Part shown: in pieces, positions 1 through 64,000 of the stretch
Layout: the number at the start of each line of letters is the position of its first letter
Position numbering within the stretch: position 1 is the first letter of the stretch
Assembly: GCA_963924555.1 (NCBI GenBank)
Contig: OZ004594.1
Location: 5,735,563-5,799,562, forward strand
From: Crambe crambe
Taxonomy: Eukaryota; Porifera; Demospongiae; Poecilosclerida; Crambeidae
DNA length: 64,000 nt
Reading direction: 5' to 3'
Notes under the pieces: model-generated
What the model was told of the DNA's origin: nothing
What the model saw: only the letters and a program-made list of their open reading frames with translations
Databases searched by the model: none
Made by a program: the position numbers and the translations under genes

Positions 1-342
1 ACTGCTTTGATGTATTCCAGTGAAAGAAATAAGTTGGAAATGGCCAAACTATTACTAGAGAATGGTGCTCAGGTTGACATTCAGGATTATGGTGGGTGGT
101 CTGCTTTGATGATTGTCAGTTTAACGGGACACCTTGAGATTGTAAACTGCTGTTAGACCATGATGCTCAGGTTGATCTACAGCAGAAAGGAGGGGTGGTC
201 TGCTCTGATGATGGCCAGTCAAGGAGGACATTTTGAAGTGACCCAACTGTTGTTGAACAACGGGGCTCAAGTGGACATGCAGGCCATGATGGTGAAAAGT
301 GTGCCCTCTTTGTTGTCAGTCATTTTGGGCATGATCAAGTAG
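1..342 (+). pseudogene. Ankyrin-repeat end, gene copy 1 (cut by window start)
   Basis: Translation shows about three ankyrin repeats with the family signature, for example GGWSALMIVSLTGHLEI and KLLLENGAQVDIQD. The frame shifts near 147-160, where this copy lacks one T present in copy 4 (46490-46530). The second half then reads as GGHFEVTQLLLNNGAQVDMQ before running out. Ankyrin repeats are protein-binding scaffolds. The gene continues leftward out of the window, and its inverted partner at 46319-47489 shows the missing upstream repeats. The broken frame suggests a pseudogene, unless it is a base-call error. ZU5, UPA-like and death-domain exons follow on the same strand. Confidence 0.8.
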
Positions 343-577
343 TTGCACTCCTCTTAAATAATGGGAACTGTTCTCCAACTGTCAAACTTTTGAATAGCAA
401 AGTAAGTATGGATGTATTTCTTGGGTGAACTAGATACACTGGGACATTTTATCTCCTTGCCCCCACCTTTAAAAATCCCCCTGTAGTAGGTATGCTGCTA
501 ATGGTAGCTTATTTATGTGCTGGAGAAGTCTTCGTTATTTTTCTCATGTCATAAGTCTATTTTTCTTTTTTTAACAG

Positions 578-1079
578 GAGTACCCTGGTATAGTGTTTGA
601 TGAATATCCAAAAAATAGCAACTATCACATTGTCCACAGACACGGTGAACTTTGAGTATGTGGGCGTATCTGCATCGATACCAAAGCAAGAGCTGGATCA
701 GGGGAGTCAAATGGAAGTATTCGTTCATCCCTGTGTGACTGGATCCTTCATACTCCCAGATGGTTACAAGCCGGCTAGTCCTGCCTACCTCATGCAACCT
801 ATTACAAAGGGGAAATTGCAAAATAATGTGATAGTGCATATCCAGCACTATGTTAGTCTGGAGAGTAAAGAAGACTGTGAAGACATGGCATTCCTTGTTG
901 CCGGCACCACCCCCAAGTACAGAGAATCCAACCCAGTTTGTGCCTTTCGAAAGATAGAGGGAGAAGATGGTGCCTTCAATGTGGGAGACAGATTTGGAAC
1001 ATTTGCTCTCAAGTCTTTCAATTTAATACAAGTGGTTAGGAGGATCAATATATCTGATGTAGAGAGGTATTTAATGTGA
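578..1079 (+). pseudogene. ZU5 domain exon, gene copy 1
   Basis: An acceptor (TTAACAG) precedes the exon at 578. The translation contains the ZU5 core: SQMEVFVHPCVTGSFILPDG, then YKPASPAYL, GKLQNNVIVHI, and a C-terminal GDRFGTFALKSF. ZU5 domains occur in ankyrins, UNC5 receptors and PIDD, and in PIDD the ZU5 region supports autoprocessing; no HFS autocleavage motif is visible here. Copy 2 (16458) reads VFDENPTITLSTDTV without interruption, whereas copy 1 has 10 extra bases near 612-623, so its first codons and the rest lie in different frames. Conversely copy 2 is frameshifted further on. The domain call is firm; whether this copy can be translated is doubtful. Confidence 0.72.
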
Positions 1080-1443
1080 TGATAAAGGAGTAGTGTCACT
1101 ATGCCTTTGATTTTATAATGTACTGCTTTTTTTAAGCATCGAATTGTGTCTGATCCATGTACTCTGCTGCATTGAATCATAATACAGTGTTTCAATAGAG
1201 GCAGTGTACATAGTCAGGAACAGTGCTTCATTAAATGAATATTGTTACGTGACTAATAATAATAATTGCCCAATAACATATTTATTGTGAACAGAAAAAA
1301 TTCTCTACTCGGTGAGATCTCTTCGCATTACTAACACAGGTCTTCATGCAGTAGCAGTATTTCATGCTTGTTTGAACCACCCTGTCTACCTGAAGGTAGT
1401 TATGCATGTAATGGTTTATTTATGACCATGATAATTGTTGTAG

Positions 1444-1890
1444 TACTGTGATGACATCATAGCCAGTCATCAGCCCCAACAAATCTCCAACGAGAAAGGA
1501 ATTACTGGAGAGATGGCACTTGGTGATACCGACATTATTCTGGAGACGACAGATGATCAAGGATGGGATATAAAAGAGTCAAGTATGTTAATGTAATGTG
1601 GATAATCATGAAAGAAAATTTCAAAGCTCTATTATTCATAAGACTGTCGCAGGACCATTCCATAGCAAGATCTGTGAATAGCATACCTGAGCATTATAAT
1701 ATGGAATACAATTTAAAAGATTAATTATTATTATTATAGATCACAAAGAAGAGCGTTCACCTTCCTGAAGAGGACATTGTCACCTTTAGCAATTATTCTC
1801 CAAGCATTACAATTACTGGACATAAAACTTCTTCTACCTCCTTGGCTTGTGTGGTTACACACTACATGACCTTCATGAACATGAATACAG
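1444..1890 (+). pseudogene. UPA-like domain exons, gene copy 1
   Basis: Two exons lie at 1444-1582 (after TTGTAG, before GTATGT) and about 1740-1890. The first reads MALGDTDIILETTDDQGWDI and the second ITKKSVHLPEEDIVTF. Position between ZU5 and death domains fits the UPA domain of UNC5, PIDD and ankyrins; the call rests on position plus weak similarity. The second exon of copy 2 continues with PPELHVIGMDEECSFSLSV, but copy 1 has lost about 210 bp here. It is joined instead to sequence that is intronic in copy 2, and a stop follows at 1889-1891. This deletion is shared with A' (copy 4). Confidence 0.55.
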
Positions 1891-1894
1891 GGTA

Positions 1895-2450
1895 GGTCAT
1901 CCGCGATCTCGTTTGTACACATGCACAGTACACCCATTATCGATATCCAATGGGCGTTTGGCAGGCATTGATGCGGAGTCTGCTGCTAATTAATAACTAG
2001 CTGCGGGTGATATCATGTGAATACAGGGTACAGTGAATTGCAAGTTGGTAGTCCAATATAAGATGTAAACTTGAGGCTGTTCCTGAATAGATGTGTGGCT
2101 TTTCCTCAATATATGCAAGTTTTTATTGCAGTCAATTTGTGCTTTTTACATTTACACACTTAGGACCCAGCCTTTTGTCCTTTGTAGAGAGGTTGTCCTC
2201 TTTTGGAAGTTATTTTGTATAGAGTGTATGCTCGTCATCTATTAATAAGAGGTTTAGTCTCTTTCATAATGTCCTTCATTGGAAGTTCCACTCTAAGACT
2301 TGTAATTTTATAGCCTATCATTCTGAATGCTACCAAAAAGAATCCTTTTTAAGAACTTGATAGAAAATACTGATGACAGTGAGCTCAGTAAGTGGTCCAC
2401 GGTGACTTAATAATGTGAGGTAAATGTTCTGTACCTGCATATTATCATGC
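1895..2450. other. Non-coding stretch, partly unlike other copies
   Basis: No coding signal is visible. It holds about 110 bp (near 1900-2010) absent from arm B', flanked by the repeated phrase TGAATACAGGGTA. The rest is intron-like and recurs in A' at about 44200-44760. Confidence 0.5.
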
Positions 2451-2452
2451 AG

Positions 2453-2701
2453 ATCCTGATGATCATGGAGATGTGTTGGACTCAGTAGAGACTCTTTCTG
2501 CTCAGTGGAAGCGACTTTGTACTAAATTACGACTGCAGGGAACTGCACTGAGCAAATGACTACCCGAAAGATAGTATGATGTGTCTGGATCTTGCCTTGA
2601 TGGAGTGGCTGAAAATGAACTATAACCATCAGAAGTATGGGAGACCAACCTGGAAGAGATTGGCTAAGGCTGTGGGAGAGCTGGACTATAGACTCTTTAA
2701 A
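2453..2701 (+). pseudogene. First death-domain exon, gene copy 1 (frameshifted)
   Basis: The exon follows ATGCAG and ends at GTAAGG. It encodes a death-domain fold: DPDDHGDVLDSVETLSAQWK, helix KLRLQGTALSK, then in another frame MMCLDLALMEWLKMNYN and YGRPTWKRLAKAVGELDYRL. The W-x-x-L and RPTW-K-x-L signatures are typical of death domains, which self-associate in apoptotic and NF-kB signalling complexes. An 11-base deletion near 2558 (compared with FQQDYP in copy 2) shifts the frame and yields a stop. The same deletion occurs in A' (copy 4). Copies 2 and 3 lack this deletion but carry a TGA where copy 1 has CGA (the R of QWKR). Confidence 0.8.
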
Positions 2702-2859
2702 GTAAGGGAGGGGCTTGGAATGGGGGGATACATTGTCCATTTATTTTTAGAGCAATCTCCTTTCTCATCACTACCTCTATCTTCTGTATCTCTTCTGCTT
2801 CCACCATCAGTTCCTGCACAAAGACTACCAGGTAAGTCAGAGATGCAGTTTTGATGATT

Positions 2860-3137
2860 TTTTCCCCCTTCTTCTTAATAGAGAGCTTACGTCAGTAATG
2901 CATTCTCTTATCTGACATTTAACAATAATAATAAACACTGGCTTGGTGGACAGACAAATTATGATAAGCATGGAGCCATGGGATCTATTCCTACTCTTAT
3001 TATGACCATAATGTTATCCTGATAAGTGTTATAGGGCAGTTTAGGGAATTGGTTGTTGGAAACATGCTCAAATCAGAGTCCACTGAGTAATATTGGTTTT
3101 TCCTCCTCTTTTTGAGAATACCACATTAGCAACATAT
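2860..3137. other. Intron, nothing recognised
   Basis: Lies between the two death-domain exons. It is the counterpart of 19390-19640 in B'. Short low-complexity runs only. Confidence 0.4.
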
Positions 3138-3598
3138 GTGTATTATTGGCCACTTGTTAATTTAGCGAATTTAGCGAGTAGGCCTTTATTTGCTAATATA
3201 AGCACGGGCTAATAATAAAATTTCGTATAATTAGAAGTAATATTGAACAAAAACAGTGCTAGCTGTTTGAGTGTCCTGGCGGAGTTAGCTAGCTAGCTAG
3301 ATTGCTATTGTCTTCATCAGTGTCTGTTTCAGATACTTCTGATTTCATGGACTCAAGAAGCAGTAGGGTGGAAAAAGGCAGGAAGCAGAAGATCCTTTTT
3401 GTTCAATCTACAAAAAACTAACTCTCCAATGATAGTTACTGACACAATAATGTTCATGCCTGATATTCTTGAAGCAACTTCGTACGAAACTATACATTTA
3501 AAAATAGCTATTACAAAGCTCAAAATAGCTAAAACTAATACCCGCTAAATACAGTATCCCCTTAAAACACTAAAATTAGTAGCCGCCGATAATACCCA
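3138..3598. mobile_element. Small inverted-repeat element in A, absent from B'
   Basis: About 460 bp interrupts sequence that is continuous in B' near 19660. Ends are inverted: GTGTATTATTGGCCAC at the left and, read inward from the right, GGGTATTATCGGCGGCTAC. The A' copy begins GGGTATTATTGG. Inside are repeated phrases with TTAGCG and AATAGCT. No coding capacity. It occurs in both A and A', so it inserted before that duplication and after A and B' separated. Confidence 0.7.
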
Positions 3599-3820
3599 CC
3601 TTAAGGTACATTATAGAGTTTGCATTATTATTCCTATGATGTGGTTGGTGCAGAGTAAAATGACTTTGTGCATGTCATGTAGATAATATCTTGCTGGAAC
3701 TTGTGGATCAGAGTTTGCTAAGCGAGTGCAACTGTAATTATGACCTTGAAACTCCCATATAAATTTGTCTATCCATTTAGCAGCACCTACGAAATTACCA
3801 AAACAATCACTTTTACCTAA

Positions 3821-3984
3821 TGTCTATTTACATTCACTTGATCCTGTGATCGTTCACTATATCTTCTGTTTAAGACACCAGCAGAGAGCTGATCACCCAC
3901 TCTATGAGCTGGTTGTTTTGTTGTTTTATTGTTTTTTTAGCAGTTATAATAAATTATCAAGGGATCAAGTGAATGCAAATAGGC
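3821..3984. mobile_element. MITE-like element with GATCA ends (copy in A)
   Basis: Ends are inverted: TCTATTTACATTCACTTGAT at the left and ATCAAGTGAATGCAAATAGG at the right. The interior holds GAGCTGATCACCCACTCT. Related copies lie at 7749-7940, 12487-12677, 19863-20053, 24600-24791 and 42630-42796. Length is about 165-190 bp with no coding capacity. Confidence 0.75.
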
Positions 3985-4077
3985 TTTAGTGGTTATTCCT
4001 TATTAAGAACAACATATTTTTTTCCACAAAGAATCGTTGTTTTTTTTCCTTCATATACGTATTTTGTTCTATTTTAG

Positions 4078-4767
4078 CACCTGAGGATTATGGAGAAGTG
4101 TTCAATTCAATTGAAAGCCTTTCTGCTCAATGGAGGCAATTATTTACTAAGCTACATTTAAAAGGGTCTGCATTGGACAGGATCCAGCAAAACCACCCCA
4201 GGGATAGTGCAATGTGTCTCAACATGGCCATGATGGAATGGCTCAAACTAAACTACAACTATCACAGGTAAAGAGAAAAAATTGGGAAAGGAGGTAGTTA
4301 ATTTCATAGACATGCATAAAAATATCAATACATGTAGTTATTAAAGCTAGCCTTTTCTACGAAGGCTGAGGTCACCTTGAAAGTTGGTATCCTAGTAGGC
4401 AAAATAGAGCCTTTGTGAGTGCATGTCTGTAGTGTGTGGATGATGACCTGAAATAGATTCTTCATGCAGTTTCTTTGTGCTGCTGCAGCATTTAGAAAAC
4501 GCTATCCCTAGGTGTTTGGCATTAGGATTATTTCTACGACTAGACATCCAATTATGTATGGTGTCCTTGGGGTTCTGAGGTTAGATCAGTCAGACCAGAC
4601 TCAAGTTGCAAAAGGCCTGTGGGTACAAATTGAATCCACTTGCTAATCGTGTTCATTAGTTGCTTATACATACGCACATAGGTATGGGAGACCAAGCTGG
4701 AAGAAATTAGTAAAGGCTGTAAAGGATATTAATTATGCACTTTTTGAAACTATCGCTACAAAACAAA
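4078..4767 (+). CDS. Second death domain, gene copy 1 (two exons)
   Basis: Exon 4078-4267 (after TTTTAG, before GTAAAG) encodes APEDYGEVFNSIESLSAQWR, then LHLKGSALDRIQQNHPRDSA and MAMMEWLKLNYNYH. Exon 4682-4767 (after CATAG) encodes YGRPSWKKLVKAVKDINYAL. Together they form a complete six-helix death domain of about 95 residues, with the W-R-Q-L and RPSWKKL signatures. No lesion is seen, unlike copies 2 and 3, where four extra bases near the end of the first exon shift the frame. Death domains recruit other death-domain proteins in cytosolic signalling complexes. The intron of about 410 bp has nothing else recognised. The domain is intact, but upstream exons of this copy are broken. Confidence 0.75.
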
Positions 4768-5329
4768 GTAAGTTTTTATAATGCAAGTTTATTAATTTCC
4801 TTTTTTTCCCTGTTATACCAGCCTGCAAAGTTATGTAACGATTCTGCTGTACCACTATTTGCTGTATGTGATTGAAAGTTATTGTTTATGTGAAATTGGA
4901 TCCCAGATGTCAAAATTATATTTTGTAGCCAATGGAATAACCTTTAATAAATAGCTGCTTGGGAGAGGAGTGGTGGCGAAGCTAACCTATTTGTATGGTA
5001 ACCTTAGGTGGGGGGTGGGGCAGACCTGTAACACTATAGCCATCCAACTAGCCTTGAAAGTTAGCTTCTTCTTTTTCTTCAGACCCTCCCTCTCTCAAAC
5101 ACACTCCATGCGATGACACTTCAGTTTGACATAGGTGCAAAAGTATTAAGTTATCAACTAGGGATGCAAAGCATTGTGGGGCAAGCGCACATGCTCAGTT
5201 TACCCAAGGTCATCACGGAAAGAAACTACAATGTTAGGATGGACGTACAATATAAATATTTATACGTATAAAGGTGAAAGGTCATCATCACTAGTGTGGG
5301 GATACCCCCATTACAGTGTCTTAACTAAT

Positions 5330-5371
5330 CATAGATATTATGGGAAGGCCAAGCTGGAAGAAACTCTCCCC
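5330..5371 (+). pseudogene. Third death-domain remnant (last exon only)
   Basis: A short stretch reads MGRPSWKK-like (TATGGGAAGGCCAAGCTGG) after TCATAG, similar to the second exon of the other death domains. The matching first exon is not found. In A a run of about 20 C follows directly. In B' the same exon start (21520) runs into leucyl-tRNA synthetase sequence, so this is the point where the two copy types part. Confidence 0.5.
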
Positions 5372-5593
5372 TCCCCCCCCCCCCCCCCCCCCCACCCCAC
5401 TTACAATGAAAGCCAGCTGCCACACACACACACAAAGCTTCCTGGGTATGGCATTATTACTGTGCAGATTCCAAATAGGTCAACTATATCCCTTAGTGAG
5501 TGTGTCATTATAATCAGCATACAAGTTGCTACAGACATCATTCGACATTTAGAAGACAAGTGTCTTATACGTAGCTACATAGCTAGCACTAAC

Positions 5594-6394
5594 ATGCATC
5601 AAACTGCTGTAATGCTTCTTTGGCTGTTGGCCACTACTTCCTGGTGCAAACCAACGATTAGAGTGAACTCAAGGGATCATGATACACCATTTGGAAATCG
5701 CATTGCACATCAGAAAGTGAGCTGAGTTGAATGATGATTTAGTACATGATTGCAGCATTTCAAATAAATGGGAAAGGAGCCATTTCTGCATGGGTGGATT
5801 CATTGAAATGAGATGGGGAGTTTTTGTCCAATGCCATTTTAGTAACCAGTGTGTTTGAATTTAAGACAACCTTGACATAATTCTATAGGATGCGTTTCCT
5901 CTCATGGAAGTTGATGATGATCTTCCTAAACTTGACTCGATATAATAGCAATGGAAAATACTTTGAGGGTGATTTGGCCATCAGCAGAGAGCTGATAAAA
6001 GCATACTACGAGGAGCCAGTAAATGCTGAAGTAAGTTCACTACATAATTATGATTGTAGAGCCTGGGAACGAGGCTAATCATGTACATCGCTTGTCATTC
6101 ACCTTTTAGCATACATACCTACATACCATGTAGAACAAGAAAGGTGTTTTAAGCATAAAGAAGTGCAATAATAGACTGGAACCTTTTTATAACCATTTAG
6201 ATTTCCACAACTCCAGTACAAGAGTCTCTATGCTGGCTGATAGTCTTGTGTGTACCCCACTGTATTGGTGTAGCGACCTTTGCCATCTGAACGAAATACC
6301 AGAGTATCTTCTCCAGCATGTTCTGTTTCTTGGAAGTCAAACAAGTCTTCTCGCTCCACTCTCTGATTGCTACTTTGATCTTTCCTGCTGTAGA
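5594..6394 (+). pseudogene. Astacin-like protease, 5' exons (copy in A), exon 3 inverted
   Basis: Exon 1 (5594-5716) starts at ATG and encodes a signal peptide (MHQTAVMLLWLLATTSWC), so the product would be secreted. Exon 2 (5889-6031) holds the propeptide, including KYFEGDLAISRELIKAYYEE; the FxGD motif is the aspartate switch that keeps astacin zymogens inactive. A missing base before YNSNGKYFEGD breaks this exon (two stops follow in the original frame). The next catalytic exon (6243-6394) is on the opposite strand: read on -, it gives IKVAIREWSEKTCLT and, after a one-base shift, LVFRSDGKGCYTN. The zinc-binding part is not in this arm. Broken by frameshifts and an inversion. Confidence 0.72.
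6058..6078. repeat. Solo end of the helicase-fragment element
   Basis: The phrase GCCTGGGAACGAGGCTA matches the terminal inverted repeat of the 39604-40386 element. Its mirror lies at 40522-40542. Confidence 0.5.
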
Positions 6395-6403
6395 GTCGTT
6401 CAC

Positions 6404-6910
6404 ACTGCAGTCGACTTGGTTGCAGAATGATGGATCATCAGTGTTGATGAGTGCAAGTGCAAATGGGAATGTGGATGCTGCTAGAAAATGGGTGCTCAAA
6501 AGGAGACCTATCAACTGTTTAGTATGCAGCTATACAGAATAAGAGCAAAGCTATTGGAAATGGTGCTCAGGTCGATCAACTATTTAACAGAAATGGATTC
6601 CCTCCTTTGATGTCGGCAAGCTATGATGGATACGCTGAAGTGGTTGATGTCAGTGGCGCTACTAAATATCGACTTGCAGGATAAAGATGGGTGGAGTGCT
6701 GTATTCCTTGCCAGTAGACATGAGTGGTCAACTTGCTTCTCGATAGCATGCTCATTCACCTGCAGGAAAATGAAGGGAAATCGGCTATATTCCTTGCATG
6801 TGAAGAAGAGCACATCACATGGACAGTGTATAACATTGATTTGTTCTTCAGTTCTGCCACAAAAGTCACTTTACACTACATAATAATTATGGTCAATGTT
6901 AGCTAGTCGT
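6404..6910 (+). pseudogene. Degenerate ankyrin repeats at outer end of arm B
   Basis: Reading on + gives GSSVLMSASANGNVDAARKW, NGFPPLMSASYDGYAEVVD and DLQDKDGWSAVFLAS: ankyrin repeat pieces separated by frameshifts and stops. The mirror on - is at 25630-26136, where the repeats continue to about 26330. On the left this sequence is cut abruptly against the inverted astacin exon at 6403, marking a rearrangement junction. Confidence 0.65.
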
Positions 6911-6964
6911 TTTGTTATTAGTGCCTTTTTATAATAAATTGATGTCTGCACAAACAAGAATGGC

Positions 6965-7745
6965 ATGAGAGTTATCAAAGAAACAAGACTCCTCTGCTGC
7001 CTCAACTGTCAATTAGAGGGCTTTTTCCAACAATTAATTATAATGCTAAGCCCCAAACCCCTCCTCTCTCCCTTAGTGTCATGGCAATTGATGAATTTTG
7101 AAGACGATAGAAGTCATAGAATGCTGTTTTTTTATGAAGCCCCATTATACATCGAATGTGTCACTGAAAATTAGGAGTGAAACCTGAAGGAAACTTGATA
7201 AGGAAATTCATAGAATATACGAAGGCACGGCATGTTTCATCGTTTTCGCCATGCCCTTGCATATCCTACAAAAAATACACTGTGTTTCCTTCAAGTTTCT
7301 CAGGGATCTCATAGTGTGTGGAACTTTGTGAACACAATTCAATTCTCTAACTAATGGGGATACATGAAGTATTATTGATCACACAGCTGTAATAACAGTC
7401 TAGTTCCTTTAGCTATATAGTTGCTGTGCACACATAGGTTCCAACATATGGTCTATGGTGCACATCACTCTACCAAGACTTACGTAGCCATTGAAATATT
7501 GATAAAGGTGAGATGAGACAAAATTGATTTTCCAAAGCTGGGTAATACATCATTTGGCAAAATTAATAACTCGACCATGAGGTGCCACATATATTTTAGT
7601 GGAACTCATATCACTGTTGCAAAGCATTATCCTGTTCAAGAGCAACAGCTTCACTTTGCAGGGATTCACGATTCACGGGATCACACATTTCTGACGGGAT
7701 CCCTTTCTGACCCCATTAACCTGCATGATGATACATAATATTATC
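6965..7745. other. Non-coding stretch in arm B
   Basis: No supported gene. It contains an imperfect inverted repeat near 7180-7320, where the phrase CTGAAGGAAACTTGATAAGG is echoed by CCTTCAAGTTTCTCAGGGA around the phrase GAAGGCACGGCATG. The mirror is at 24795-25575. Confidence 0.4.
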
Positions 7746-7748
7746 ACA

Positions 7749-7940
7749 CTCATCTATTTGCGTTCACCTGATACTGTGATCACCATAACTATAACTGCTA
7801 TAACGTTCTCAATTCTTAACCAAATTTAAAATTTCAAAACTAGCTCATAGAGTGGGTGATCAGCTCTCTGCTGGTATTATAAACGGTCAAGAACTGAGAA
7901 AGTTAGAACCGATAAATATAGCGAATGATCAAGGGACCAC
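7749..7940. mobile_element. MITE-like element with GATCA ends (outer copy, arm B)
   Basis: Same family as 3821-3984. It holds TCATAGAGTGGGTGATCAGC and has inverted ends around TTGCGTTCACCTGATACTGT and the reverse complement of the other copies' start. Mirror at 24600-24791. Confidence 0.65.
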
Positions 7941-8002
7941 TTTAGTACTGATCCCTCACTTTCTTTGTTTGACACAATTCTATCAGCCTATACATTAATA
8001 CA

Positions 8003-10990
<2,988 letters not shown>

Positions 10991-11687
10991 GTTTCTTCCA
11001 GTTTGGCCTTCCCATATACCTACGATTAGTTAAGATACTGTAATGGGGGTACAAAGATTATGATGACAAGGGTCAGCCTAATGGTAATCTAGATCCACAC
11101 ACTAGTGATGATGACCTTTCGCCTTCATAATTATTATGCAAATGTTTATAAATATTTATATTGTACGTCCATCCTAACATTGTAGTTCCTTTCCGTGATG
11201 ACCTTGGGTAAACTTAGCACGTGCGCTTGCCCCACAATCCTAGTTGATAACTTAATACTTTTGCACCTTTGTCAAACTGAAGTGTCATCGCATGGAGTGT
11301 GCTTGAGAGAGGGAGGGTCTGAAGAAAAAGAAGAAGCTAACTTTCGAGGCTAGGGAGAGAAGTTGGATGGCTATAGTGTTACAGGTCTGCCCCACCCCCC
11401 ACCTAAGGTTACCATACAAATAGGTACGCTATGTTAGCTTCACCACCATTCCTCTCCCAAGCAGCTATTTATTAAAGGTTATTCCATTGGCTACAAAATA
11501 TAATTTTGATATCTGGGATCCAATTTCACATAAACAAATAATTTTCAATCACATACAGTGAACAGTGGTACAAAATTCAGAGGGTCAATTCCAATAATAG
11601 TTATAGCAGAATCGTTACATAACTTTGCAGGCTGGTATAAAAAAAGGAAAATTAATAAACTTGCATTCTTGCATTATAAAAACTTAC

Positions 11688-12401
11688 TTTGTTTTGTAGC
11701 GATACTTTCGAAAAGTGCATAATTAATATCCTTCACAGCCTCAGCTAATTTCTTCCAGCTTGGCCTCCCATACCTATGTGCGTATCTATAAGCAATTAAT
11801 GAACACGATTAGTGTGGATTCAGTTTGCTTGTCTAGGAACCCACAGGCCTTTTGCAACTCGAGTCTGGTCTGACTGATCTAACCTCAGAACCCCAAGGAC
11901 ACCATACGTAATTGGATGTCTAGTCGTAGAAATAATCCTAATGCCAAACACCTAGGGATAGCGTTTTCTAAATGCTGCAGCAGCATAAAGAAACTGAACA
12001 AGAAACCATGAAGAATCTATTTCAGGTCATCGTCCATACGCTACACACATGCACTCACAAAGGCTCTATTTTTTAAACAAAGCCTACTAGGATACCAACT
12101 TTCAAGGTGACCTCGGCCTTTGTAATAACTACAATAGCAGGTTGTATTGATATTTTCGTGCAGGTCTATGAAATTAACTACCTCCTTTCCCAAATTTTTC
12201 TCTTTACCTGTGATAGTTGTAGTTTACATAGCTTGAGCCATTCCATCATGGCCATATTGAGACACATTGCACTATCCCTGGGGTGGTTTTGCTGGATCCT
12301 GTCCAATGCAGACCCTTTTAAATGTAGCTTAGTAAATAATTGCCTCCATTGAGCAGAAAGGCTTTCAATTGAATTGAACACTTCTCCATAATCATCAGGT
12401 G
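11688..12401 (-). pseudogene. Second death domain, gene copy 3
   Basis: Mirror of 20139-20852. The exon at 12208-12401 encodes APDDYGEVFNSIESLSAQWR and the exon at 11688-11773 encodes YGRPSWKKLAEAVKDINYAL. Relative to copy 1, four extra bases near the end of the first exon shift the frame (LKLCKLQLSQ instead of LKLNYNYHR), so the two parts would not join in frame across the splice site. Confidence 0.72.
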
Positions 12402-12486
12402 CTAAAACAGAACAAAATATATGAGGGGAAAAATGATTCTTAGTGGGGAAAAAAATCAGTGTTCTTAATAAGGAACAACTACTAAA

Positions 12487-12677
12487 GCCTATTTGCATTC
12501 ACTTGATCCCTTGATCATTTATTATAACTGCTATAACTTTAACCAAAAAAACAAAAAAAACAACAAAAAAACAAAAAAAAACAAGAGTGGGTGATCTGGT
12601 ATCTTAAACATGAAAATTGAGAAAGTTAGAGCAGATATAGTGAATGATCAAGGGATCATGTGAATGTAAATAGATGT
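12487..12677. mobile_element. MITE-like element with GATCA ends (inner copy, arm B)
   Basis: Inverted ends CCTATTTGCATTCACTTGAT and ATCATGTGAATGTAAATAGA. The centre is an A/C-rich run (about 12540-12582). Same family as 3821-3984; mirror at 19863-20053. Confidence 0.75.
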
Positions 12678-13329
12678 TAGGTAAAAATGATTCTTTTGGT
12701 AATTTCGCAGGTGCTGTTAAATGGATAGACTAATTTATATGGGAGTTCCAAGGTCATATTTACAGTTGCACTCACTTAGCAAACTCTGATCCGTAAGTTC
12801 CAGCAAGATATTATCTACGTGAAATGCACAAACTCATTTTACTCTGCACCAACCACATTATAGGAATAATAATGCAAGCTGTATATGTATGTTGCTAATG
12901 TGGTATCCTCAAAAAGAGGAGGAAAAATCAGTTTTACTCTGAGTTTATTCTCTTATCTACCAGTATTCCAGAGACATTTAACAATTATTATTAAACACTG
13001 GCTGACAAATTATGAGCCTATTACATAAGCATGGAGCCATGGGATCTATTCCTAAAGTATCTACTCTTATTATGAGCATAATGATATCCTGATAAGTGTT
13101 ATAGGGTCCCAGAATTGTTGTAAGAAGAAGCAAAAAATAAAAAAATAAAAAATAAAAATCATTGATACTGCATCTGACTTACCTGGCAGTCTTTGTGCAG
13201 GAACTGATGGTGGAAGCAGAAGAGATACAGAAGATAGAAGCAGTGATGAGAAAGGAGATTGCTCTAAAATAATTATTAATGGCATTAGCACACAAATTTA
13301 TTCATATCCCCCCCCCCCCCCATTCCAAC

Positions 13330-13611
13330 CCCCCTTACTTTGGTGCTTCTTGATGATTTGTTTAAAAAGTCTATAGTCCAGCTCTCCCACAGCCTTAGCC
13401 AACCTCTTCCAAGTTGGTCTCCCATACTTCTGATGGTTATAGTTCATTTTCAGCCACTCCATCAAGGCAAGATCCAGACACATCATGCTATCTTTCGGGT
13501 AGTCCTGCTGGAATTTGTTCAGTGCAGTTCCCTGCAGTCGTAATTTAGTACGAAGTCACTTCCACTGAGCAGAAAGAGTCTCTACTGAGTCCAACACATC
13601 TCCATGATCAG
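13330..13611 (-). pseudogene. First death-domain exon, gene copy 3
   Basis: Mirror of 18932-19210. It reads MMCLDLALMEWLKMNYNHQ, then YGRPTWKRLAKAVGELDYRL and FKQIIKKHQS before the splice donor. The 11 bases missing from copy 1 are present, but a TGA interrupts the QWK-R-L stretch. One base difference from B' changes the residue after YRL from L to F, so the two arms are not perfectly identical here. Confidence 0.75.
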
Positions 13612-13823
13612 GATCTGCATAATAATATGCAGGTACAGAACATTTACCTCACATTATTAAGTCACCGTGGACCACTTACTGAGCTCACTGTCATCAGTAT
13701 TTTCTATCAAGTTCTCATCTACACATAAAAGGAGACAGTAAATTTTAAGATGACCACAATTCTTACCTTGAATTTAAGTATGTACAGGACTCATGGTCAT
13801 TGCACCTGTTATTACAGATATTA

Positions 13824-14648
13824 CTAGGGCAATGTTCAACATTCAGTTGACAGCGAGCGAGCGAGCAAGCAAGTTTTCTTTAGTGCTACAACTCTTTAGA
13901 AGATTTTGCTGTTTAGTTCATATGTATTAGATAAGCTACAACTACTACTTTAGCTTTAGACAGTGAGCAAGTGAGCATGATAGGCTCCAGTGCTTGATAT
14001 TGTGTCAGAGACAAGATTCATGTAAGTGGTGGTTCCAACCAGAAAACTCCACACATCAAAAGCTGTAAATACTTACCACAAAGCACTTATATAAGCCAAG
14101 CGCCTACAATTCACTTTGATACATTAGCTAATTTTGACAGTGAGCGAGCAAGCAAGTTAGTGCTACAACTGTTTTAGATTTGCTGTTGAGTTTATATGTA
14201 ACAAAGTACTTAAATAAGCCAGGCTAGAGCCTCTACAACTACTACTATAGTAATGTGCAGCATTTGACAGTGAGCAAGTGAGCAGCTGATAGGCTCCAGT
14301 ACTTACAAGCTTGATATTGCTGTCAGAGACAAGAGTCATGTAAGTTGTGGTTCCAACCAGGAAGCTCCATACATAGAAAGCTGTAAATACTTACCACAAG
14401 CACTTAGATAACAAGCGCCTACAATCCACTTAGATAAGCCTAGCGCCTCTTCCGATAAAAGGCTGTAGAAAACAATCTAGCTTGATTAATTGGAGCATGC
14501 GCATTATGCACGCGCACAGCGCTACTATTTCGGGACACGTACGTACGTACGCCTGCGGCATTTTGGAGTGTAGACCTAGATATATATATATATATATTTA
14601 AAATTTCAATGAGTCATGACCTGAGAGTCAGCTCGCTCGCTCGCTGCA
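13824..14648. mobile_element. 825-bp insertion private to arm B, GAGC-repeat ends
   Basis: B' is uninterrupted at the corresponding point (near 18725), so this is an insertion in B or an excision from B'. Both ends carry the same inverted run (CAGCGAGCGAGCGAGC read inward). Inside, a unit of about 310 bp is present twice (start phrases GACAGTGAGC near 13955 and 14265; both contain GTGGTTCCAACCAG). Near the right end is GAGTCATGACCTGAGAGTCA, shared with 51674-51712 and 62130-62163, and CATTTTGGAGTGTAGACCTA, shared with 63825-63850. No coding capacity. A clear target duplication is not seen. Confidence 0.75.
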
Positions 14649-14937
14649 ATTATAGTAACAGAGGTGAGGTACCATTATAAGCCACCAACCCACACATGAC
14701 ATCACCTATCTTGTACCCTGTATTCACATGATATCACCCGCATGACCTACCCTGTATTCATGAAGGTCATGTAGTGTGTAACCACACAAGCCAAGGTATA
14801 ACGCATTAGAAAGAGTCATGATTAGAGTAAATCAATAAATAAGTGCACAATTAGAGTAAATTAATGCACAATCATTGGATTCTGTATTCACCAGAAACAA
14901 GGTACGGGTTTTGCACTTTGGAGTTCTATATTATCAC

Positions 14938-15106
14938 CTGCAACTGAAAGGCTGAAGCTGCACTCTCCATCCATTCCAATCACGTGAAGTTCTGGTGGAT
15001 TAGTGTAGGTAGAAGAAGTTTTATGTCCAGAAATTGTAATGCATGGAGGATAATTGTTAAAGGTGACAATGTCCTCTTCAGGAAGGTGAATGCACTTTTT
15101 TGTGAT
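14938..15106 (-). pseudogene. UPA-like exon, gene copy 3
   Basis: Mirror of 18266-18434, reading ITKKCIHLPEEDIVTFNN and PPELHVIGMDGECSFSLSV on -. One base differs from B' (G for E in GMDEE). The preceding UPA-like exon, present in B' at 17965-18112, is deleted in this arm (about 281 bp missing near 15151). Confidence 0.55.
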
Positions 15107-15273
15107 CTAATAAATAGTTAATCTTTTAAATTGTACTCCATATCATAATGCTAAATTGAATCAGACCTCAAAGAATATTGCAAACGTAGACTTTGTGAAG
15201 TACCAGTTGACAGTTTCTCCAAAGGGATCCACGACAAAGGTCATAAGTACTTAAATATCACCACATTAAATAC

Positions 15274-15375
15274 CTTTTGTTCTCTCTACATCAGATAATA
15301 TTGATTCTCCCAACCAAAGACTTGAGAGCAAATGTTCCAAATCTGTCTCCCACATTGAAGACACCATCTTCTTCC
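15274..15375 (-). pseudogene. ZU5 3' fragment, gene copy 3
   Basis: On - it reads EDGVFNVGDRFGTFALKS, the last part of the ZU5 exon. Beyond 15375 the sequence no longer matches the other copies and runs into a hairpin element, so copy 3 lacks the ZU5 N-terminal part and any ankyrin repeats next to it. Near-identical to 17715-17817 in B'. Confidence 0.65.
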
Positions 15376-15462
15376 TGCTGGCTTTGTACTGTACTGTAGC
15401 TTCATCACTGCATACTCTCAGTTGTAGTGACGGTCTATGCAAGCACTAAGAAAAAGGATGGA

Positions 15463-15731
15463 AACAAGTGAGCACAAAAAATTTCTTCTAAATAAAAAGG
15501 TCAAGTAGGGATAGCCTAAAATCTAGCTGGGCTATATAATGTACTGCAGCCTAGCTCATATGAAAACAATCCCTACTTTTACAACTGCCGTAGCTAGCTA
15601 TAGGTAGTGGATGTAAATGTAGGGATTGTTTTCATATGAGGCTGCAGTACATTATATAGCCCAGCTAGATTTTAGGCTATCCCTACTTAACCTTTTAATT
15701 AAGAAGAAAATTTTTGTGCTCACTTGTAATA
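15463..15731. mobile_element. Near-perfect hairpin element (MITE-like)
   Basis: Two arms of about 115 bases are reverse complements: the left begins ACAAGTGAGCACAAAAAATT and the right ends AATTTTTGTGCTCACTTGT, with ATTATATAGCCCAGCTAG in the middle of each. A short spacer around 15585-15615 separates them. No coding capacity. The element sits at the centre of the B/B' palindrome. Confidence 0.8.
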
Positions 15732-16100
15732 ATAATAATAATAATCTTCTTGACAGCCATAACTCCCGACTGCTTCGTCCTATATCTACGATCTTGGTAC
15801 CATATTGAAGCTCTACACCTGATCTAAGGAATGGTATCGTTCAAATTGAAGTAAAGCTCAAGTCCTAACTGTCAATTGCCGTTCGAGTGCCTTCGTGGAC
15901 GCTTGACAGCCATAACTCCCGACTGCTTCATCCTATATCTACGATCTTGGTACCATCTTGAAGCTCTACACCTCAGGTAAGGATCGAATTGATCAAATTG
16001 AAGTAAAGCTCAAGTCCTAACTGTCAATTGCCGTTCGAGTGCCTTCGTGGACGACTCAAATTCTCGAACGCTTCGTAGACAGCAAAGTTAGTTTATACAC
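15732..16100. repeat. Dispersed repeat, tandem dimer of about 165 bp
   Basis: Two units each contain CTTGACAGCCATAACTCCCG, then ATCTACGATCTTGGTACCAT, then CTGTCAATTGCCGTTCGAGT; a third part carries TCGAACGCTTCGTAGACAGC. The same arrangement, partly decayed, is at 62805-63140, including the AATAATAATAAT start. No coding capacity. Confidence 0.75.
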
Positions 16101-16104
16101 TCCA

Positions 16105-16440
16105 TAGACGCTACGTAGACATTTTGTAGAGGGTGTGTATAATAAACTCTGGACAGTTTATTTTGTCCCTGGGAGATTCTGTCGCGGCGACAAAATATCC
16201 TAGGAAATTCTGTCGCGAGCGACCTAATCTCCTAGGATATTTCGTCGCCGCCAGGATATATTGTCGCTGCATATAAAGTAGCTATTGGAGAGGTGGTACA
16301 GCTATATCTGATTATAGAAGACAATCGCTGACCAACAAATTGCCCTAGCAATAAAAAATCTCCTAGGTCGTTTCTGTCTTAGTGATAAATCTCTTCTATG
16401 ATGATAACATCACGTAGGATATTTTTTCACTTTCACTAGT
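16105..16440. repeat. CCTAGG / GTCGC inverted-motif cluster
   Basis: Phrases such as CTCCTAGGATATTTCGTCGC and GACAAAATATCCTAGGAAAT alternate in both orientations over about 300 bp, up to the start of the ZU5 exon at 16458. It resembles the ends of a decayed inverted-repeat element. No gene seen. Confidence 0.5.
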
Positions 16441-16457
16441 TATTAGCTATAGCTAGT

Positions 16458-17817
16458 GTTTGATGAAAATCCAACTATCACATTGTCCACAGACACGGTG
16501 AACTTTGAGGATGTGGGCGTATCTGTATCGAGAGCTGGATCAGGGGAGTCAAATGGAAGTATTCATTCATCCCTGTGTGACTGGATCCTTCATACTGCAA
16601 GACGGTTACAAGCTGGCTAGTCCTACCTACCTCATACAACTTATTATAAAGGGGAAATTGCAAAATAATGTGATAGTGCATATCCAGTACTATGTTAGTC
16701 TGGAGAGTAAAGAAGACTGTGAAGACATGGCATTCCTTGTTGCCGGTGTTGGAGGAACTGGAGACCCCCCTAGTCAGTGACCCCCAGTCACTAAATCCTA
16801 GTATTAAGTGACCACTAATCACTGAATACCAAGATTTGGTGACCCCCAGGGTCACTAAATACTAAAATTAGGTGACTCCCCAGGGATAGAGTGACCCCTT
16901 TGCCAATTATTGTGCTATCCATGTAGTAGCTATAGGCCCACAAATATATCAAAATTTATCACAGTAGCTAACTACAATGCTTGCAAAAATTAATAAGTCT
17001 GCTACAGGTGATAGCTACCATTCATTATAGTCACCGTACTGTATCATATCTCCTTCAGGCATTTTGGCTAAATATTTTATTCATTGAGCCTGTCATTCTT
17101 ACTCGGATGGGTACACATTTTTCTTTGATGGAATTCAATATCTCTCCTCTGGCCACATGATAGGCAAGAGCAATAGCAAACAACACACAATTAGCTACTG
17201 GAGCCTCTCTGCTTTAAAGGGACATGGTCAATCGTCCCTATGCCATCATCTTCCAAGTCTTTAATGAATACTTGATTAAACCTACGCTGACAAGTCAATG
17301 ATTAATCAGACATGTAGTCACTCGACCAACTGGTAAAAGCAACCTAGTGATTACCATCTACATGATGCACTTGAAATAGAGTGTACCATCTTCACTCTTG
17401 TAATTATTGTGCACCTACTAAACAATAACAGGTTTAGTTTTAGTTCCCATGGCCTAAAAACAGCTGAAGTCCAGGTTGAATAAATAATATAATCTTTCTC
17501 TTTTCTAATCTTTCCTTAAATACCTGCACGTGTGGTTATCAAATCCTAAGGGGGGTTACTAAAACCTAGAAATGGGTGACTTGGGGGTCATGTAATACTA
17601 GAATTTTGTGACCCCCAGTCACTGGATATTGGGGGTCACCAGATCCTCCGACACCGGCACCACCCCCAAGTACAGAGAATCCAACCCAGTTTATGCCTTT
17701 CGAAAGATAGAGGGAGAAGATGGTGCCTTCAATGTGGGAGACAGATTTGGAACATTTGCTCTCAAGTCTTTGGTTGGGAGAATCAATATTATCTGATGTA
17801 GAGAGAACAAAAGGTTT
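16458..17817 (+). pseudogene. ZU5 exon, gene copy 2, split by a transposon
   Basis: The 5' part (16458-16746) opens VFDENPTITLSTDTVNFE, then a deletion relative to copy 1 (the SIPKQ region) shifts the frame before ELDQGSQMEVFIHPCVTGSF. The 3' part (17654-17817) reads TTPKYRESNPVYAFRKIEGE and GDRFGTFALKS. The 907-bp element 16747-17653 lies between them, flanked by CCGG. The ZU5 fold is recognisable, but this copy is broken twice. It is not preceded by ankyrin repeats: the repeat cluster at 16105-16440 lies directly upstream. Confidence 0.75.
16747..17653. mobile_element. Non-autonomous DNA transposon, CCGG target duplication (Ginger-like)
   Basis: Copy 1 shows the empty site (TTGCCGGCACC near 899). 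Here CCGG is duplicated on both sides (16743-16746 and 17654-17657). Ends are inverted and begin TGT...ACA: TGTTGGAGGAACTGGAGACC at the left and, read inward, TGTCGGAGGATCTGGTGACC at the right. The subterminal phrase TGACCCCCAGTCACT recurs near both ends in both orientations. No long reading frame. From memory, Ginger elements have TGT termini and CCGG-type 4-bp duplications; the family assignment is inference, the insertion itself is directly seen. Confidence 0.85.
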
Positions 17818-17964
17818 TTAATGTGGTGATATTTAAGTACTTATGACCTTTGTCGTGGATCCCTTTGGAGAAACTGTCAACTGGTACTTCACAAAGTCTA
17901 CGTTTGCAATATTCTTTGAGGTCTGATTCAATGCATGATAATAATTTATGTATTTTTATTGTAG

Positions 17965-18434
17965 TACTGTGATGACATCATGGCCAGTCGTCATCCCCAA
18001 CAAATCTCCAATGAGAAAGGAAAAAAATATCTTTACTGGAAAGATGGCACTTGGTGATACTGAGATTATTCTGGAGACAACAGATGATCAAGGATGGGAT
18101 ATAGAGAGTCAAGTATGTTAATGTAATGCTGATAATCACGAAAGAAAACTTCAAAGCTCCTTTATTCATAAGACTGTTGCAGGATCATTCCATAACAAGA
18201 TTTGTGAATAGCATACCTTAGCATTATGATATGGAGTACAATTTAAAAGATTAACTATTTATTAGATCACAAAAAAGTGCATTCACCTTCCTGAAGAGGA
18301 CATTGTCACCTTTAACAATTATCCTCCATGCATTACAATTTCTGGACATAAAACTTCTTCTACCTACACTAATCCACCAGAACTTCACGTGATTGGAATG
18401 GATGAAGAGTGCAGCTTCAGCCTTTCAGTTGCAG
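17965..18434 (+). pseudogene. UPA-like exons, gene copy 2
   Basis: Exons at 17965-18112 (after TTGTAG) and 18266-18434 (ends TTGCAG before GTGATA). The second reads ITKKCIHLPEEDIVTFNNY, then PPELHVIGMDEECSFSLSV, and is the most complete version in the window. The first carries about 10 extra A/T bases near 18023-18033 compared with copy 1, putting MALGDTEIILETTDDQGWDI out of frame with its start. Identification as UPA is by position between ZU5 and death domains. Confidence 0.55.
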
Positions 18435-18931
18435 GTGATAATATAGAACTCCAAAGTGCAAAACCCGTACCTTGTTTCTGGTGAATACAGAATCCAATGA
18501 TTGTGCATTAATTTACTCTAATTGTGCACTTATTTATTGATTTACTCTAATCATGACTCTTTCTAATGTGTTATACCTTGGCTTGTGTGGTTACACACTA
18601 CATGACCTTCATGAATACAGGGTAGGTCATGCGGGTGATATCATGTGAATACAGGGTACAAGATAGGTGATGTCATGTGTGGGTTGGTGGCTTATAATGG
18701 TACCTCACCTCTGTTACTATAATAATATCTGTAATAACAGGTGCAATGACCATGAGTCCTGTACATACTTAAATTCAAGGTAAGAATTGTGGTCATCTTA
18801 AAATTTACTGTCTCCTTTTATGTGTAGATGAGAACTTGATAGAAAATACTGATGACAGTGAGCTCAGTAAGTGGTCCACGGTGACTTAATAATGTGAGGT
18901 AAATGTTCTGTACCTGCATATTATTATGCAG
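18435..18931. other. Intron region, nothing recognised
   Basis: Contains two copies of the phrase GAATACAGGGTA and a TTTACTCTAAT duplication near 18510-18550. Mirror in B at 13620-14937, where the 825-bp element sits. Confidence 0.4.
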
Positions 18932-19210
18932 ATCCTGATGATCATGGAGATGTGTTGGACTCAGTAGAGACTCTTTCTGCTCAGTGGAAGTGACTTCGTA
19001 CTAAATTACGACTGCAGGGAACTGCACTGAACAAATTCCAGCAGGACTACCCGAAAGATAGCATGATGTGTCTGGATCTTGCCTTGATGGAGTGGCTGAA
19101 AATGAACTATAACCATCAGAAGTATGGGAGACCAACTTGGAAGAGGTTGGCTAAGGCTGTGGGAGAGCTGGACTATAGACTTTTAAAACAAATCATCAAG
19201 AAGCACCAAA
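18932..19210 (+). pseudogene. First death-domain exon, gene copy 2
   Basis: After ATGCAG the exon reads DPDDHGDVLDSVETLSAQWK, a TGA (CGA in copy 1), LRTKLRLQGTALNKFQQDYP, KDSMMCLDLALMEWLKMNYN, and YGRPTWKRLAKAVGELDYRL up to the donor GTAAGG. All helices are present; the single TGA is the only lesion in this exon. If it is a base-call error the domain is intact. Confidence 0.78.
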
Positions 19211-19862
19211 GTAAGGGGGGGTTGGAATGGGGGGGATACGAATAAATTTGTGTGCTAATGCCATTAATAATTATTTTAGAGCAATCTCCTTTCTCATCAC
19301 TGCTTCTATCTTCTGTATCTCTTCTGCTTCCACCATCAGTTCCTGCACAAAGACTGCCAGGTAAGTCAGATGCAGTATCAATGATTTTTTTTTTTTTTTT
19401 TTTTTTTTTGCTTCTTCTTACAACAATTCTGGGACCCTATAACACTTATCAGGATATCATTATGCTCATAATAAGAGTAGATACTTTAGGAATAGATCCC
19501 ATGGCTCCATGCTTATGTAATAGGCTCATAATTTGTCAGCCAGTGTTTAATAATAATTGTTAAATGTCTCTGGAATACTGGTAGATAAGAGAATAAACTC
19601 AGAGTAAAACTGATTTTTCCTCCTCTTTTTGAGGATACCACATTAGCAACATACATATACAGCTTGCATTATTATTCCTATAATGTGGTTGGTGCAGAGT
19701 AAAATGAGTTTGTGCATTTCACGTAGATAATATCTTGCTGGAACTTACGGATCAGAGTTTGCTAAGTGAGTGCAACTGTAAATATGACCTTGGAACTCCC
19801 ATATAAATTAGTCTATCCATTTAACAGCACCTGCGAAATTACCAAAAGAATCATTTTTACCT

Positions 19863-20053
19863 AACATCTATTTACATTCACATGATCCCTTGATCATTCA
19901 CTATATCTGCTCTAACTTTCTCAATTTTCATGTTTAAGATACCAGATCACCCACTCTTGTTTTTTTTGTTTTTTTGTTGTTTTTTTTGTTTTTTTGGTTA
20001 AAGTTATAGCAGTTATAATAAATGATCAAGGGATCAAGTGAATGCAAATAGGC
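19863..20053. mobile_element. MITE-like element with GATCA ends (inner copy, arm B')
   Basis: Mirror of 12487-12677. Ends are TCTATTTACATTCACATGAT and ATCAAGTGAATGCAAATAGG, around a T/G-rich centre (about 19958-20000). Confidence 0.75.
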
Positions 20054-20138
20054 TTTAGTAGTTGTTCCTTATTAAGAACACTGATTTTTTTCCCCACTAA
20101 GAATCATTTTTCCCCTCATATATTTTGTTCTGTTTTAG

Positions 20139-20852
20139 CACCTGATGATTATGGAGAAGTGTTCAATTCAATTGAAAGCCTTTCTGCTCAATGGAGGCAA
20201 TTATTTACTAAGCTACATTTAAAAGGGTCTGCATTGGACAGGATCCAGCAAAACCACCCCAGGGATAGTGCAATGTGTCTCAATATGGCCATGATGGAAT
20301 GGCTCAAGCTATGTAAACTACAACTATCACAGGTAAAGAGAAAAATTTGGGAAAGGAGGTAGTTAATTTCATAGACCTGCACGAAAATATCAATACAACC
20401 TGCTATTGTAGTTATTACAAAGGCCGAGGTCACCTTGAAAGTTGGTATCCTAGTAGGCTTTGTTTAAAAAATAGAGCCTTTGTGAGTGCATGTGTGTAGC
20501 GTATGGACGATGACCTGAAATAGATTCTTCATGGTTTCTTGTTCAGTTTCTTTATGCTGCTGCAGCATTTAGAAAACGCTATCCCTAGGTGTTTGGCATT
20601 AGGATTATTTCTACGACTAGACATCCAATTACGTATGGTGTCCTTGGGGTTCTGAGGTTAGATCAGTCAGACCAGACTCGAGTTGCAAAAGGCCTGTGGG
20701 TTCCTAGACAAGCAAACTGAATCCACACTAATCGTGTTCATTAATTGCTTATAGATACGCACATAGGTATGGGAGGCCAAGCTGGAAGAAATTAGCTGAG
20801 GCTGTGAAGGATATTAATTATGCACTTTTCGAAAGTATCGCTACAAAACAAA
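20139..20852 (+). pseudogene. Second death domain, gene copy 2 (two exons)
   Basis: Exon 20139-20332 encodes APDDYGEVFNSIESLSAQWR, LHLKGSALDRIQQNHPRDSA, MAMMEWLKL, then CKLQLSQ after four extra bases relative to copy 1. Exon 20767-20852 encodes YGRPSWKKLAEAVKDINYAL and ESIATKQ. The extra bases shift the join, so a full domain would not be made from this copy. Confidence 0.73.
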
Positions 20853-21549
20853 GTAAGTTTTTATAATGCAAGAATGCAAGTTTATTAATTTTCCTTTTTT
20901 TATACCAGCCTGCAAAGTTATGTAACGATTCTGCTATAACTATTATTGGAATTGACCCTCTGAATTTTGTACCACTGTTCACTGTATGTGATTGAAAATT
21001 ATTTGTTTATGTGAAATTGGATCCCAGATATCAAAATTATATTTTGTAGCCAATGGAATAACCTTTAATAAATAGCTGCTTGGGAGAGGAATGGTGGTGA
21101 AGCTAACATAGCGTACCTATTTGTATGGTAACCTTAGGTGGGGGGTGGGGCAGACCTGTAACACTATAGCCATCCAACTTCTCTCCCTAGCCTCGAAAGT
21201 TAGCTTCTTCTTTTTCTTCAGACCCTCCCTCTCTCAAGCACACTCCATGCGATGACACTTCAGTTTGACAAAGGTGCAAAAGTATTAAGTTATCAACTAG
21301 GATTGTGGGGCAAGCGCACGTGCTAAGTTTACCCAAGGTCATCACGGAAAGGAACTACAATGTTAGGATGGACGTACAATATAAATATTTATAAACATTT
21401 GCATAATAATTATGAAGGCGAAAGGTCATCATCACTAGTGTGTGGATCTAGATTACCATTAGGCTGACCCTTGTCATCATAATCTTTGTACCCCCATTAC
21501 AGTATCTTAACTAATCGTAGGTATATGGGAAGGCCAAACTGGAAGAAAC

Positions 21550-24537
<2,988 letters not shown>

Positions 24538-24599
24538 TGTATTAATGTATAGGCTGATAGAATTGTGTCAAACAAAGAAAGTGAGGGATCAGTACTAAA

Positions 24600-24791
24600 G
24601 TGGTCCCTTGATCATTCGCTATATTTATCGGTTCTAACTTTCTCAGTTCTTGACCGTTTATAATACCAGCAGAGAGCTGATCACCCACTCTATGAGCTAG
24701 TTTTGAAATTTTAAATTTGGTTAAGAATTGAGAACGTTATAGCAGTTATAGTTATGGTGATCACAGTATCAGGTGAACGCAAATAGATGAG
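24600..24791. mobile_element. MITE-like element with GATCA ends (outer copy, arm B')
   Basis: Mirror of 7749-7940. Contains GCTGATCACCCACTCTATGA and ends GGTGAACGCAAATAGATG. Confidence 0.65.
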
Positions 24792-24794
24792 TGT

Positions 24795-25575
24795 GATAAT
24801 ATTATGTATCATCATGCAGGTTAATGGGGTCAGAAAGGGATCCCGTCAGAAATGTGTGATCCCGTGAATCGTGAATCCCTGCAAAGTGAAGCTGTTGCTC
24901 TTGAACAGGATAATGCTTTGCAACAGTGATATGAGTTCCACTAAAATATATGTGGCACCTCATGGTCGAGTTATTAATTTTGCCAAATGATGTATTACCC
25001 AGCTTTGGAAAATCAATTTTGTCTCATCTCACCTTTATCAATATTTCAATGGCTACGTAAGTCTTGGTAGAGTGATGTGCACCATAGACCATATGTTGGA
25101 ACCTATGTGTGCACAGCAACTATATAGCTAAAGGAACTAGACTGTTATTACAGCTGTGTGATCAATAATACTTCATGTATCCCCATTAGTTAGAGAATTG
25201 AATTGTGTTCACAAAGTTCCACACACTATGAGATCCCTGAGAAACTTGAAGGAAACACAGTGTATTTTTTGTAGGATATGCAAGGGCATGGCGAAAACGA
25301 TGAAACATGCCGTGCCTTCGTATATTCTATGAATTTCCTTATCAAGTTTCCTTCAGGTTTCACTCCTAATTTTCAGTGACACATTCGATGTATAATGGGG
25401 CTTCATAAAAAAACAGCATTCTATGACTTCTATCGTCTTCAAAATTCATCAATTGCCATGACACTAAGGGAGAGAGGAGGGGTTTGGGGCTTAGCATTAT
25501 AATTAATTGTTGGAAAAAGCCCTCTAATTGACAGTTGAGGCAGCAGAGGAGTCTTGTTTCTTTGATAACTCTCAT
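24795..25575. other. Non-coding stretch in arm B'
   Basis: Mirror of 6965-7745; no supported gene. Confidence 0.4.
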
Positions 25576-25629
25576 GCCATTCTTGTTTGTGCAGACATCA
25601 ATTTATTATAAAAAGGCACTAATAACAAA

Positions 25630-26330
25630 ACGACTAGCTAACATTGACCATAATTATTATGTAGTGTAAAGTGACTTTTGTGGCAGAACTGAAGAACAAA
25701 TCAATGTTATACACTGTCCATGTGATGTGCTCTTCTTCACATGCAAGGAATATAGCCGATTTCCCTTCATTTTCCTGCAGGTGAATGAGCATGCTATCGA
25801 GAAGCAAGTTGACCACTCATGTCTACTGGCAAGGAATACAGCACTCCACCCATCTTTATCCTGCAAGTCGATATTTAGTAGCGCCACTGACATCAACCAC
25901 TTCAGCGTATCCATCATAGCTTGCCGACATCAAAGGAGGGAATCCATTTCTGTTAAATAGTTGATCGACCTGAGCACCATTTCCAATAGCTTTGCTCTTA
26001 TTCTGTATAGCTGCATACTAAACAGTTGATAGGTCTCCTTTTGAGCACCCATTTTCTAGCAGCATCCACATTCCCATTTGCACTTGCACTCATCAACACT
26101 GATGATCCATCATTCTGCAACCAAGTCGACTGCAGCACCCTTTTCAAGCAACCAACTTGCCATTTCATTCCAATTTTGCAATTATTAGTGCCAAATTTTT
26201 TCTGTAAGTCTATCGTGGCTCCACTCCTTAATAAAAGTTCTTTGTGTCCTTCTTTAGTTGCGTTCATCACCTTGTGCGTCAACCTCTTCCAACAATAGAG
26301 TAAGTGATCAATTATCAGACGGATCAATTA
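25630..26330 (-). pseudogene. Degenerate ankyrin repeats, outer end of arm B'
   Basis: On - the sequence reads LLLRSGATIDLQKKFG, then SWLLEKG and DLVAE-type pieces across frames, GSSVLMSASANGNVDAARKW, NGFPPLMSASYDGYAEVVD and DLQDKDGWSAVFLAS. Several ankyrin repeats are recognisable, interrupted by frameshifts. It continues past the end of the inverted repeat (26136), so this is the less disturbed side. It is a separate, older ankyrin fragment running opposite to gene copy 2. Confidence 0.65.
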
Positions 26331-26339
26331 CTGGACAAT

Positions 26340-27090
26340 TGTACCTAGAAAACTCTGCCGTAAACTGGTAGCCGTCTGAAATATGATTATTATTTTTTTT
26401 GGACAACTCCTTTAACGATGTAACAACCACAGCTGAAAGTCAGGATTCTGAATCTTTTGATACCTAAATCATAGGTACCAGATGCCAGGAAAAGTGTCAA
26501 AGTTGGAAGACAGGAAGGTTCCATCCTTCCCCTATCTGTGTCTACATTTATAGAAGTCAAGCTTCAAATACCACTGCAATACAAACCTGCACTGTAATTA
26601 TGGTAATCAATATTCAGATGGCGAAAATGGGCTGATTTTTAATGGTGGAGGATGTCACATGTAGAACACTAGATGGTACGTTTATATGTATGAAAAAAAA
26701 TTACATCAACATTACCAAGTCAACTACTGCCTGTATGTAATTGATCAAGGTGCATATCTAGCTTATCACTTTGCTGTTATCAGATCCTTTCATTCAAAGT
26801 GCTTTATTACCGGCTATCCAGCTTTGCAGCTCAGTTTATGTGGACATTCAAGTACCATTAGAATTGATTAATAGAGTATTGTGAAGACTAGGATAGCATC
26901 TCTTCTATATTTCTTGGTGGAGTCTCTTTATTAAGAAGACATGACTGCATCTCTTTGTTTCATTTGTAGAGTCTGATGCTTACATATTAGTGCAGTCTGT
27001 TGTGTGATAATGAAATTGACTCTTTAAAGTTGTCGATTAAAAATTGTAAGGGAAAAATCAGCATAAAAATATGATTAAAATTTCAGATAA
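26340..27090. other. No gene recognised
   Basis: AT-rich sequence between the ankyrin remnant and the MCMDC2-like exons. Short open frames only, without recognisable motifs or splice context. Confidence 0.4.
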
Positions 27091-27097
27091 GCTGTAG

Positions 27098-27420
27098 ATT
27101 ATGCTAGTTCCTTGTGATTGGTGTGATACACCTTTGACTCATTTTGAATACCAACGGCTACAAGGAGTGTGTGTTGTAAGGAAAGATCTGTGCAGTGGAC
27201 TCAGGCTTGGGGCAAGGGTCACTATAATTGGTGCTCCCACTCATAAACTAGTCACCCACTCTCAGCAGACATTCATCGACTCAATCATAGAGGTATGTTA
27301 GCCACATAGCAACTTTTAGAATCACTGTATGCATAGCAAGTATGTGTCTTCATATGTTTCATTCAGGCGAATGGAATTAAGTCAGAGGCAGAAGCTATTG
27401 CCCTCTATGCCTAGCTAGAA
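27098..27420 (+). pseudogene. MCMDC2: MCMDC2-like gene, N-terminal exons
   Basis: Exon 27098-27292 (after CTGTAG, before GTATGT) reads HFEYQRLQGVCVVRKDLC, then LRLGARVTIIGAP and HSQQTFIDSIIE, matching the OB-fold region of MCM domain-containing protein 2, a meiotic MCM-like factor needed for recombination in vertebrates. The next exon (from 27367) reads ANGIKSEAEAIALYA and meets a TAG in the same frame. Earlier exons are not recognised. About 9 kb, including a large insertion, separates these from the C-terminal exons. The stop and the gap suggest a damaged gene, though an alternative splice donor before the stop cannot be excluded. Confidence 0.62.
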
Positions 27421-27424
27421 GCAT

Positions 27425-27990
27425 TCTTCATATTTTGAAAGGTGATGGTTATCATAGTACTTACATTTGAGGAGCTATCAAAATTAATGGTACCCAATTA
27501 GACCATTAGGTTCTGCTGCTCTCCTACTCAACTGTCTGTGCTTTGTTTGTCTTTCTGTACTTAACTGTCTGTGCTTTGTCATTCTGTATTATTGGCTGCT
27601 ACTTAGAGTGATAGAAGAAAAAATCAAGCAAGTTGAACTTCATAGAGCACAATTAAATTCAAGTGGAACTGCATACCAAGTAGGAATATACTGGAACATG
27701 CCACTAGAGTAAGCTAGTTCATGCTATGAAGCGCCAACTAAATAAAGCCTAGGGAAGACTGAGGGTAGCATAGAGATAGCTTAGAATCCTGCATAGCTTG
27801 TGAATATTCTCATTGGGCGTTTAGTGCCTTCAGCTTTGCAGGTTAACTGATTACCCACGCTTCAATGCTGTACTGTCTAACCAAATCATTTTTTAAAGCT
27901 GATATTTGCACCCCTGCTCTTATCATCGCCTCAAGATGTGTCTGCTTTTCAGTCTGGTCAGTAAAAGAAGACAGCAGAAAAAAACATGGT
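27425..27990. other. Intron of the MCMDC2-like gene, nothing recognised
   Basis: No coding motif. A short phrase repeats near 27527-27590 (ACTGTCTGTGCTTTG twice). Confidence 0.4.
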
Positions 27991-28110
27991 ACGGTACGTT
28001 GCAAAAAATCCTTTGCGAGTCGCTCGCGAGGGGTTCGCGAAGCTATAGCTCGCGAACTTCACGAACCTCGCGAGCCTCATGCAAACGAACCTCGCGAACT
28101 GCTGACGAGC

Positions 28111-29440
28111 TTCAAGTAGGCAGAGTTAGTTGTGGAGAGAGAGATGTGCGTACGTACATTCGGCTAGCTACGTAGCTACAGAATGTCAGCGACTGTTAGT
28201 AGTGATACCGGATGCTATGGTGGGCGGGGTCAATTTTTTATGCGTAAAGATAATACTGCAGGACGGCACCAAAAGTGACCAAGATATAACCTGGCTGCGA
28301 AGGTCCAGATCCAAAGAAATTCACAAAAAAAGCATATCAACAGAATCCTAATATTCTAGAGAATCTAACTGTGACAGTTTCTTTTAGATATAGTGCTAAA
28401 ATTAGATTTGATGTTCAAAAACATATTTAAATTTCGATTTTCTTATGATATAACGCTTGAATAGGTCATGAAACCATATTTTTTGGAAACTTCATCAAAA
28501 ACTGATTCTGGTACCTTGGATAACTTCTTGCATCAAGCGGAAAAGAAGGCACGCAAGAAGGATAAGGCATTCAACTTATATAACTGATAGGTCAAAGTTC
28601 ACGACCTCAACCCTTTCCCGCTAAATTTGAATCTGTGCTGCCTCAGGTGAATAGCCTAACCCCCCTCACCCCCATAGTACACATTTTAATGTAAAATAAA
28701 AGTTGTGAAAAAGGTTTGAATTCTGAATCAATCTCTGAACAACACAAATCAGTTCTGGCTGTGGAGTCATAGTTGATTAATGCTGCAGTCTGAATTCCTT
28801 AATAACAGCAAAGCTCTCAGATCCTGTACATGACTTTGAACATCAATCACTGTCCACTGCAAAGCTTGGAAGCAGGAATTGCAGGTTTAATGCCACAAAT
28901 TCTAAAATATAGCAAAGCCGTAATACAGTAAATTTGAAATGAGCAACCAAAACACGTTTTAGATGGGGAGGGTAGGCCTACTCAAGTTCCTAACTTTGTC
29001 AATGTTGTGTACATTCAGAACAGGGACAGACTCTAGGACAAATTAACAACGATTGTACAACAGTTTCTACTAGTCTGGTGTAGTCCAGACTACATGGCCT
29101 TTTTTTTTTAATTTACCCTTAGTTCTATACTCACTTTCATACTCTTCCATATGAACTTTGTTTGAAGAAAATCCATCCAGTAGATCCTAAGATACGAGCA
29201 AAAGATTGCAGTACTATTAGCCATTATGACCTTTAACCTACTTGGAAAGGTGCCGTTTTTTTTAATTAAAAGAAAGTAAAATTTTCCTGTACAATTTCAA
29301 TTGTAAAATGTTACGTATCTCTGCTTCTACTGGATGGATTTCTATCGGATAAAGTTTATCTGGCTGAGGAAAGAGAGCTTAATATTTTTAAGAAATGAAT
29401 TTATAGTTTCATAGTATTTTAAAAAATAGCCCGGTATCAC
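28111..29440. other. Left interior of the 8-kb insertion, mostly non-coding
   Basis: One short open stretch (about 28468-28587) reads TSSKTDSGTLDNFLHQAEKK in frame after an ATG. It could be an exon but matches nothing I recognise. The rest is AT-rich without signals. Confidence 0.35.
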
Positions 29441-29449
29441 TACTGTTAG

Positions 29450-32167
29450 AGTTTGTGCTGCTACCGCTGATGATGATGCTACCGCTGATGATGCTCCCAA
29501 CACTTCCTCTCATGTTCCTACTGCTGATCCTCTCACCACCAATGATCCTTCCTCTTGTGCTCCTCCAGTAATCTCTGCCGCTGCTGATCCTGCTGCCGGT
29601 ACTTCTACCACAGATGATGCTGCTGATCCGGATGATGCTACTGATCCTCCCGCCATAGATGATGCTGACAATTCTCCCTCTAATCCTCCTGCTAGCATTC
29701 TTTCAAAAGTAGAGTCTCCTGCTTCCTACTGCATTCGATTTGAAGGCAACTCGTCATCACAGTGGGACGGGAAGGAGATTTTTGTGGAAAAAGAGTGGTT
29801 GGAGTCCCTCTACCCACGTACATCAATTACAAAGGGAAAAGAAGTCATTCTACCTTATCCTGGGAGGCAAGGAAAAGTGAAGGAATGGAAGGGGATAGTA
29901 GTGAACTTGCCAGGAAGGTCAGCCCCTTCAACAAAAAGAAAAAGTAAGTTTCAGCATGCATAAATCCATGTACACATGTAGCTACACCTTCAATTTTGTG
30001 TATGCATTTGATTTTCTATTGTATAATAGGGAAAAAGGTGAAGGAACAAGAAAAGGATGAAGAAAAGGATGATCAGACACCCAAAAGGAAGCGGGGAAAA
30101 TCTATGACCAAGTCCAAGAGAGAGAGTAAGTGTATATTATGGCATGATTGGATTGTAATTTGTGGCTTCCACAAAGAAGTGTGTTGTATGTGTATGAATG
30201 ACACTAAGATAATTTACATAGCTACATACTTTTCACTCGGTCTCTGCTTTTGACACTGAATTGCTGTGCGTCCATATTGCACTGATAAACTTGACTCTGA
30301 AGTTTAGTAATCAGTTTATTTTTACATTATACCTATATACATTATAATAGGTGGAAAGATCTTGAGTGTAGGTAAACGAATGTATCCAAAGACTTCCTTC
30401 AGTTTGGTTGAAGGTATGTACTTTTATTTCATTGTGACCGAATTTGACAATTTTACGCAGATAATAAATTTGAGATTCAGTCACAATAGCTAATTATTAA
30501 TTTGGTGTGCACAATTCCAATCTATTGTCCATTTTATTTTGAAGCAAATTACAACTATTGCTATGCATGGTTTGGCCACATACATACCAATGGAGTACTC
30601 ATGAATTTTCATTGCATACATGCAGGTGGCTCCTGTGAAATCTCCAAAACCAAGCACACACTTAAAGTTGGTGAAGGGAGCAAGAAGAAGTATAGGTCAA
30701 AAAAGGAAGCTCCCTCTATGGAATCCACAACTGATTATTGTGGTAAGTCTGCCCTCTGCTACAGAAATCAATTCACCACTCTTATTAAGACTTGACCACT
30801 TTCTTATATTCTGCAGTTTCCCAATTGGTACAGCAAAACTCGCAGATTTTAAAATTGCTGACTACTGTCATTCAGCAGTCACACCAGCCATCAATAGCTT
30901 CCTGTCTACAACCTCAATTCCTCCCTATCCAGCCACCTCCAGCCACCATATTCACTCCAGCAGTCAGCTGTCCAGCATATTCCACAATCCACAGCTACCC
31001 GGCAGACCTCACTCCAGCAGCAAACTCTGCAGCAGACTTCATTTCAGCAACAACCTTCCCAGCTGACCTCACTCCAGCAACCACTTATAGACCTGACTTC
31101 CCTCCAGCAGCCTGCTACCCAGCAGATTTCATTTAAGCAACAACTTCACCAGCAGACTTCGCAGTCTTCACTTCAGCAGCAAACCTCCGTCCAGCAGCCA
31201 GCTACCCAACAGGCTTCATTATCTCACCAGCAAACTTCACAAGGTTCGCAGCAAACCTCACTCCAGCAGCCAGCTACACAGCAAACCTCAGTCCAGCAAT
31301 TTCAATGGCACCAGCACTCTTCAATTCAACAGCAAGCTTCCCAACAGACCTCACTCCAGCAGCCAGCTCTCCAGCAGACACAATTCCAGCAACAGACACA
31401 ATTGCAAACTCCACAGTTTACTTCACTCCAACAACAGCCAACTACCCAGCAGAACTCATTTCAGCAGCCAGCGACCCAGCAATATCCAACCCCTTTTCAA
31501 CAACAGCAGGTTCCCCAGCAAACTCCCCCTCAGACTTCTATTTGGAAATCAAGTATGCAGTCACCTGTCCAGGAACTTGACGAAGACGTACAAATTCTCT
31601 CACAAAAAATTCCCCCCCCCCAAGAGCTATGGACCATAATATGGTTACTTTAACAGACGAATTTTACAATGTGCTTGAAGATTCAGATTACCTGAGTTCA
31701 TGGGATTTTTCTACCAGCGATAATGAAGGAACCAGTGAGGTTTAATTCTCATCACCACAGAATGAGACATCCTCTAGTACAGAAACAGCAATCTCCCAAC
31801 CTTCAACACCAAAACCTACACCTAGCACGAAGATTCCACCCCCTCCTTTCAAAACTCCACCAAAGTTAAGGAAGGTAGAGGAAGTAATGAACGATCATGG
31901 TGGAACGGATGTAGCAAGTTTAAGAAACCTGACAACTGCTTTAGCTAGGGAAGCAATTTTTGGGAAAGAAGAATTGGCAAAGAACAGCTTAAGTGGTCGC
32001 AAAAATACTGGAATTTTTAATAAAGAAAGACTTAGTTATATCAAGACTTTGGTGAAATCACGAGTACCTGGAATGACACAAGTAGAATTTGAACATATCT
32101 GGACATTATGTAGAGGATCACTCTCTAAGTCTTGTCAAGCAATTCATGCAAGTTTCAGGCGCAATTA
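29450..32167 (+). pseudogene. Glutamine-rich protein with BEN-like C-terminal domain
   Basis: Exons with clean borders: about 29450-29943, 30030-30125, 30351-30413, 30626-30742, and 30817-32167. The order is an Ala/Asp/Pro-rich start, a segment reading FEGNSSSQWDGKEIFVEKEW and GRQGKVKEWKGIVVNLPGR, lysine-rich basic stretches (nuclear-signal-like), a helix SQLVQQNSQILKLLTTVIQQ, and about 230 residues of Gln/Pro/Thr repeats (SLQQPATQQ units). The C-terminal domain reads ALAREAIFGKEELAKNSLSG, SYIKTLVKSRVPG and HIWTLCRGSLSKSCQAIH. That end fits a BEN domain, found in DNA-binding chromatin proteins. Lesions: a frame change before the Gln-rich part, another at a C-run near 31616, and a TAA near 31743. 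It lies inside the 8-kb insertion. Confidence 0.55.
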
Positions 32168-32169
32168 GC

Positions 32170-32660
32170 AAATCTCACTTAAAACAATTGATTCCTACAT
32201 TTTCCCTGTTAGCTATACTCGGAATTGAGTTTGGCAATTATAATAACGCTTAAAATGTGAAATATAAATCAGTGGACTGGTGTCTAAGGTGAAATTCCTA
32301 TTTCATGTGAATGTAGCGTGCTCCAATTCACGTGTATAGCTCGTGTTGAGCAATTAGTGCTGTCTGCAATTCTTATAGCTATTAATGAATCTTCTACACC
32401 TTTCCAACTGAAAGATGAGCTGGGAAGCTAAGGAACACAGTAGTAGTGGCTAGCTACATGAACTTGCTATAGTATTATGCAGCATGCAGTACAAGCATTG
32501 TACTATTCGTATAGCTACTAAATGTCCAAGATGCTTGTCACGTCACTAGAGTCAAAATTCTATAGTTGCTTAATTGCTACAAGCTATAATATGAATGCCA
32601 CCCATAACTAATTATCACAATGTAATGGTATATAGCTAATAAAAAGAAGTCTCAATAATC
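32170..32660. other. No gene recognised
   Basis: Non-coding AT-rich sequence between the BEN-like gene and the Tc1 transposase, both of which end here (convergent). Confidence 0.4.
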
Positions 32661-32664
32661 CAGT

Positions 32665-33663
32665 TTAGTATCCAGTTGCATTTCCATTTAACTCTATTAC
32701 TCGGGGAAGAACTTTTTTCAGATGATGTATATAACGCCTGCATTTGTGTATATCCACAGTACTCCAAAAATTATTAGCCCTTCTTTAGTTGTTGGCTTGA
32801 TCTCTCTACGAATGTATTCCTTGAGTTCATGCCAAATATTTTCAATAGGGTTCATGTCTGGAGATTCAGCTGGTGTTTTCCACCAATTAATATTAGAATC
32901 AATAAAGAACTGTTGGGCTGCACGTGAAGTATGCTTTGGATCGTTATCTTGCATGAAATGGTGGGTGGCAGGGGGAGGAAAGTGTTCTTGAATGAATGGG
33001 ATGAGCGTTTGCTGAAGAATTTCACAGTAGAGAGGAGCAGTCATGATTCCCTCAAAAATGCATACTTGAGTAGCTCCTTTTAGACTGATTCCAGCCCAGA
33101 CATGGACTTTAGTTGGGTGCTTAGCTCTTGGTTTAGGACGAAGCTTTTCACCAAGCTTTCGATAGCAATGTCGCCTGTGTGTTTCCAGTTGAACAGTTGT
33201 TTCGTCACTCCAGATAACATTATTGAAATCATCATGGAGGTGAGTACGTGCCCATTCAAGTCGCTTTTCTTTGTTCTGCATGATGGCGTATAAGTTGGCA
33301 ATAGGCTGAACCACGGTATGTCCATCCCAGCTGAATTCTATTACGAACGATTGTTGCCAGAGAAACATAAATTCCAGTGGAAGCCAGTTTTGCCTGCAAT
33401 TGAGTTGCAGAGGTCTCATCATCTTCTTGCATAATTTGTTCAATTGAATGCTGAATAGCTGGTGATAATTTAGGAGGTAGTCCTGATCCAGGCTTTCTAG
33501 CAATAGTCCCATATTTATTGTAGTGTTTGATGAATTGGCGGACACCTTGCTTGGATACGATTATTTGGTCTTGAAGTACAAGATTTTCCACAATAGCAGA
33601 GATTTTGTATCCTTTCCAATACATGTTGAGAATTCGCTGCTTGGTGTATGTACTCGGAACCAT
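32665..33663 (-). pseudogene. Tc1/mariner-family transposase, two frameshifts
   Basis: Start MVPSTYTKQRILNMYWKG, then a helix-turn-helix region (IVSKQGVRQFIKHYNKYG) and GSGLPPKLSP. The catalytic DDE core follows: WSDETTVQLE (first D), HHFMQDNDPKHTSRAAQQF (second D), and SPDMNPIENIWHELKEYIRR (E, 34-residue spacing type). The C-terminus reads YIHHLKKVLPRVIELNGNAT before TAA. Full length would be about 333 residues, normal for Tc1. One frameshift lies near 33255 (EQRK to KRLEWART) and one near 32765, so it is inactive. The acceptor-like CTCTTGCAG just before the ATG is probably chance. Terminal repeats were not found. Confidence 0.9.
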
Positions 33664-34151
33664 AGCCTGCAAGAGCAAAATAAGAACATGAACATAAAGG
33701 CAGTCATTCATATCATAGCTAGCTATCAGCTTACCGTGGATTATGCTGAATTTGAATCAAAAAATTCGAGAGGTAGCTAGCTAGTTATATCGTAGAGCAG
33801 GTAGAGTCAGAGGCTCAAAGGCTTTAACGTTAACTTTAACAGCATCCAAAGAGGTAACTGCAACAGCATGTGTCTTCGTGTGCAGAATGAATGTTCTGAA
33901 CTTCCATTAATAGTCAGGTAAATTTTATATTTTATTGTTACGAAGTGGACCAAAATGTGAAACTTCATAACATCATTTATGAATCCATACTAAAGAAAAT
34001 TATGAGGGGTGCCATCAGTTTGAGTGGTTTGGAGAGTTTTTATGACATTTTGTTTAGATTTTTTTTTGTTTTGCGGTAAGCACGAAAATTTAAATTTTCG
34101 CTACCCATAGAGATAACATAGCAAAATAAAAAAACACGAAATATAAATTGA

Positions 34152-35500
34152 TTATGAATTACAATTTCCACTGCAATTGCACAAAGCAGTGCAAGAGAGC
34201 CCTGCATCTTTACACTTGCACTTTCTTGAGCATAAGGGGTGTGCTTGACAGCCACATTTCAAAAGTTCTTGACAGGCTTTTGCTATCTCTGGAAGATTTG
34301 TCCACACTGGCTTCCATACATTATTATACAGTAAGCAAGTCCAATTCCAAAATACGGTTATAGCTAACACTGATTCCCATTCTATACAAACCATTTACTT
34401 CTTTCTTAGTCCTGGTAGCTATGTGTGTGGATACTTAAACCAATATAAAGAGGAAGTGGAGGTTCATGATACTTCAAGAGATGAAGCTTTTTTGTAGGTC
34501 TATTAACTTTTACATTAGCTAAAGTATATTAGCTGTGAAATTGTTAGTGTAGTCTGTGACTCAGCTAAATTTTCATACTACATCACAAATTCACAAAAAG
34601 CTTCAGCAATTTAGGCACTGACTTACTCTGGCAGTCTGATGGAAAGCTGCCTGCAAACTGTGGAGGCTTCCATTCTAACATCTCTTTTCTTAATCTTTTT
34701 GCAACCTTAGCCATAGCTATAACATTTCTGATTGTCTATCAACAACAGCTTCCTTCAACAATTTCTGTAAGCCTTGAAATAATGTAGCCTTGCCATCTGA
34801 CTGCTACTGACATCTATCACCAAAATGATCAAGCAGCTACTGCTTTAACTTTATTTGTTTCTCAACTTGAAGGGTTTTTAAATGATTTTCATATAAACCA
34901 TGCAACTCAGGCAGCTTAAAAATGAATTTGCCAGCTTCAACACTATCCTCAATATGGGATACCAATTCAACAAATACTTGAGCATCAACTATACTATTAT
35001 CTTCCATGATAGTAGAGTCTTGCTTAGCTTCTTGTGCACTTCGATACCTATTTTTATGCTTTGAAAGACAGTTATAATGGTATTTGGCTTCTATAGCTAT
35101 TAGTCATCCCCACAAATCCTAGCAAGCAAAGCTGTATCTTGTAACTCTGTAGCCATTCTTCTCAATTCAGTATCGAGATTCATTGTGGAACAATTATGAA
35201 GTTTATCACCTACCTCAGAGCAAAATACACCACACTAGGAGTTCTAACTCTTTTTCGTTTCGATTTTCTTTGCTCCTCCTCATTTTCAACTTCAACTGAT
35301 CGTTTAGCTATTACTCTTACTTTCTCGAGCTTCAAAGGGGCAAACTTCAGGTGACATGCCTTGTGCCACTTAGCTCTATTTGTCATGAATGATTCAGCAT
35401 CTTCATTCTCACTGAACTTCACTACAGCTGGTAAACATTGAAGATCATGATAGTTTGGAGAAAGCTGCTGTAAATTTCAAGCCCATTACACTTCCAATCT
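34152..35500 (-). pseudogene. Degenerate gene with HxxxC and CXC-like cysteine motifs
   Basis: On - the sequence reads NRAKWHKACHLKFAPLKLEK near 35380, then a basic stretch (RKSKRKRVRTP), ALLARICGDD, then after a stop KYHYNCLSKHKNRYRSAQEA, AQVFVELVSHIEDSVEAGKF and FKLPELHGLYENHLKTLQVE. It ends in a cysteine-rich tail (CGCQAHPLCSRKCKCKDAGL, CTALCNCSGNC) at 34152-34250. This layout recalls uncharacterised, probably transposon-derived proteins repeated in cnidarian and sponge genomes; the tail resembles CXC/tesmin motifs. Several stops make it a pseudogene. It is the best candidate for the protein that mobilised the 8-kb insertion, but no catalytic motif is visible. Confidence 0.45.
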
Positions 35501-36039
35501 GCACACCTAAAATGGTTGCAGGCCAAAAAAGTAAATTTAATTTTCGCGAAATTAAAATTCGCGTCATTTTAACTATTGTAGCTGTGCAATGAGCGAAATT
35601 AATATATTTCGCGCATAGCGCAACTTCAAGGTAAAAAGTTTGAAGCTTCATACTTTTGCTTCCATAGTGAAAATTCAATGGCACCCCTTCTGAATAGCTT
35701 TAATATGGTATGATAAATCACATTACAAAAAATTATGCTTTGGTCCAGTTGGTAACGATTTCATGAAAAATTCTGCGAAATCGACCTGACTATAAATAGC
35801 TCACGAGCTCACGAAACGTTCACGAAGCTCCCAAAAATTGTTTACATAGGCTAGGCAACCGCAGTATCGCGAAGGAAGGCTCGCGAGTGAATTCGTGTTA
35901 AGTGCAAGTGCTTGACGAACCCTTCGCGAAGCCTCGCGAGCATAAAGAGTTTTTTGCAACGTACCGTTAATAAGAACTGTGCAGTATAACACTATAAGCT
36001 AAATCACCAAATTGAGATGGAGCCAGAAAGTTGTTTTAC

Positions 36040-36281
36040 CCACTTCAGTTCTAGAATTCCATTACTAAACAGAGAAAACTTGTCTACAGGTTCAGCTAGC
36101 AAACATATTTTACTGCCCCTAGTCATACCATCAATGAATGTGCCCATGTTATTCCTCCTTAAGGAGGCAACAAGATCATTTAGTGAAGTATGGTGAACTG
36201 GATTAGGATCCAAAGCACTGGTAACTTTAAACAACTGATGGATAGTAACTGTATCTGATCCATAAGCAAGAAGATCTAACA
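36040..36281 (-). CDS. Single exon on -, possibly an inverted MCMDC2 exon
   Basis: A good acceptor (TTCATTTGCAG) precedes the exon on - and a donor (GTAAAA) follows. The frame is open throughout: VLDLLAYGSDTVTIHQLFKV, then LNDLVASLRRNNMGTFIDGM and SKICLLAEPVDKFSLF. It weakly resembles the central MCMDC2 segment (LDILIITSDT type) missing from the + exons, but lies on the opposite strand. It would be an inverted exon, or an exon of another, unidentified gene. No neighbouring exons were found on -. Confidence 0.4.
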
Positions 36282-36539
36282 CTGCAAATGAAAAATATCA
36301 AAGTAGAAGTCATGCATGTCAGATGATTGATACAAAGTAGAATGAACAATCGATTGAACTTAATTAATCAGTTTGCCTTTACTGCATTAGCTTAATGACC
36401 ACACATGAGCTGCTTCCAATCCTGTGTATGTACATACGATGAACCAAAGAACTTGAGTGTCATGAATGGCTTACGTAGGTCTGGATCTGGTGGTATTGTG
36501 ATCCTTTCCTTCAGTGATAGAATGTGTATGACTGATTTT

Positions 36540-38790
36540 ACGATTGTTCTGGGGATAGATTATGGCTACAGTATTATGTGGTGTGTGTATGAAATTGGAG
36601 CATTATTAGCTGGAAGCCTTTTGTTGGCTCATGATGGAGTGTGTGTTATAGAGAATCTCGGCTCCCTCAAGAAAGATGTTAGAGAAACTCTGAAAAAAGG
36701 TATGTAGCTATAGCATAATTATGTAGTCAATGTATTTATGCAGTCATGGAGAGAGATCGGGTGGTTTTGAATGTGCCTAGGCAGAAGCAGAAGGGTGAAA
36801 CTAAGGCTCAGGAATTATCTTGGCCATTGAGCTGTAAGATCTGGGCTCTTGTAGATCAGCAAGACAGAAAGAAATCTTTATCTAAAGCCGATAGTGAAGT
36901 ATTGAGGGAGTATCCCCTCCAGGTGTGTGTGACAAATTATAGAAAATACTTTGTGTGGATGGATTTATAGAAGCAGCTTGCTTGTGATGAGAAATTGTTG
37001 CCTCGTACCCAGGCCCTGTGAAAAAAGCAGGGTCTGGGTATCAAGAGCCATAGAAGGAAAGTATATTATATACTAAGGTGTCCCCTAAAAAAGGGATAAA
37101 GGGCTTATAATGAAATCTATACATTAATCATTGCGTTGACTCTATTAGGACACATCAGTCATCGATAAAGGATTAGTAGAGTGAGTCTGGAAATATATAA
37201 CTGATACACTTTATTCATATTAGTTCACATAACTTTGCAGTCATTTTGGGCTGGTAGTAGTGAACGACCCCAATGACCTTTCTTCTCGAGAAGACCTGCA
37301 AGATGAGTCATATCATGAGCAGTAGCAGAAGCGGAGGCTCTCCCCTCTTGCCTCTTGTGGATCTGCATCAATACTTGTGCATGGCATCAGTGATGGAAGT
37401 GGAGTTAAATGAAGATGCCTCCATTCTATTGCAGGATTTTTATGTTGCTAGTCGTAGAGTACGGATGTCTCCATCACGTGGTATGGACATTCCCATCGGA
37501 GCTCTCAACAGCATGTATGTATTTCAATTGGTAATGTATGTATGGTTTAGTATAATATGAAGCAAGCTTCACACAGACTAGTCATAGGAAGCTTTTTTTT
37601 TTTTTTTTTTTTGCATGGATCAATCCAAAGATCTTGCCTTACCAGAAGAAAGAAAGTCTTCTGGTGTACCCATAATAGTCATACATATATTGTCATACTT
37701 TTTCAGTGTGTGGCTCATTTCATTTGCCTAAGTGATTGATAGTAACTGGATCAGAACAATTTCTGTTCTCTGAACAATTGTATTGTACTTAATACACAAT
37801 TGATTGTCAGGAACTAATTAATTCTCATTTTTTGTGTGTAGGAATGCCATTGCATGTGCACATGCTAAGCTAAATCTGAAGAAAAAGGTTAGTCACAGAT
37901 ATGTCATATGTCATCAGGTAACAAATTCTCAATGACTATGTATATATGTATGTGTCGGGTGTGGATTTAGGCAGCTGTAGAAGATGCAGTAATTTCGATT
38001 TATTTATATGAAGAATCACTTACAAGCCGATTTGGTGAGTTTTAATTTTTTTTGTACCCAAGTACCCAAGTGTTACTTGACCAAACCCCCTAAATCATGC
38101 TAGCTCTTTGCACTTTTGCTTAATCCCCAGGTTATTCAGTTCTTGGTTTATCTCCTTGTCTACATTTCAAGACTAATTCTGATACATTGGTAGAGAGGTA
38201 AGTTAAAAGTGTGGAGAAGGTCACCTAAAGCATACAGTCATTATCCCCAGGGGTCTTTTGCTGTTTCAAATTTTCAAAGCTTCGATCCCCCATAAAATCC
38301 TGCCCTGAGTCAGCCTCTGGGCTCAGGAATGATGGTGGTGTGTGTGCATGTGTTAGTATAGTCATCGAGTACTTAGAAAAATTATTGGAGCTAGGTACAT
38401 GTGTAACTACTTCTTCTCCTGTGAAAATAAGTCCTTATGTGTATTGCATAGTTGCATTCATGTATGTACAAGCTCTGCATGCATGCTTTGTCATATGTAT
38501 TTCCTTGAATAAAATGCCTCGATTCAGTGCTTAGCGAGTGAACATTGGTGATCATGCTTGCACAATACTGTTCACTTGTTGCAAAAGTTTTTAAAAACAA
38601 CTCTAGCTGCACTCATAGTGCTAGACACTGATTTCATTGGTCTAAACATAGTATATATGCATCATCAACCACAGTGTTATGATTTTTACTTCTTACAATA
38701 GTTTGATGAGAGCTTAAGACTTCTTCATAAGCAGATTGTAGACTTTTGTAAGTGCCATAGAATGGCTAATATTCATCAGCATGAAGAATA
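36540..38790 (+). pseudogene. MCMDC2: MCMDC2-like gene, C-terminal exons
   Basis: Exons: about 36540-36699 (GALLAGSLLLAHDGVCVIE, the Walker-B-like region), 36744-36922 (MERDRVVLNVPRQKQKGETK, SCKIWALVDQQD), 37241-37514 (HFGLVVVNDPNDLSSRED, then in another frame LLQDFYVASRRVRMSPSRG), 37842-37887 (NAIACAHAKLNLKKK), 37971-38034 (AVEDAVISIYLYEESLTSRF), 38131-38197 (YSVLGLSPCLHFKTNSDT), and 38702-38790 (FDESLRLLHKQIVDFCK, ending TAG). This follows the order of MCMDC2. The 37241 exon needs one frame change near 37315, where a TAG interrupts the first frame. Meiotic recombination role by family. Continues from 27098-27420 across the insertion. Confidence 0.7.
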
Positions 38791-38794
38791 GTTT

Positions 38795-39090
38795 ATCTTT
38801 ATTTTTATTTCGTCATGACTCCTAAATCAAAGATATTTTTATAATCATGACCCATGCTATCTGTTGTGTATCCAACATTTTAATTTGTGTGTGCAATGGC
38901 AATTCATTGTTTCTTATGTAAGTACTGTCAAGAAAGAGTGTCAGCGCAGAGTTATCACCATTAGCCTTGTTCCTGGTATTATTTGTCAGAAAACAGTTAA
39001 ATACAATGTTGTATAATTATCATCATCATTATTATAATAATATATATTCAAGGTCATATAGAGTTTGTTGATTGTTACACAGTCACTCAC
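38795..39090. other. No gene recognised
   Basis: AT-rich spacer between the ends of the MCMDC2-like gene (+) and the astacin C-terminal part (-). Confidence 0.4.
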
Positions 39091-39092
39091 AC

Positions 39093-39430
39093 TTAAGTGT
39101 CGAGTTCTTCCGAGGTATGGGCTTCCTTGAGACCAATATCGATTGTGTTCCTCCCATTTTTACTAAATGCCTTTTGGTTGTAGTGCATGATCGAACCATA
39201 ATCATATCCCAGTTCATATGTATTCACTTCAGACCTGGTACGGCTTTTAAATTGACTCAGGTACCCTTGAGGTATTATTTTCTTTGTTGATCTTGATGTA
39301 CAAGTCTCGATCGGGTCTGGTATGTTCGTGCCATAGTCCAATTGCATGGCCTATTTCATGGAGGATAACATGATGAAAATCACATCCAGGTGTTTATATA
39401 TTGATTGTTATCCAGAAGGAAGAGTAGTTT
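39093..39430 (-). pseudogene. Astacin catalytic C-terminal part with zinc site
   Basis: On - the sequence reads [19 protein letters not shown] and [20 protein letters not shown]: the complete astacin zinc motif HExxHxxGxxH followed by RPDRD. After a frame change near 39262 it continues SEVNTYELGYDYGSIMHYNQ, the Met-turn (SIMHY, with the conserved tyrosine), and KAFSKNGRNTIDIG. A TAA interrupts the stretch before TPGC. The matching N-terminal catalytic exon is nearby, but on the opposite strand (39454-39605). Astacins are secreted or membrane zinc endopeptidases. Pseudogene by frameshift, stop and inversion. Confidence 0.82.
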
Positions 39431-39453
39431 ATCACATCCATAAAAGTGTGAAC

Positions 39454-39605
39454 GACTCTACAGCAGGAAAGATCAAAGTAGCAATCAGAGAGTGGACCAA
39501 GAAGACTTGTTTGACTTCCAAGAAACAGAACATGCTGGAGAAGATACCCTGGTATTTCGTTCAGATGGCAAAGGTTGCTACACCAATACAGTGGGGTACA
39601 CACTA
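39454..39605 (+). pseudogene. Astacin catalytic exon 3, inverted (arm A')
   Basis: On + it reads STAGKIKVAIREWTKKTCLT and, one base shifted, FQETEHAGEDTLVFRSDGKG and CYTNTVG. This is the N-terminal lobe of the astacin catalytic domain. Its propeptide and signal exons (40568-41007) and its zinc-site exon (39093-39430) are all on -, so only this exon is turned round. The same inverted exon occurs in A (6243-6394, -), so the inversion predates the A/A' duplication. The end of the exon is interrupted by the element at 39604. Confidence 0.75.
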
Positions 39606-40386
39606 GCCTCGTTCCCAGGCTCTCAGTGAAACGGGAAATGTGGGGGTGGAAAGGAGAGCCTGGTTTCTACTGCAGACCGGATCCCTCACATTCCGGGGGA
39701 TTTGGATTCCCTCCGTACTTTCCCGTTTTTGATTTCATCATAATTATTATTTTGTCTAATCAGCGTTTTTTTGTGCAAGATGGCGAGTTCGTTTCTGAGA
39801 GTGTTTCTTTTAGCGTTTCTTCAAGCGATTCAAGTTCCCACTATCCGCAAGCGCTTTCTCATGCCCTGTCAATGCTTGGTTTACCCGAACTGTTGCTGAA
39901 GGAAGAGCAGAAGCTGGCTATCCGAGCTGTATTTGATGGCAAGGACATGTTCGTGCCCCTGCTCTCAAGGGATCTCCGCAAAGAAGATCTGGCCAGCTCT
40001 TTGAAGCTAGTAATGTTTGCAGTTGCCTTCTCCAAGGAAACTATTCTCCTCTTGCAAGCTTAACAGATGTGTGATGGGAAGGGGTCATCTGGAGCTAGCT
40101 CAGGGACATCCAGGAGTTTGTCGATCCTAAAAGCCCACTTCTATGATAATCCAGAACTGCTGAACAAGGCAATGGCTGCACTCTGCTCATGATCACACAA
40201 GCGACATGCAATTTCGTACTGCGCGTTTGTACTAATTGTGACGTTTACTTAATAATTACATCATCAATCGTGTTATGAATATAATTATGTGATCAAAATT
40301 TACACGCCCGTGCATGCAGTAGAAACCAGGCTCTCCTTTCCGCCCCCACATTTCCCGTTTCACTGAGAGCCTGGGAACGAGGCTAG
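39604..40386. mobile_element. 783-bp inverted-repeat element carrying a RecQ-like fragment
   Basis: Flanked by an 8-bp duplication GTACACAC (39596-39603 and 40387-40394); the empty site is intact in arm A (6240-6260). Terminal inverted repeats of about 72 bp start TAGCCTCGTTCCCAGGCTCT. Eight-base duplications are typical of hAT-type elements (inference). The interior has a continuous frame (about 39780-40062, +) reading LGLPELLLKEEQKLAIRAVF and DGKDMF, which matches the region just before the ATP-binding loop of RecQ-type helicases. The loop itself (GKS/T) is missing. A non-autonomous element that picked up host or helicase-transposon sequence. Confidence 0.82.
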
Positions 40387-40567
40387 GTACACACAAGACT
40401 ATCAGCCAGCATAGAGACTCTTGTACTGGAGTTGTGGAAATCTAAATGGTTATAAAAAGGTTCCAGTCTATTATTGCACTTCTTTATGCTTAAAACACCT
40501 TTCTTGTTCTACATGGTATGATTAGCCTCGTTCCCAGGCTCTACAATCATAATTATGTAGTGAACTT

Positions 40568-41007
40568 ACTTCAGCATTTACTGGCTCCTCGTAATATGCT
40601 TTTATCAGCTCTCTGCTGATGGCCAAATCACCCTCAAAGTATTTTCCATTGCTATTATATCGAGTCAAGTTTAGGAAGATCATCATCAACTTCCATGAGA
40701 GGAAACACATCCTATAGAATTATGTCAAGGTTGTCTTAAATTCAAATACACTGGTTACTAAAATGGCATTGGACAAAAACTCCCAATCTCATTTCAATGA
40801 ATCCACCCATGCAGAAATGGCTCCTTTCCCATTTATTTGAAATGCTGCAATCATGTACTAAATCATCATTCAACTCAACTCACTTTCTGATGTGCAATGT
40901 GATTTCCAAATGGTGTATCATGATCCCTTGAGTTCACTCTAATCGTTGGTTTGCACCAGGAAGTAGTGGTCAACAGCCAAAGAAGCATTACAGCAGTTGG
41001 ATGCATG
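40568..41007 (-). pseudogene. Astacin signal-peptide and propeptide exons (arm A')
   Basis: Exon 1 (40884-41007) begins MHPTAVMLL; one extra T near 40980 compared with arm A shifts the signal peptide out of frame. Exon 2 (40568-40710) encodes the propeptide with KYFEGDLAISRELIKAYYEE, again preceded by the one-base loss seen in A. Mirror of 5594-6031. Confidence 0.7.
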
Positions 41008-41848
41008 TTAGTGCTAGCTATGTAGCTACGTATAAGACACTTCTAAATGTTGAATGATGTCTGTAGCAACTTGTATGCTGATTATAATGACACACTCACT
41101 AAGGGATATAGTTGACCTATTTGGAATCTGCACAGTAATAATGCCATACCCAGGAAGCTTTGTGTGTGTGTGGCAGCTGGCTTTCATTTTCTCTTTGTAA
41201 GTGGGGTGGGGAGAGTTTCTTCCAGCTTGGCCTTCCCATAATATCTATGATTAGTTAAGACACTGTAATGGGGGTATCCCCACACTAGTGATGATGACCT
41301 TTCACCTTTATACGTATAAATATTTATATTGTACGTCCATCCTAACATTGTAGTTTCTTTCCGTGATGACCTTGGGTAAACTGAGCATGTGCACTTGCCC
41401 CACAATGCTTTGCATTCCTAGTTGATAACTCAATACTTTTGCACCTATGTCAAACTGAAGTGTCATCGCATGGAGTGTGTTTGAGAGAGGGAGGGTCTGA
41501 AGAAAAAGAAGAAGCCAACTTTCAAGGCTAGTTGGATGGCTATAGTGTTACAGGTCTGCCCCACCCCCCACCTAAGGTTACCATACAAATAGGTACGTTA
41601 TGTTAGCTTCACCACCACTCCTCTCCCAACCAGCTATTTATTAAAGGTTATTCCATTGGCTACAAAATATAATTTTGACATCTGGGATCCAATTTCACAT
41701 AAATAATAACACATACAGCAAATAGTGGTACAGAATTCAGAGGGTCAATTCTTATGATAGCAGAATCGTTACATAACTTTGCAGGCTGGTATAACAGGAA
41801 AAAAAAGGAAATTAATAAACTTGCATTATAAAAACTTACTTTGTTTTG

Positions 41849-42538
41849 TAGCGATACTTTCAAAAAGTGCATAATTAATATCCTTTACAGCCTCTGCTAA
41901 TTTCTTCCAGCTTGGCCTCCCATACCTATGTGCATATGTATAAGCAATTAATAAACACGATTAGCAAGTGGATTCAATTTGTACCCACAGGCCTTTTGCA
42001 ACTTGAGTCTGGTCTGACTGATCTAACCTCAGAACCCCAAGGACACCATACATAATTGGATGTTGAGTCGTAGAAATAATCCTAATGCCAAACACCTAGG
42101 GATAGCGTTTTCTAAATGCTGCAGCAGCACAAAGAAACTGCATGAAGAATCCATTTCAGGTCATCATCCACACACTACAGACATGCACTCACAAAGGCTC
42201 TATTTTGCCTACTAGGATACCAACTTTCAAGGTGACCTCAGCCTTCGTAGAAAAGGCTAGCTTTAATAACTACAGTAGTAGGTTGTATTGATATTTTATG
42301 CAGGTCTATGAAATTAACTACCTCCTTTCCCAATTTTTTCTCTTTACCTGTGATAGTTGTAGTTTAGTTTGAGCCATTCCATCATGGCCATGTTGAGACA
42401 CATTGCACTATCCCTGGGGTGGTTTTGCTGGATCCTGTCCAATGCAGACCCTTTTAAATGTAGCTTAGTAAATAATTGCCTCCATTGAGCAGAAAGGCTT
42501 TCAATTGAATTGAACACTTCTCCATAATCCTCAGGTGC
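41849..42538 (-). CDS. Second death domain, gene copy 4 (two exons)
   Basis: The exon of about 42349-42538 reads APEDYGEVFNSIESLSAQWR and MAMMEWLKLNYNYH. The exon of about 41849-41934 reads YGRPSWKKLAEAVKDINYAL and ESIATKQ. No lesion is seen, as in copy 1. The small change LVKAV to LAEAV separates copy 4 from copy 1. Mirror of 4078-4767. Confidence 0.73.
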
Positions 42539-42629
42539 TAAAATAGAACAAAATACGTATATGAAGGGAAAAAAAACAACGATTCTTTGTGGAAAAAAAT
42601 ATGTTGTTCTTAATAAGGAATAACCACTA

Positions 42630-42796
42630 AAGCCTATTTGCATTCACTTGATCCCTTGATAATTTATTATAACTGCTAAAAAAACAATAAAACAACAAAA
42701 CAACCAGCTCATAGAGTGGGTGATCAGCTCTCTGCTGGTGTCTTAAACAGAAGATATAGTGAACGATCACAGGATCAAGTGAATGTAAATAGACAT
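42630..42796. mobile_element. MITE-like element with GATCA ends (copy in A')
   Basis: Mirror of 3821-3984, with the same inverted ends. Confidence 0.75.
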
Positions 42797-43018
42797 TAGG
42801 TAAAAGTGATTGTTTTGGTAATTTCGTAGGTGCTGCTAAATGGATAGACAAATTTATATGGGAGTTTCAAGGTCATAATTACAGTTGCACTCGCTTAGCA
42901 AACTCTGATCCACAAGTTCCAGCAAGATATTATCTACATGACATGCACAAAGTCATTTTACTCTGCACCAACCACATCATAGGAATAATAATGCAAGCTC
43001 TATAATGTACCTTAAGGT

Positions 43019-43479
43019 GGGTATTATTGGCGGCTACTAATTTTAGTGTTTTAAGGGGATACTGTATTTAGCGGGTATTAGTTTTAGCTATTTTGAGCTT
43101 TGTAATAGCTATTTTTAAATGTATAGTTTCGTACGAAGTTGCTTCAAGAATATCAGGCATGAACATTATTGTGTCAGTAACTATCATTGGAGAGTTAGTT
43201 TTTTGTAGATTGAACAAAAAGGATCTTCTGCTTCCTGCCTTTTTCCACCCTACTGCTTCTTGAGTCCATGAAATCAGAAGTATCTGAAACAGACACTGAT
43301 GAAGACAATAGCAATCTAGCTAGCTAGCTAACTCCGCCAGGACACTCAAACAGCTAGCACTGTTTTTGTTCAATATTACTTCTAATTATACGAAATTTTA
43401 TTATTAGCGTGTGCTTATATTAGCAAATAAAGGCCTACTCGCTAAATTCGCTAAATTAACAAGTGGCCAATAATACCCA
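43019..43479. mobile_element. Small inverted-repeat element in A'
   Basis: Mirror of 3138-3598. Ends here are GGGTATTATTGGCGGCTAC and, read inward from the right, GGGTATTATTGGCCACTTG, a clearer inverted repeat than in arm A. Confidence 0.72.
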
Positions 43480-43942
43480 TATGTTGCTAACGTGGTATTC
43501 TCAAAAAGAGGAGGAAAAACCAATATTACTCAGTGGACTCTGATTTGAGCATGTTTCCAACAACCAATTCCCTCAACTGCCCTATAACACTTATCAGGAT
43601 AACATTATGGTCATAATAAGAGTAGATATTTTAGGAATAGATCCCATGGCTCCATGCTTATGTAATAGGCTCATAATCTGTCTGTCCACCAAGCCAGTGT
43701 TTATTATTATTGTTAAATGTCTCTGGAATAGATAAGAGAATGCATTACTGACGTAAGCTCTCTATTAAGAAGAAGGGGGAAAAAATCATCAAAACTGCAT
43801 CTCTGACTTACCTGGTAGTCTTTGTGCAGGAACTGATGGTGGAAGCAAAAGAGATACAGAAGATAGAGGTAGTGATGAGAAAGGAGATTGCTCTAAAAAT
43901 AAATGGACAATGTATCCCCCCATTCCAAGCCCCTCCCTTACT

Positions 43943-44190
43943 TTAAAGAGTCTATAGTCCAGCTCTCCCACAGCCTTAGCCAATCTCTTCCAGGTTGGTC
44001 TCCCATACTTCTGATGGTTATAGTTCATTTTCAGCCACTCCATCAAGGCAAGATCCAGACACATCATACTATCTTTCGGGTAGTCATTTGCTCAGTGCAG
44101 TTCCCTGCAGTCGTAATTTAGTACAAAGTCGCTTCCACTGAGCAGAAAGAGTCTCTACTGAGTCCAACACATCTCCATGATCATCAGGAT
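43943..44190 (-). pseudogene. First death-domain exon, gene copy 4
   Basis: Mirror of 2453-2701. It carries the same 11-base loss that breaks the frame between GTALSK and MMCLDLALMEWLKMNYN. Both A-type copies share this lesion; B-type copies do not. Confidence 0.75.
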
Positions 44191-44762
44191 CTGCATGATA
44201 ATAATGCAGGTACAGAACATTTACCTCACATTATTAAGTCACCGTGGACCACTTACTGAGCTCACTGTCATCAGTATTTTCTATCAAGTTCTCATCTACA
44301 CATAAAAAGGATTCTTTTTGGTAGCATTCAGAATGATAGGCTATAAAATTACAAGTCTTAGAGTGGAACTTCCAATGAAGGACAATATGAAAGAGACTAA
44401 ACCTCTTATTAATAGATGACGAGCATACACTCTATACAAAATAACTTCCAAAAGAGGACAACCTCTCGTACCAGGATAAAAGGATGGTCCTAAGTGTGTA
44501 AATGTAAAAAGCACAAATTGACTGCAATAAAAACTTGCATATATTGAGGAAAAGCCACACATCTATTCAGGAACAGCCTCAAGTTTACATCTTACATTGG
44601 ACTACCAACTTGCGATTCACTGTACCCTGTATTCACATGATATCACCTGCAGCCAGTTATTAATTAGCAGCAGCCTCCGCATCAATGCCTGCCAAACGCC
44701 CATTGGATATCGATAATGGGTGTACCGTGCATGTGTACAAACGAGATCGCGGATGACCTACC

Positions 44763-45216
44763 CTGTATTCATGTTCATGAAGGTCATGTAGTGTGTAACC
44801 ACACAAGCCAAGGAGGCAGAAGAAGTTTTATGTCCAGTAATTGTAATGCTTGGAGAATAATTGCTAAAGGTGACAATGTCCTCTTCAGGAAGGTGAACGC
44901 TCTTCTTTGTGATCTATAATAATAATAATTAATCTTTTAAATTGTATTCCATATTATAATGCTCAGGTATGCTATTCACAGATCTTGCTATGGAATGGTC
45001 CTGCGACAGTCTTATGAATAATAGAGCTTTGAAATTTTCTTTCATGATTATCCACATTACATTAACATACTTGACTCTTTTATATCCCATCCTTGATCAT
45101 CTGTCGTCTCCAGAATAATGTCGGTATCACCAAGTGCCATCTCTCCAGTAATTCCTTTCTCGTTGGAGATTTGTTGGGGCTGATGACTGGCTATGATGTC
45201 ATCACAGTACTACAAC
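44763..45216 (-). pseudogene. UPA-like exons, gene copy 4
   Basis: Mirror of 1444-1890: MALGDTDIILETTDDQGWDI (exon of about 45078-45216) and LPEEDIVTFSNYSPSITITG (about 44763-44915). It has the same deletion of the PPELHVIGMD segment as copy 1. Confidence 0.55.
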
Positions 45217-45578
45217 AATTATCATGGTCATAAATAAACCATTACATGCATAACTACCTTCAGGTAGACAGGGTGGTTCAAACAAGCATAAAATACTGCT
45301 ACTGTATGAAGACCTGTGTTAGTAATGCAAAGAGATCTCACCGAGTAGAGAATTTTTTCTGTTCACAATAAATATGTTATTGGGCAATTATTATTATTAG
45401 TCACGTAACAATATTCATTTAATGAAGCACTGTTCCTGACTATGTACACTGCCTCTATTGAAACACTGTATTATGATTCAATGCAGCAGAGTACATGGAT
45501 CAGACACAATTCGATGCTTAAAAAAAGCAGTATATTATAAAATCAAAGGCATAGTGACACTACTCCTTTATCATCACA

Positions 45579-46080
45579 TTAAATACCTTTTGTTCTCTCT
45601 ACATCAGATATATTGATCCTCCTAACCACTTGTATTAAATTGAAAGACTTGAGAGCAAATGTTCCAAATCTGTCTCCCACATTGAAGGCACCATCTTCTC
45701 CCTCTATCTTTCGAAAGGCACAAACTGGGTTGGATTCTCTGTACTTGGGGGTGGTGCCGGCAACAAGGAATGCCATGTCTTCACAGTCTTCTTTACTCTC
45801 CAGACTAACATAGTGCTGGATATGCACTATCACATTATTTTGCAATTTCCCCTTTGTAATAGGTTGCTTGAGGTAGGCAGGACTAGCCGGCTTGTAACCA
45901 TCTGGGAGTATGAAGGATCCAGTCACACAGGGATGAACGAATACTTCCATTTGACTCCCCTGATCCAGCTCTTGCTTTGGTATCGATGCAGATACGCCCA
46001 CATACTCAAAGTTCACCGTGTCTGTGGACAATGTGATAGTTGCTATTTTTTGGATATTCATCAAACACTATACCAGGGTA
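45579..46080 (-). pseudogene. ZU5 domain exon, gene copy 4
   Basis: Mirror of 578-1079. It reads SQMEVFVHPCVTGSFILPDG through GDRFGTFALKSF and ends DVERTKGI, because 9 bases missing from copy 1 are present here. The early frame change (10 extra bases before TITLSTDTV) is shared with copy 1. Confidence 0.74.
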
Positions 46081-46318
46081 CTCCTGTTAAAAAAAGAAAA
46101 ATAGACTTATGACATGAGAAAAATAACGAAGACTTCTCCAGCACATAAATAAGCTACCATTAGCAGCATACCTACTACAGGGGGGTTTTTAAAGGTAGGG
46201 GCAAGGAGATAAAATGTCCCAGTGTATCTAGTTCACCCAAGAAATACATCCATACTTACTTTGCTATTCAAAAGTTTGACAGTTGGAGAACAGTTCCCAT
46301 TATTTAAGAGGAGTGCAA

Positions 46319-47489
46319 CTACTTGATCATGCCCAAAATGACTGATAACAAAGAGGGCACACTTTCCACCATCATGGCTTGCATGTCCACTTGAGCCCCG
46401 TTGTTCAACAACAGTTGGGTCACTTCAAAATGTCCTCCTTGACTGGCCATCATCAGAGCAGACCACCCCTCCTTTCTGCTGTAGATCAACCTGAGCATCA
46501 TGGTCTAACAGCAGTTTACAAATCTCAAGGTGTCCCGTTAAACTGACAATCATCAAAGCAGACCACCCACCATAATCCTGAATGTCAACCTGAGCACCAT
46601 TCTCTAGTAATAGTTTGGCCATTTCCAACTTATTTCTTTCACTGGAATACATCAAAGCAGTCCTCCCTCTGTTATCCTGCAGGTCGGCTTGAGCTCCCTT
46701 TTCCAGCAGTAATTTGACAACTCCAGAATGTCCTTCTTTACAAGCAAGCATTAAAGGAGATCCCCATTCTTCTTTCTGAAGGTTAAGCTGAGCACCATTT
46801 TCTGCCAACACTTTGGCTGCTTCAGTACGTCCTTCTTGACAAGCAAACATCAAAGCAGATCGCCTGTTATTCTCCAACAGCACCGTATTCCACTATGTCC
46901 TTTTTCACTAGCACTGATCAGAGCCGAAGCCCCACTACCTGTCTGTTGGTCTACTTGAGCACCATTTTCTAGCAGCACCTAAATATCCTCCCTGACTGCC
47001 TATCATCAGAGGAGAATGCTCTTTACTCCACTGAAAATCTATCCTTGCCCCATTTTCTATCAATACTTTTAATACCCTTAAGCATTAAAGCTGATCTCCC
47101 AATATTGTCAAGTATATCAACCTGAGCACAACTTTTCAGGAGCAACCTGGCCACTTCAGGATATCCCTCATTGCTGGCAATAAGCAATGCAGTATCTCTG
47201 CATATCAACCGTAGCACCATTTTCTAGCAGGATCTTTACCACTTTAGAATGTCCTTTTTTCACAGTGACCACCATCCTTTTGCTTCAAGTCCACCCGAGC
47301 GCGATACTCAACAATCAGTAGCTGAACAATATTGAAATACCATAACAAACTGGATATCATCAAAGCTGTTAGACCACTGGTGTCTTGAAAATCAGTATTA
47401 GCACCATTTTCTAGCAGCAATTTGGCCATCTTAAAGTGGCCTCTTCCACAGCTAGCCATCAAAGCAGATTGTCCACTATTATCTTGCAA
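46319..47489 (-). pseudogene. Ankyrin-repeat region, gene copy 4
   Basis: At least eight ankyrin repeats of about 33 residues. From the N-terminus: GQSALMASCGRGHFKMAKLL, GLTALMISSLLWYFNIVQLL, DTALLIASNEGYPEVARLLL, RSALMFACQEGRTEAAKVLA, GSPLMLACKEGHSGVVKLLL, RTALMYSSERNKLEMAKLLL, GWSALMIVSLTGHLEICKLL, GWSALMMASQGGHFEVTQLL. Frame changes occur near 46440, 46885, 47040 and 47240, each within or between repeats. No start codon with upstream context is seen: the region begins next to a mobile element at 47513. The ZU5 exon follows at 46080. The layout (ankyrin, ZU5, UPA-like, death) matches that of animal ankyrins. Confidence 0.8.
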
Positions 47490-47512
47490 GTTTACTAATC
47501 ATAGATATAAAA

Positions 47513-48605
47513 GGTTTTACGGGATTGGAAACGCCCAATGAATTGAACTGCACAACCGTTGCGCGTTGACAGATGCGCACGCGCATGCAGCATTAATTAT
47601 ATTAATCGTTGTGAAAAGAGATCAATATTCACTCCTTTCAAGGCAGTTGAATTGATATTTTGCCCCTACAGCTCACAGAATAGTACAAGTAAGCTAAGGG
47701 GAAGGTGTTGAAGAAGTGGAGTCAGAGAGTTGAAGTTGGAGAGTCTGAGGAAGGAAGTTATTAATTATTCATAACTTTTTTCCTTGTAATTATAACTATG
47801 AGTACCTATCATTGCTCATTATACATTAATTTTATGTGATTGATTTGAAAGAAAGGTCAGAATGACTTTTGGTATTAAAATTAGACATAAATTCATTATT
47901 ATTATAGCTAGATAATTTTGCCCCAAAGTTATCCGCCAGTTTCTGCTCAGTTCTCCCTCATCAACATTATTGCAATACTTCCAGATTTTGGCTGTTGGGT
48001 TTTGACACCATCCACCTTAAGAATTCGGCTCAGTCAGCTGTCCTGTGGACCCTATGGATATTAGGGGGGAAATATAGTAAGCTTGCCATCTCCATAGGAT
48101 GACTATTGTATAGAAAATAAATGCACCAATTCCATTTACTGTTCTATCCTTTCCCTGAAATAACTAATACTGTTTCAATATTGTTAATCTATTTCTTGGG
48201 AGAGGGATTACAGTTTTAACACCACTTGCAAATGCTAGAGACAATATATGTCAGCTAATACAAAAACCAACATTACTATTCCATGTAGCTAAAGTTTACA
48301 TGCCTTTTGATCAGAAAATGGGCAACAGCAATTGATTCCATCAAGCGTGAGAGGGATTACAGTCCCATTAACCACTACAGTAGTATTTGTAGGAATAAAC
48401 TTGAAAATCTGAGCTAAAATTTATTTCACACAGGAAATCTATGACCTAGTATATTATAGTATCACTGGTATAAGTCGGATCTTGTCAGAACAGCAACTTT
48501 GACAAAAGTGCTATGTCATTCAGCTGTAGCTGACAACGCGACTCGGTTGTTAGTTGTTAACGAGAGCACGTGATCCGTTTCCAATCCCGTAAACCTCTTA
48601 GATCT
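47513..48605. mobile_element. 1.1-kb inverted-repeat element next to ankyrin copy 4
   Basis: Left end AGGTTTTACGGGATTGGAAA and right end, read inward, GAGGTTTACGGGATTGGAAA form an inverted repeat of about 20 bp. The interior has no coding capacity. The phrase ATCATAGATATA occurs just outside the left end (47501) and again near 48629. A third ACGGGATTGGAAAC end lies alone at 50222-50235. It interrupts or bounds the first ankyrin repeats of copy 4. Confidence 0.68.
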
Positions 48606-49280
48606 ATGAGCTAATAAAGCTAGCTGAGATCATAGATATATGAGCCGTAATCAGGCATAGAATGGCCGACTCGAGCGCTAAGAAATGTCTTGCAGTCCAA
48701 CTAGTCTATAGCTAGCTATTCTGACATACCTGTTGGAACACACACAATGCTTCCCGAAGCAAAGATCTAAATGTCGCTTACTTGATAGCCCAACTTGTTG
48801 GCAGCAGCAGCCATGGCAGGCCAGATAATTGCTCATGAGCCACGAGCACGCGCGCGTTATTGAATTTTTGTGGTGGCAACAACATTCTGTCGTATGTCAA
48901 GAAAACATGTTACCAGACGTACTTTTTTTTCCCCCTCCCTCGCAAAAAAAAGAAGTGCGGCTGGCTAGCGAGACTACCGCCGTCTAAATATAAAATTTTT
49001 AAGATTCGTTCATCATTTATCATCATCAGATTCATTTTCTTGCCAAGCTGTAACTCCATGATCCTTTCACATACGACAATAAAATTTTATATCAACCAGT
49101 GCTGTTATAACCACACAATGTGCTTTTATTATCGTTATATCCAGTTTCCCTTCAAAATTAACATTAGTCATGCGCGCGCGTCTGTCGCTTTCACGTGCAC
49201 GCGTGCCAACCAGCTATTTTTACTTGAAAACAATATTCAACATTTAGGTCGTACAAAAGGTAAACAAACAAATGAACGGA
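48606..49280. other. No gene recognised
   Basis: AT-rich, with two short GC-rich alternating runs (CGCGCG near 48850 and 49173). No coding motif supported. Confidence 0.4.
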
Positions 49281-49284
49281 AAAA

Positions 49285-49520
49285 GGCCATGCAGGGTTAG
49301 TCTGTACTTTAACAGTTTCTGTCAACAAAAATAAAATTATGCTGCCTTCAATAATAATTCCTGCATCACTGCCTAAACCAAGCAGACACATTTTCATACT
49401 GTCATGAGCAATTAAAGCAGCTTGGTGGGAGGCAGCGATGTAGAGATTATTATTGAAGCAGCATAATTTTGATTTTTGTTGACAAAAACTATTAAAGTAC
49501 AGATTAACACCTGCATAGGC
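49285..49520. mobile_element. Hairpin element (MITE-like)
   Basis: Two arms of about 95 bases are imperfect reverse complements. The left runs from ATGCAGGGTTAGTCTGTACT to AAACCAAGC; the right runs from GCTTGGTGGGAGGCAG to AGTACAGATTAACACCTGCA. The loop is about 30 bases. No coding capacity. Confidence 0.78.
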
Positions 49521-49548
49521 TTTTTATTTAGCATAAATTTTTTCCTTT

Positions 49549-50190
49549 CATAGAGTCTATATTAATAACCGAGTGCCAGAATGGCAGAGTTTATTAATAA
49601 ATACTCGCCAGAATGGCTCACTCTATAGTCTATATTAATAACTGCGTGCCAGAATGGCTCATTATATAAAGTCAATAATTATTAATAACAGCGTGCCAGA
49701 ATGGTTCACTACATAGAGTCTATATTAATAATTGCGTGCCATAATGGCTCAATCTATAGAGTCTATATTAATGACTGCATGCCAGAAAGGCTCACTTTAT
49801 AGAGTCTATAATAATGACTGCGTGCCAGAATGGCTCGCTCATAATGACTGCGTGCTCACTCTATAGAGTCTATAATAATCTCAGTGCTTAAATGGCTCAA
49901 TATTATAGAGTCTATAGTAATAACTGCGTGTGGCTTTAAATAGCTTTAGCTAAGCCATTCTGGTACGCAGCTATCATTCACTCTATATATAGTGATCTGT
50001 TCTGGCACATAGTTATCATTAACAAAGTGAGCCATTCTACAGATTCTTATAGTGAGACAATCTGGACTCTTAATACAGTGAGCTGAGCCATGCATATAGT
50101 TATTATAGACTCTATATAGCGAGCCATTCTGGGATGCAGTTTTATTATAGACTCTATTATAGCGATCTATTCTGGACCAGAATAGCACAC
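49549..50190. repeat. Minisatellite that reverses orientation midway
   Basis: Units of about 55-60 bp contain TAGAGTCTATATTAATAA and GCGTGCCAGAATGGCTCACT. From 49549 to about 49935 they run in one direction, with about eight units of uneven length. From about 49950 to 50185 the reverse complement (GAGCCATTCTGG, ATAGACTCTATA) runs on. The two halves form a large, imperfect hairpin. Confidence 0.85.
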
Positions 50191-50221
50191 GTAACTGTAG
50201 TTAAAGCATTGATACTACGCC

Positions 50222-50235
50222 ACGGGATTGGAAAC
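50222..50235. repeat. Solo end related to the 47513-48605 element
   Basis: CACGGGATTGGAAAC matches the terminal inverted repeat of that element. No partner end was found nearby. Confidence 0.45.
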
Positions 50236-50239
50236 TAAA

Positions 50240-53200
50240 TCTGCGCATTGAAATTTTTCCATACAAAACATGCGCGGACACTGTCAAATCTTTAGCTACG
50301 GAAATTTTTTCGTTATTATAAGGTGAGCAATAGAATCTATACGGTAAAAAGGTTGTCAATCTTTAGTATACATAGGTAACTTACTAGTGAGATAAATTCA
50401 GTATAGAAAAAGCCGTTTGGGATAGAGATATTCTCACCTAGAAATAAATATAAATGTACAGAACTGGTTGGGGTAAACATGTACATAAAATGAGCAGTCG
50501 AGCATTATTTCTTAAAGAATCAGCTGCAATTAGGATTGGAATATCAATTTAGCTTGTTTATAACAAATGTGCTAATGATAATCTAACGTTGAGGTCTTAA
50601 CTGGTCGGGGAAGAAATCAGTACTACAATATTAAAAGAAAGTTTCATCATGTAAATACTAAAGCTAGGAATCGCTTGAACAACGTGTTCTCTTGTAATGA
50701 TGCACTTTTGCTAAGCTGTGAATTGCACCTTAAGGTACATGAGCCATATTGCGAGGCTATGTATTTATATATATTAGCCATTGGTTAAAGGAAGTTTCAC
50801 TTTAGTGCTCGAAAATCTTGCAGAAATAACCAGCAGCAAAAAAACTCTTCTATAATGGTAATATCACTTAGGAGGTATATTTCTATGCTGTTTATGTGTG
50901 CATAAAAATCTCAAGCTTCTTAGCTATATTTGGGTATATTTATCGCTCATACTTTAAGAGCATGTTTTTTCGTGTCTTGCTTTGCTAGAATGTTATTTTT
51001 TGCAAATGTACAGCGATGGAAAATTTATAACTGATCAATATTGATGTGAATGCATTTATACAAATCTGTATTGGAAAATATCAAATTACTTATAGTAGCT
51101 AGCTAGAAGCCATAGAGCAATATATCTCAAATTTTATAGTAAGTAAAAATTATAGTTCTTTTATATTAATATAGATCATTGCTATAGTAAATATATAACT
51201 ACCTATTCTTTATTGTAATCATAAAACCCTGAAGAAAGCTAGAGACCTAGTCGAAACGTAGGTTTCAAAAAGAAATTTGTTAAGCTGAATATAAAAGAGA
51301 AAAATAAAAGATACCTAATATTGCATATAGCTAGATTAAATAGCTAATATCCTTGAGATTTTATTATACCACTGGAGATTTTATAGCTAGATATAATGAA
51401 TCCTTTCGGTCTCGTATCAGAATTTGAACTAGGTTAACTTTACCTCCGTAGCATGCACTATGTAATAAAGACCTATTTAATAATCCTTTGATATTAATAT
51501 CACTCATGCAGATTATCTCCAAGATGTACAGATTGAGCTGATCAAGACTGGCATAGCAACCATGAGAGGTTTACAAAGAGGAAATCATTCGCGGTTTAGA
51601 AAAAAAAACCAGGCCTGTGACTTGCACGCGCATAAAGCTAATGTTGTATATGACTCAATTTTCAGTTAGTGAGATAGCGAATGAGCTGACTCTCAAGTAA
51701 TGACTCAGTGAAATTGTAAAATATTTTATTTAGTTCAACACCCAAATCTAACGTAAGTACGTACATACTTGTGCGTGCATTTATTAATAATGATCTAATT
51801 TTAATTGCTTGATGGATTTCTACATCGCTTTCATGTTGATAGTACGGATAACGATTATCTAAGTGGATTGTTGACACTAGACATATCTAAGTGCTTTTGT
51901 GTGAATACTTGATTTTTATGCATGCAGCTGCCTGCTAAACTCATCTATAGCGAAAGTAGTAACACATTTCCACCTGAACTAAATGCTGTACTCATAGCTA
52001 TAGAATTTCAAAAAAAATTTTATACGCTATTCTTGTCATTTCAGCCTCCTATTGCTTGTTGCTGATCAAAGAATGCTTTTAAACAATACTTGTTTAAACA
52101 ATACTTGTTTCAGGTTTAATTCAACCTTCAATTGTATAATTCAATGTTATCCGCTTTTTAAACTTTTCTTTTATGTTTCTTTTTAAATAGCCTAATAACG
52201 TTTCTTCAAACATGATATATATATAATACATGAATGAATAGAGCTGAACTTCAGTAAATCGCACATTCTTTATTATCTAGTATGGTTCCAAATATGACTT
52301 CCTTTTTCCCACTTCACAAGAATTTGTAAAACGATGAAAAATTTAGCAATTTCAGTGAATTCATCCTTCTCCATAAATCTGAGTGCAGAACAGATTGATC
52401 ATCTCAGAACCTTTAACTTCGTGCAAGGATCACTATACCACGGTTTACCTGTGCAGCCGAGTTGACCCTCATCATGCTAAATGAAGTCATATTAATGTTC
52501 TCATATTTCAACATTCTGCCAATAAATAAACAATCATCTGCCTTGGAATTCTCACAAAGGAAGCGAACGTGCTAGTAGTACTTTCAATTGTTCTGTTTAT
52601 TTTCTATTGATAACGTTTATTTATCGCTATTTATAGTTAATGAAATAAATTGTACAGATATGTAACCAAAGCATCCAGATCTCGGTGAATATTTACAGTT
52701 GCGAGTAGTCTTAATTTAATGTTAATTGGACATAATACATGTGCCTCCTGGACTAAAACGGTAACTTTTATTGTATACAACTCCTTTTCACTTCTCTTTG
52801 ATACCCATTTCTTAGAGGAACCTATTGTATTTAAGAGTCACATATAGTTAGTATAACATGTAAACGGATGACATTAGCTGAGGAAAATTGACTAATTTAT
52901 ACCTTAAAACCACATTCACTCATTTTCCATTTACTTAAGTTGTTCAGGATTTAAAAAATCAATTTATAACCAGTGTTATACAATCTTTATTTCTTTAATT
53001 ATAACTGAAATATATCTGTGCTTGTAGGAAAATAGATGATTATGATTCTAATATAAATCTAAAACTTTATTTTTGACAATCTTCAAATTCTGCAACTCTT
53101 GTTTGCTCCATAAGAAATTTGTCAATTTCATTCTGATATCCTGGTTTGGCAGATATCCAATGTGTTTTGTCACTCAAAGTTCTACTTGTGGTAATTGTAA

Positions 53201-54088
53201 TCCCGAATTATAATTATCATTGGATGAACCTTTTTGTTCAAAATATATGCCTGAAATCAGTTAAAGGGAGAGATTGTATTTCAGAATGTTCTTGTTGAAA
53301 GATAGATATTTCATCTTCCATATCATGGCTCAACTCTATTCTTTCCTCATTTATTTTCGTGTCAACATAATTCTTCATTTGGTTTCACTTCCGCTTCTAA
53401 TCTCAGTACTCATTGCATTCCTGAATGCTGAAACTCTGTTATGACTTTATATATACCATAGTTCTTTAATAACATAATTATTATATTTTCACCAACCTGT
53501 AATTATATAATTGTTCTTTTGTTGAGTCATGGTATGTATAGCAGAATTTGCAAAAACGATATCCAATGAATGAGTGATATGAAGAAAAGCAGGCTGTACA
53601 TATATGGAAAAATATACATCGAAGCTCTCGTTTAGAGAATCATCCAGACTTTTTGTAAAACTTTTGTTACACTTCCAGCCTGGTGATCATGCACTGCTTT
53701 CTGCATGTAATTTCTATAAAAAAATGACATTGTTTATAGCAAGTTATGGAAATTGTCATGTGTTATAATTCTGGTCTTACTCCTTTTTCCCCCTCCGTGT
53801 CTTTTCTTAAAGCAAGTTAAGCTAAAACAGATATTTTGAATGTGAACTAAATTTCCTTTAGCTCATAGTAAGTGATGAAATTAATGGTGAGTATTTGCAA
53901 TGCTATATTGAAGTATACATATCAGCATATCTCTAAAACTGTGTCAATTAATATAACTGTACCAAAGTAATCAATAGTCTTAGCAATGTATTAGTGAATG
54001 TGTTCACATTATATTAAGCAAAACAAATTGTTTGAAATAACCTTATAAGGAATTTGCTTAATAACAAAAAATCGAATAGCAAAGCAAA
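50240..54088. other. 3.8 kb without recognised genes
   Basis: AT-rich non-coding DNA. It holds a structured motif at 51232-51272 (see findings), a member of the GAGTCA repeat family at 51674-51712, and a short tandem duplication at 52078-52113 (TTAAACAATACTTGTT twice). Short open frames have no motif. Confidence 0.45.
51674..51712. repeat. GAGTCA-family repeat end
   Basis: ATGAGCTGACTCTCAAGTAA and TGACTCAGTGAAATT match the right end of the 825-bp element in arm B (14609-14640), in inverse orientation. Its other end was not identified. Confidence 0.6.
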
Positions 54089-54090
54089 AG

Positions 54091-55608
54091 ATGTCTAAAA
54101 GAAAGCGCAATGTTATTACTTTAGAGAAGAAGTTAGAAATAATCGAAGAGCTGAAGAAAGGTAAGTCTCAGCTTTTCGTTTCTGATGTTTATAATATTGC
54201 TAAAGCAAATATTGCTGATATATTGAAGAGTAAGGAAAAATAGAACAGCATGTGTCTGCTAGTGATTATGCTCAGTTTGCAAAGAAGCGGTGCATAATCA
54301 GAGAAGCACATTTTGAGAAGCTGGATCAAGCATGCTATGTTTGGTTCTTACAACAACGTTCCAAAAGTGCAACTGTTTCTTGGCCATTATTGCAAGAAAA
54401 AGCTTTGCAGCTGTTTCCAGAATTATACCCTAATGAGGATATAACTTCGTATAAAGCCAGCTCTGCGATGGCTTCAAAAATTTAGTCAAAGACATGGCAT
54501 AAGAGCTCTTTCTCTTCAAGGCGAGTCACTATCAGCTGACACTACTGGCATAGAAGATTTCCATGGTGAGCTTCTTAAAAAAAATAGAAGATGATGGAAT
54601 CACCTTAAACCAGATTTTTAATGCTGATGAATCTGGCTTGTGGTGGAGACTAATGCCATCTAAGTCTCTTGTTCATTGTGTAGAAAAGTAAGCTAAAAAT
54701 TTTGAAAATCTAAGGACCGTGTAACACTATTGGATGTGCTAATGCCAGTTGCACCTGTAAACTTCCACTTGCATTTATTTATATGAGTGCTCGCCCCCGT
54801 TGCTTTAAACACATGGATATGAATACACTCCCAGTTCATTATTTCTCTCAATCAAAGGCCTGGATGACTTCTAAGCTCTTTGAGAAATGGTTTCATGACA
54901 TGTTTGTGCCTCATGTTAAAAAAAAAATGTGAAGACAAGAGCATTGAATATAAAATTTTATTACTTGTGGATAATGCACCAGCTCATCCTTCAATTGAAA
55001 TCTTGCAGTCCAGTGATGGGAAGATAAAAACTATGTTTTTACCTCCTAACACAATATCTGTATTACAACCAATGGATCGAGGGATTTTGGAAACCAAAAA
55101 AACACTACAAAAAAAACTTCTTAGACATTTAATTATAGAAAATGATTCATCTTTGCCTGTTCCTGAAGTCTTGAAAAAGTTGACAATCAAGGATACTGTT
55201 TACTGGAGTGCTCATTCGTGGGAGGGAATTAACCCCACTTACTCTGAGCAAAGCCTGGAAAAAAAAAAATTATGCTCTGATATCAGTGCTGAAGCTAGTG
55301 GCACAAAGTCATCTTCTACTGAGTATTCGCTCCAGTCTTCTACTGCTGCATTTGATACAGAAAATTTTGATGATTTTTTTCAAGAGCTAGGCTATAAAGA
55401 AGGTGATCAAGATTGGGTTAGTCCACAGGAGTGGCTGGATGAGGATGCATTTGATCCAGGCTATCAGCTAATGACTGATGAAGAAATTATTGCAGATACA
55501 CTAAATGAGAATATAGTTGACTCTGATGATGAAGCTGACGCAATTAGCTCAGTAACTCCTGCTCAGGCCTGTTCAGCTTTTGACACTGTTGGAGTGGTTA
55601 GAATCTGA
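54091..55608 (+). pseudogene. Pogo/Tigger-family transposase, degenerate
   Basis: Start MSKRKRNVITLEKKLEIIEE (CENP-B-type helix-turn-helix), then EHFEKL-like and CYVWFLQQRSKSATVSWPLL (second DNA-binding domain). The DDE core follows: QIFNADESGLWWRLMP (first D), KILLLVDNAPAHPSIEILQS (second D), and PPNTISVLQPMDRGILETKK (third D). Length of about 500 residues fits Tigger elements. The C-terminus is acidic (DSDDEADAISS). Stops or frame changes lie near 54241, 54485, 54575, 54690 and 54725-54790, so it cannot work. The last 240 residues are open in one frame. Terminal repeats were not identified. Confidence 0.9.
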
Positions 55609-55639
55609 AGGTGGCGTAGACTCTTCGCACTTCTGATTA

Positions 55640-58600
55640 AAAAATGGAGAAATATTGCTGCTATGAAACATTTACAAAAACTCTTACAATATATTTATAT
55701 TTATTTTTACGTGTTGGTGTGCTGGTTACTCTCCACTTATGGCTATCATGACTTCTGAAACTTCTTATATGAAATTTTAACAACTTTCTTCACCCTCCTC
55801 TCGATAAATAATACTTCACACTAGACCCTGCGACTGGCCGCTCTTTTCCACATGTTTATATACGCATGAGCGTCTACTACACTGTGATGTAATGTTACCA
55901 GATGATCGTCGCAGAGAAAAACCACTATTATTAGGACGTACGAGATATATATAAATGCGAATTCTAGAGCCAACTCGCTACTACTTAGTATAGTCATAAT
56001 AGCTAATATATCGGCTTTTTTTTCAGAAGTTTAACCGATGGGACGTGGACCTGGTCCGAGTAGAATAGAACAGATACATATATAGAACATGGCCCAAGCG
56101 CGGCCTAATTTTTCTCCAGATCTATACAATCATTGCAAAAAGGATAAGGCCTCTCCAATAAAATCTTAAGTTTCTGGTTTAGTGCTTTGTATATTTCCAT
56201 GTGGGGACGCTGTTCTTATTATTATTATTATTATTTAATCATGAATACCAGGTACCTGAAATCTATAGCGGAATTTCTTCTGGGCCCGAAAAAAGCTATA
56301 TACTTCTGGGCTTTCCACCCAAACAACTTCTTTTGCCCACACTCCAGCGAAACGCAGATATTGAGAAACATTATTTTTGCAGTGAAGCAGCTGGTAGAGC
56401 TTGTTGTGCTGTGTCAGCATACATCACGTGCGCTCACTTGAGTACTGAGCATGCGCAATATAATATTAGCAGATGATAAAATTTAGATGTGGGCGGTTGA
56501 CCAGAAACTAACCATTTTATTGGAGTGGCTTAAACACCATCTTCAAAATCGGCAATGAAAATCATTGCCTCCACAGTGTATACATAGTACAGAATTAATT
56601 TTATTGACGATCTTTATAAAAAAAGAATTCAGATGCTCTTTGTCTCAGTTTTCAGCACACAATGATTTTGAATTCCTTACATTCATTACTAACTGGGTAC
56701 AAGGGATGATGAGAAGGTCCCACTCCATCTTACTCCATTTTTGGTTGGTATCCAGCAAAGCTCTCTGTCATAAGAGCCCAAGGCTAGTTATAGTCATTGC
56801 AAACCATGCTCTACCAGAGCAACATACAATAGCAGCCCCACCCCTCTCTTACTGACAATGGGCATTGCTTAGAATCACACATGGTGGATCTACTAGTAAA
56901 TCAATGCCTTCGTACACAATCATTACTGTTTGCACATGCTTCAACTCCAGTTCAAGCTAAATGAATAGTACAGTTACCCTTGATAGTAATTGCAATGGCA
57001 GAGAAATCAGTTCAGAATTGACATGCTTTTAGCTGAAAGACATCAGCTGAGTTTAAAATTAATAGCAATTCCAATAGTGAATTAACCAACTATGGAGTCA
57101 GGTGTCTTAAGACCTTTGTCTGGAATATCCACGTTAACTAAGATGCACTTATCACTACAGATACTGCAGCTAGCCATGTCGGTCAGACCACTTTTTCAGT
57201 CTTGTAGTACACATGGTTTGCTAAGGAGTCAACTACTTGCACCATAGACTTTAAACTGCACATGGCTATAAAGCAGTTTAGTAATACAACAACAAAAAAA
57301 GAAGCAAAGTCAAATCCTACAAGTGCTATGAACAGTTTTCAAATTCAAACTAAAAAGCATTACTTCTCACCAACCACAAACTTCACTGGCTGATTTTTGG
57401 TTTGTAGCTTTCTAGAACCACTCTAGAAAATTACAGGTTTTGTTAATATTTTATCTTACTTCTCGATTTAGTCCAGGAACTTAAATACTCATTTTTGGGA
57501 ACTCAAGTAAAGTAGATATCAACAAATCCTGTAATTTGGTAGAGGGCTACTAAGAAGCTTTAGGCCAAAAATTAGCTTCTTAATTCCAGTGGTTGTTGAG
57601 AAGCAATGGTTTTTATCTTTAAAGAGTAAAAGGACTCTTAGCACCTGATTTAATTTTTAGTGATATACTACCTTATATTCATGTGGAATTTGAAATCCGT
57701 AGCTATAGAGTTATATATGAAAGATTAAAATTATGAATGTTAGCATGTGCGTTGCCATGTGCCACCACCCTTAATAAATATGACTCTTGCTTTTCAATAA
57801 TAATTTGAACATCAGACACCCATATGATTTGCCTTAAATTCTACTGAACAATACTAAGGAATATCAGCACTACTTTTTATGACTTCGTTGTACTGTTTTT
57901 CTTTGGCGACTATCAGATGTTTCAGTAGATGCAGGGATTGAATCGGCGTAACTTTGGATATGTGATAAAACCTAAATATAATTGAGGCATCTTTACATAG
58001 ATATTAATAAAGTACTAATCATTTTCCATACCTTGTCATAATTTACAATTGCAAAAGCAGAGAGTACCACTAGGAGGAGTGCCAAGATTGAACCTCTAGA
58101 TTGAGTTTCCTTCTCCATAGGTATCTCCTAGTAGTATTAATGAAGTACTAAGTGCTAGCCCTCAATGTACAAAATACAATCGCCTGCTGTTACACAGCTG
58201 TTTCCTAGGGCTATGGCACTAAGAGTGTCAACATTTGCATGCTTGTGAAAAGATTATCTGCAAAGGTGGAATATACATTCTACACTTTCATATTGGCATG
58301 TGTATTCCATATCAATAAAGTTGGATGTAGAACTGTTTGGAATTAGTAGATACATCAGCCTGATAAAATGCTTGTACGCATGCAATAGTCACTGTAAAAG
58401 TAGTTTTAGTAATATTATGCTCATACTTGAGAGTAACACTAAAAACATCTAGAGATCATCGAGGCCTAACTCGAATTGTTCTCTAATTGCTACTGGCTGA
58501 TCTAATTCCTACTGGCTGCATATTGATGTACATGTCCTTTCGAAGAGACAAAACCATAACCCCTACCCATGAGCTTCAAGATATATGGGTATTGTACGCA

Positions 58601-59660
58601 CCAATGGCTGATAAAATATGAAATACCTGAGCTTCAAACTTCAGAGATATATGGGTATCCTTCTCTCCTGACACTACATATCCTACATCAGAATACTTGT
58701 AAGAATGAACAGACAAACTTGTTTCCAATAAAATTAAATAGCTCCCCTGCAGATCAAGAAACAATCAAAAAAAAGTAAAAGTTTAAATGCTATGGTCACC
58801 TCCAGCAATGGCGAAAGAGGCATGAAATCAAAAAAACCAACACCATCAACAGTAACAGATTGTAATGGCGATTCTTCGTTTTGTTCTTTGATGAAAACTC
58901 CAACCTCCATAAAGAGATAAACAGATAATATATTGAGGTGTGTAGGACCTCTAATAAGTTACTAAGATAGAGATCCTTCATGGATAAAAAAATTTATTTA
59001 ATAAGATCAGTTCTTAGAAATGTTGCGGAAAAAACAAAAAAACAACACAAAAAAAAACAAAAACAAAATAAAACAAAACAAAAAAAAACAGCAGCTAAGA
59101 GATTCAGTCTTGCAGAGTTGTCAACAAGAGAACAATAATTATATTACTGAGTGCTAATTTATCATAGTGGTCTGGCATAGATACCTATAAATCAGAGAAC
59201 AAAACTACGAACTAAGCTAGGTGGAGTTGTCCCTCCCCCTTCCAAATGCAGTACTTATGCTGTCATGGTTAGGGAGAATATTCAATGTATGAAAGCACTT
59301 GCACATATTCAATTAACAACTCAGGAACCACTGAATTCAGCAAAAACTATTTAGTACATAATAACCTTTAGTGTTCCAAGTAACCTTAAGTCAGCATTTA
59401 TCCAGCCCGATATATATATAGACTTGGTATCAAAAAGCAACAAGAAATCCAGCTTCTCGACATCTGTCTCGATAACCTAAGTCAATTATTCCAGATAATT
59501 AGTTAAATACACTTGTGAAATTATCACACACCATTAAAGATCGAAAAGATGGCAGTATATGAGAAATATTACCACCATACTTCACTGAAACATTATACAG
59601 GCATCCAGGCTATATTTATTAAAATTAATACAAATACATAAAAACAAGACTGAATAATGA
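55640..59660. other. 4 kb without recognised genes
   Basis: AT-rich. Short open frames around 56187-56476 and 56565-56855 have no domain motif or splice context. An (AAAAC)-type A-rich run lies at 59027-59090, and a GAGATATATGGGTAT phrase repeats near 58577 and 58643. No RNA gene recognised. Confidence 0.45.
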
Positions 59661-59667
59661 TTGATAA

Positions 59668-62249
59668 TTACAAGAAGTCCATGGAATCGATATAAGCCTT
59701 TAGAATCACTTGTGGTTGTTTCACTGTAAGAGGCACACTCTTCACCACTTCCTCTCCCATGAGCCTAAACAGATAACACTCAAGCAATGAAAATTACATA
59801 ACAAGTAGGAAAAAAATGTTTCTGTTCCTAGATGTATTCTAGAGCTTTATTCTTCCTATCTCAGAATTTACTACTATCATAAAAGAGCTAAAAATTATAT
59901 GCCATCTTCTCTTTCTCTGCCATTGCAAACACTGATAATTCAATGAGGCGGAAGAAATATTGGTGACCCTTATAGTTTTCAGCCATTGCTGAGAAAACAC
60001 AGATGGTTCAGCGAGGCCAGCTGTGTTTAAAGGTTAGATTACAAGCAGGAAGGCTTCAAACATAGCACTAAAGCTAGCTAGTCAGCCATGATAGCTAAAT
60101 CAAACAGCAGAATCATGTCGAAAATCATCAAAAACTATTTCCAGCTTATAAGCTTGGAAACTTGGCTAAGCTATCTATGCTACCTTTGGTACCATTTTGC
60201 TTTTCTATAGGTTTTATGTTGGCATTCCATGGCAAGATATCAGTCTCTGACTACACTGCAACATGTGTGGCATGGTAAAACACCAATATTATTTTTCGAC
60301 CTGGTATGTGGTTGCCATTAATCTTACCCGAATCACAATTGATGGAAGAGGCTGACGGTTGATCGTGGCCACAAGACCGGAACAACTATGCATAATGAAA
60401 ATTAAGAATGGAGCATCTAATGTTTTCATGCATGATACCTGAATGCTACCCTCTTTCCTACAAACGATAAAACTTCAGTTTGACCTTGAATCAAATTTAA
60501 AATCTACATATATAACAGAGGTTATTGTTAATTCATCAATAAATTCACAACATACCAAAGAAGACGGCGTGAACTCAAATTCCCTTAAAAAAGGTTTAAT
60601 GAAATATTGTTCAGGATCCTAAAAATTGCATGTAGCATATAAATATAGTAGTAATCATTGCCATACCTAAAGGTCAGCAAGGTAAGTGAAATTGAGCTTA
60701 TCAGAGAGTGCGGTAGCACTCTCTAAGTAATAGGACTGTATAAACTAAAAACTCTTCTTTCTCTTCTACCCTTACTCTACAGGTTCTCAGAAGGCTACAA
60801 TGAATCATTACACCTACACACCTACACAGTAGAAACAAGAATGTTCAAAACTCTAAAATTCATTTGCTAACAGACATCTAAAATTGACTTTCGTTCAGTT
60901 TCTTCATAATAATTAAGATCAGCGTACTGACTTACTGGCTGCAGCTATGACATTGATATTGTTGCGATCTATTCTAGTGGTACTTCAAGGCGTGACTTTT
61001 TTCCAACAGAAAAAAGGCATGATTCCAGCTGTGTACTATATAGCCTATACTCCATATAATGCACACTCTGTGCTGCCGACCATTACCTACTTCATCTAGG
61101 CTATATCAAAGAGTGATGGATCATTGTCCTCTTTGACACCATCAAGGCTATAGAAGCGGCTAGCAGTGCTGTGGAGTTGAAGAGATGCGAGAGGAGTCTC
61201 AAGGTTAGTTGGTTCTCGCCTACACTCCATCTCCTCTCCTACAGCAGCAGCCGAAATAGCTTTGTATTCGTGATAGCCACGAATGCAAGTGTCTTTTTTT
61301 CGAAATAGCCAGTCCACTTTTGTGCTTCAACAGAAACTAGGCAGGGGAAAAAATTTCGTCTTCAATGCACATATGTGCGAAGATTCATCCGTTCAATTTT
61401 TTCATTAGTATAACGATTCCGGATATGACGGAATTTTTTCCTAACGAAATTAACCCGCCCTACGGTATACAGTAAAAGATCATGTCCTTGTCCTAAAATT
61501 TAGGATATGGCCTGCAGCCCTTATTATCTAATGAAAGTTGTATTTACATCATACTCACAAATTAGTTTCATGCATATAATTGCTGTTAGAGGTTTACCGT
61601 AGCTAGTTATTTACCTAACCAAAGTATGAGTGAGAATAACACATTTAGATAATTAGACTTACGTATGATTATTGTAAACAATACTCTACTTACCAAACTA
61701 TGGTAAATAATATTTCCTTCATCATTAGTGAACATATTTTGCCTAAAGTTTGCTCCACTTATTGAAACAAGAACACCAGCCAAAGGTCTTCCCACATTAC
61801 TGGAAACCTACAGAACTATGTCATAAACCAACATATGTACGATAGTATAACTGTATACCTGAACGGAAACGTGACAAAGTTTAACAGCCTTGAAGGAATA
61901 CTTATCTGGTAAGGGCTCAAATGTGTATCCATCTAAAACAACCGACTGTATGCAGTAACAAAAATAATATTGTACTAATAATAATATTACAGTCTTACTA
62001 TTTCAATATGATCTCCACTTCGAACAGGTCCTGCTCTATAAATAATATTATTATACTAATAATCGAAGGAAATTATGTACAAGTGGAAAGGAAATTTACA
62101 CTATATCAGAGAGTACGATAATACACTAAGTGAGCAAGCTGACTCTCAGGTCATGACTCATCAGAGAGTATGATATCTAAATATGGATGGCACGGATTGC
62201 CAATTTCTTTCACAACTCCAGAATACTTCCCTTCTACAGCAAGCAACTC
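59668..62249 (-). CDS. NOMO: NOMO-like gene, 3' half
   Basis: Exons on -: 62249-62158 (ELLAVEGKYSGVVKEIGNP), 62035-61999 (AGPVRSGDHIEI), 61945-61859 (VVLDGYTFEPLPDKYSFKAV), 61807-61694 (VGRPLAGVLVSISGANFR, FTNDEGNI), 60618-60556 (DPEQYFIKPFLREFEFTPSS), 60503-60439 (NLIQGQTEVLSFVGKRVAF), 60385-60328 (SCSGLVATINRQPLPSIV), and possibly 59764-59668 (ending DSMDFL and TAA). The order and motifs match the C-terminal beta-sandwich repeats of NOMO, an ER membrane protein of the back-of-Sec61 multipass translocon and Nodal signalling. Junctions 2-3 and 6-7 keep frame (AFSCSG). No lesion seen. The last exon does not resemble the usual NOMO C-terminus, and the 5' half is not found. Confidence 0.75.
61096..61317 (-). 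other. 73-residue open frame inside a NOMO intron, unknown
   Basis: Open from MDWLFRKKDTCIRGYHEYKA to SLFDIA. It is more GC-rich than its surroundings. No motif recognised, and it does not fit the NOMO reading. It could be part of a dispersed repeat. No support beyond the open frame. Confidence 0.25.
62112..62172. repeat. GAGTCA-family fragment at a NOMO exon border
   Basis: About 45 bp (AGCAAGCTGACTCTCAGGTC, ATGACTCA) match the 825-bp element end and are flanked by the direct repeat ATCAGAGAGTA (62106-62116 and 62160-62170). The proposed splice donor of the first recognised NOMO exon (62158) lies inside it. Confidence 0.65.
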
Positions 62250-62479
62250 CTAACTTGAGACAGAACACCTTCAATGTGCTAGGATCAAGTATGAAGGGTA
62301 TAAGTATCATTTTTACAGTGACTTCTAAAATCGCCGTTTTCATCTGGTCGTTCATTATTATCAAAGAACTTATTTCAGAAACGGTTCATGCAAATGCTAT
62401 GCCACACTTCTCCAACTTGCTAGCTTTCAATCTATGTGGCAGACATTTTTATGCCCCGCCACCGTACACATGATTTTTG

Positions 62480-62800
62480 GACCTTGACCTCATGACTGAC
62501 TGTCATTAGCTTTCTCTCTTGATGTTGGTCTCTCAATGCTCAGAGCATAGAAACTAGGCACTAGTCTGGTTATAAATTAAGCCTTGAAATAATACTAATC
62601 AAGTACATGCACAACAACAGCAAAGGCCGCTATCATAGATACGAGGTCCATCAGTACTAGTCCTTCCAGATCAGATTTATTTTGGCTCATACAATAATTA
62701 AAGAACTATAGCTACAACATGAACTTTAACTGGATCACAGCATCCAGTTCCCTATAATAAAATAATAGAGCATACGGTAGCACTCGCAAAACGCCCACGC
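62480..62800. other. No gene recognised
   Basis: Non-coding sequence upstream of the NOMO-like exons. No further NOMO exon was identified. Confidence 0.4.
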
Positions 62801-62804
62801 TCAT

Positions 62805-63140
62805 TAATAATAATAATCTTCTTGACAGCCACTGCTTCATCCTATATCTACGATCATCTTGGTACCATATTGAAGCTCTACATTCGTGGACGCTTGACAG
62901 CCATAACTCCCGATTGCTTCATCCTATATCTACGATCTTGGTACCATCTTGAAGCTCTACACCTCAGGTAAAGAATGGTATTGTTCAAATTGAAGTACAG
63001 CTCAAGTCCTAACTGTCAATTGCCGTTCGAGTGCCTTCGTGGACGACTGAAATTCTCGAACGCTTCGTAGACAGCACAGTTAGTTTATACACTTTGTAGA
63101 CGCTATGTAGACAACACTAGAACGCTTCGTAGACACAGCT
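62805..63140. repeat. Second copy of the dispersed tandem-dimer repeat
   Basis: Same order of phrases as 15732-16100: AATAATAATAATCTTCTTGA, ATCTACGATC, CTGTCAATTGCCGTTCGAGT, TCGAACGCTTCGTAGACAGC. The first unit is shortened by internal deletions. Shared start and order across about 46 kb show a mobile or dispersed family. Confidence 0.75.
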
Positions 63141-63261
63141 ACAGTTAGTCAGAGGAAAAACTGTCTTGCTGAGTTGCGATGGGCGCGGTAAGATTATTTG
63201 GTAAAGGGTCGTTCTTGACATCCTTGCTAGCCACGCCCCCTTGAAAAAGTGTACAAACAAA

Positions 63262-63600
63262 AAACATTTCTAAATGATGTAGGCTGGAGTACATGACTAT
63301 AAAAAGTACGGAAATAAGGTGCTAGCTATGTACTGCATTTGCTCTGCTAACTGTCACAGAATACATCGCTGCATGGACTTGTCACTGTGCTCTGTCATAA
63401 AATTGACAATAACCCTACATCGCTGCAAGGTGTAGCCAAAAAGGATATGGCAGCAGCGATGTAGAGCACAGTGACAAGTCCATGTAGCAATGTATTCTGT
63501 GACACAGAGCAAATGCAGTACATAGCCAGCACCTTGTTTCCATACTTTTTATAGTCATGTACTCCAGCCTACATCACTCTTTCATTTAGAAGAAATGTTT
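63262..63600. mobile_element. Hairpin element of about 340 bp
   Basis: The left arm (63262-63400) and right arm (about 63455-63600) are reverse complements. Examples are TGATGTAGGCTGGAGTACAT against ATGTACTCCAGCCTACATCA, and ATGCATTT-type GTACTGCATTTGCTCTG against CAGAGCAAATGCAGTAC. The inner part repeats CAGCGATGTAG. No coding capacity. Confidence 0.78.
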
Positions 63601-63698
63601 CTACTCTCATATATATATAAAAAAAGTGATGAACAAGTAAAGAAAATAAAATAGGGATGGTTGTGTGCAGTTCAAAAAAATAATTAAAAAAAAAATTC

Positions 63699-63784
63699 AG
63701 CAACAAGAGAGTGAACTTCAGTCAAGTAACCCCATACCCATCACCAATAGGGGTTACTTGACTGAAGTTCACTCTCTTGTTGCT
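63699..63784. repeat. Perfect 35-bp hairpin
   Basis: AGCAACAAGAGAGTGAACTT at the left pairs exactly with AAGTTCACTCTCTTGTTGCT at the right; the arms continue to CCCC/GGGG around a 16-base loop. It is AT-flanked, with no T-run placing it as a terminator. Probably a small element. Confidence 0.8.
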
Positions 63785-63814
63785 TCCCTACTTAAATATT
63801 TTTTCCTTTACTTG

Positions 63815-63875
63815 TATATATAGGTCTACACTCCAAAATGCCCATTCATGCATAATGCATATGCTCAAATTGTAA
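63815..63875. repeat. Fragment shared with the 825-bp element of arm B
   Basis: GGTCTACACTCCAAAATG and, further on, ATGCATAATGCATATGCTC match in inverse orientation 14486-14580 (CATTTTGGAGTGTAGACC, GAGCATGCGCATTATGCA). Confidence 0.6.
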
Positions 63876-64000
63876 TTGTAGAATTGATTTCTACTGCCTT
63901 TGAGGCTTATCTATGTGCAGCATTACATCTTCCTATGTATGCAGCTGTCTGCCACTTACATATTATAAACTCACAGCAAAATCTTCTAAGGAGTTGAAGC

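What the first reader, a model, noticed from the sequence alone, without database searches (positions are those of the whole stretch)
1..46661. Two interleaved inverted duplications (A-B-B'-...-A')
A pairs with A' and B with B' as reverse complements, while A and B' are also direct paralogues. The B/B' arms are about 9 kb each with constant coordinate sum 32540 over their outer 6 kb. Such an arrangement could be a genuine palindrome maintained by gene conversion, two haplotypes joined tail to tail, or a read-level fold-back. The asymmetric centre (15.4-17.7 kb) contains three different repeats.
Basis: seen in the sequence. Interest (0 to 1): 0.8.

Follow-up and report, generated by a model that had tools for sequence, protein, structure and literature searches.

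The report
Sponge gene palindrome, possible centromere neighbourhood
A stretch of sponge DNA was copied back to front and partly re-matched by copying between its two arms, and it belongs to a set of related gene fragments that sits in one region on every one of the animal's 18 chromosomes, as centromere-linked DNA might.

Summary
The repeats are real. The window lies on chromosome 14 (C17) of the sponge Crambe crambe, identified by published lengths. The 'two interleaved inverted duplications' are better read as ONE interrupted palindrome: left arm A+B (-832 to 15376) is the reverse complement of right arm B'+A' (17711-47494), with 13.3 kb (U, 26136-39444) lost from the left arm. Both right-arm junctions recur on C14; the left A|B junction is derived, with 2-bp microhomology. 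Divergence is about 1% in A/A' (79/7145) and inner B/B' (14/1407) but 1/6730 in outer B/B': a homogenised tract, probably gene conversion. Arms carry private insertions and a deletion, so fold-back reads or joined haplotypes are unlikely; reads were not available. Unexpected: the modules (ANK-ZU5-Death gene pieces, mitochondrial-type leucyl-tRNA-synthetase-like pieces) fall in one domain on each of 18 of 18 chromosomes (177 of 178 tallied hits). Six domains hold long inverted duplications, but direct ones are about as common. This suggests centromere-linked DNA without proving it: no Hi-C or CENP-A data were available, and reverse transcriptases are absent from the domains and, if anything, scarce around them (0 of 150).

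The parts
1..6406 (+). A: outer half of left arm (continues 832 bp left of the window); ZU5-like exon 594-1076, Death-domain exon in 3990-4268, ankyrin-like frames at its outer end
   Evidence: Pfam ZU5 E 0.0069 (below its cut-off), Death E 7.6e-5; ankyrin match scanned on the A' copy 46428-46892
6405..15376 (+). B: inner half of left arm; leucyl-tRNA-synthetase-like exons 8183-10261 (-) and a truncated copy of the Death/ZU5 gene (-)
6405..13136 (+). homogenised tract, left copy (1 mismatch in 6730 against 19406-26135)
6404..6407 (.). A|B junction: derived deletion joint with 2-bp microhomology (CT); U is missing here
13823..14648 (.). 826-bp insertion private to B
15377..17710 (.). spacer: repeat pieces (15377-16453), gene piece 16454-16746, 907-bp insertion 16747-17653 with CCGG duplication, gene piece 17654-17710
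17711..26135 (-). B': inner half of right arm, reverse complement of B; keeps 285 bp (17933-18217) that B lost
19406..26135 (-). homogenised tract, right copy
26136..39444 (.). U: present only in right arm; its ends recur beside A- and B-like modules elsewhere; 27786-35966 is extra here, with a Tc1-like transposase
39445..47494 (-). A': outer half of right arm, reverse complement of A
39604..40386 (.). 783-bp insertion with inverted ends and 8-bp target duplication; empty site in A

Best explanation
The window holds one real, interrupted inverted duplication on chromosome 14 of the sponge Crambe crambe. A block made of an ANK-ZU5-Death gene, U, a leucyl-tRNA-synthetase-like piece and a second truncated gene copy was duplicated head to head around a loop of about 0.4 kb (inferred; a fold-back or template-switch event would do it). 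Later the left arm lost 13.3 kb (U) through a 2-bp microhomology, and transposons landed in the loop and in single arms. The outer 6.7 kb of B/B' was recently made nearly identical, most likely by gene conversion. Its edge coincides with the deletion joint, so one repair event (copying B' outward, then end-joining to A) could have made both; that step is inference. The block is one copy of a duplicon that sits in one domain on each of the 18 chromosomes, in both direct and inverted pairs, so recombination between copies is the likely source of the architecture.
For: Repeats. Right-arm junctions are ancestral: alignments to C14 run straight across 39444/39445 and 26135/26136 (21637-26340). C10 carries the order A-like, U ends, LARS-like X, inverted gene copy. 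C12 and the second C17 locus hold U's right end followed, after an unaligned ~0.4 kb, by A-like sequence. Equal age: A/A' 79/7145 against inner B/B' 14/1407, Fisher p 0.89; outer B/B' 1/6730, p 7.6e-22 against A/A' and 2.6e-10 against inner B/B' (with another alignment setting, counted 89 mismatches in A/A'). Private changes in each arm. Longest run that cannot tell the arms apart is 3.67 kb; the mean HiFi read is about 6.9 kb (67.94 Gb / 9.82 million reads, PMC12166358 Table 1). Comparable palindromes: C14, 17.5-kb arms at 99.91%; C12, constant sum 7553644 over 6.3 kb. One domain per chromosome.
Against: No read, Hi-C or second-haplotype data were examined. The inner-B sample is small (1407 sites) and its differences are clustered. 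The equality of divergence could be a coincidence of two separate duplications. Conversion is inferred from low divergence alone; a recent second duplication of that tract would look alike. In C14 an 11.1-kb run cannot tell the arms apart, so that comparison locus is less secure.
Confidence: 0.78

Rival explanations
1. Two separate inverted duplications of different age, an older A/A' and a recent B/B', nested as the first reader drew them.
For: A/A' 96% against B/B' 99.7% by BLAST.
Against: Inner B/B' is as diverged as A/A' (0.995% against 1.106%, p 0.89). Both right-arm junctions are shared with C14, and the joint at 6405 then needs no second duplication.
Confidence: 0.15
2. Assembly artefact: haplotypes joined tail to tail, or fold-back reads.
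For: Such artefacts exist; [quoted passage not shown]
Against: Both arms are flanked on both sides by different sequence in one gap-free 114 kb. Arms carry a private 783-bp insertion with target duplication, an 826-bp insertion and a 285-bp deletion. The A|B joint overlaps by 2 bp only. Distinguishing sites lie closer than the mean read length. 459-fold HiFi coverage is reported.
Confidence: 0.06
3. A giant transposon with long terminal inverted repeats.
For: Inverted arms around internal ORFs, one a Tc1-like transposase.
Against: No target-site duplication seen by eye at -832/47494. U, with the transposase, is missing from one arm. Arm ends differ between the loci compared. Copies keep to one domain per chromosome, unlike the dispersed repeats.
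Confidence: 0.03
4. The one-domain-per-chromosome pattern is only a duplication-prone gene cluster that spread between chromosomes, unrelated to centromeres.
For: Copies are gene pieces, some with open frames. Six listed SRCR matches lie between the two C9 sub-clusters. Reverse transcriptases: 0 of 150 in the domains (2.4 expected) and 5 of 150 within 0.25 Mb of them (11.8 expected). Direct collinear pairs are about as common as inverted ones (94 against 109 pairs).
Against: 18 clusters falling one on each of 18 chromosomes has a chance near 1.3e-7 if placed at random by length (after the fact, and with hits up to 0.7 Mb apart merged). SRCR and other ZU5 genes do not do this.
Confidence: 0.5

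Closest known systems
Large gene palindromes kept alike by gene conversion (human Y/X type; PMC6790999, search listing with start of abstract; otherwise recalled)
   Same: Near-identical inverted arms with genes; homogenisation between arms; structural change in one arm.
   Different: Sponge chromosome 14, gene pieces with many broken copies in the family, near-identity limited to part of the arm, 13.3 kb lost from one arm.
Inverted-repeat regional centromeres of Candida tropicalis and fission yeast (PMC4741521 and PMC7292649, passages)
   Same: One place per chromosome; inverted repeats more alike within a chromosome (C17 99.7%, C14 99.9%) than between chromosomes (about 75-94% for long matches); exchange between chromosomes implied.
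   Different: Larger and irregular (0.01-0.6 Mb), built from gene pieces, direct pairs about as common as inverted, no kinetochore evidence.
DSB-induced fold-back inverted duplications (PMC10622511, abstract)
   Same: Inverted duplication around a short loop with secondary rearrangement.
   Different: Shown there in yeast repair mutants, through dicentric chromosomes; here an interstitial copy with about 1% divergence.
Human pericentromeric segmental duplications (recalled)
   Same: Gene-derived duplicons exchanged among chromosomes near centromeres.
   Different: Here one domain on every chromosome of a 143-Mb animal genome; centromere position unknown.

Membership tests
Gene-conversion palindrome | long inverted arms, above 99% alike, with a short spacer | tested here: met
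   B/B' 99.73% over 7.4 kb, spacer 2.3 kb with later insertions; A/A' only 96%
Gene-conversion palindrome | arms more alike than their age predicts | tested here: met
   outer B 1/6730 against about 1% in neighbouring arm parts, if the arms are of one age
Gene-conversion palindrome | reads spanning the junctions at normal depth | not testable with these tools
   no reads held
Inverted-repeat regional centromere | one locus per chromosome on all chromosomes | tested here: met
   18 of 18; 177 of 178 tallied hits, hits up to 0.7 Mb apart merged
Inverted-repeat regional centromere | inverted repeats around a core at each locus | tested here: inconclusive
   inverted collinear pairs of 5 kb or more on 6 of 18 (C12, C14, C16, C17, C18, C21), shorter on C10 and C11; most other domains known only from hit tables; direct pairs of 5 kb or more on C6, C9, C12, C16, C18, C19
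Inverted-repeat regional centromere | CENP-A / kinetochore binding | not testable with these tools
   no ChIP data
Inverted-repeat regional centromere | inter-chromosomal Hi-C contact hotspot | not testable with these tools
   Hi-C run ERR12512721 exists but is not held
Retroelement-rich pericentromere | enrichment of reverse transcriptases | tested here: not met
   0 of 150 RVT_1 hits in the domains (2.4 expected), 5 of 150 within 0.25 Mb (11.8 expected); 150 of 801 candidates were scored
Transposon with long inverted termini | target-site duplication at the outer ends | tested here: not met
   none seen by eye at -832/47494

The most novel reading that the evidence does not exclude
The 18 domains are the centromeres or pericentromeres of Crambe crambe: centromeric DNA of a sponge built from gene-derived duplicons, often in large inverted repeats, that recombine between chromosomes, an animal parallel to the inverted-repeat centromeres of fission yeast and Candida tropicalis; the window palindrome would be part of chromosome 14's. 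(I first put this at 0.42; on recounting the reverse-transcriptase control and the direct pairs, I lowered it.)
Probability: 0.37. Interest if true: 0.87.

Novelty: new variant of a known kind. Interest (0 to 1): 0.6.

Why it matters
If the domains are centromeric, they give sequence-level candidates for all 18 centromeres of a sponge. They would show that inverted-repeat, inter-chromosomally exchanged centromeric DNA is not limited to fungi, and public Hi-C data could test this at once. If not, a gene-derived duplicon confined to one domain on every chromosome is itself unexplained. The palindrome also gives a natural case in which a deletion joint and a homogenised tract share an edge.

Tried and rejected
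Rejected: giant transposon (no target duplication seen at the ends); joined haplotypes and fold-back reads (see rivals). The 43-bp satellite at 49.6 kb looked like a centromere satellite because C14's palindrome centre holds it, but most of the listed hits lie away from the domains (213 matches, list cut). The right flank 52.0-57.5 kb is not domain-limited. Selection on the copies: among distinct copies in the loci in hand, stops occur in ZU5-like 2 of 5, Death-1 5 of 12, Death-2 7 of 19, LARS exons a 2 of 4, b 0 of 6, c 0 of 4, d 2 of 4; pooled dN/dS 0.23-0.79 (undefined for LARS c) mixes the two paralogous Death exons, so it proves neither function nor decay. A toxin-antidote origin from a tRNA synthetase, as in the nematode C. 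tropicalis (PMC12680543, abstract), was considered but not tested. Rfam: no match at the gathering threshold in the window. Literature: among the papers listed (15 of 15; 15 of 67; 10 of 60; 12 of 8,888, not limited to Crambe) no title or abstract start describes sponge centromere sequence or sponge palindromes; this is not a full search. The Ephydatia muelleri paper mentions a centromere once, as a likely scaffold split (passage).
Full report
Where it is. The window is C17:5735563-5799562 of a 143.14-Mb genome in 119 contigs. C11 is 7,656,483 bp and C119, with COX1, is 19,532 bp. These equal the scaffold N50 and the 19.53-kb mitochondrial length published for the sponge Crambe crambe odCraCram1.1 (PMC12166358; passages, section 5). 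By its Table 2, C17 (6.80 Mb) is chromosome 14.

The repeats. Self-BLAST of the window and of 114 kb around it without any N confirms the observation. A runs from -832 to 6406 and pairs with 47494-39445. B runs from 6405 to 15376 and pairs with 26135-17711. A and B' are direct paralogues. A and B abut with a 2-bp overlap. The stated ends 1 and 46661 are the window edge.

One palindrome, not two. The right arm's junctions are found on C14: one alignment crosses 39444/39445 without a break and another crosses 26135/26136 (21637-26340). At C12 and at a second C17 locus the same modules are neighbours, with about 0.4 kb unaligned at the joint. C10 has the order A-like gene, right end of U, left end of U, tRNA-synthetase-like X, inverted gene copy. 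So B'-U-A' is the old order, and A|B on the left is a deletion joint with the 2-bp microhomology CT. U in this window also holds 8.2 kb (27786-35966) that the C10 and second C17 loci lack, with a Tc1-like transposase.

Divergence. Counting aligned bases, A/A' differ at 79 of 7145, inner B/B' at 14 of 1407 and outer B/B' (6405-13136) at 1 of 6730 (with another alignment setting one search counted 89 for A/A'). The first two do not differ (p 0.89); the third differs from A/A' (p 7.6e-22) and from inner B/B' (p 2.6e-10). One age for the whole inverted duplication plus a homogenised tract of about 6.7 kb explains this. The tract ends at the deletion joint. That fits one repair event, but also a later conversion that stopped where homology stops.

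Private changes. A' has a 783-bp insertion with inverted ends and an 8-bp duplication, and A has the empty site. B has an 826-bp insertion and lacks 285 bp that B' keeps; A matches most of that stretch, so B lost it. The centre holds a 907-bp insertion with a CCGG duplication inside the ZU5-like exon; 15377-16130 matches dispersed repeats, and 16153-16451 recurs mainly inside the domains (in which 40 of 1949 candidates were scored). Without these the loop is about 0.37 kb (A-equivalent 591-958).

Artefact. Read data were not available. The case against an artefact rests on different flanks on both sides of each arm, the private changes, the 2-bp joint, and a longest indistinguishable run of 3.67 kb against a mean read of about 6.9 kb computed from Table 1. 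For C14 the longest run is 11.1 kb, so that locus is less safe.

What it encodes. Ankyrin repeats (A' copy), a ZU5-like exon (E 0.0069, below Pfam's cut-off), Death domains (E 7.6e-5, and 1.3e-4 just under the cut-off) and exons of a bacterial/mitochondrial-type leucyl-tRNA synthetase with tRNA-synt_1 and anticodon-binding matches (best PDB matches Leucine--tRNA ligase). Several copies carry stops: 20 of the 78 PF13603 matches, and. Other exons show none.

One domain per chromosome. I searched the own genome with X (6405-10980), the right end of U, A's first 2350 bases and, without using the repeat itself, the Pfam family PF13603 of leucyl-tRNA synthetase. Of PF13603's 78 matches, 77 fall in one domain per chromosome on 18 of 18 chromosomes; one (C16 6.07 Mb) is outside. 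X alone was found on 15 and U on 14 chromosomes. I tallied 178 hits: 78 of 78 PF13603, 58 of 63 X and 42 of 51 U. 177 lie in the 18 domains, hits up to 0.7 Mb apart being merged; C1 and C9 each have two sub-clusters about half a megabase apart. The 5 dropped X hits lie in domains. Of the 9 dropped weak U hits, one at C10 5.45 Mb is clearly outside; two others lie 45 kb and 0.29 Mb from the C10 domain. One search was not tallied: of its 77 matches 12 lie outside, one of them a 1.8-kb relative at C10 3.61 Mb (0.4 Mb from the C10 domain) and 11 short pieces of query 2022-2337. In one search the query part 138-609 is a dispersed repeat. The domains, measured between tallied hits, span 0.01 to 0.6 Mb, 2.3 Mb in all (1.6% of the genome), at 0.19-0.86 of chromosome length. 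Placing 18 clusters at random by length, one on each chromosome, has probability 1.3e-7; this is after the fact. The correspondence of C3, C5, C6 and C8 to chromosomes 2-5 is inferred from sizes.

Controls. SRCR genes (175 matches, list cut) cluster at several places on a few chromosomes; 6 listed rows lie in the C9 span. Of 64 ZU5-family matches, on 9 chromosomes, one lies in a domain (C15), and one on C6 lies just outside. Reverse transcriptases (150 of 801 candidates scored): 0 of 150 in the domains, 2.4 expected, and 5 within 0.25 Mb, 11.8 expected, so no enrichment and perhaps a shortage. This counts against an ordinary retroelement-rich pericentromere. The 43-bp satellite and the right flank are mostly elsewhere.

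Order within domains. From 195 typed hits (58 of 63 X, 42 of 51 U, 20 of 77, 75 of 78 PF13603) there are 109 inverted and 94 direct pairs. Collinear inverted pairs spanning at least 5 kb occur on C18 (22.9 kb), C21 (8.8), C16 (7.9), C12 (6.3) and C14 (5.3; actual arms 17.5 kb); with the window's own C17 palindrome that is 6 of 18. Direct collinear pairs of 5 kb or more occur on C6, C9, C12, C16, C18 and C19; those on C12, C16 and C18 may be by-products of the palindromes. So inverted order is common, but not clearly commoner than direct order.

Reading. The palindrome is an ordinary mechanism (inverted duplication, deletion, conversion) in an extraordinary place. The place behaves in part like centromere-linked DNA: one per chromosome, internal, shared between chromosomes, more alike within than between where measured (C17, C14). 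C. tropicalis centromeres show that combination (passages). Against it: no retroelement enrichment, genes inside the C9 span, irregular architecture, as many direct as inverted pairs, no chromatin data. I put it at 0.37, down from 0.42 before the recount.

Noticed in passing
C14:3158895-3176401 / 3178692-3196197 (L014-L018): A 17.5-kb-arm palindrome at 99.91% with a 2.29-kb spacer; its inner ends are tandem repeats related to the 43-bp unit of the window.
   Followed up: partly
C18:3.502-3.557 Mb: Five hit pairs with nearly constant coordinate sum imply a palindrome with arms of at least 22.9 kb; sequence not read.
   Followed up: no
window 49592-49836: 43-bp satellite; elsewhere (C1, C5, C6, C9, C13, C14, C18) listed arrays often come as divergent minus/plus pairs, as in fold-back elements.
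   Followed up: partly
genome-wide, PF13603: 78 matches to the leucyl-tRNA synthetase editing domain, 20 with stops; best at C10:3184418-3184855. Which copy is the working gene is unknown.
   Followed up: partly
27786-35966: 8.2-kb insertion in U absent at the C10 and second C17 loci, with Q-rich and weak BEN-like ORFs (E 0.033) and a Tc1-like transposase; no clear terminal repeats found.
   Followed up: partly
54868-55605: ORF with a DDE_1 transposase match; a 94% relative of the surrounding 1.6 kb at C18:4744548.
   Followed up: no
-4805 to -3796, 15464-15727, 63275-63576: Self-complementary hairpin elements, 81-89% between their own halves; there are others.
   Followed up: no
-3000 to -1385: Tandem blocks (79-82% alike) just outside A, perhaps further ankyrin-repeat exons; frame not checked.
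   Followed up: no
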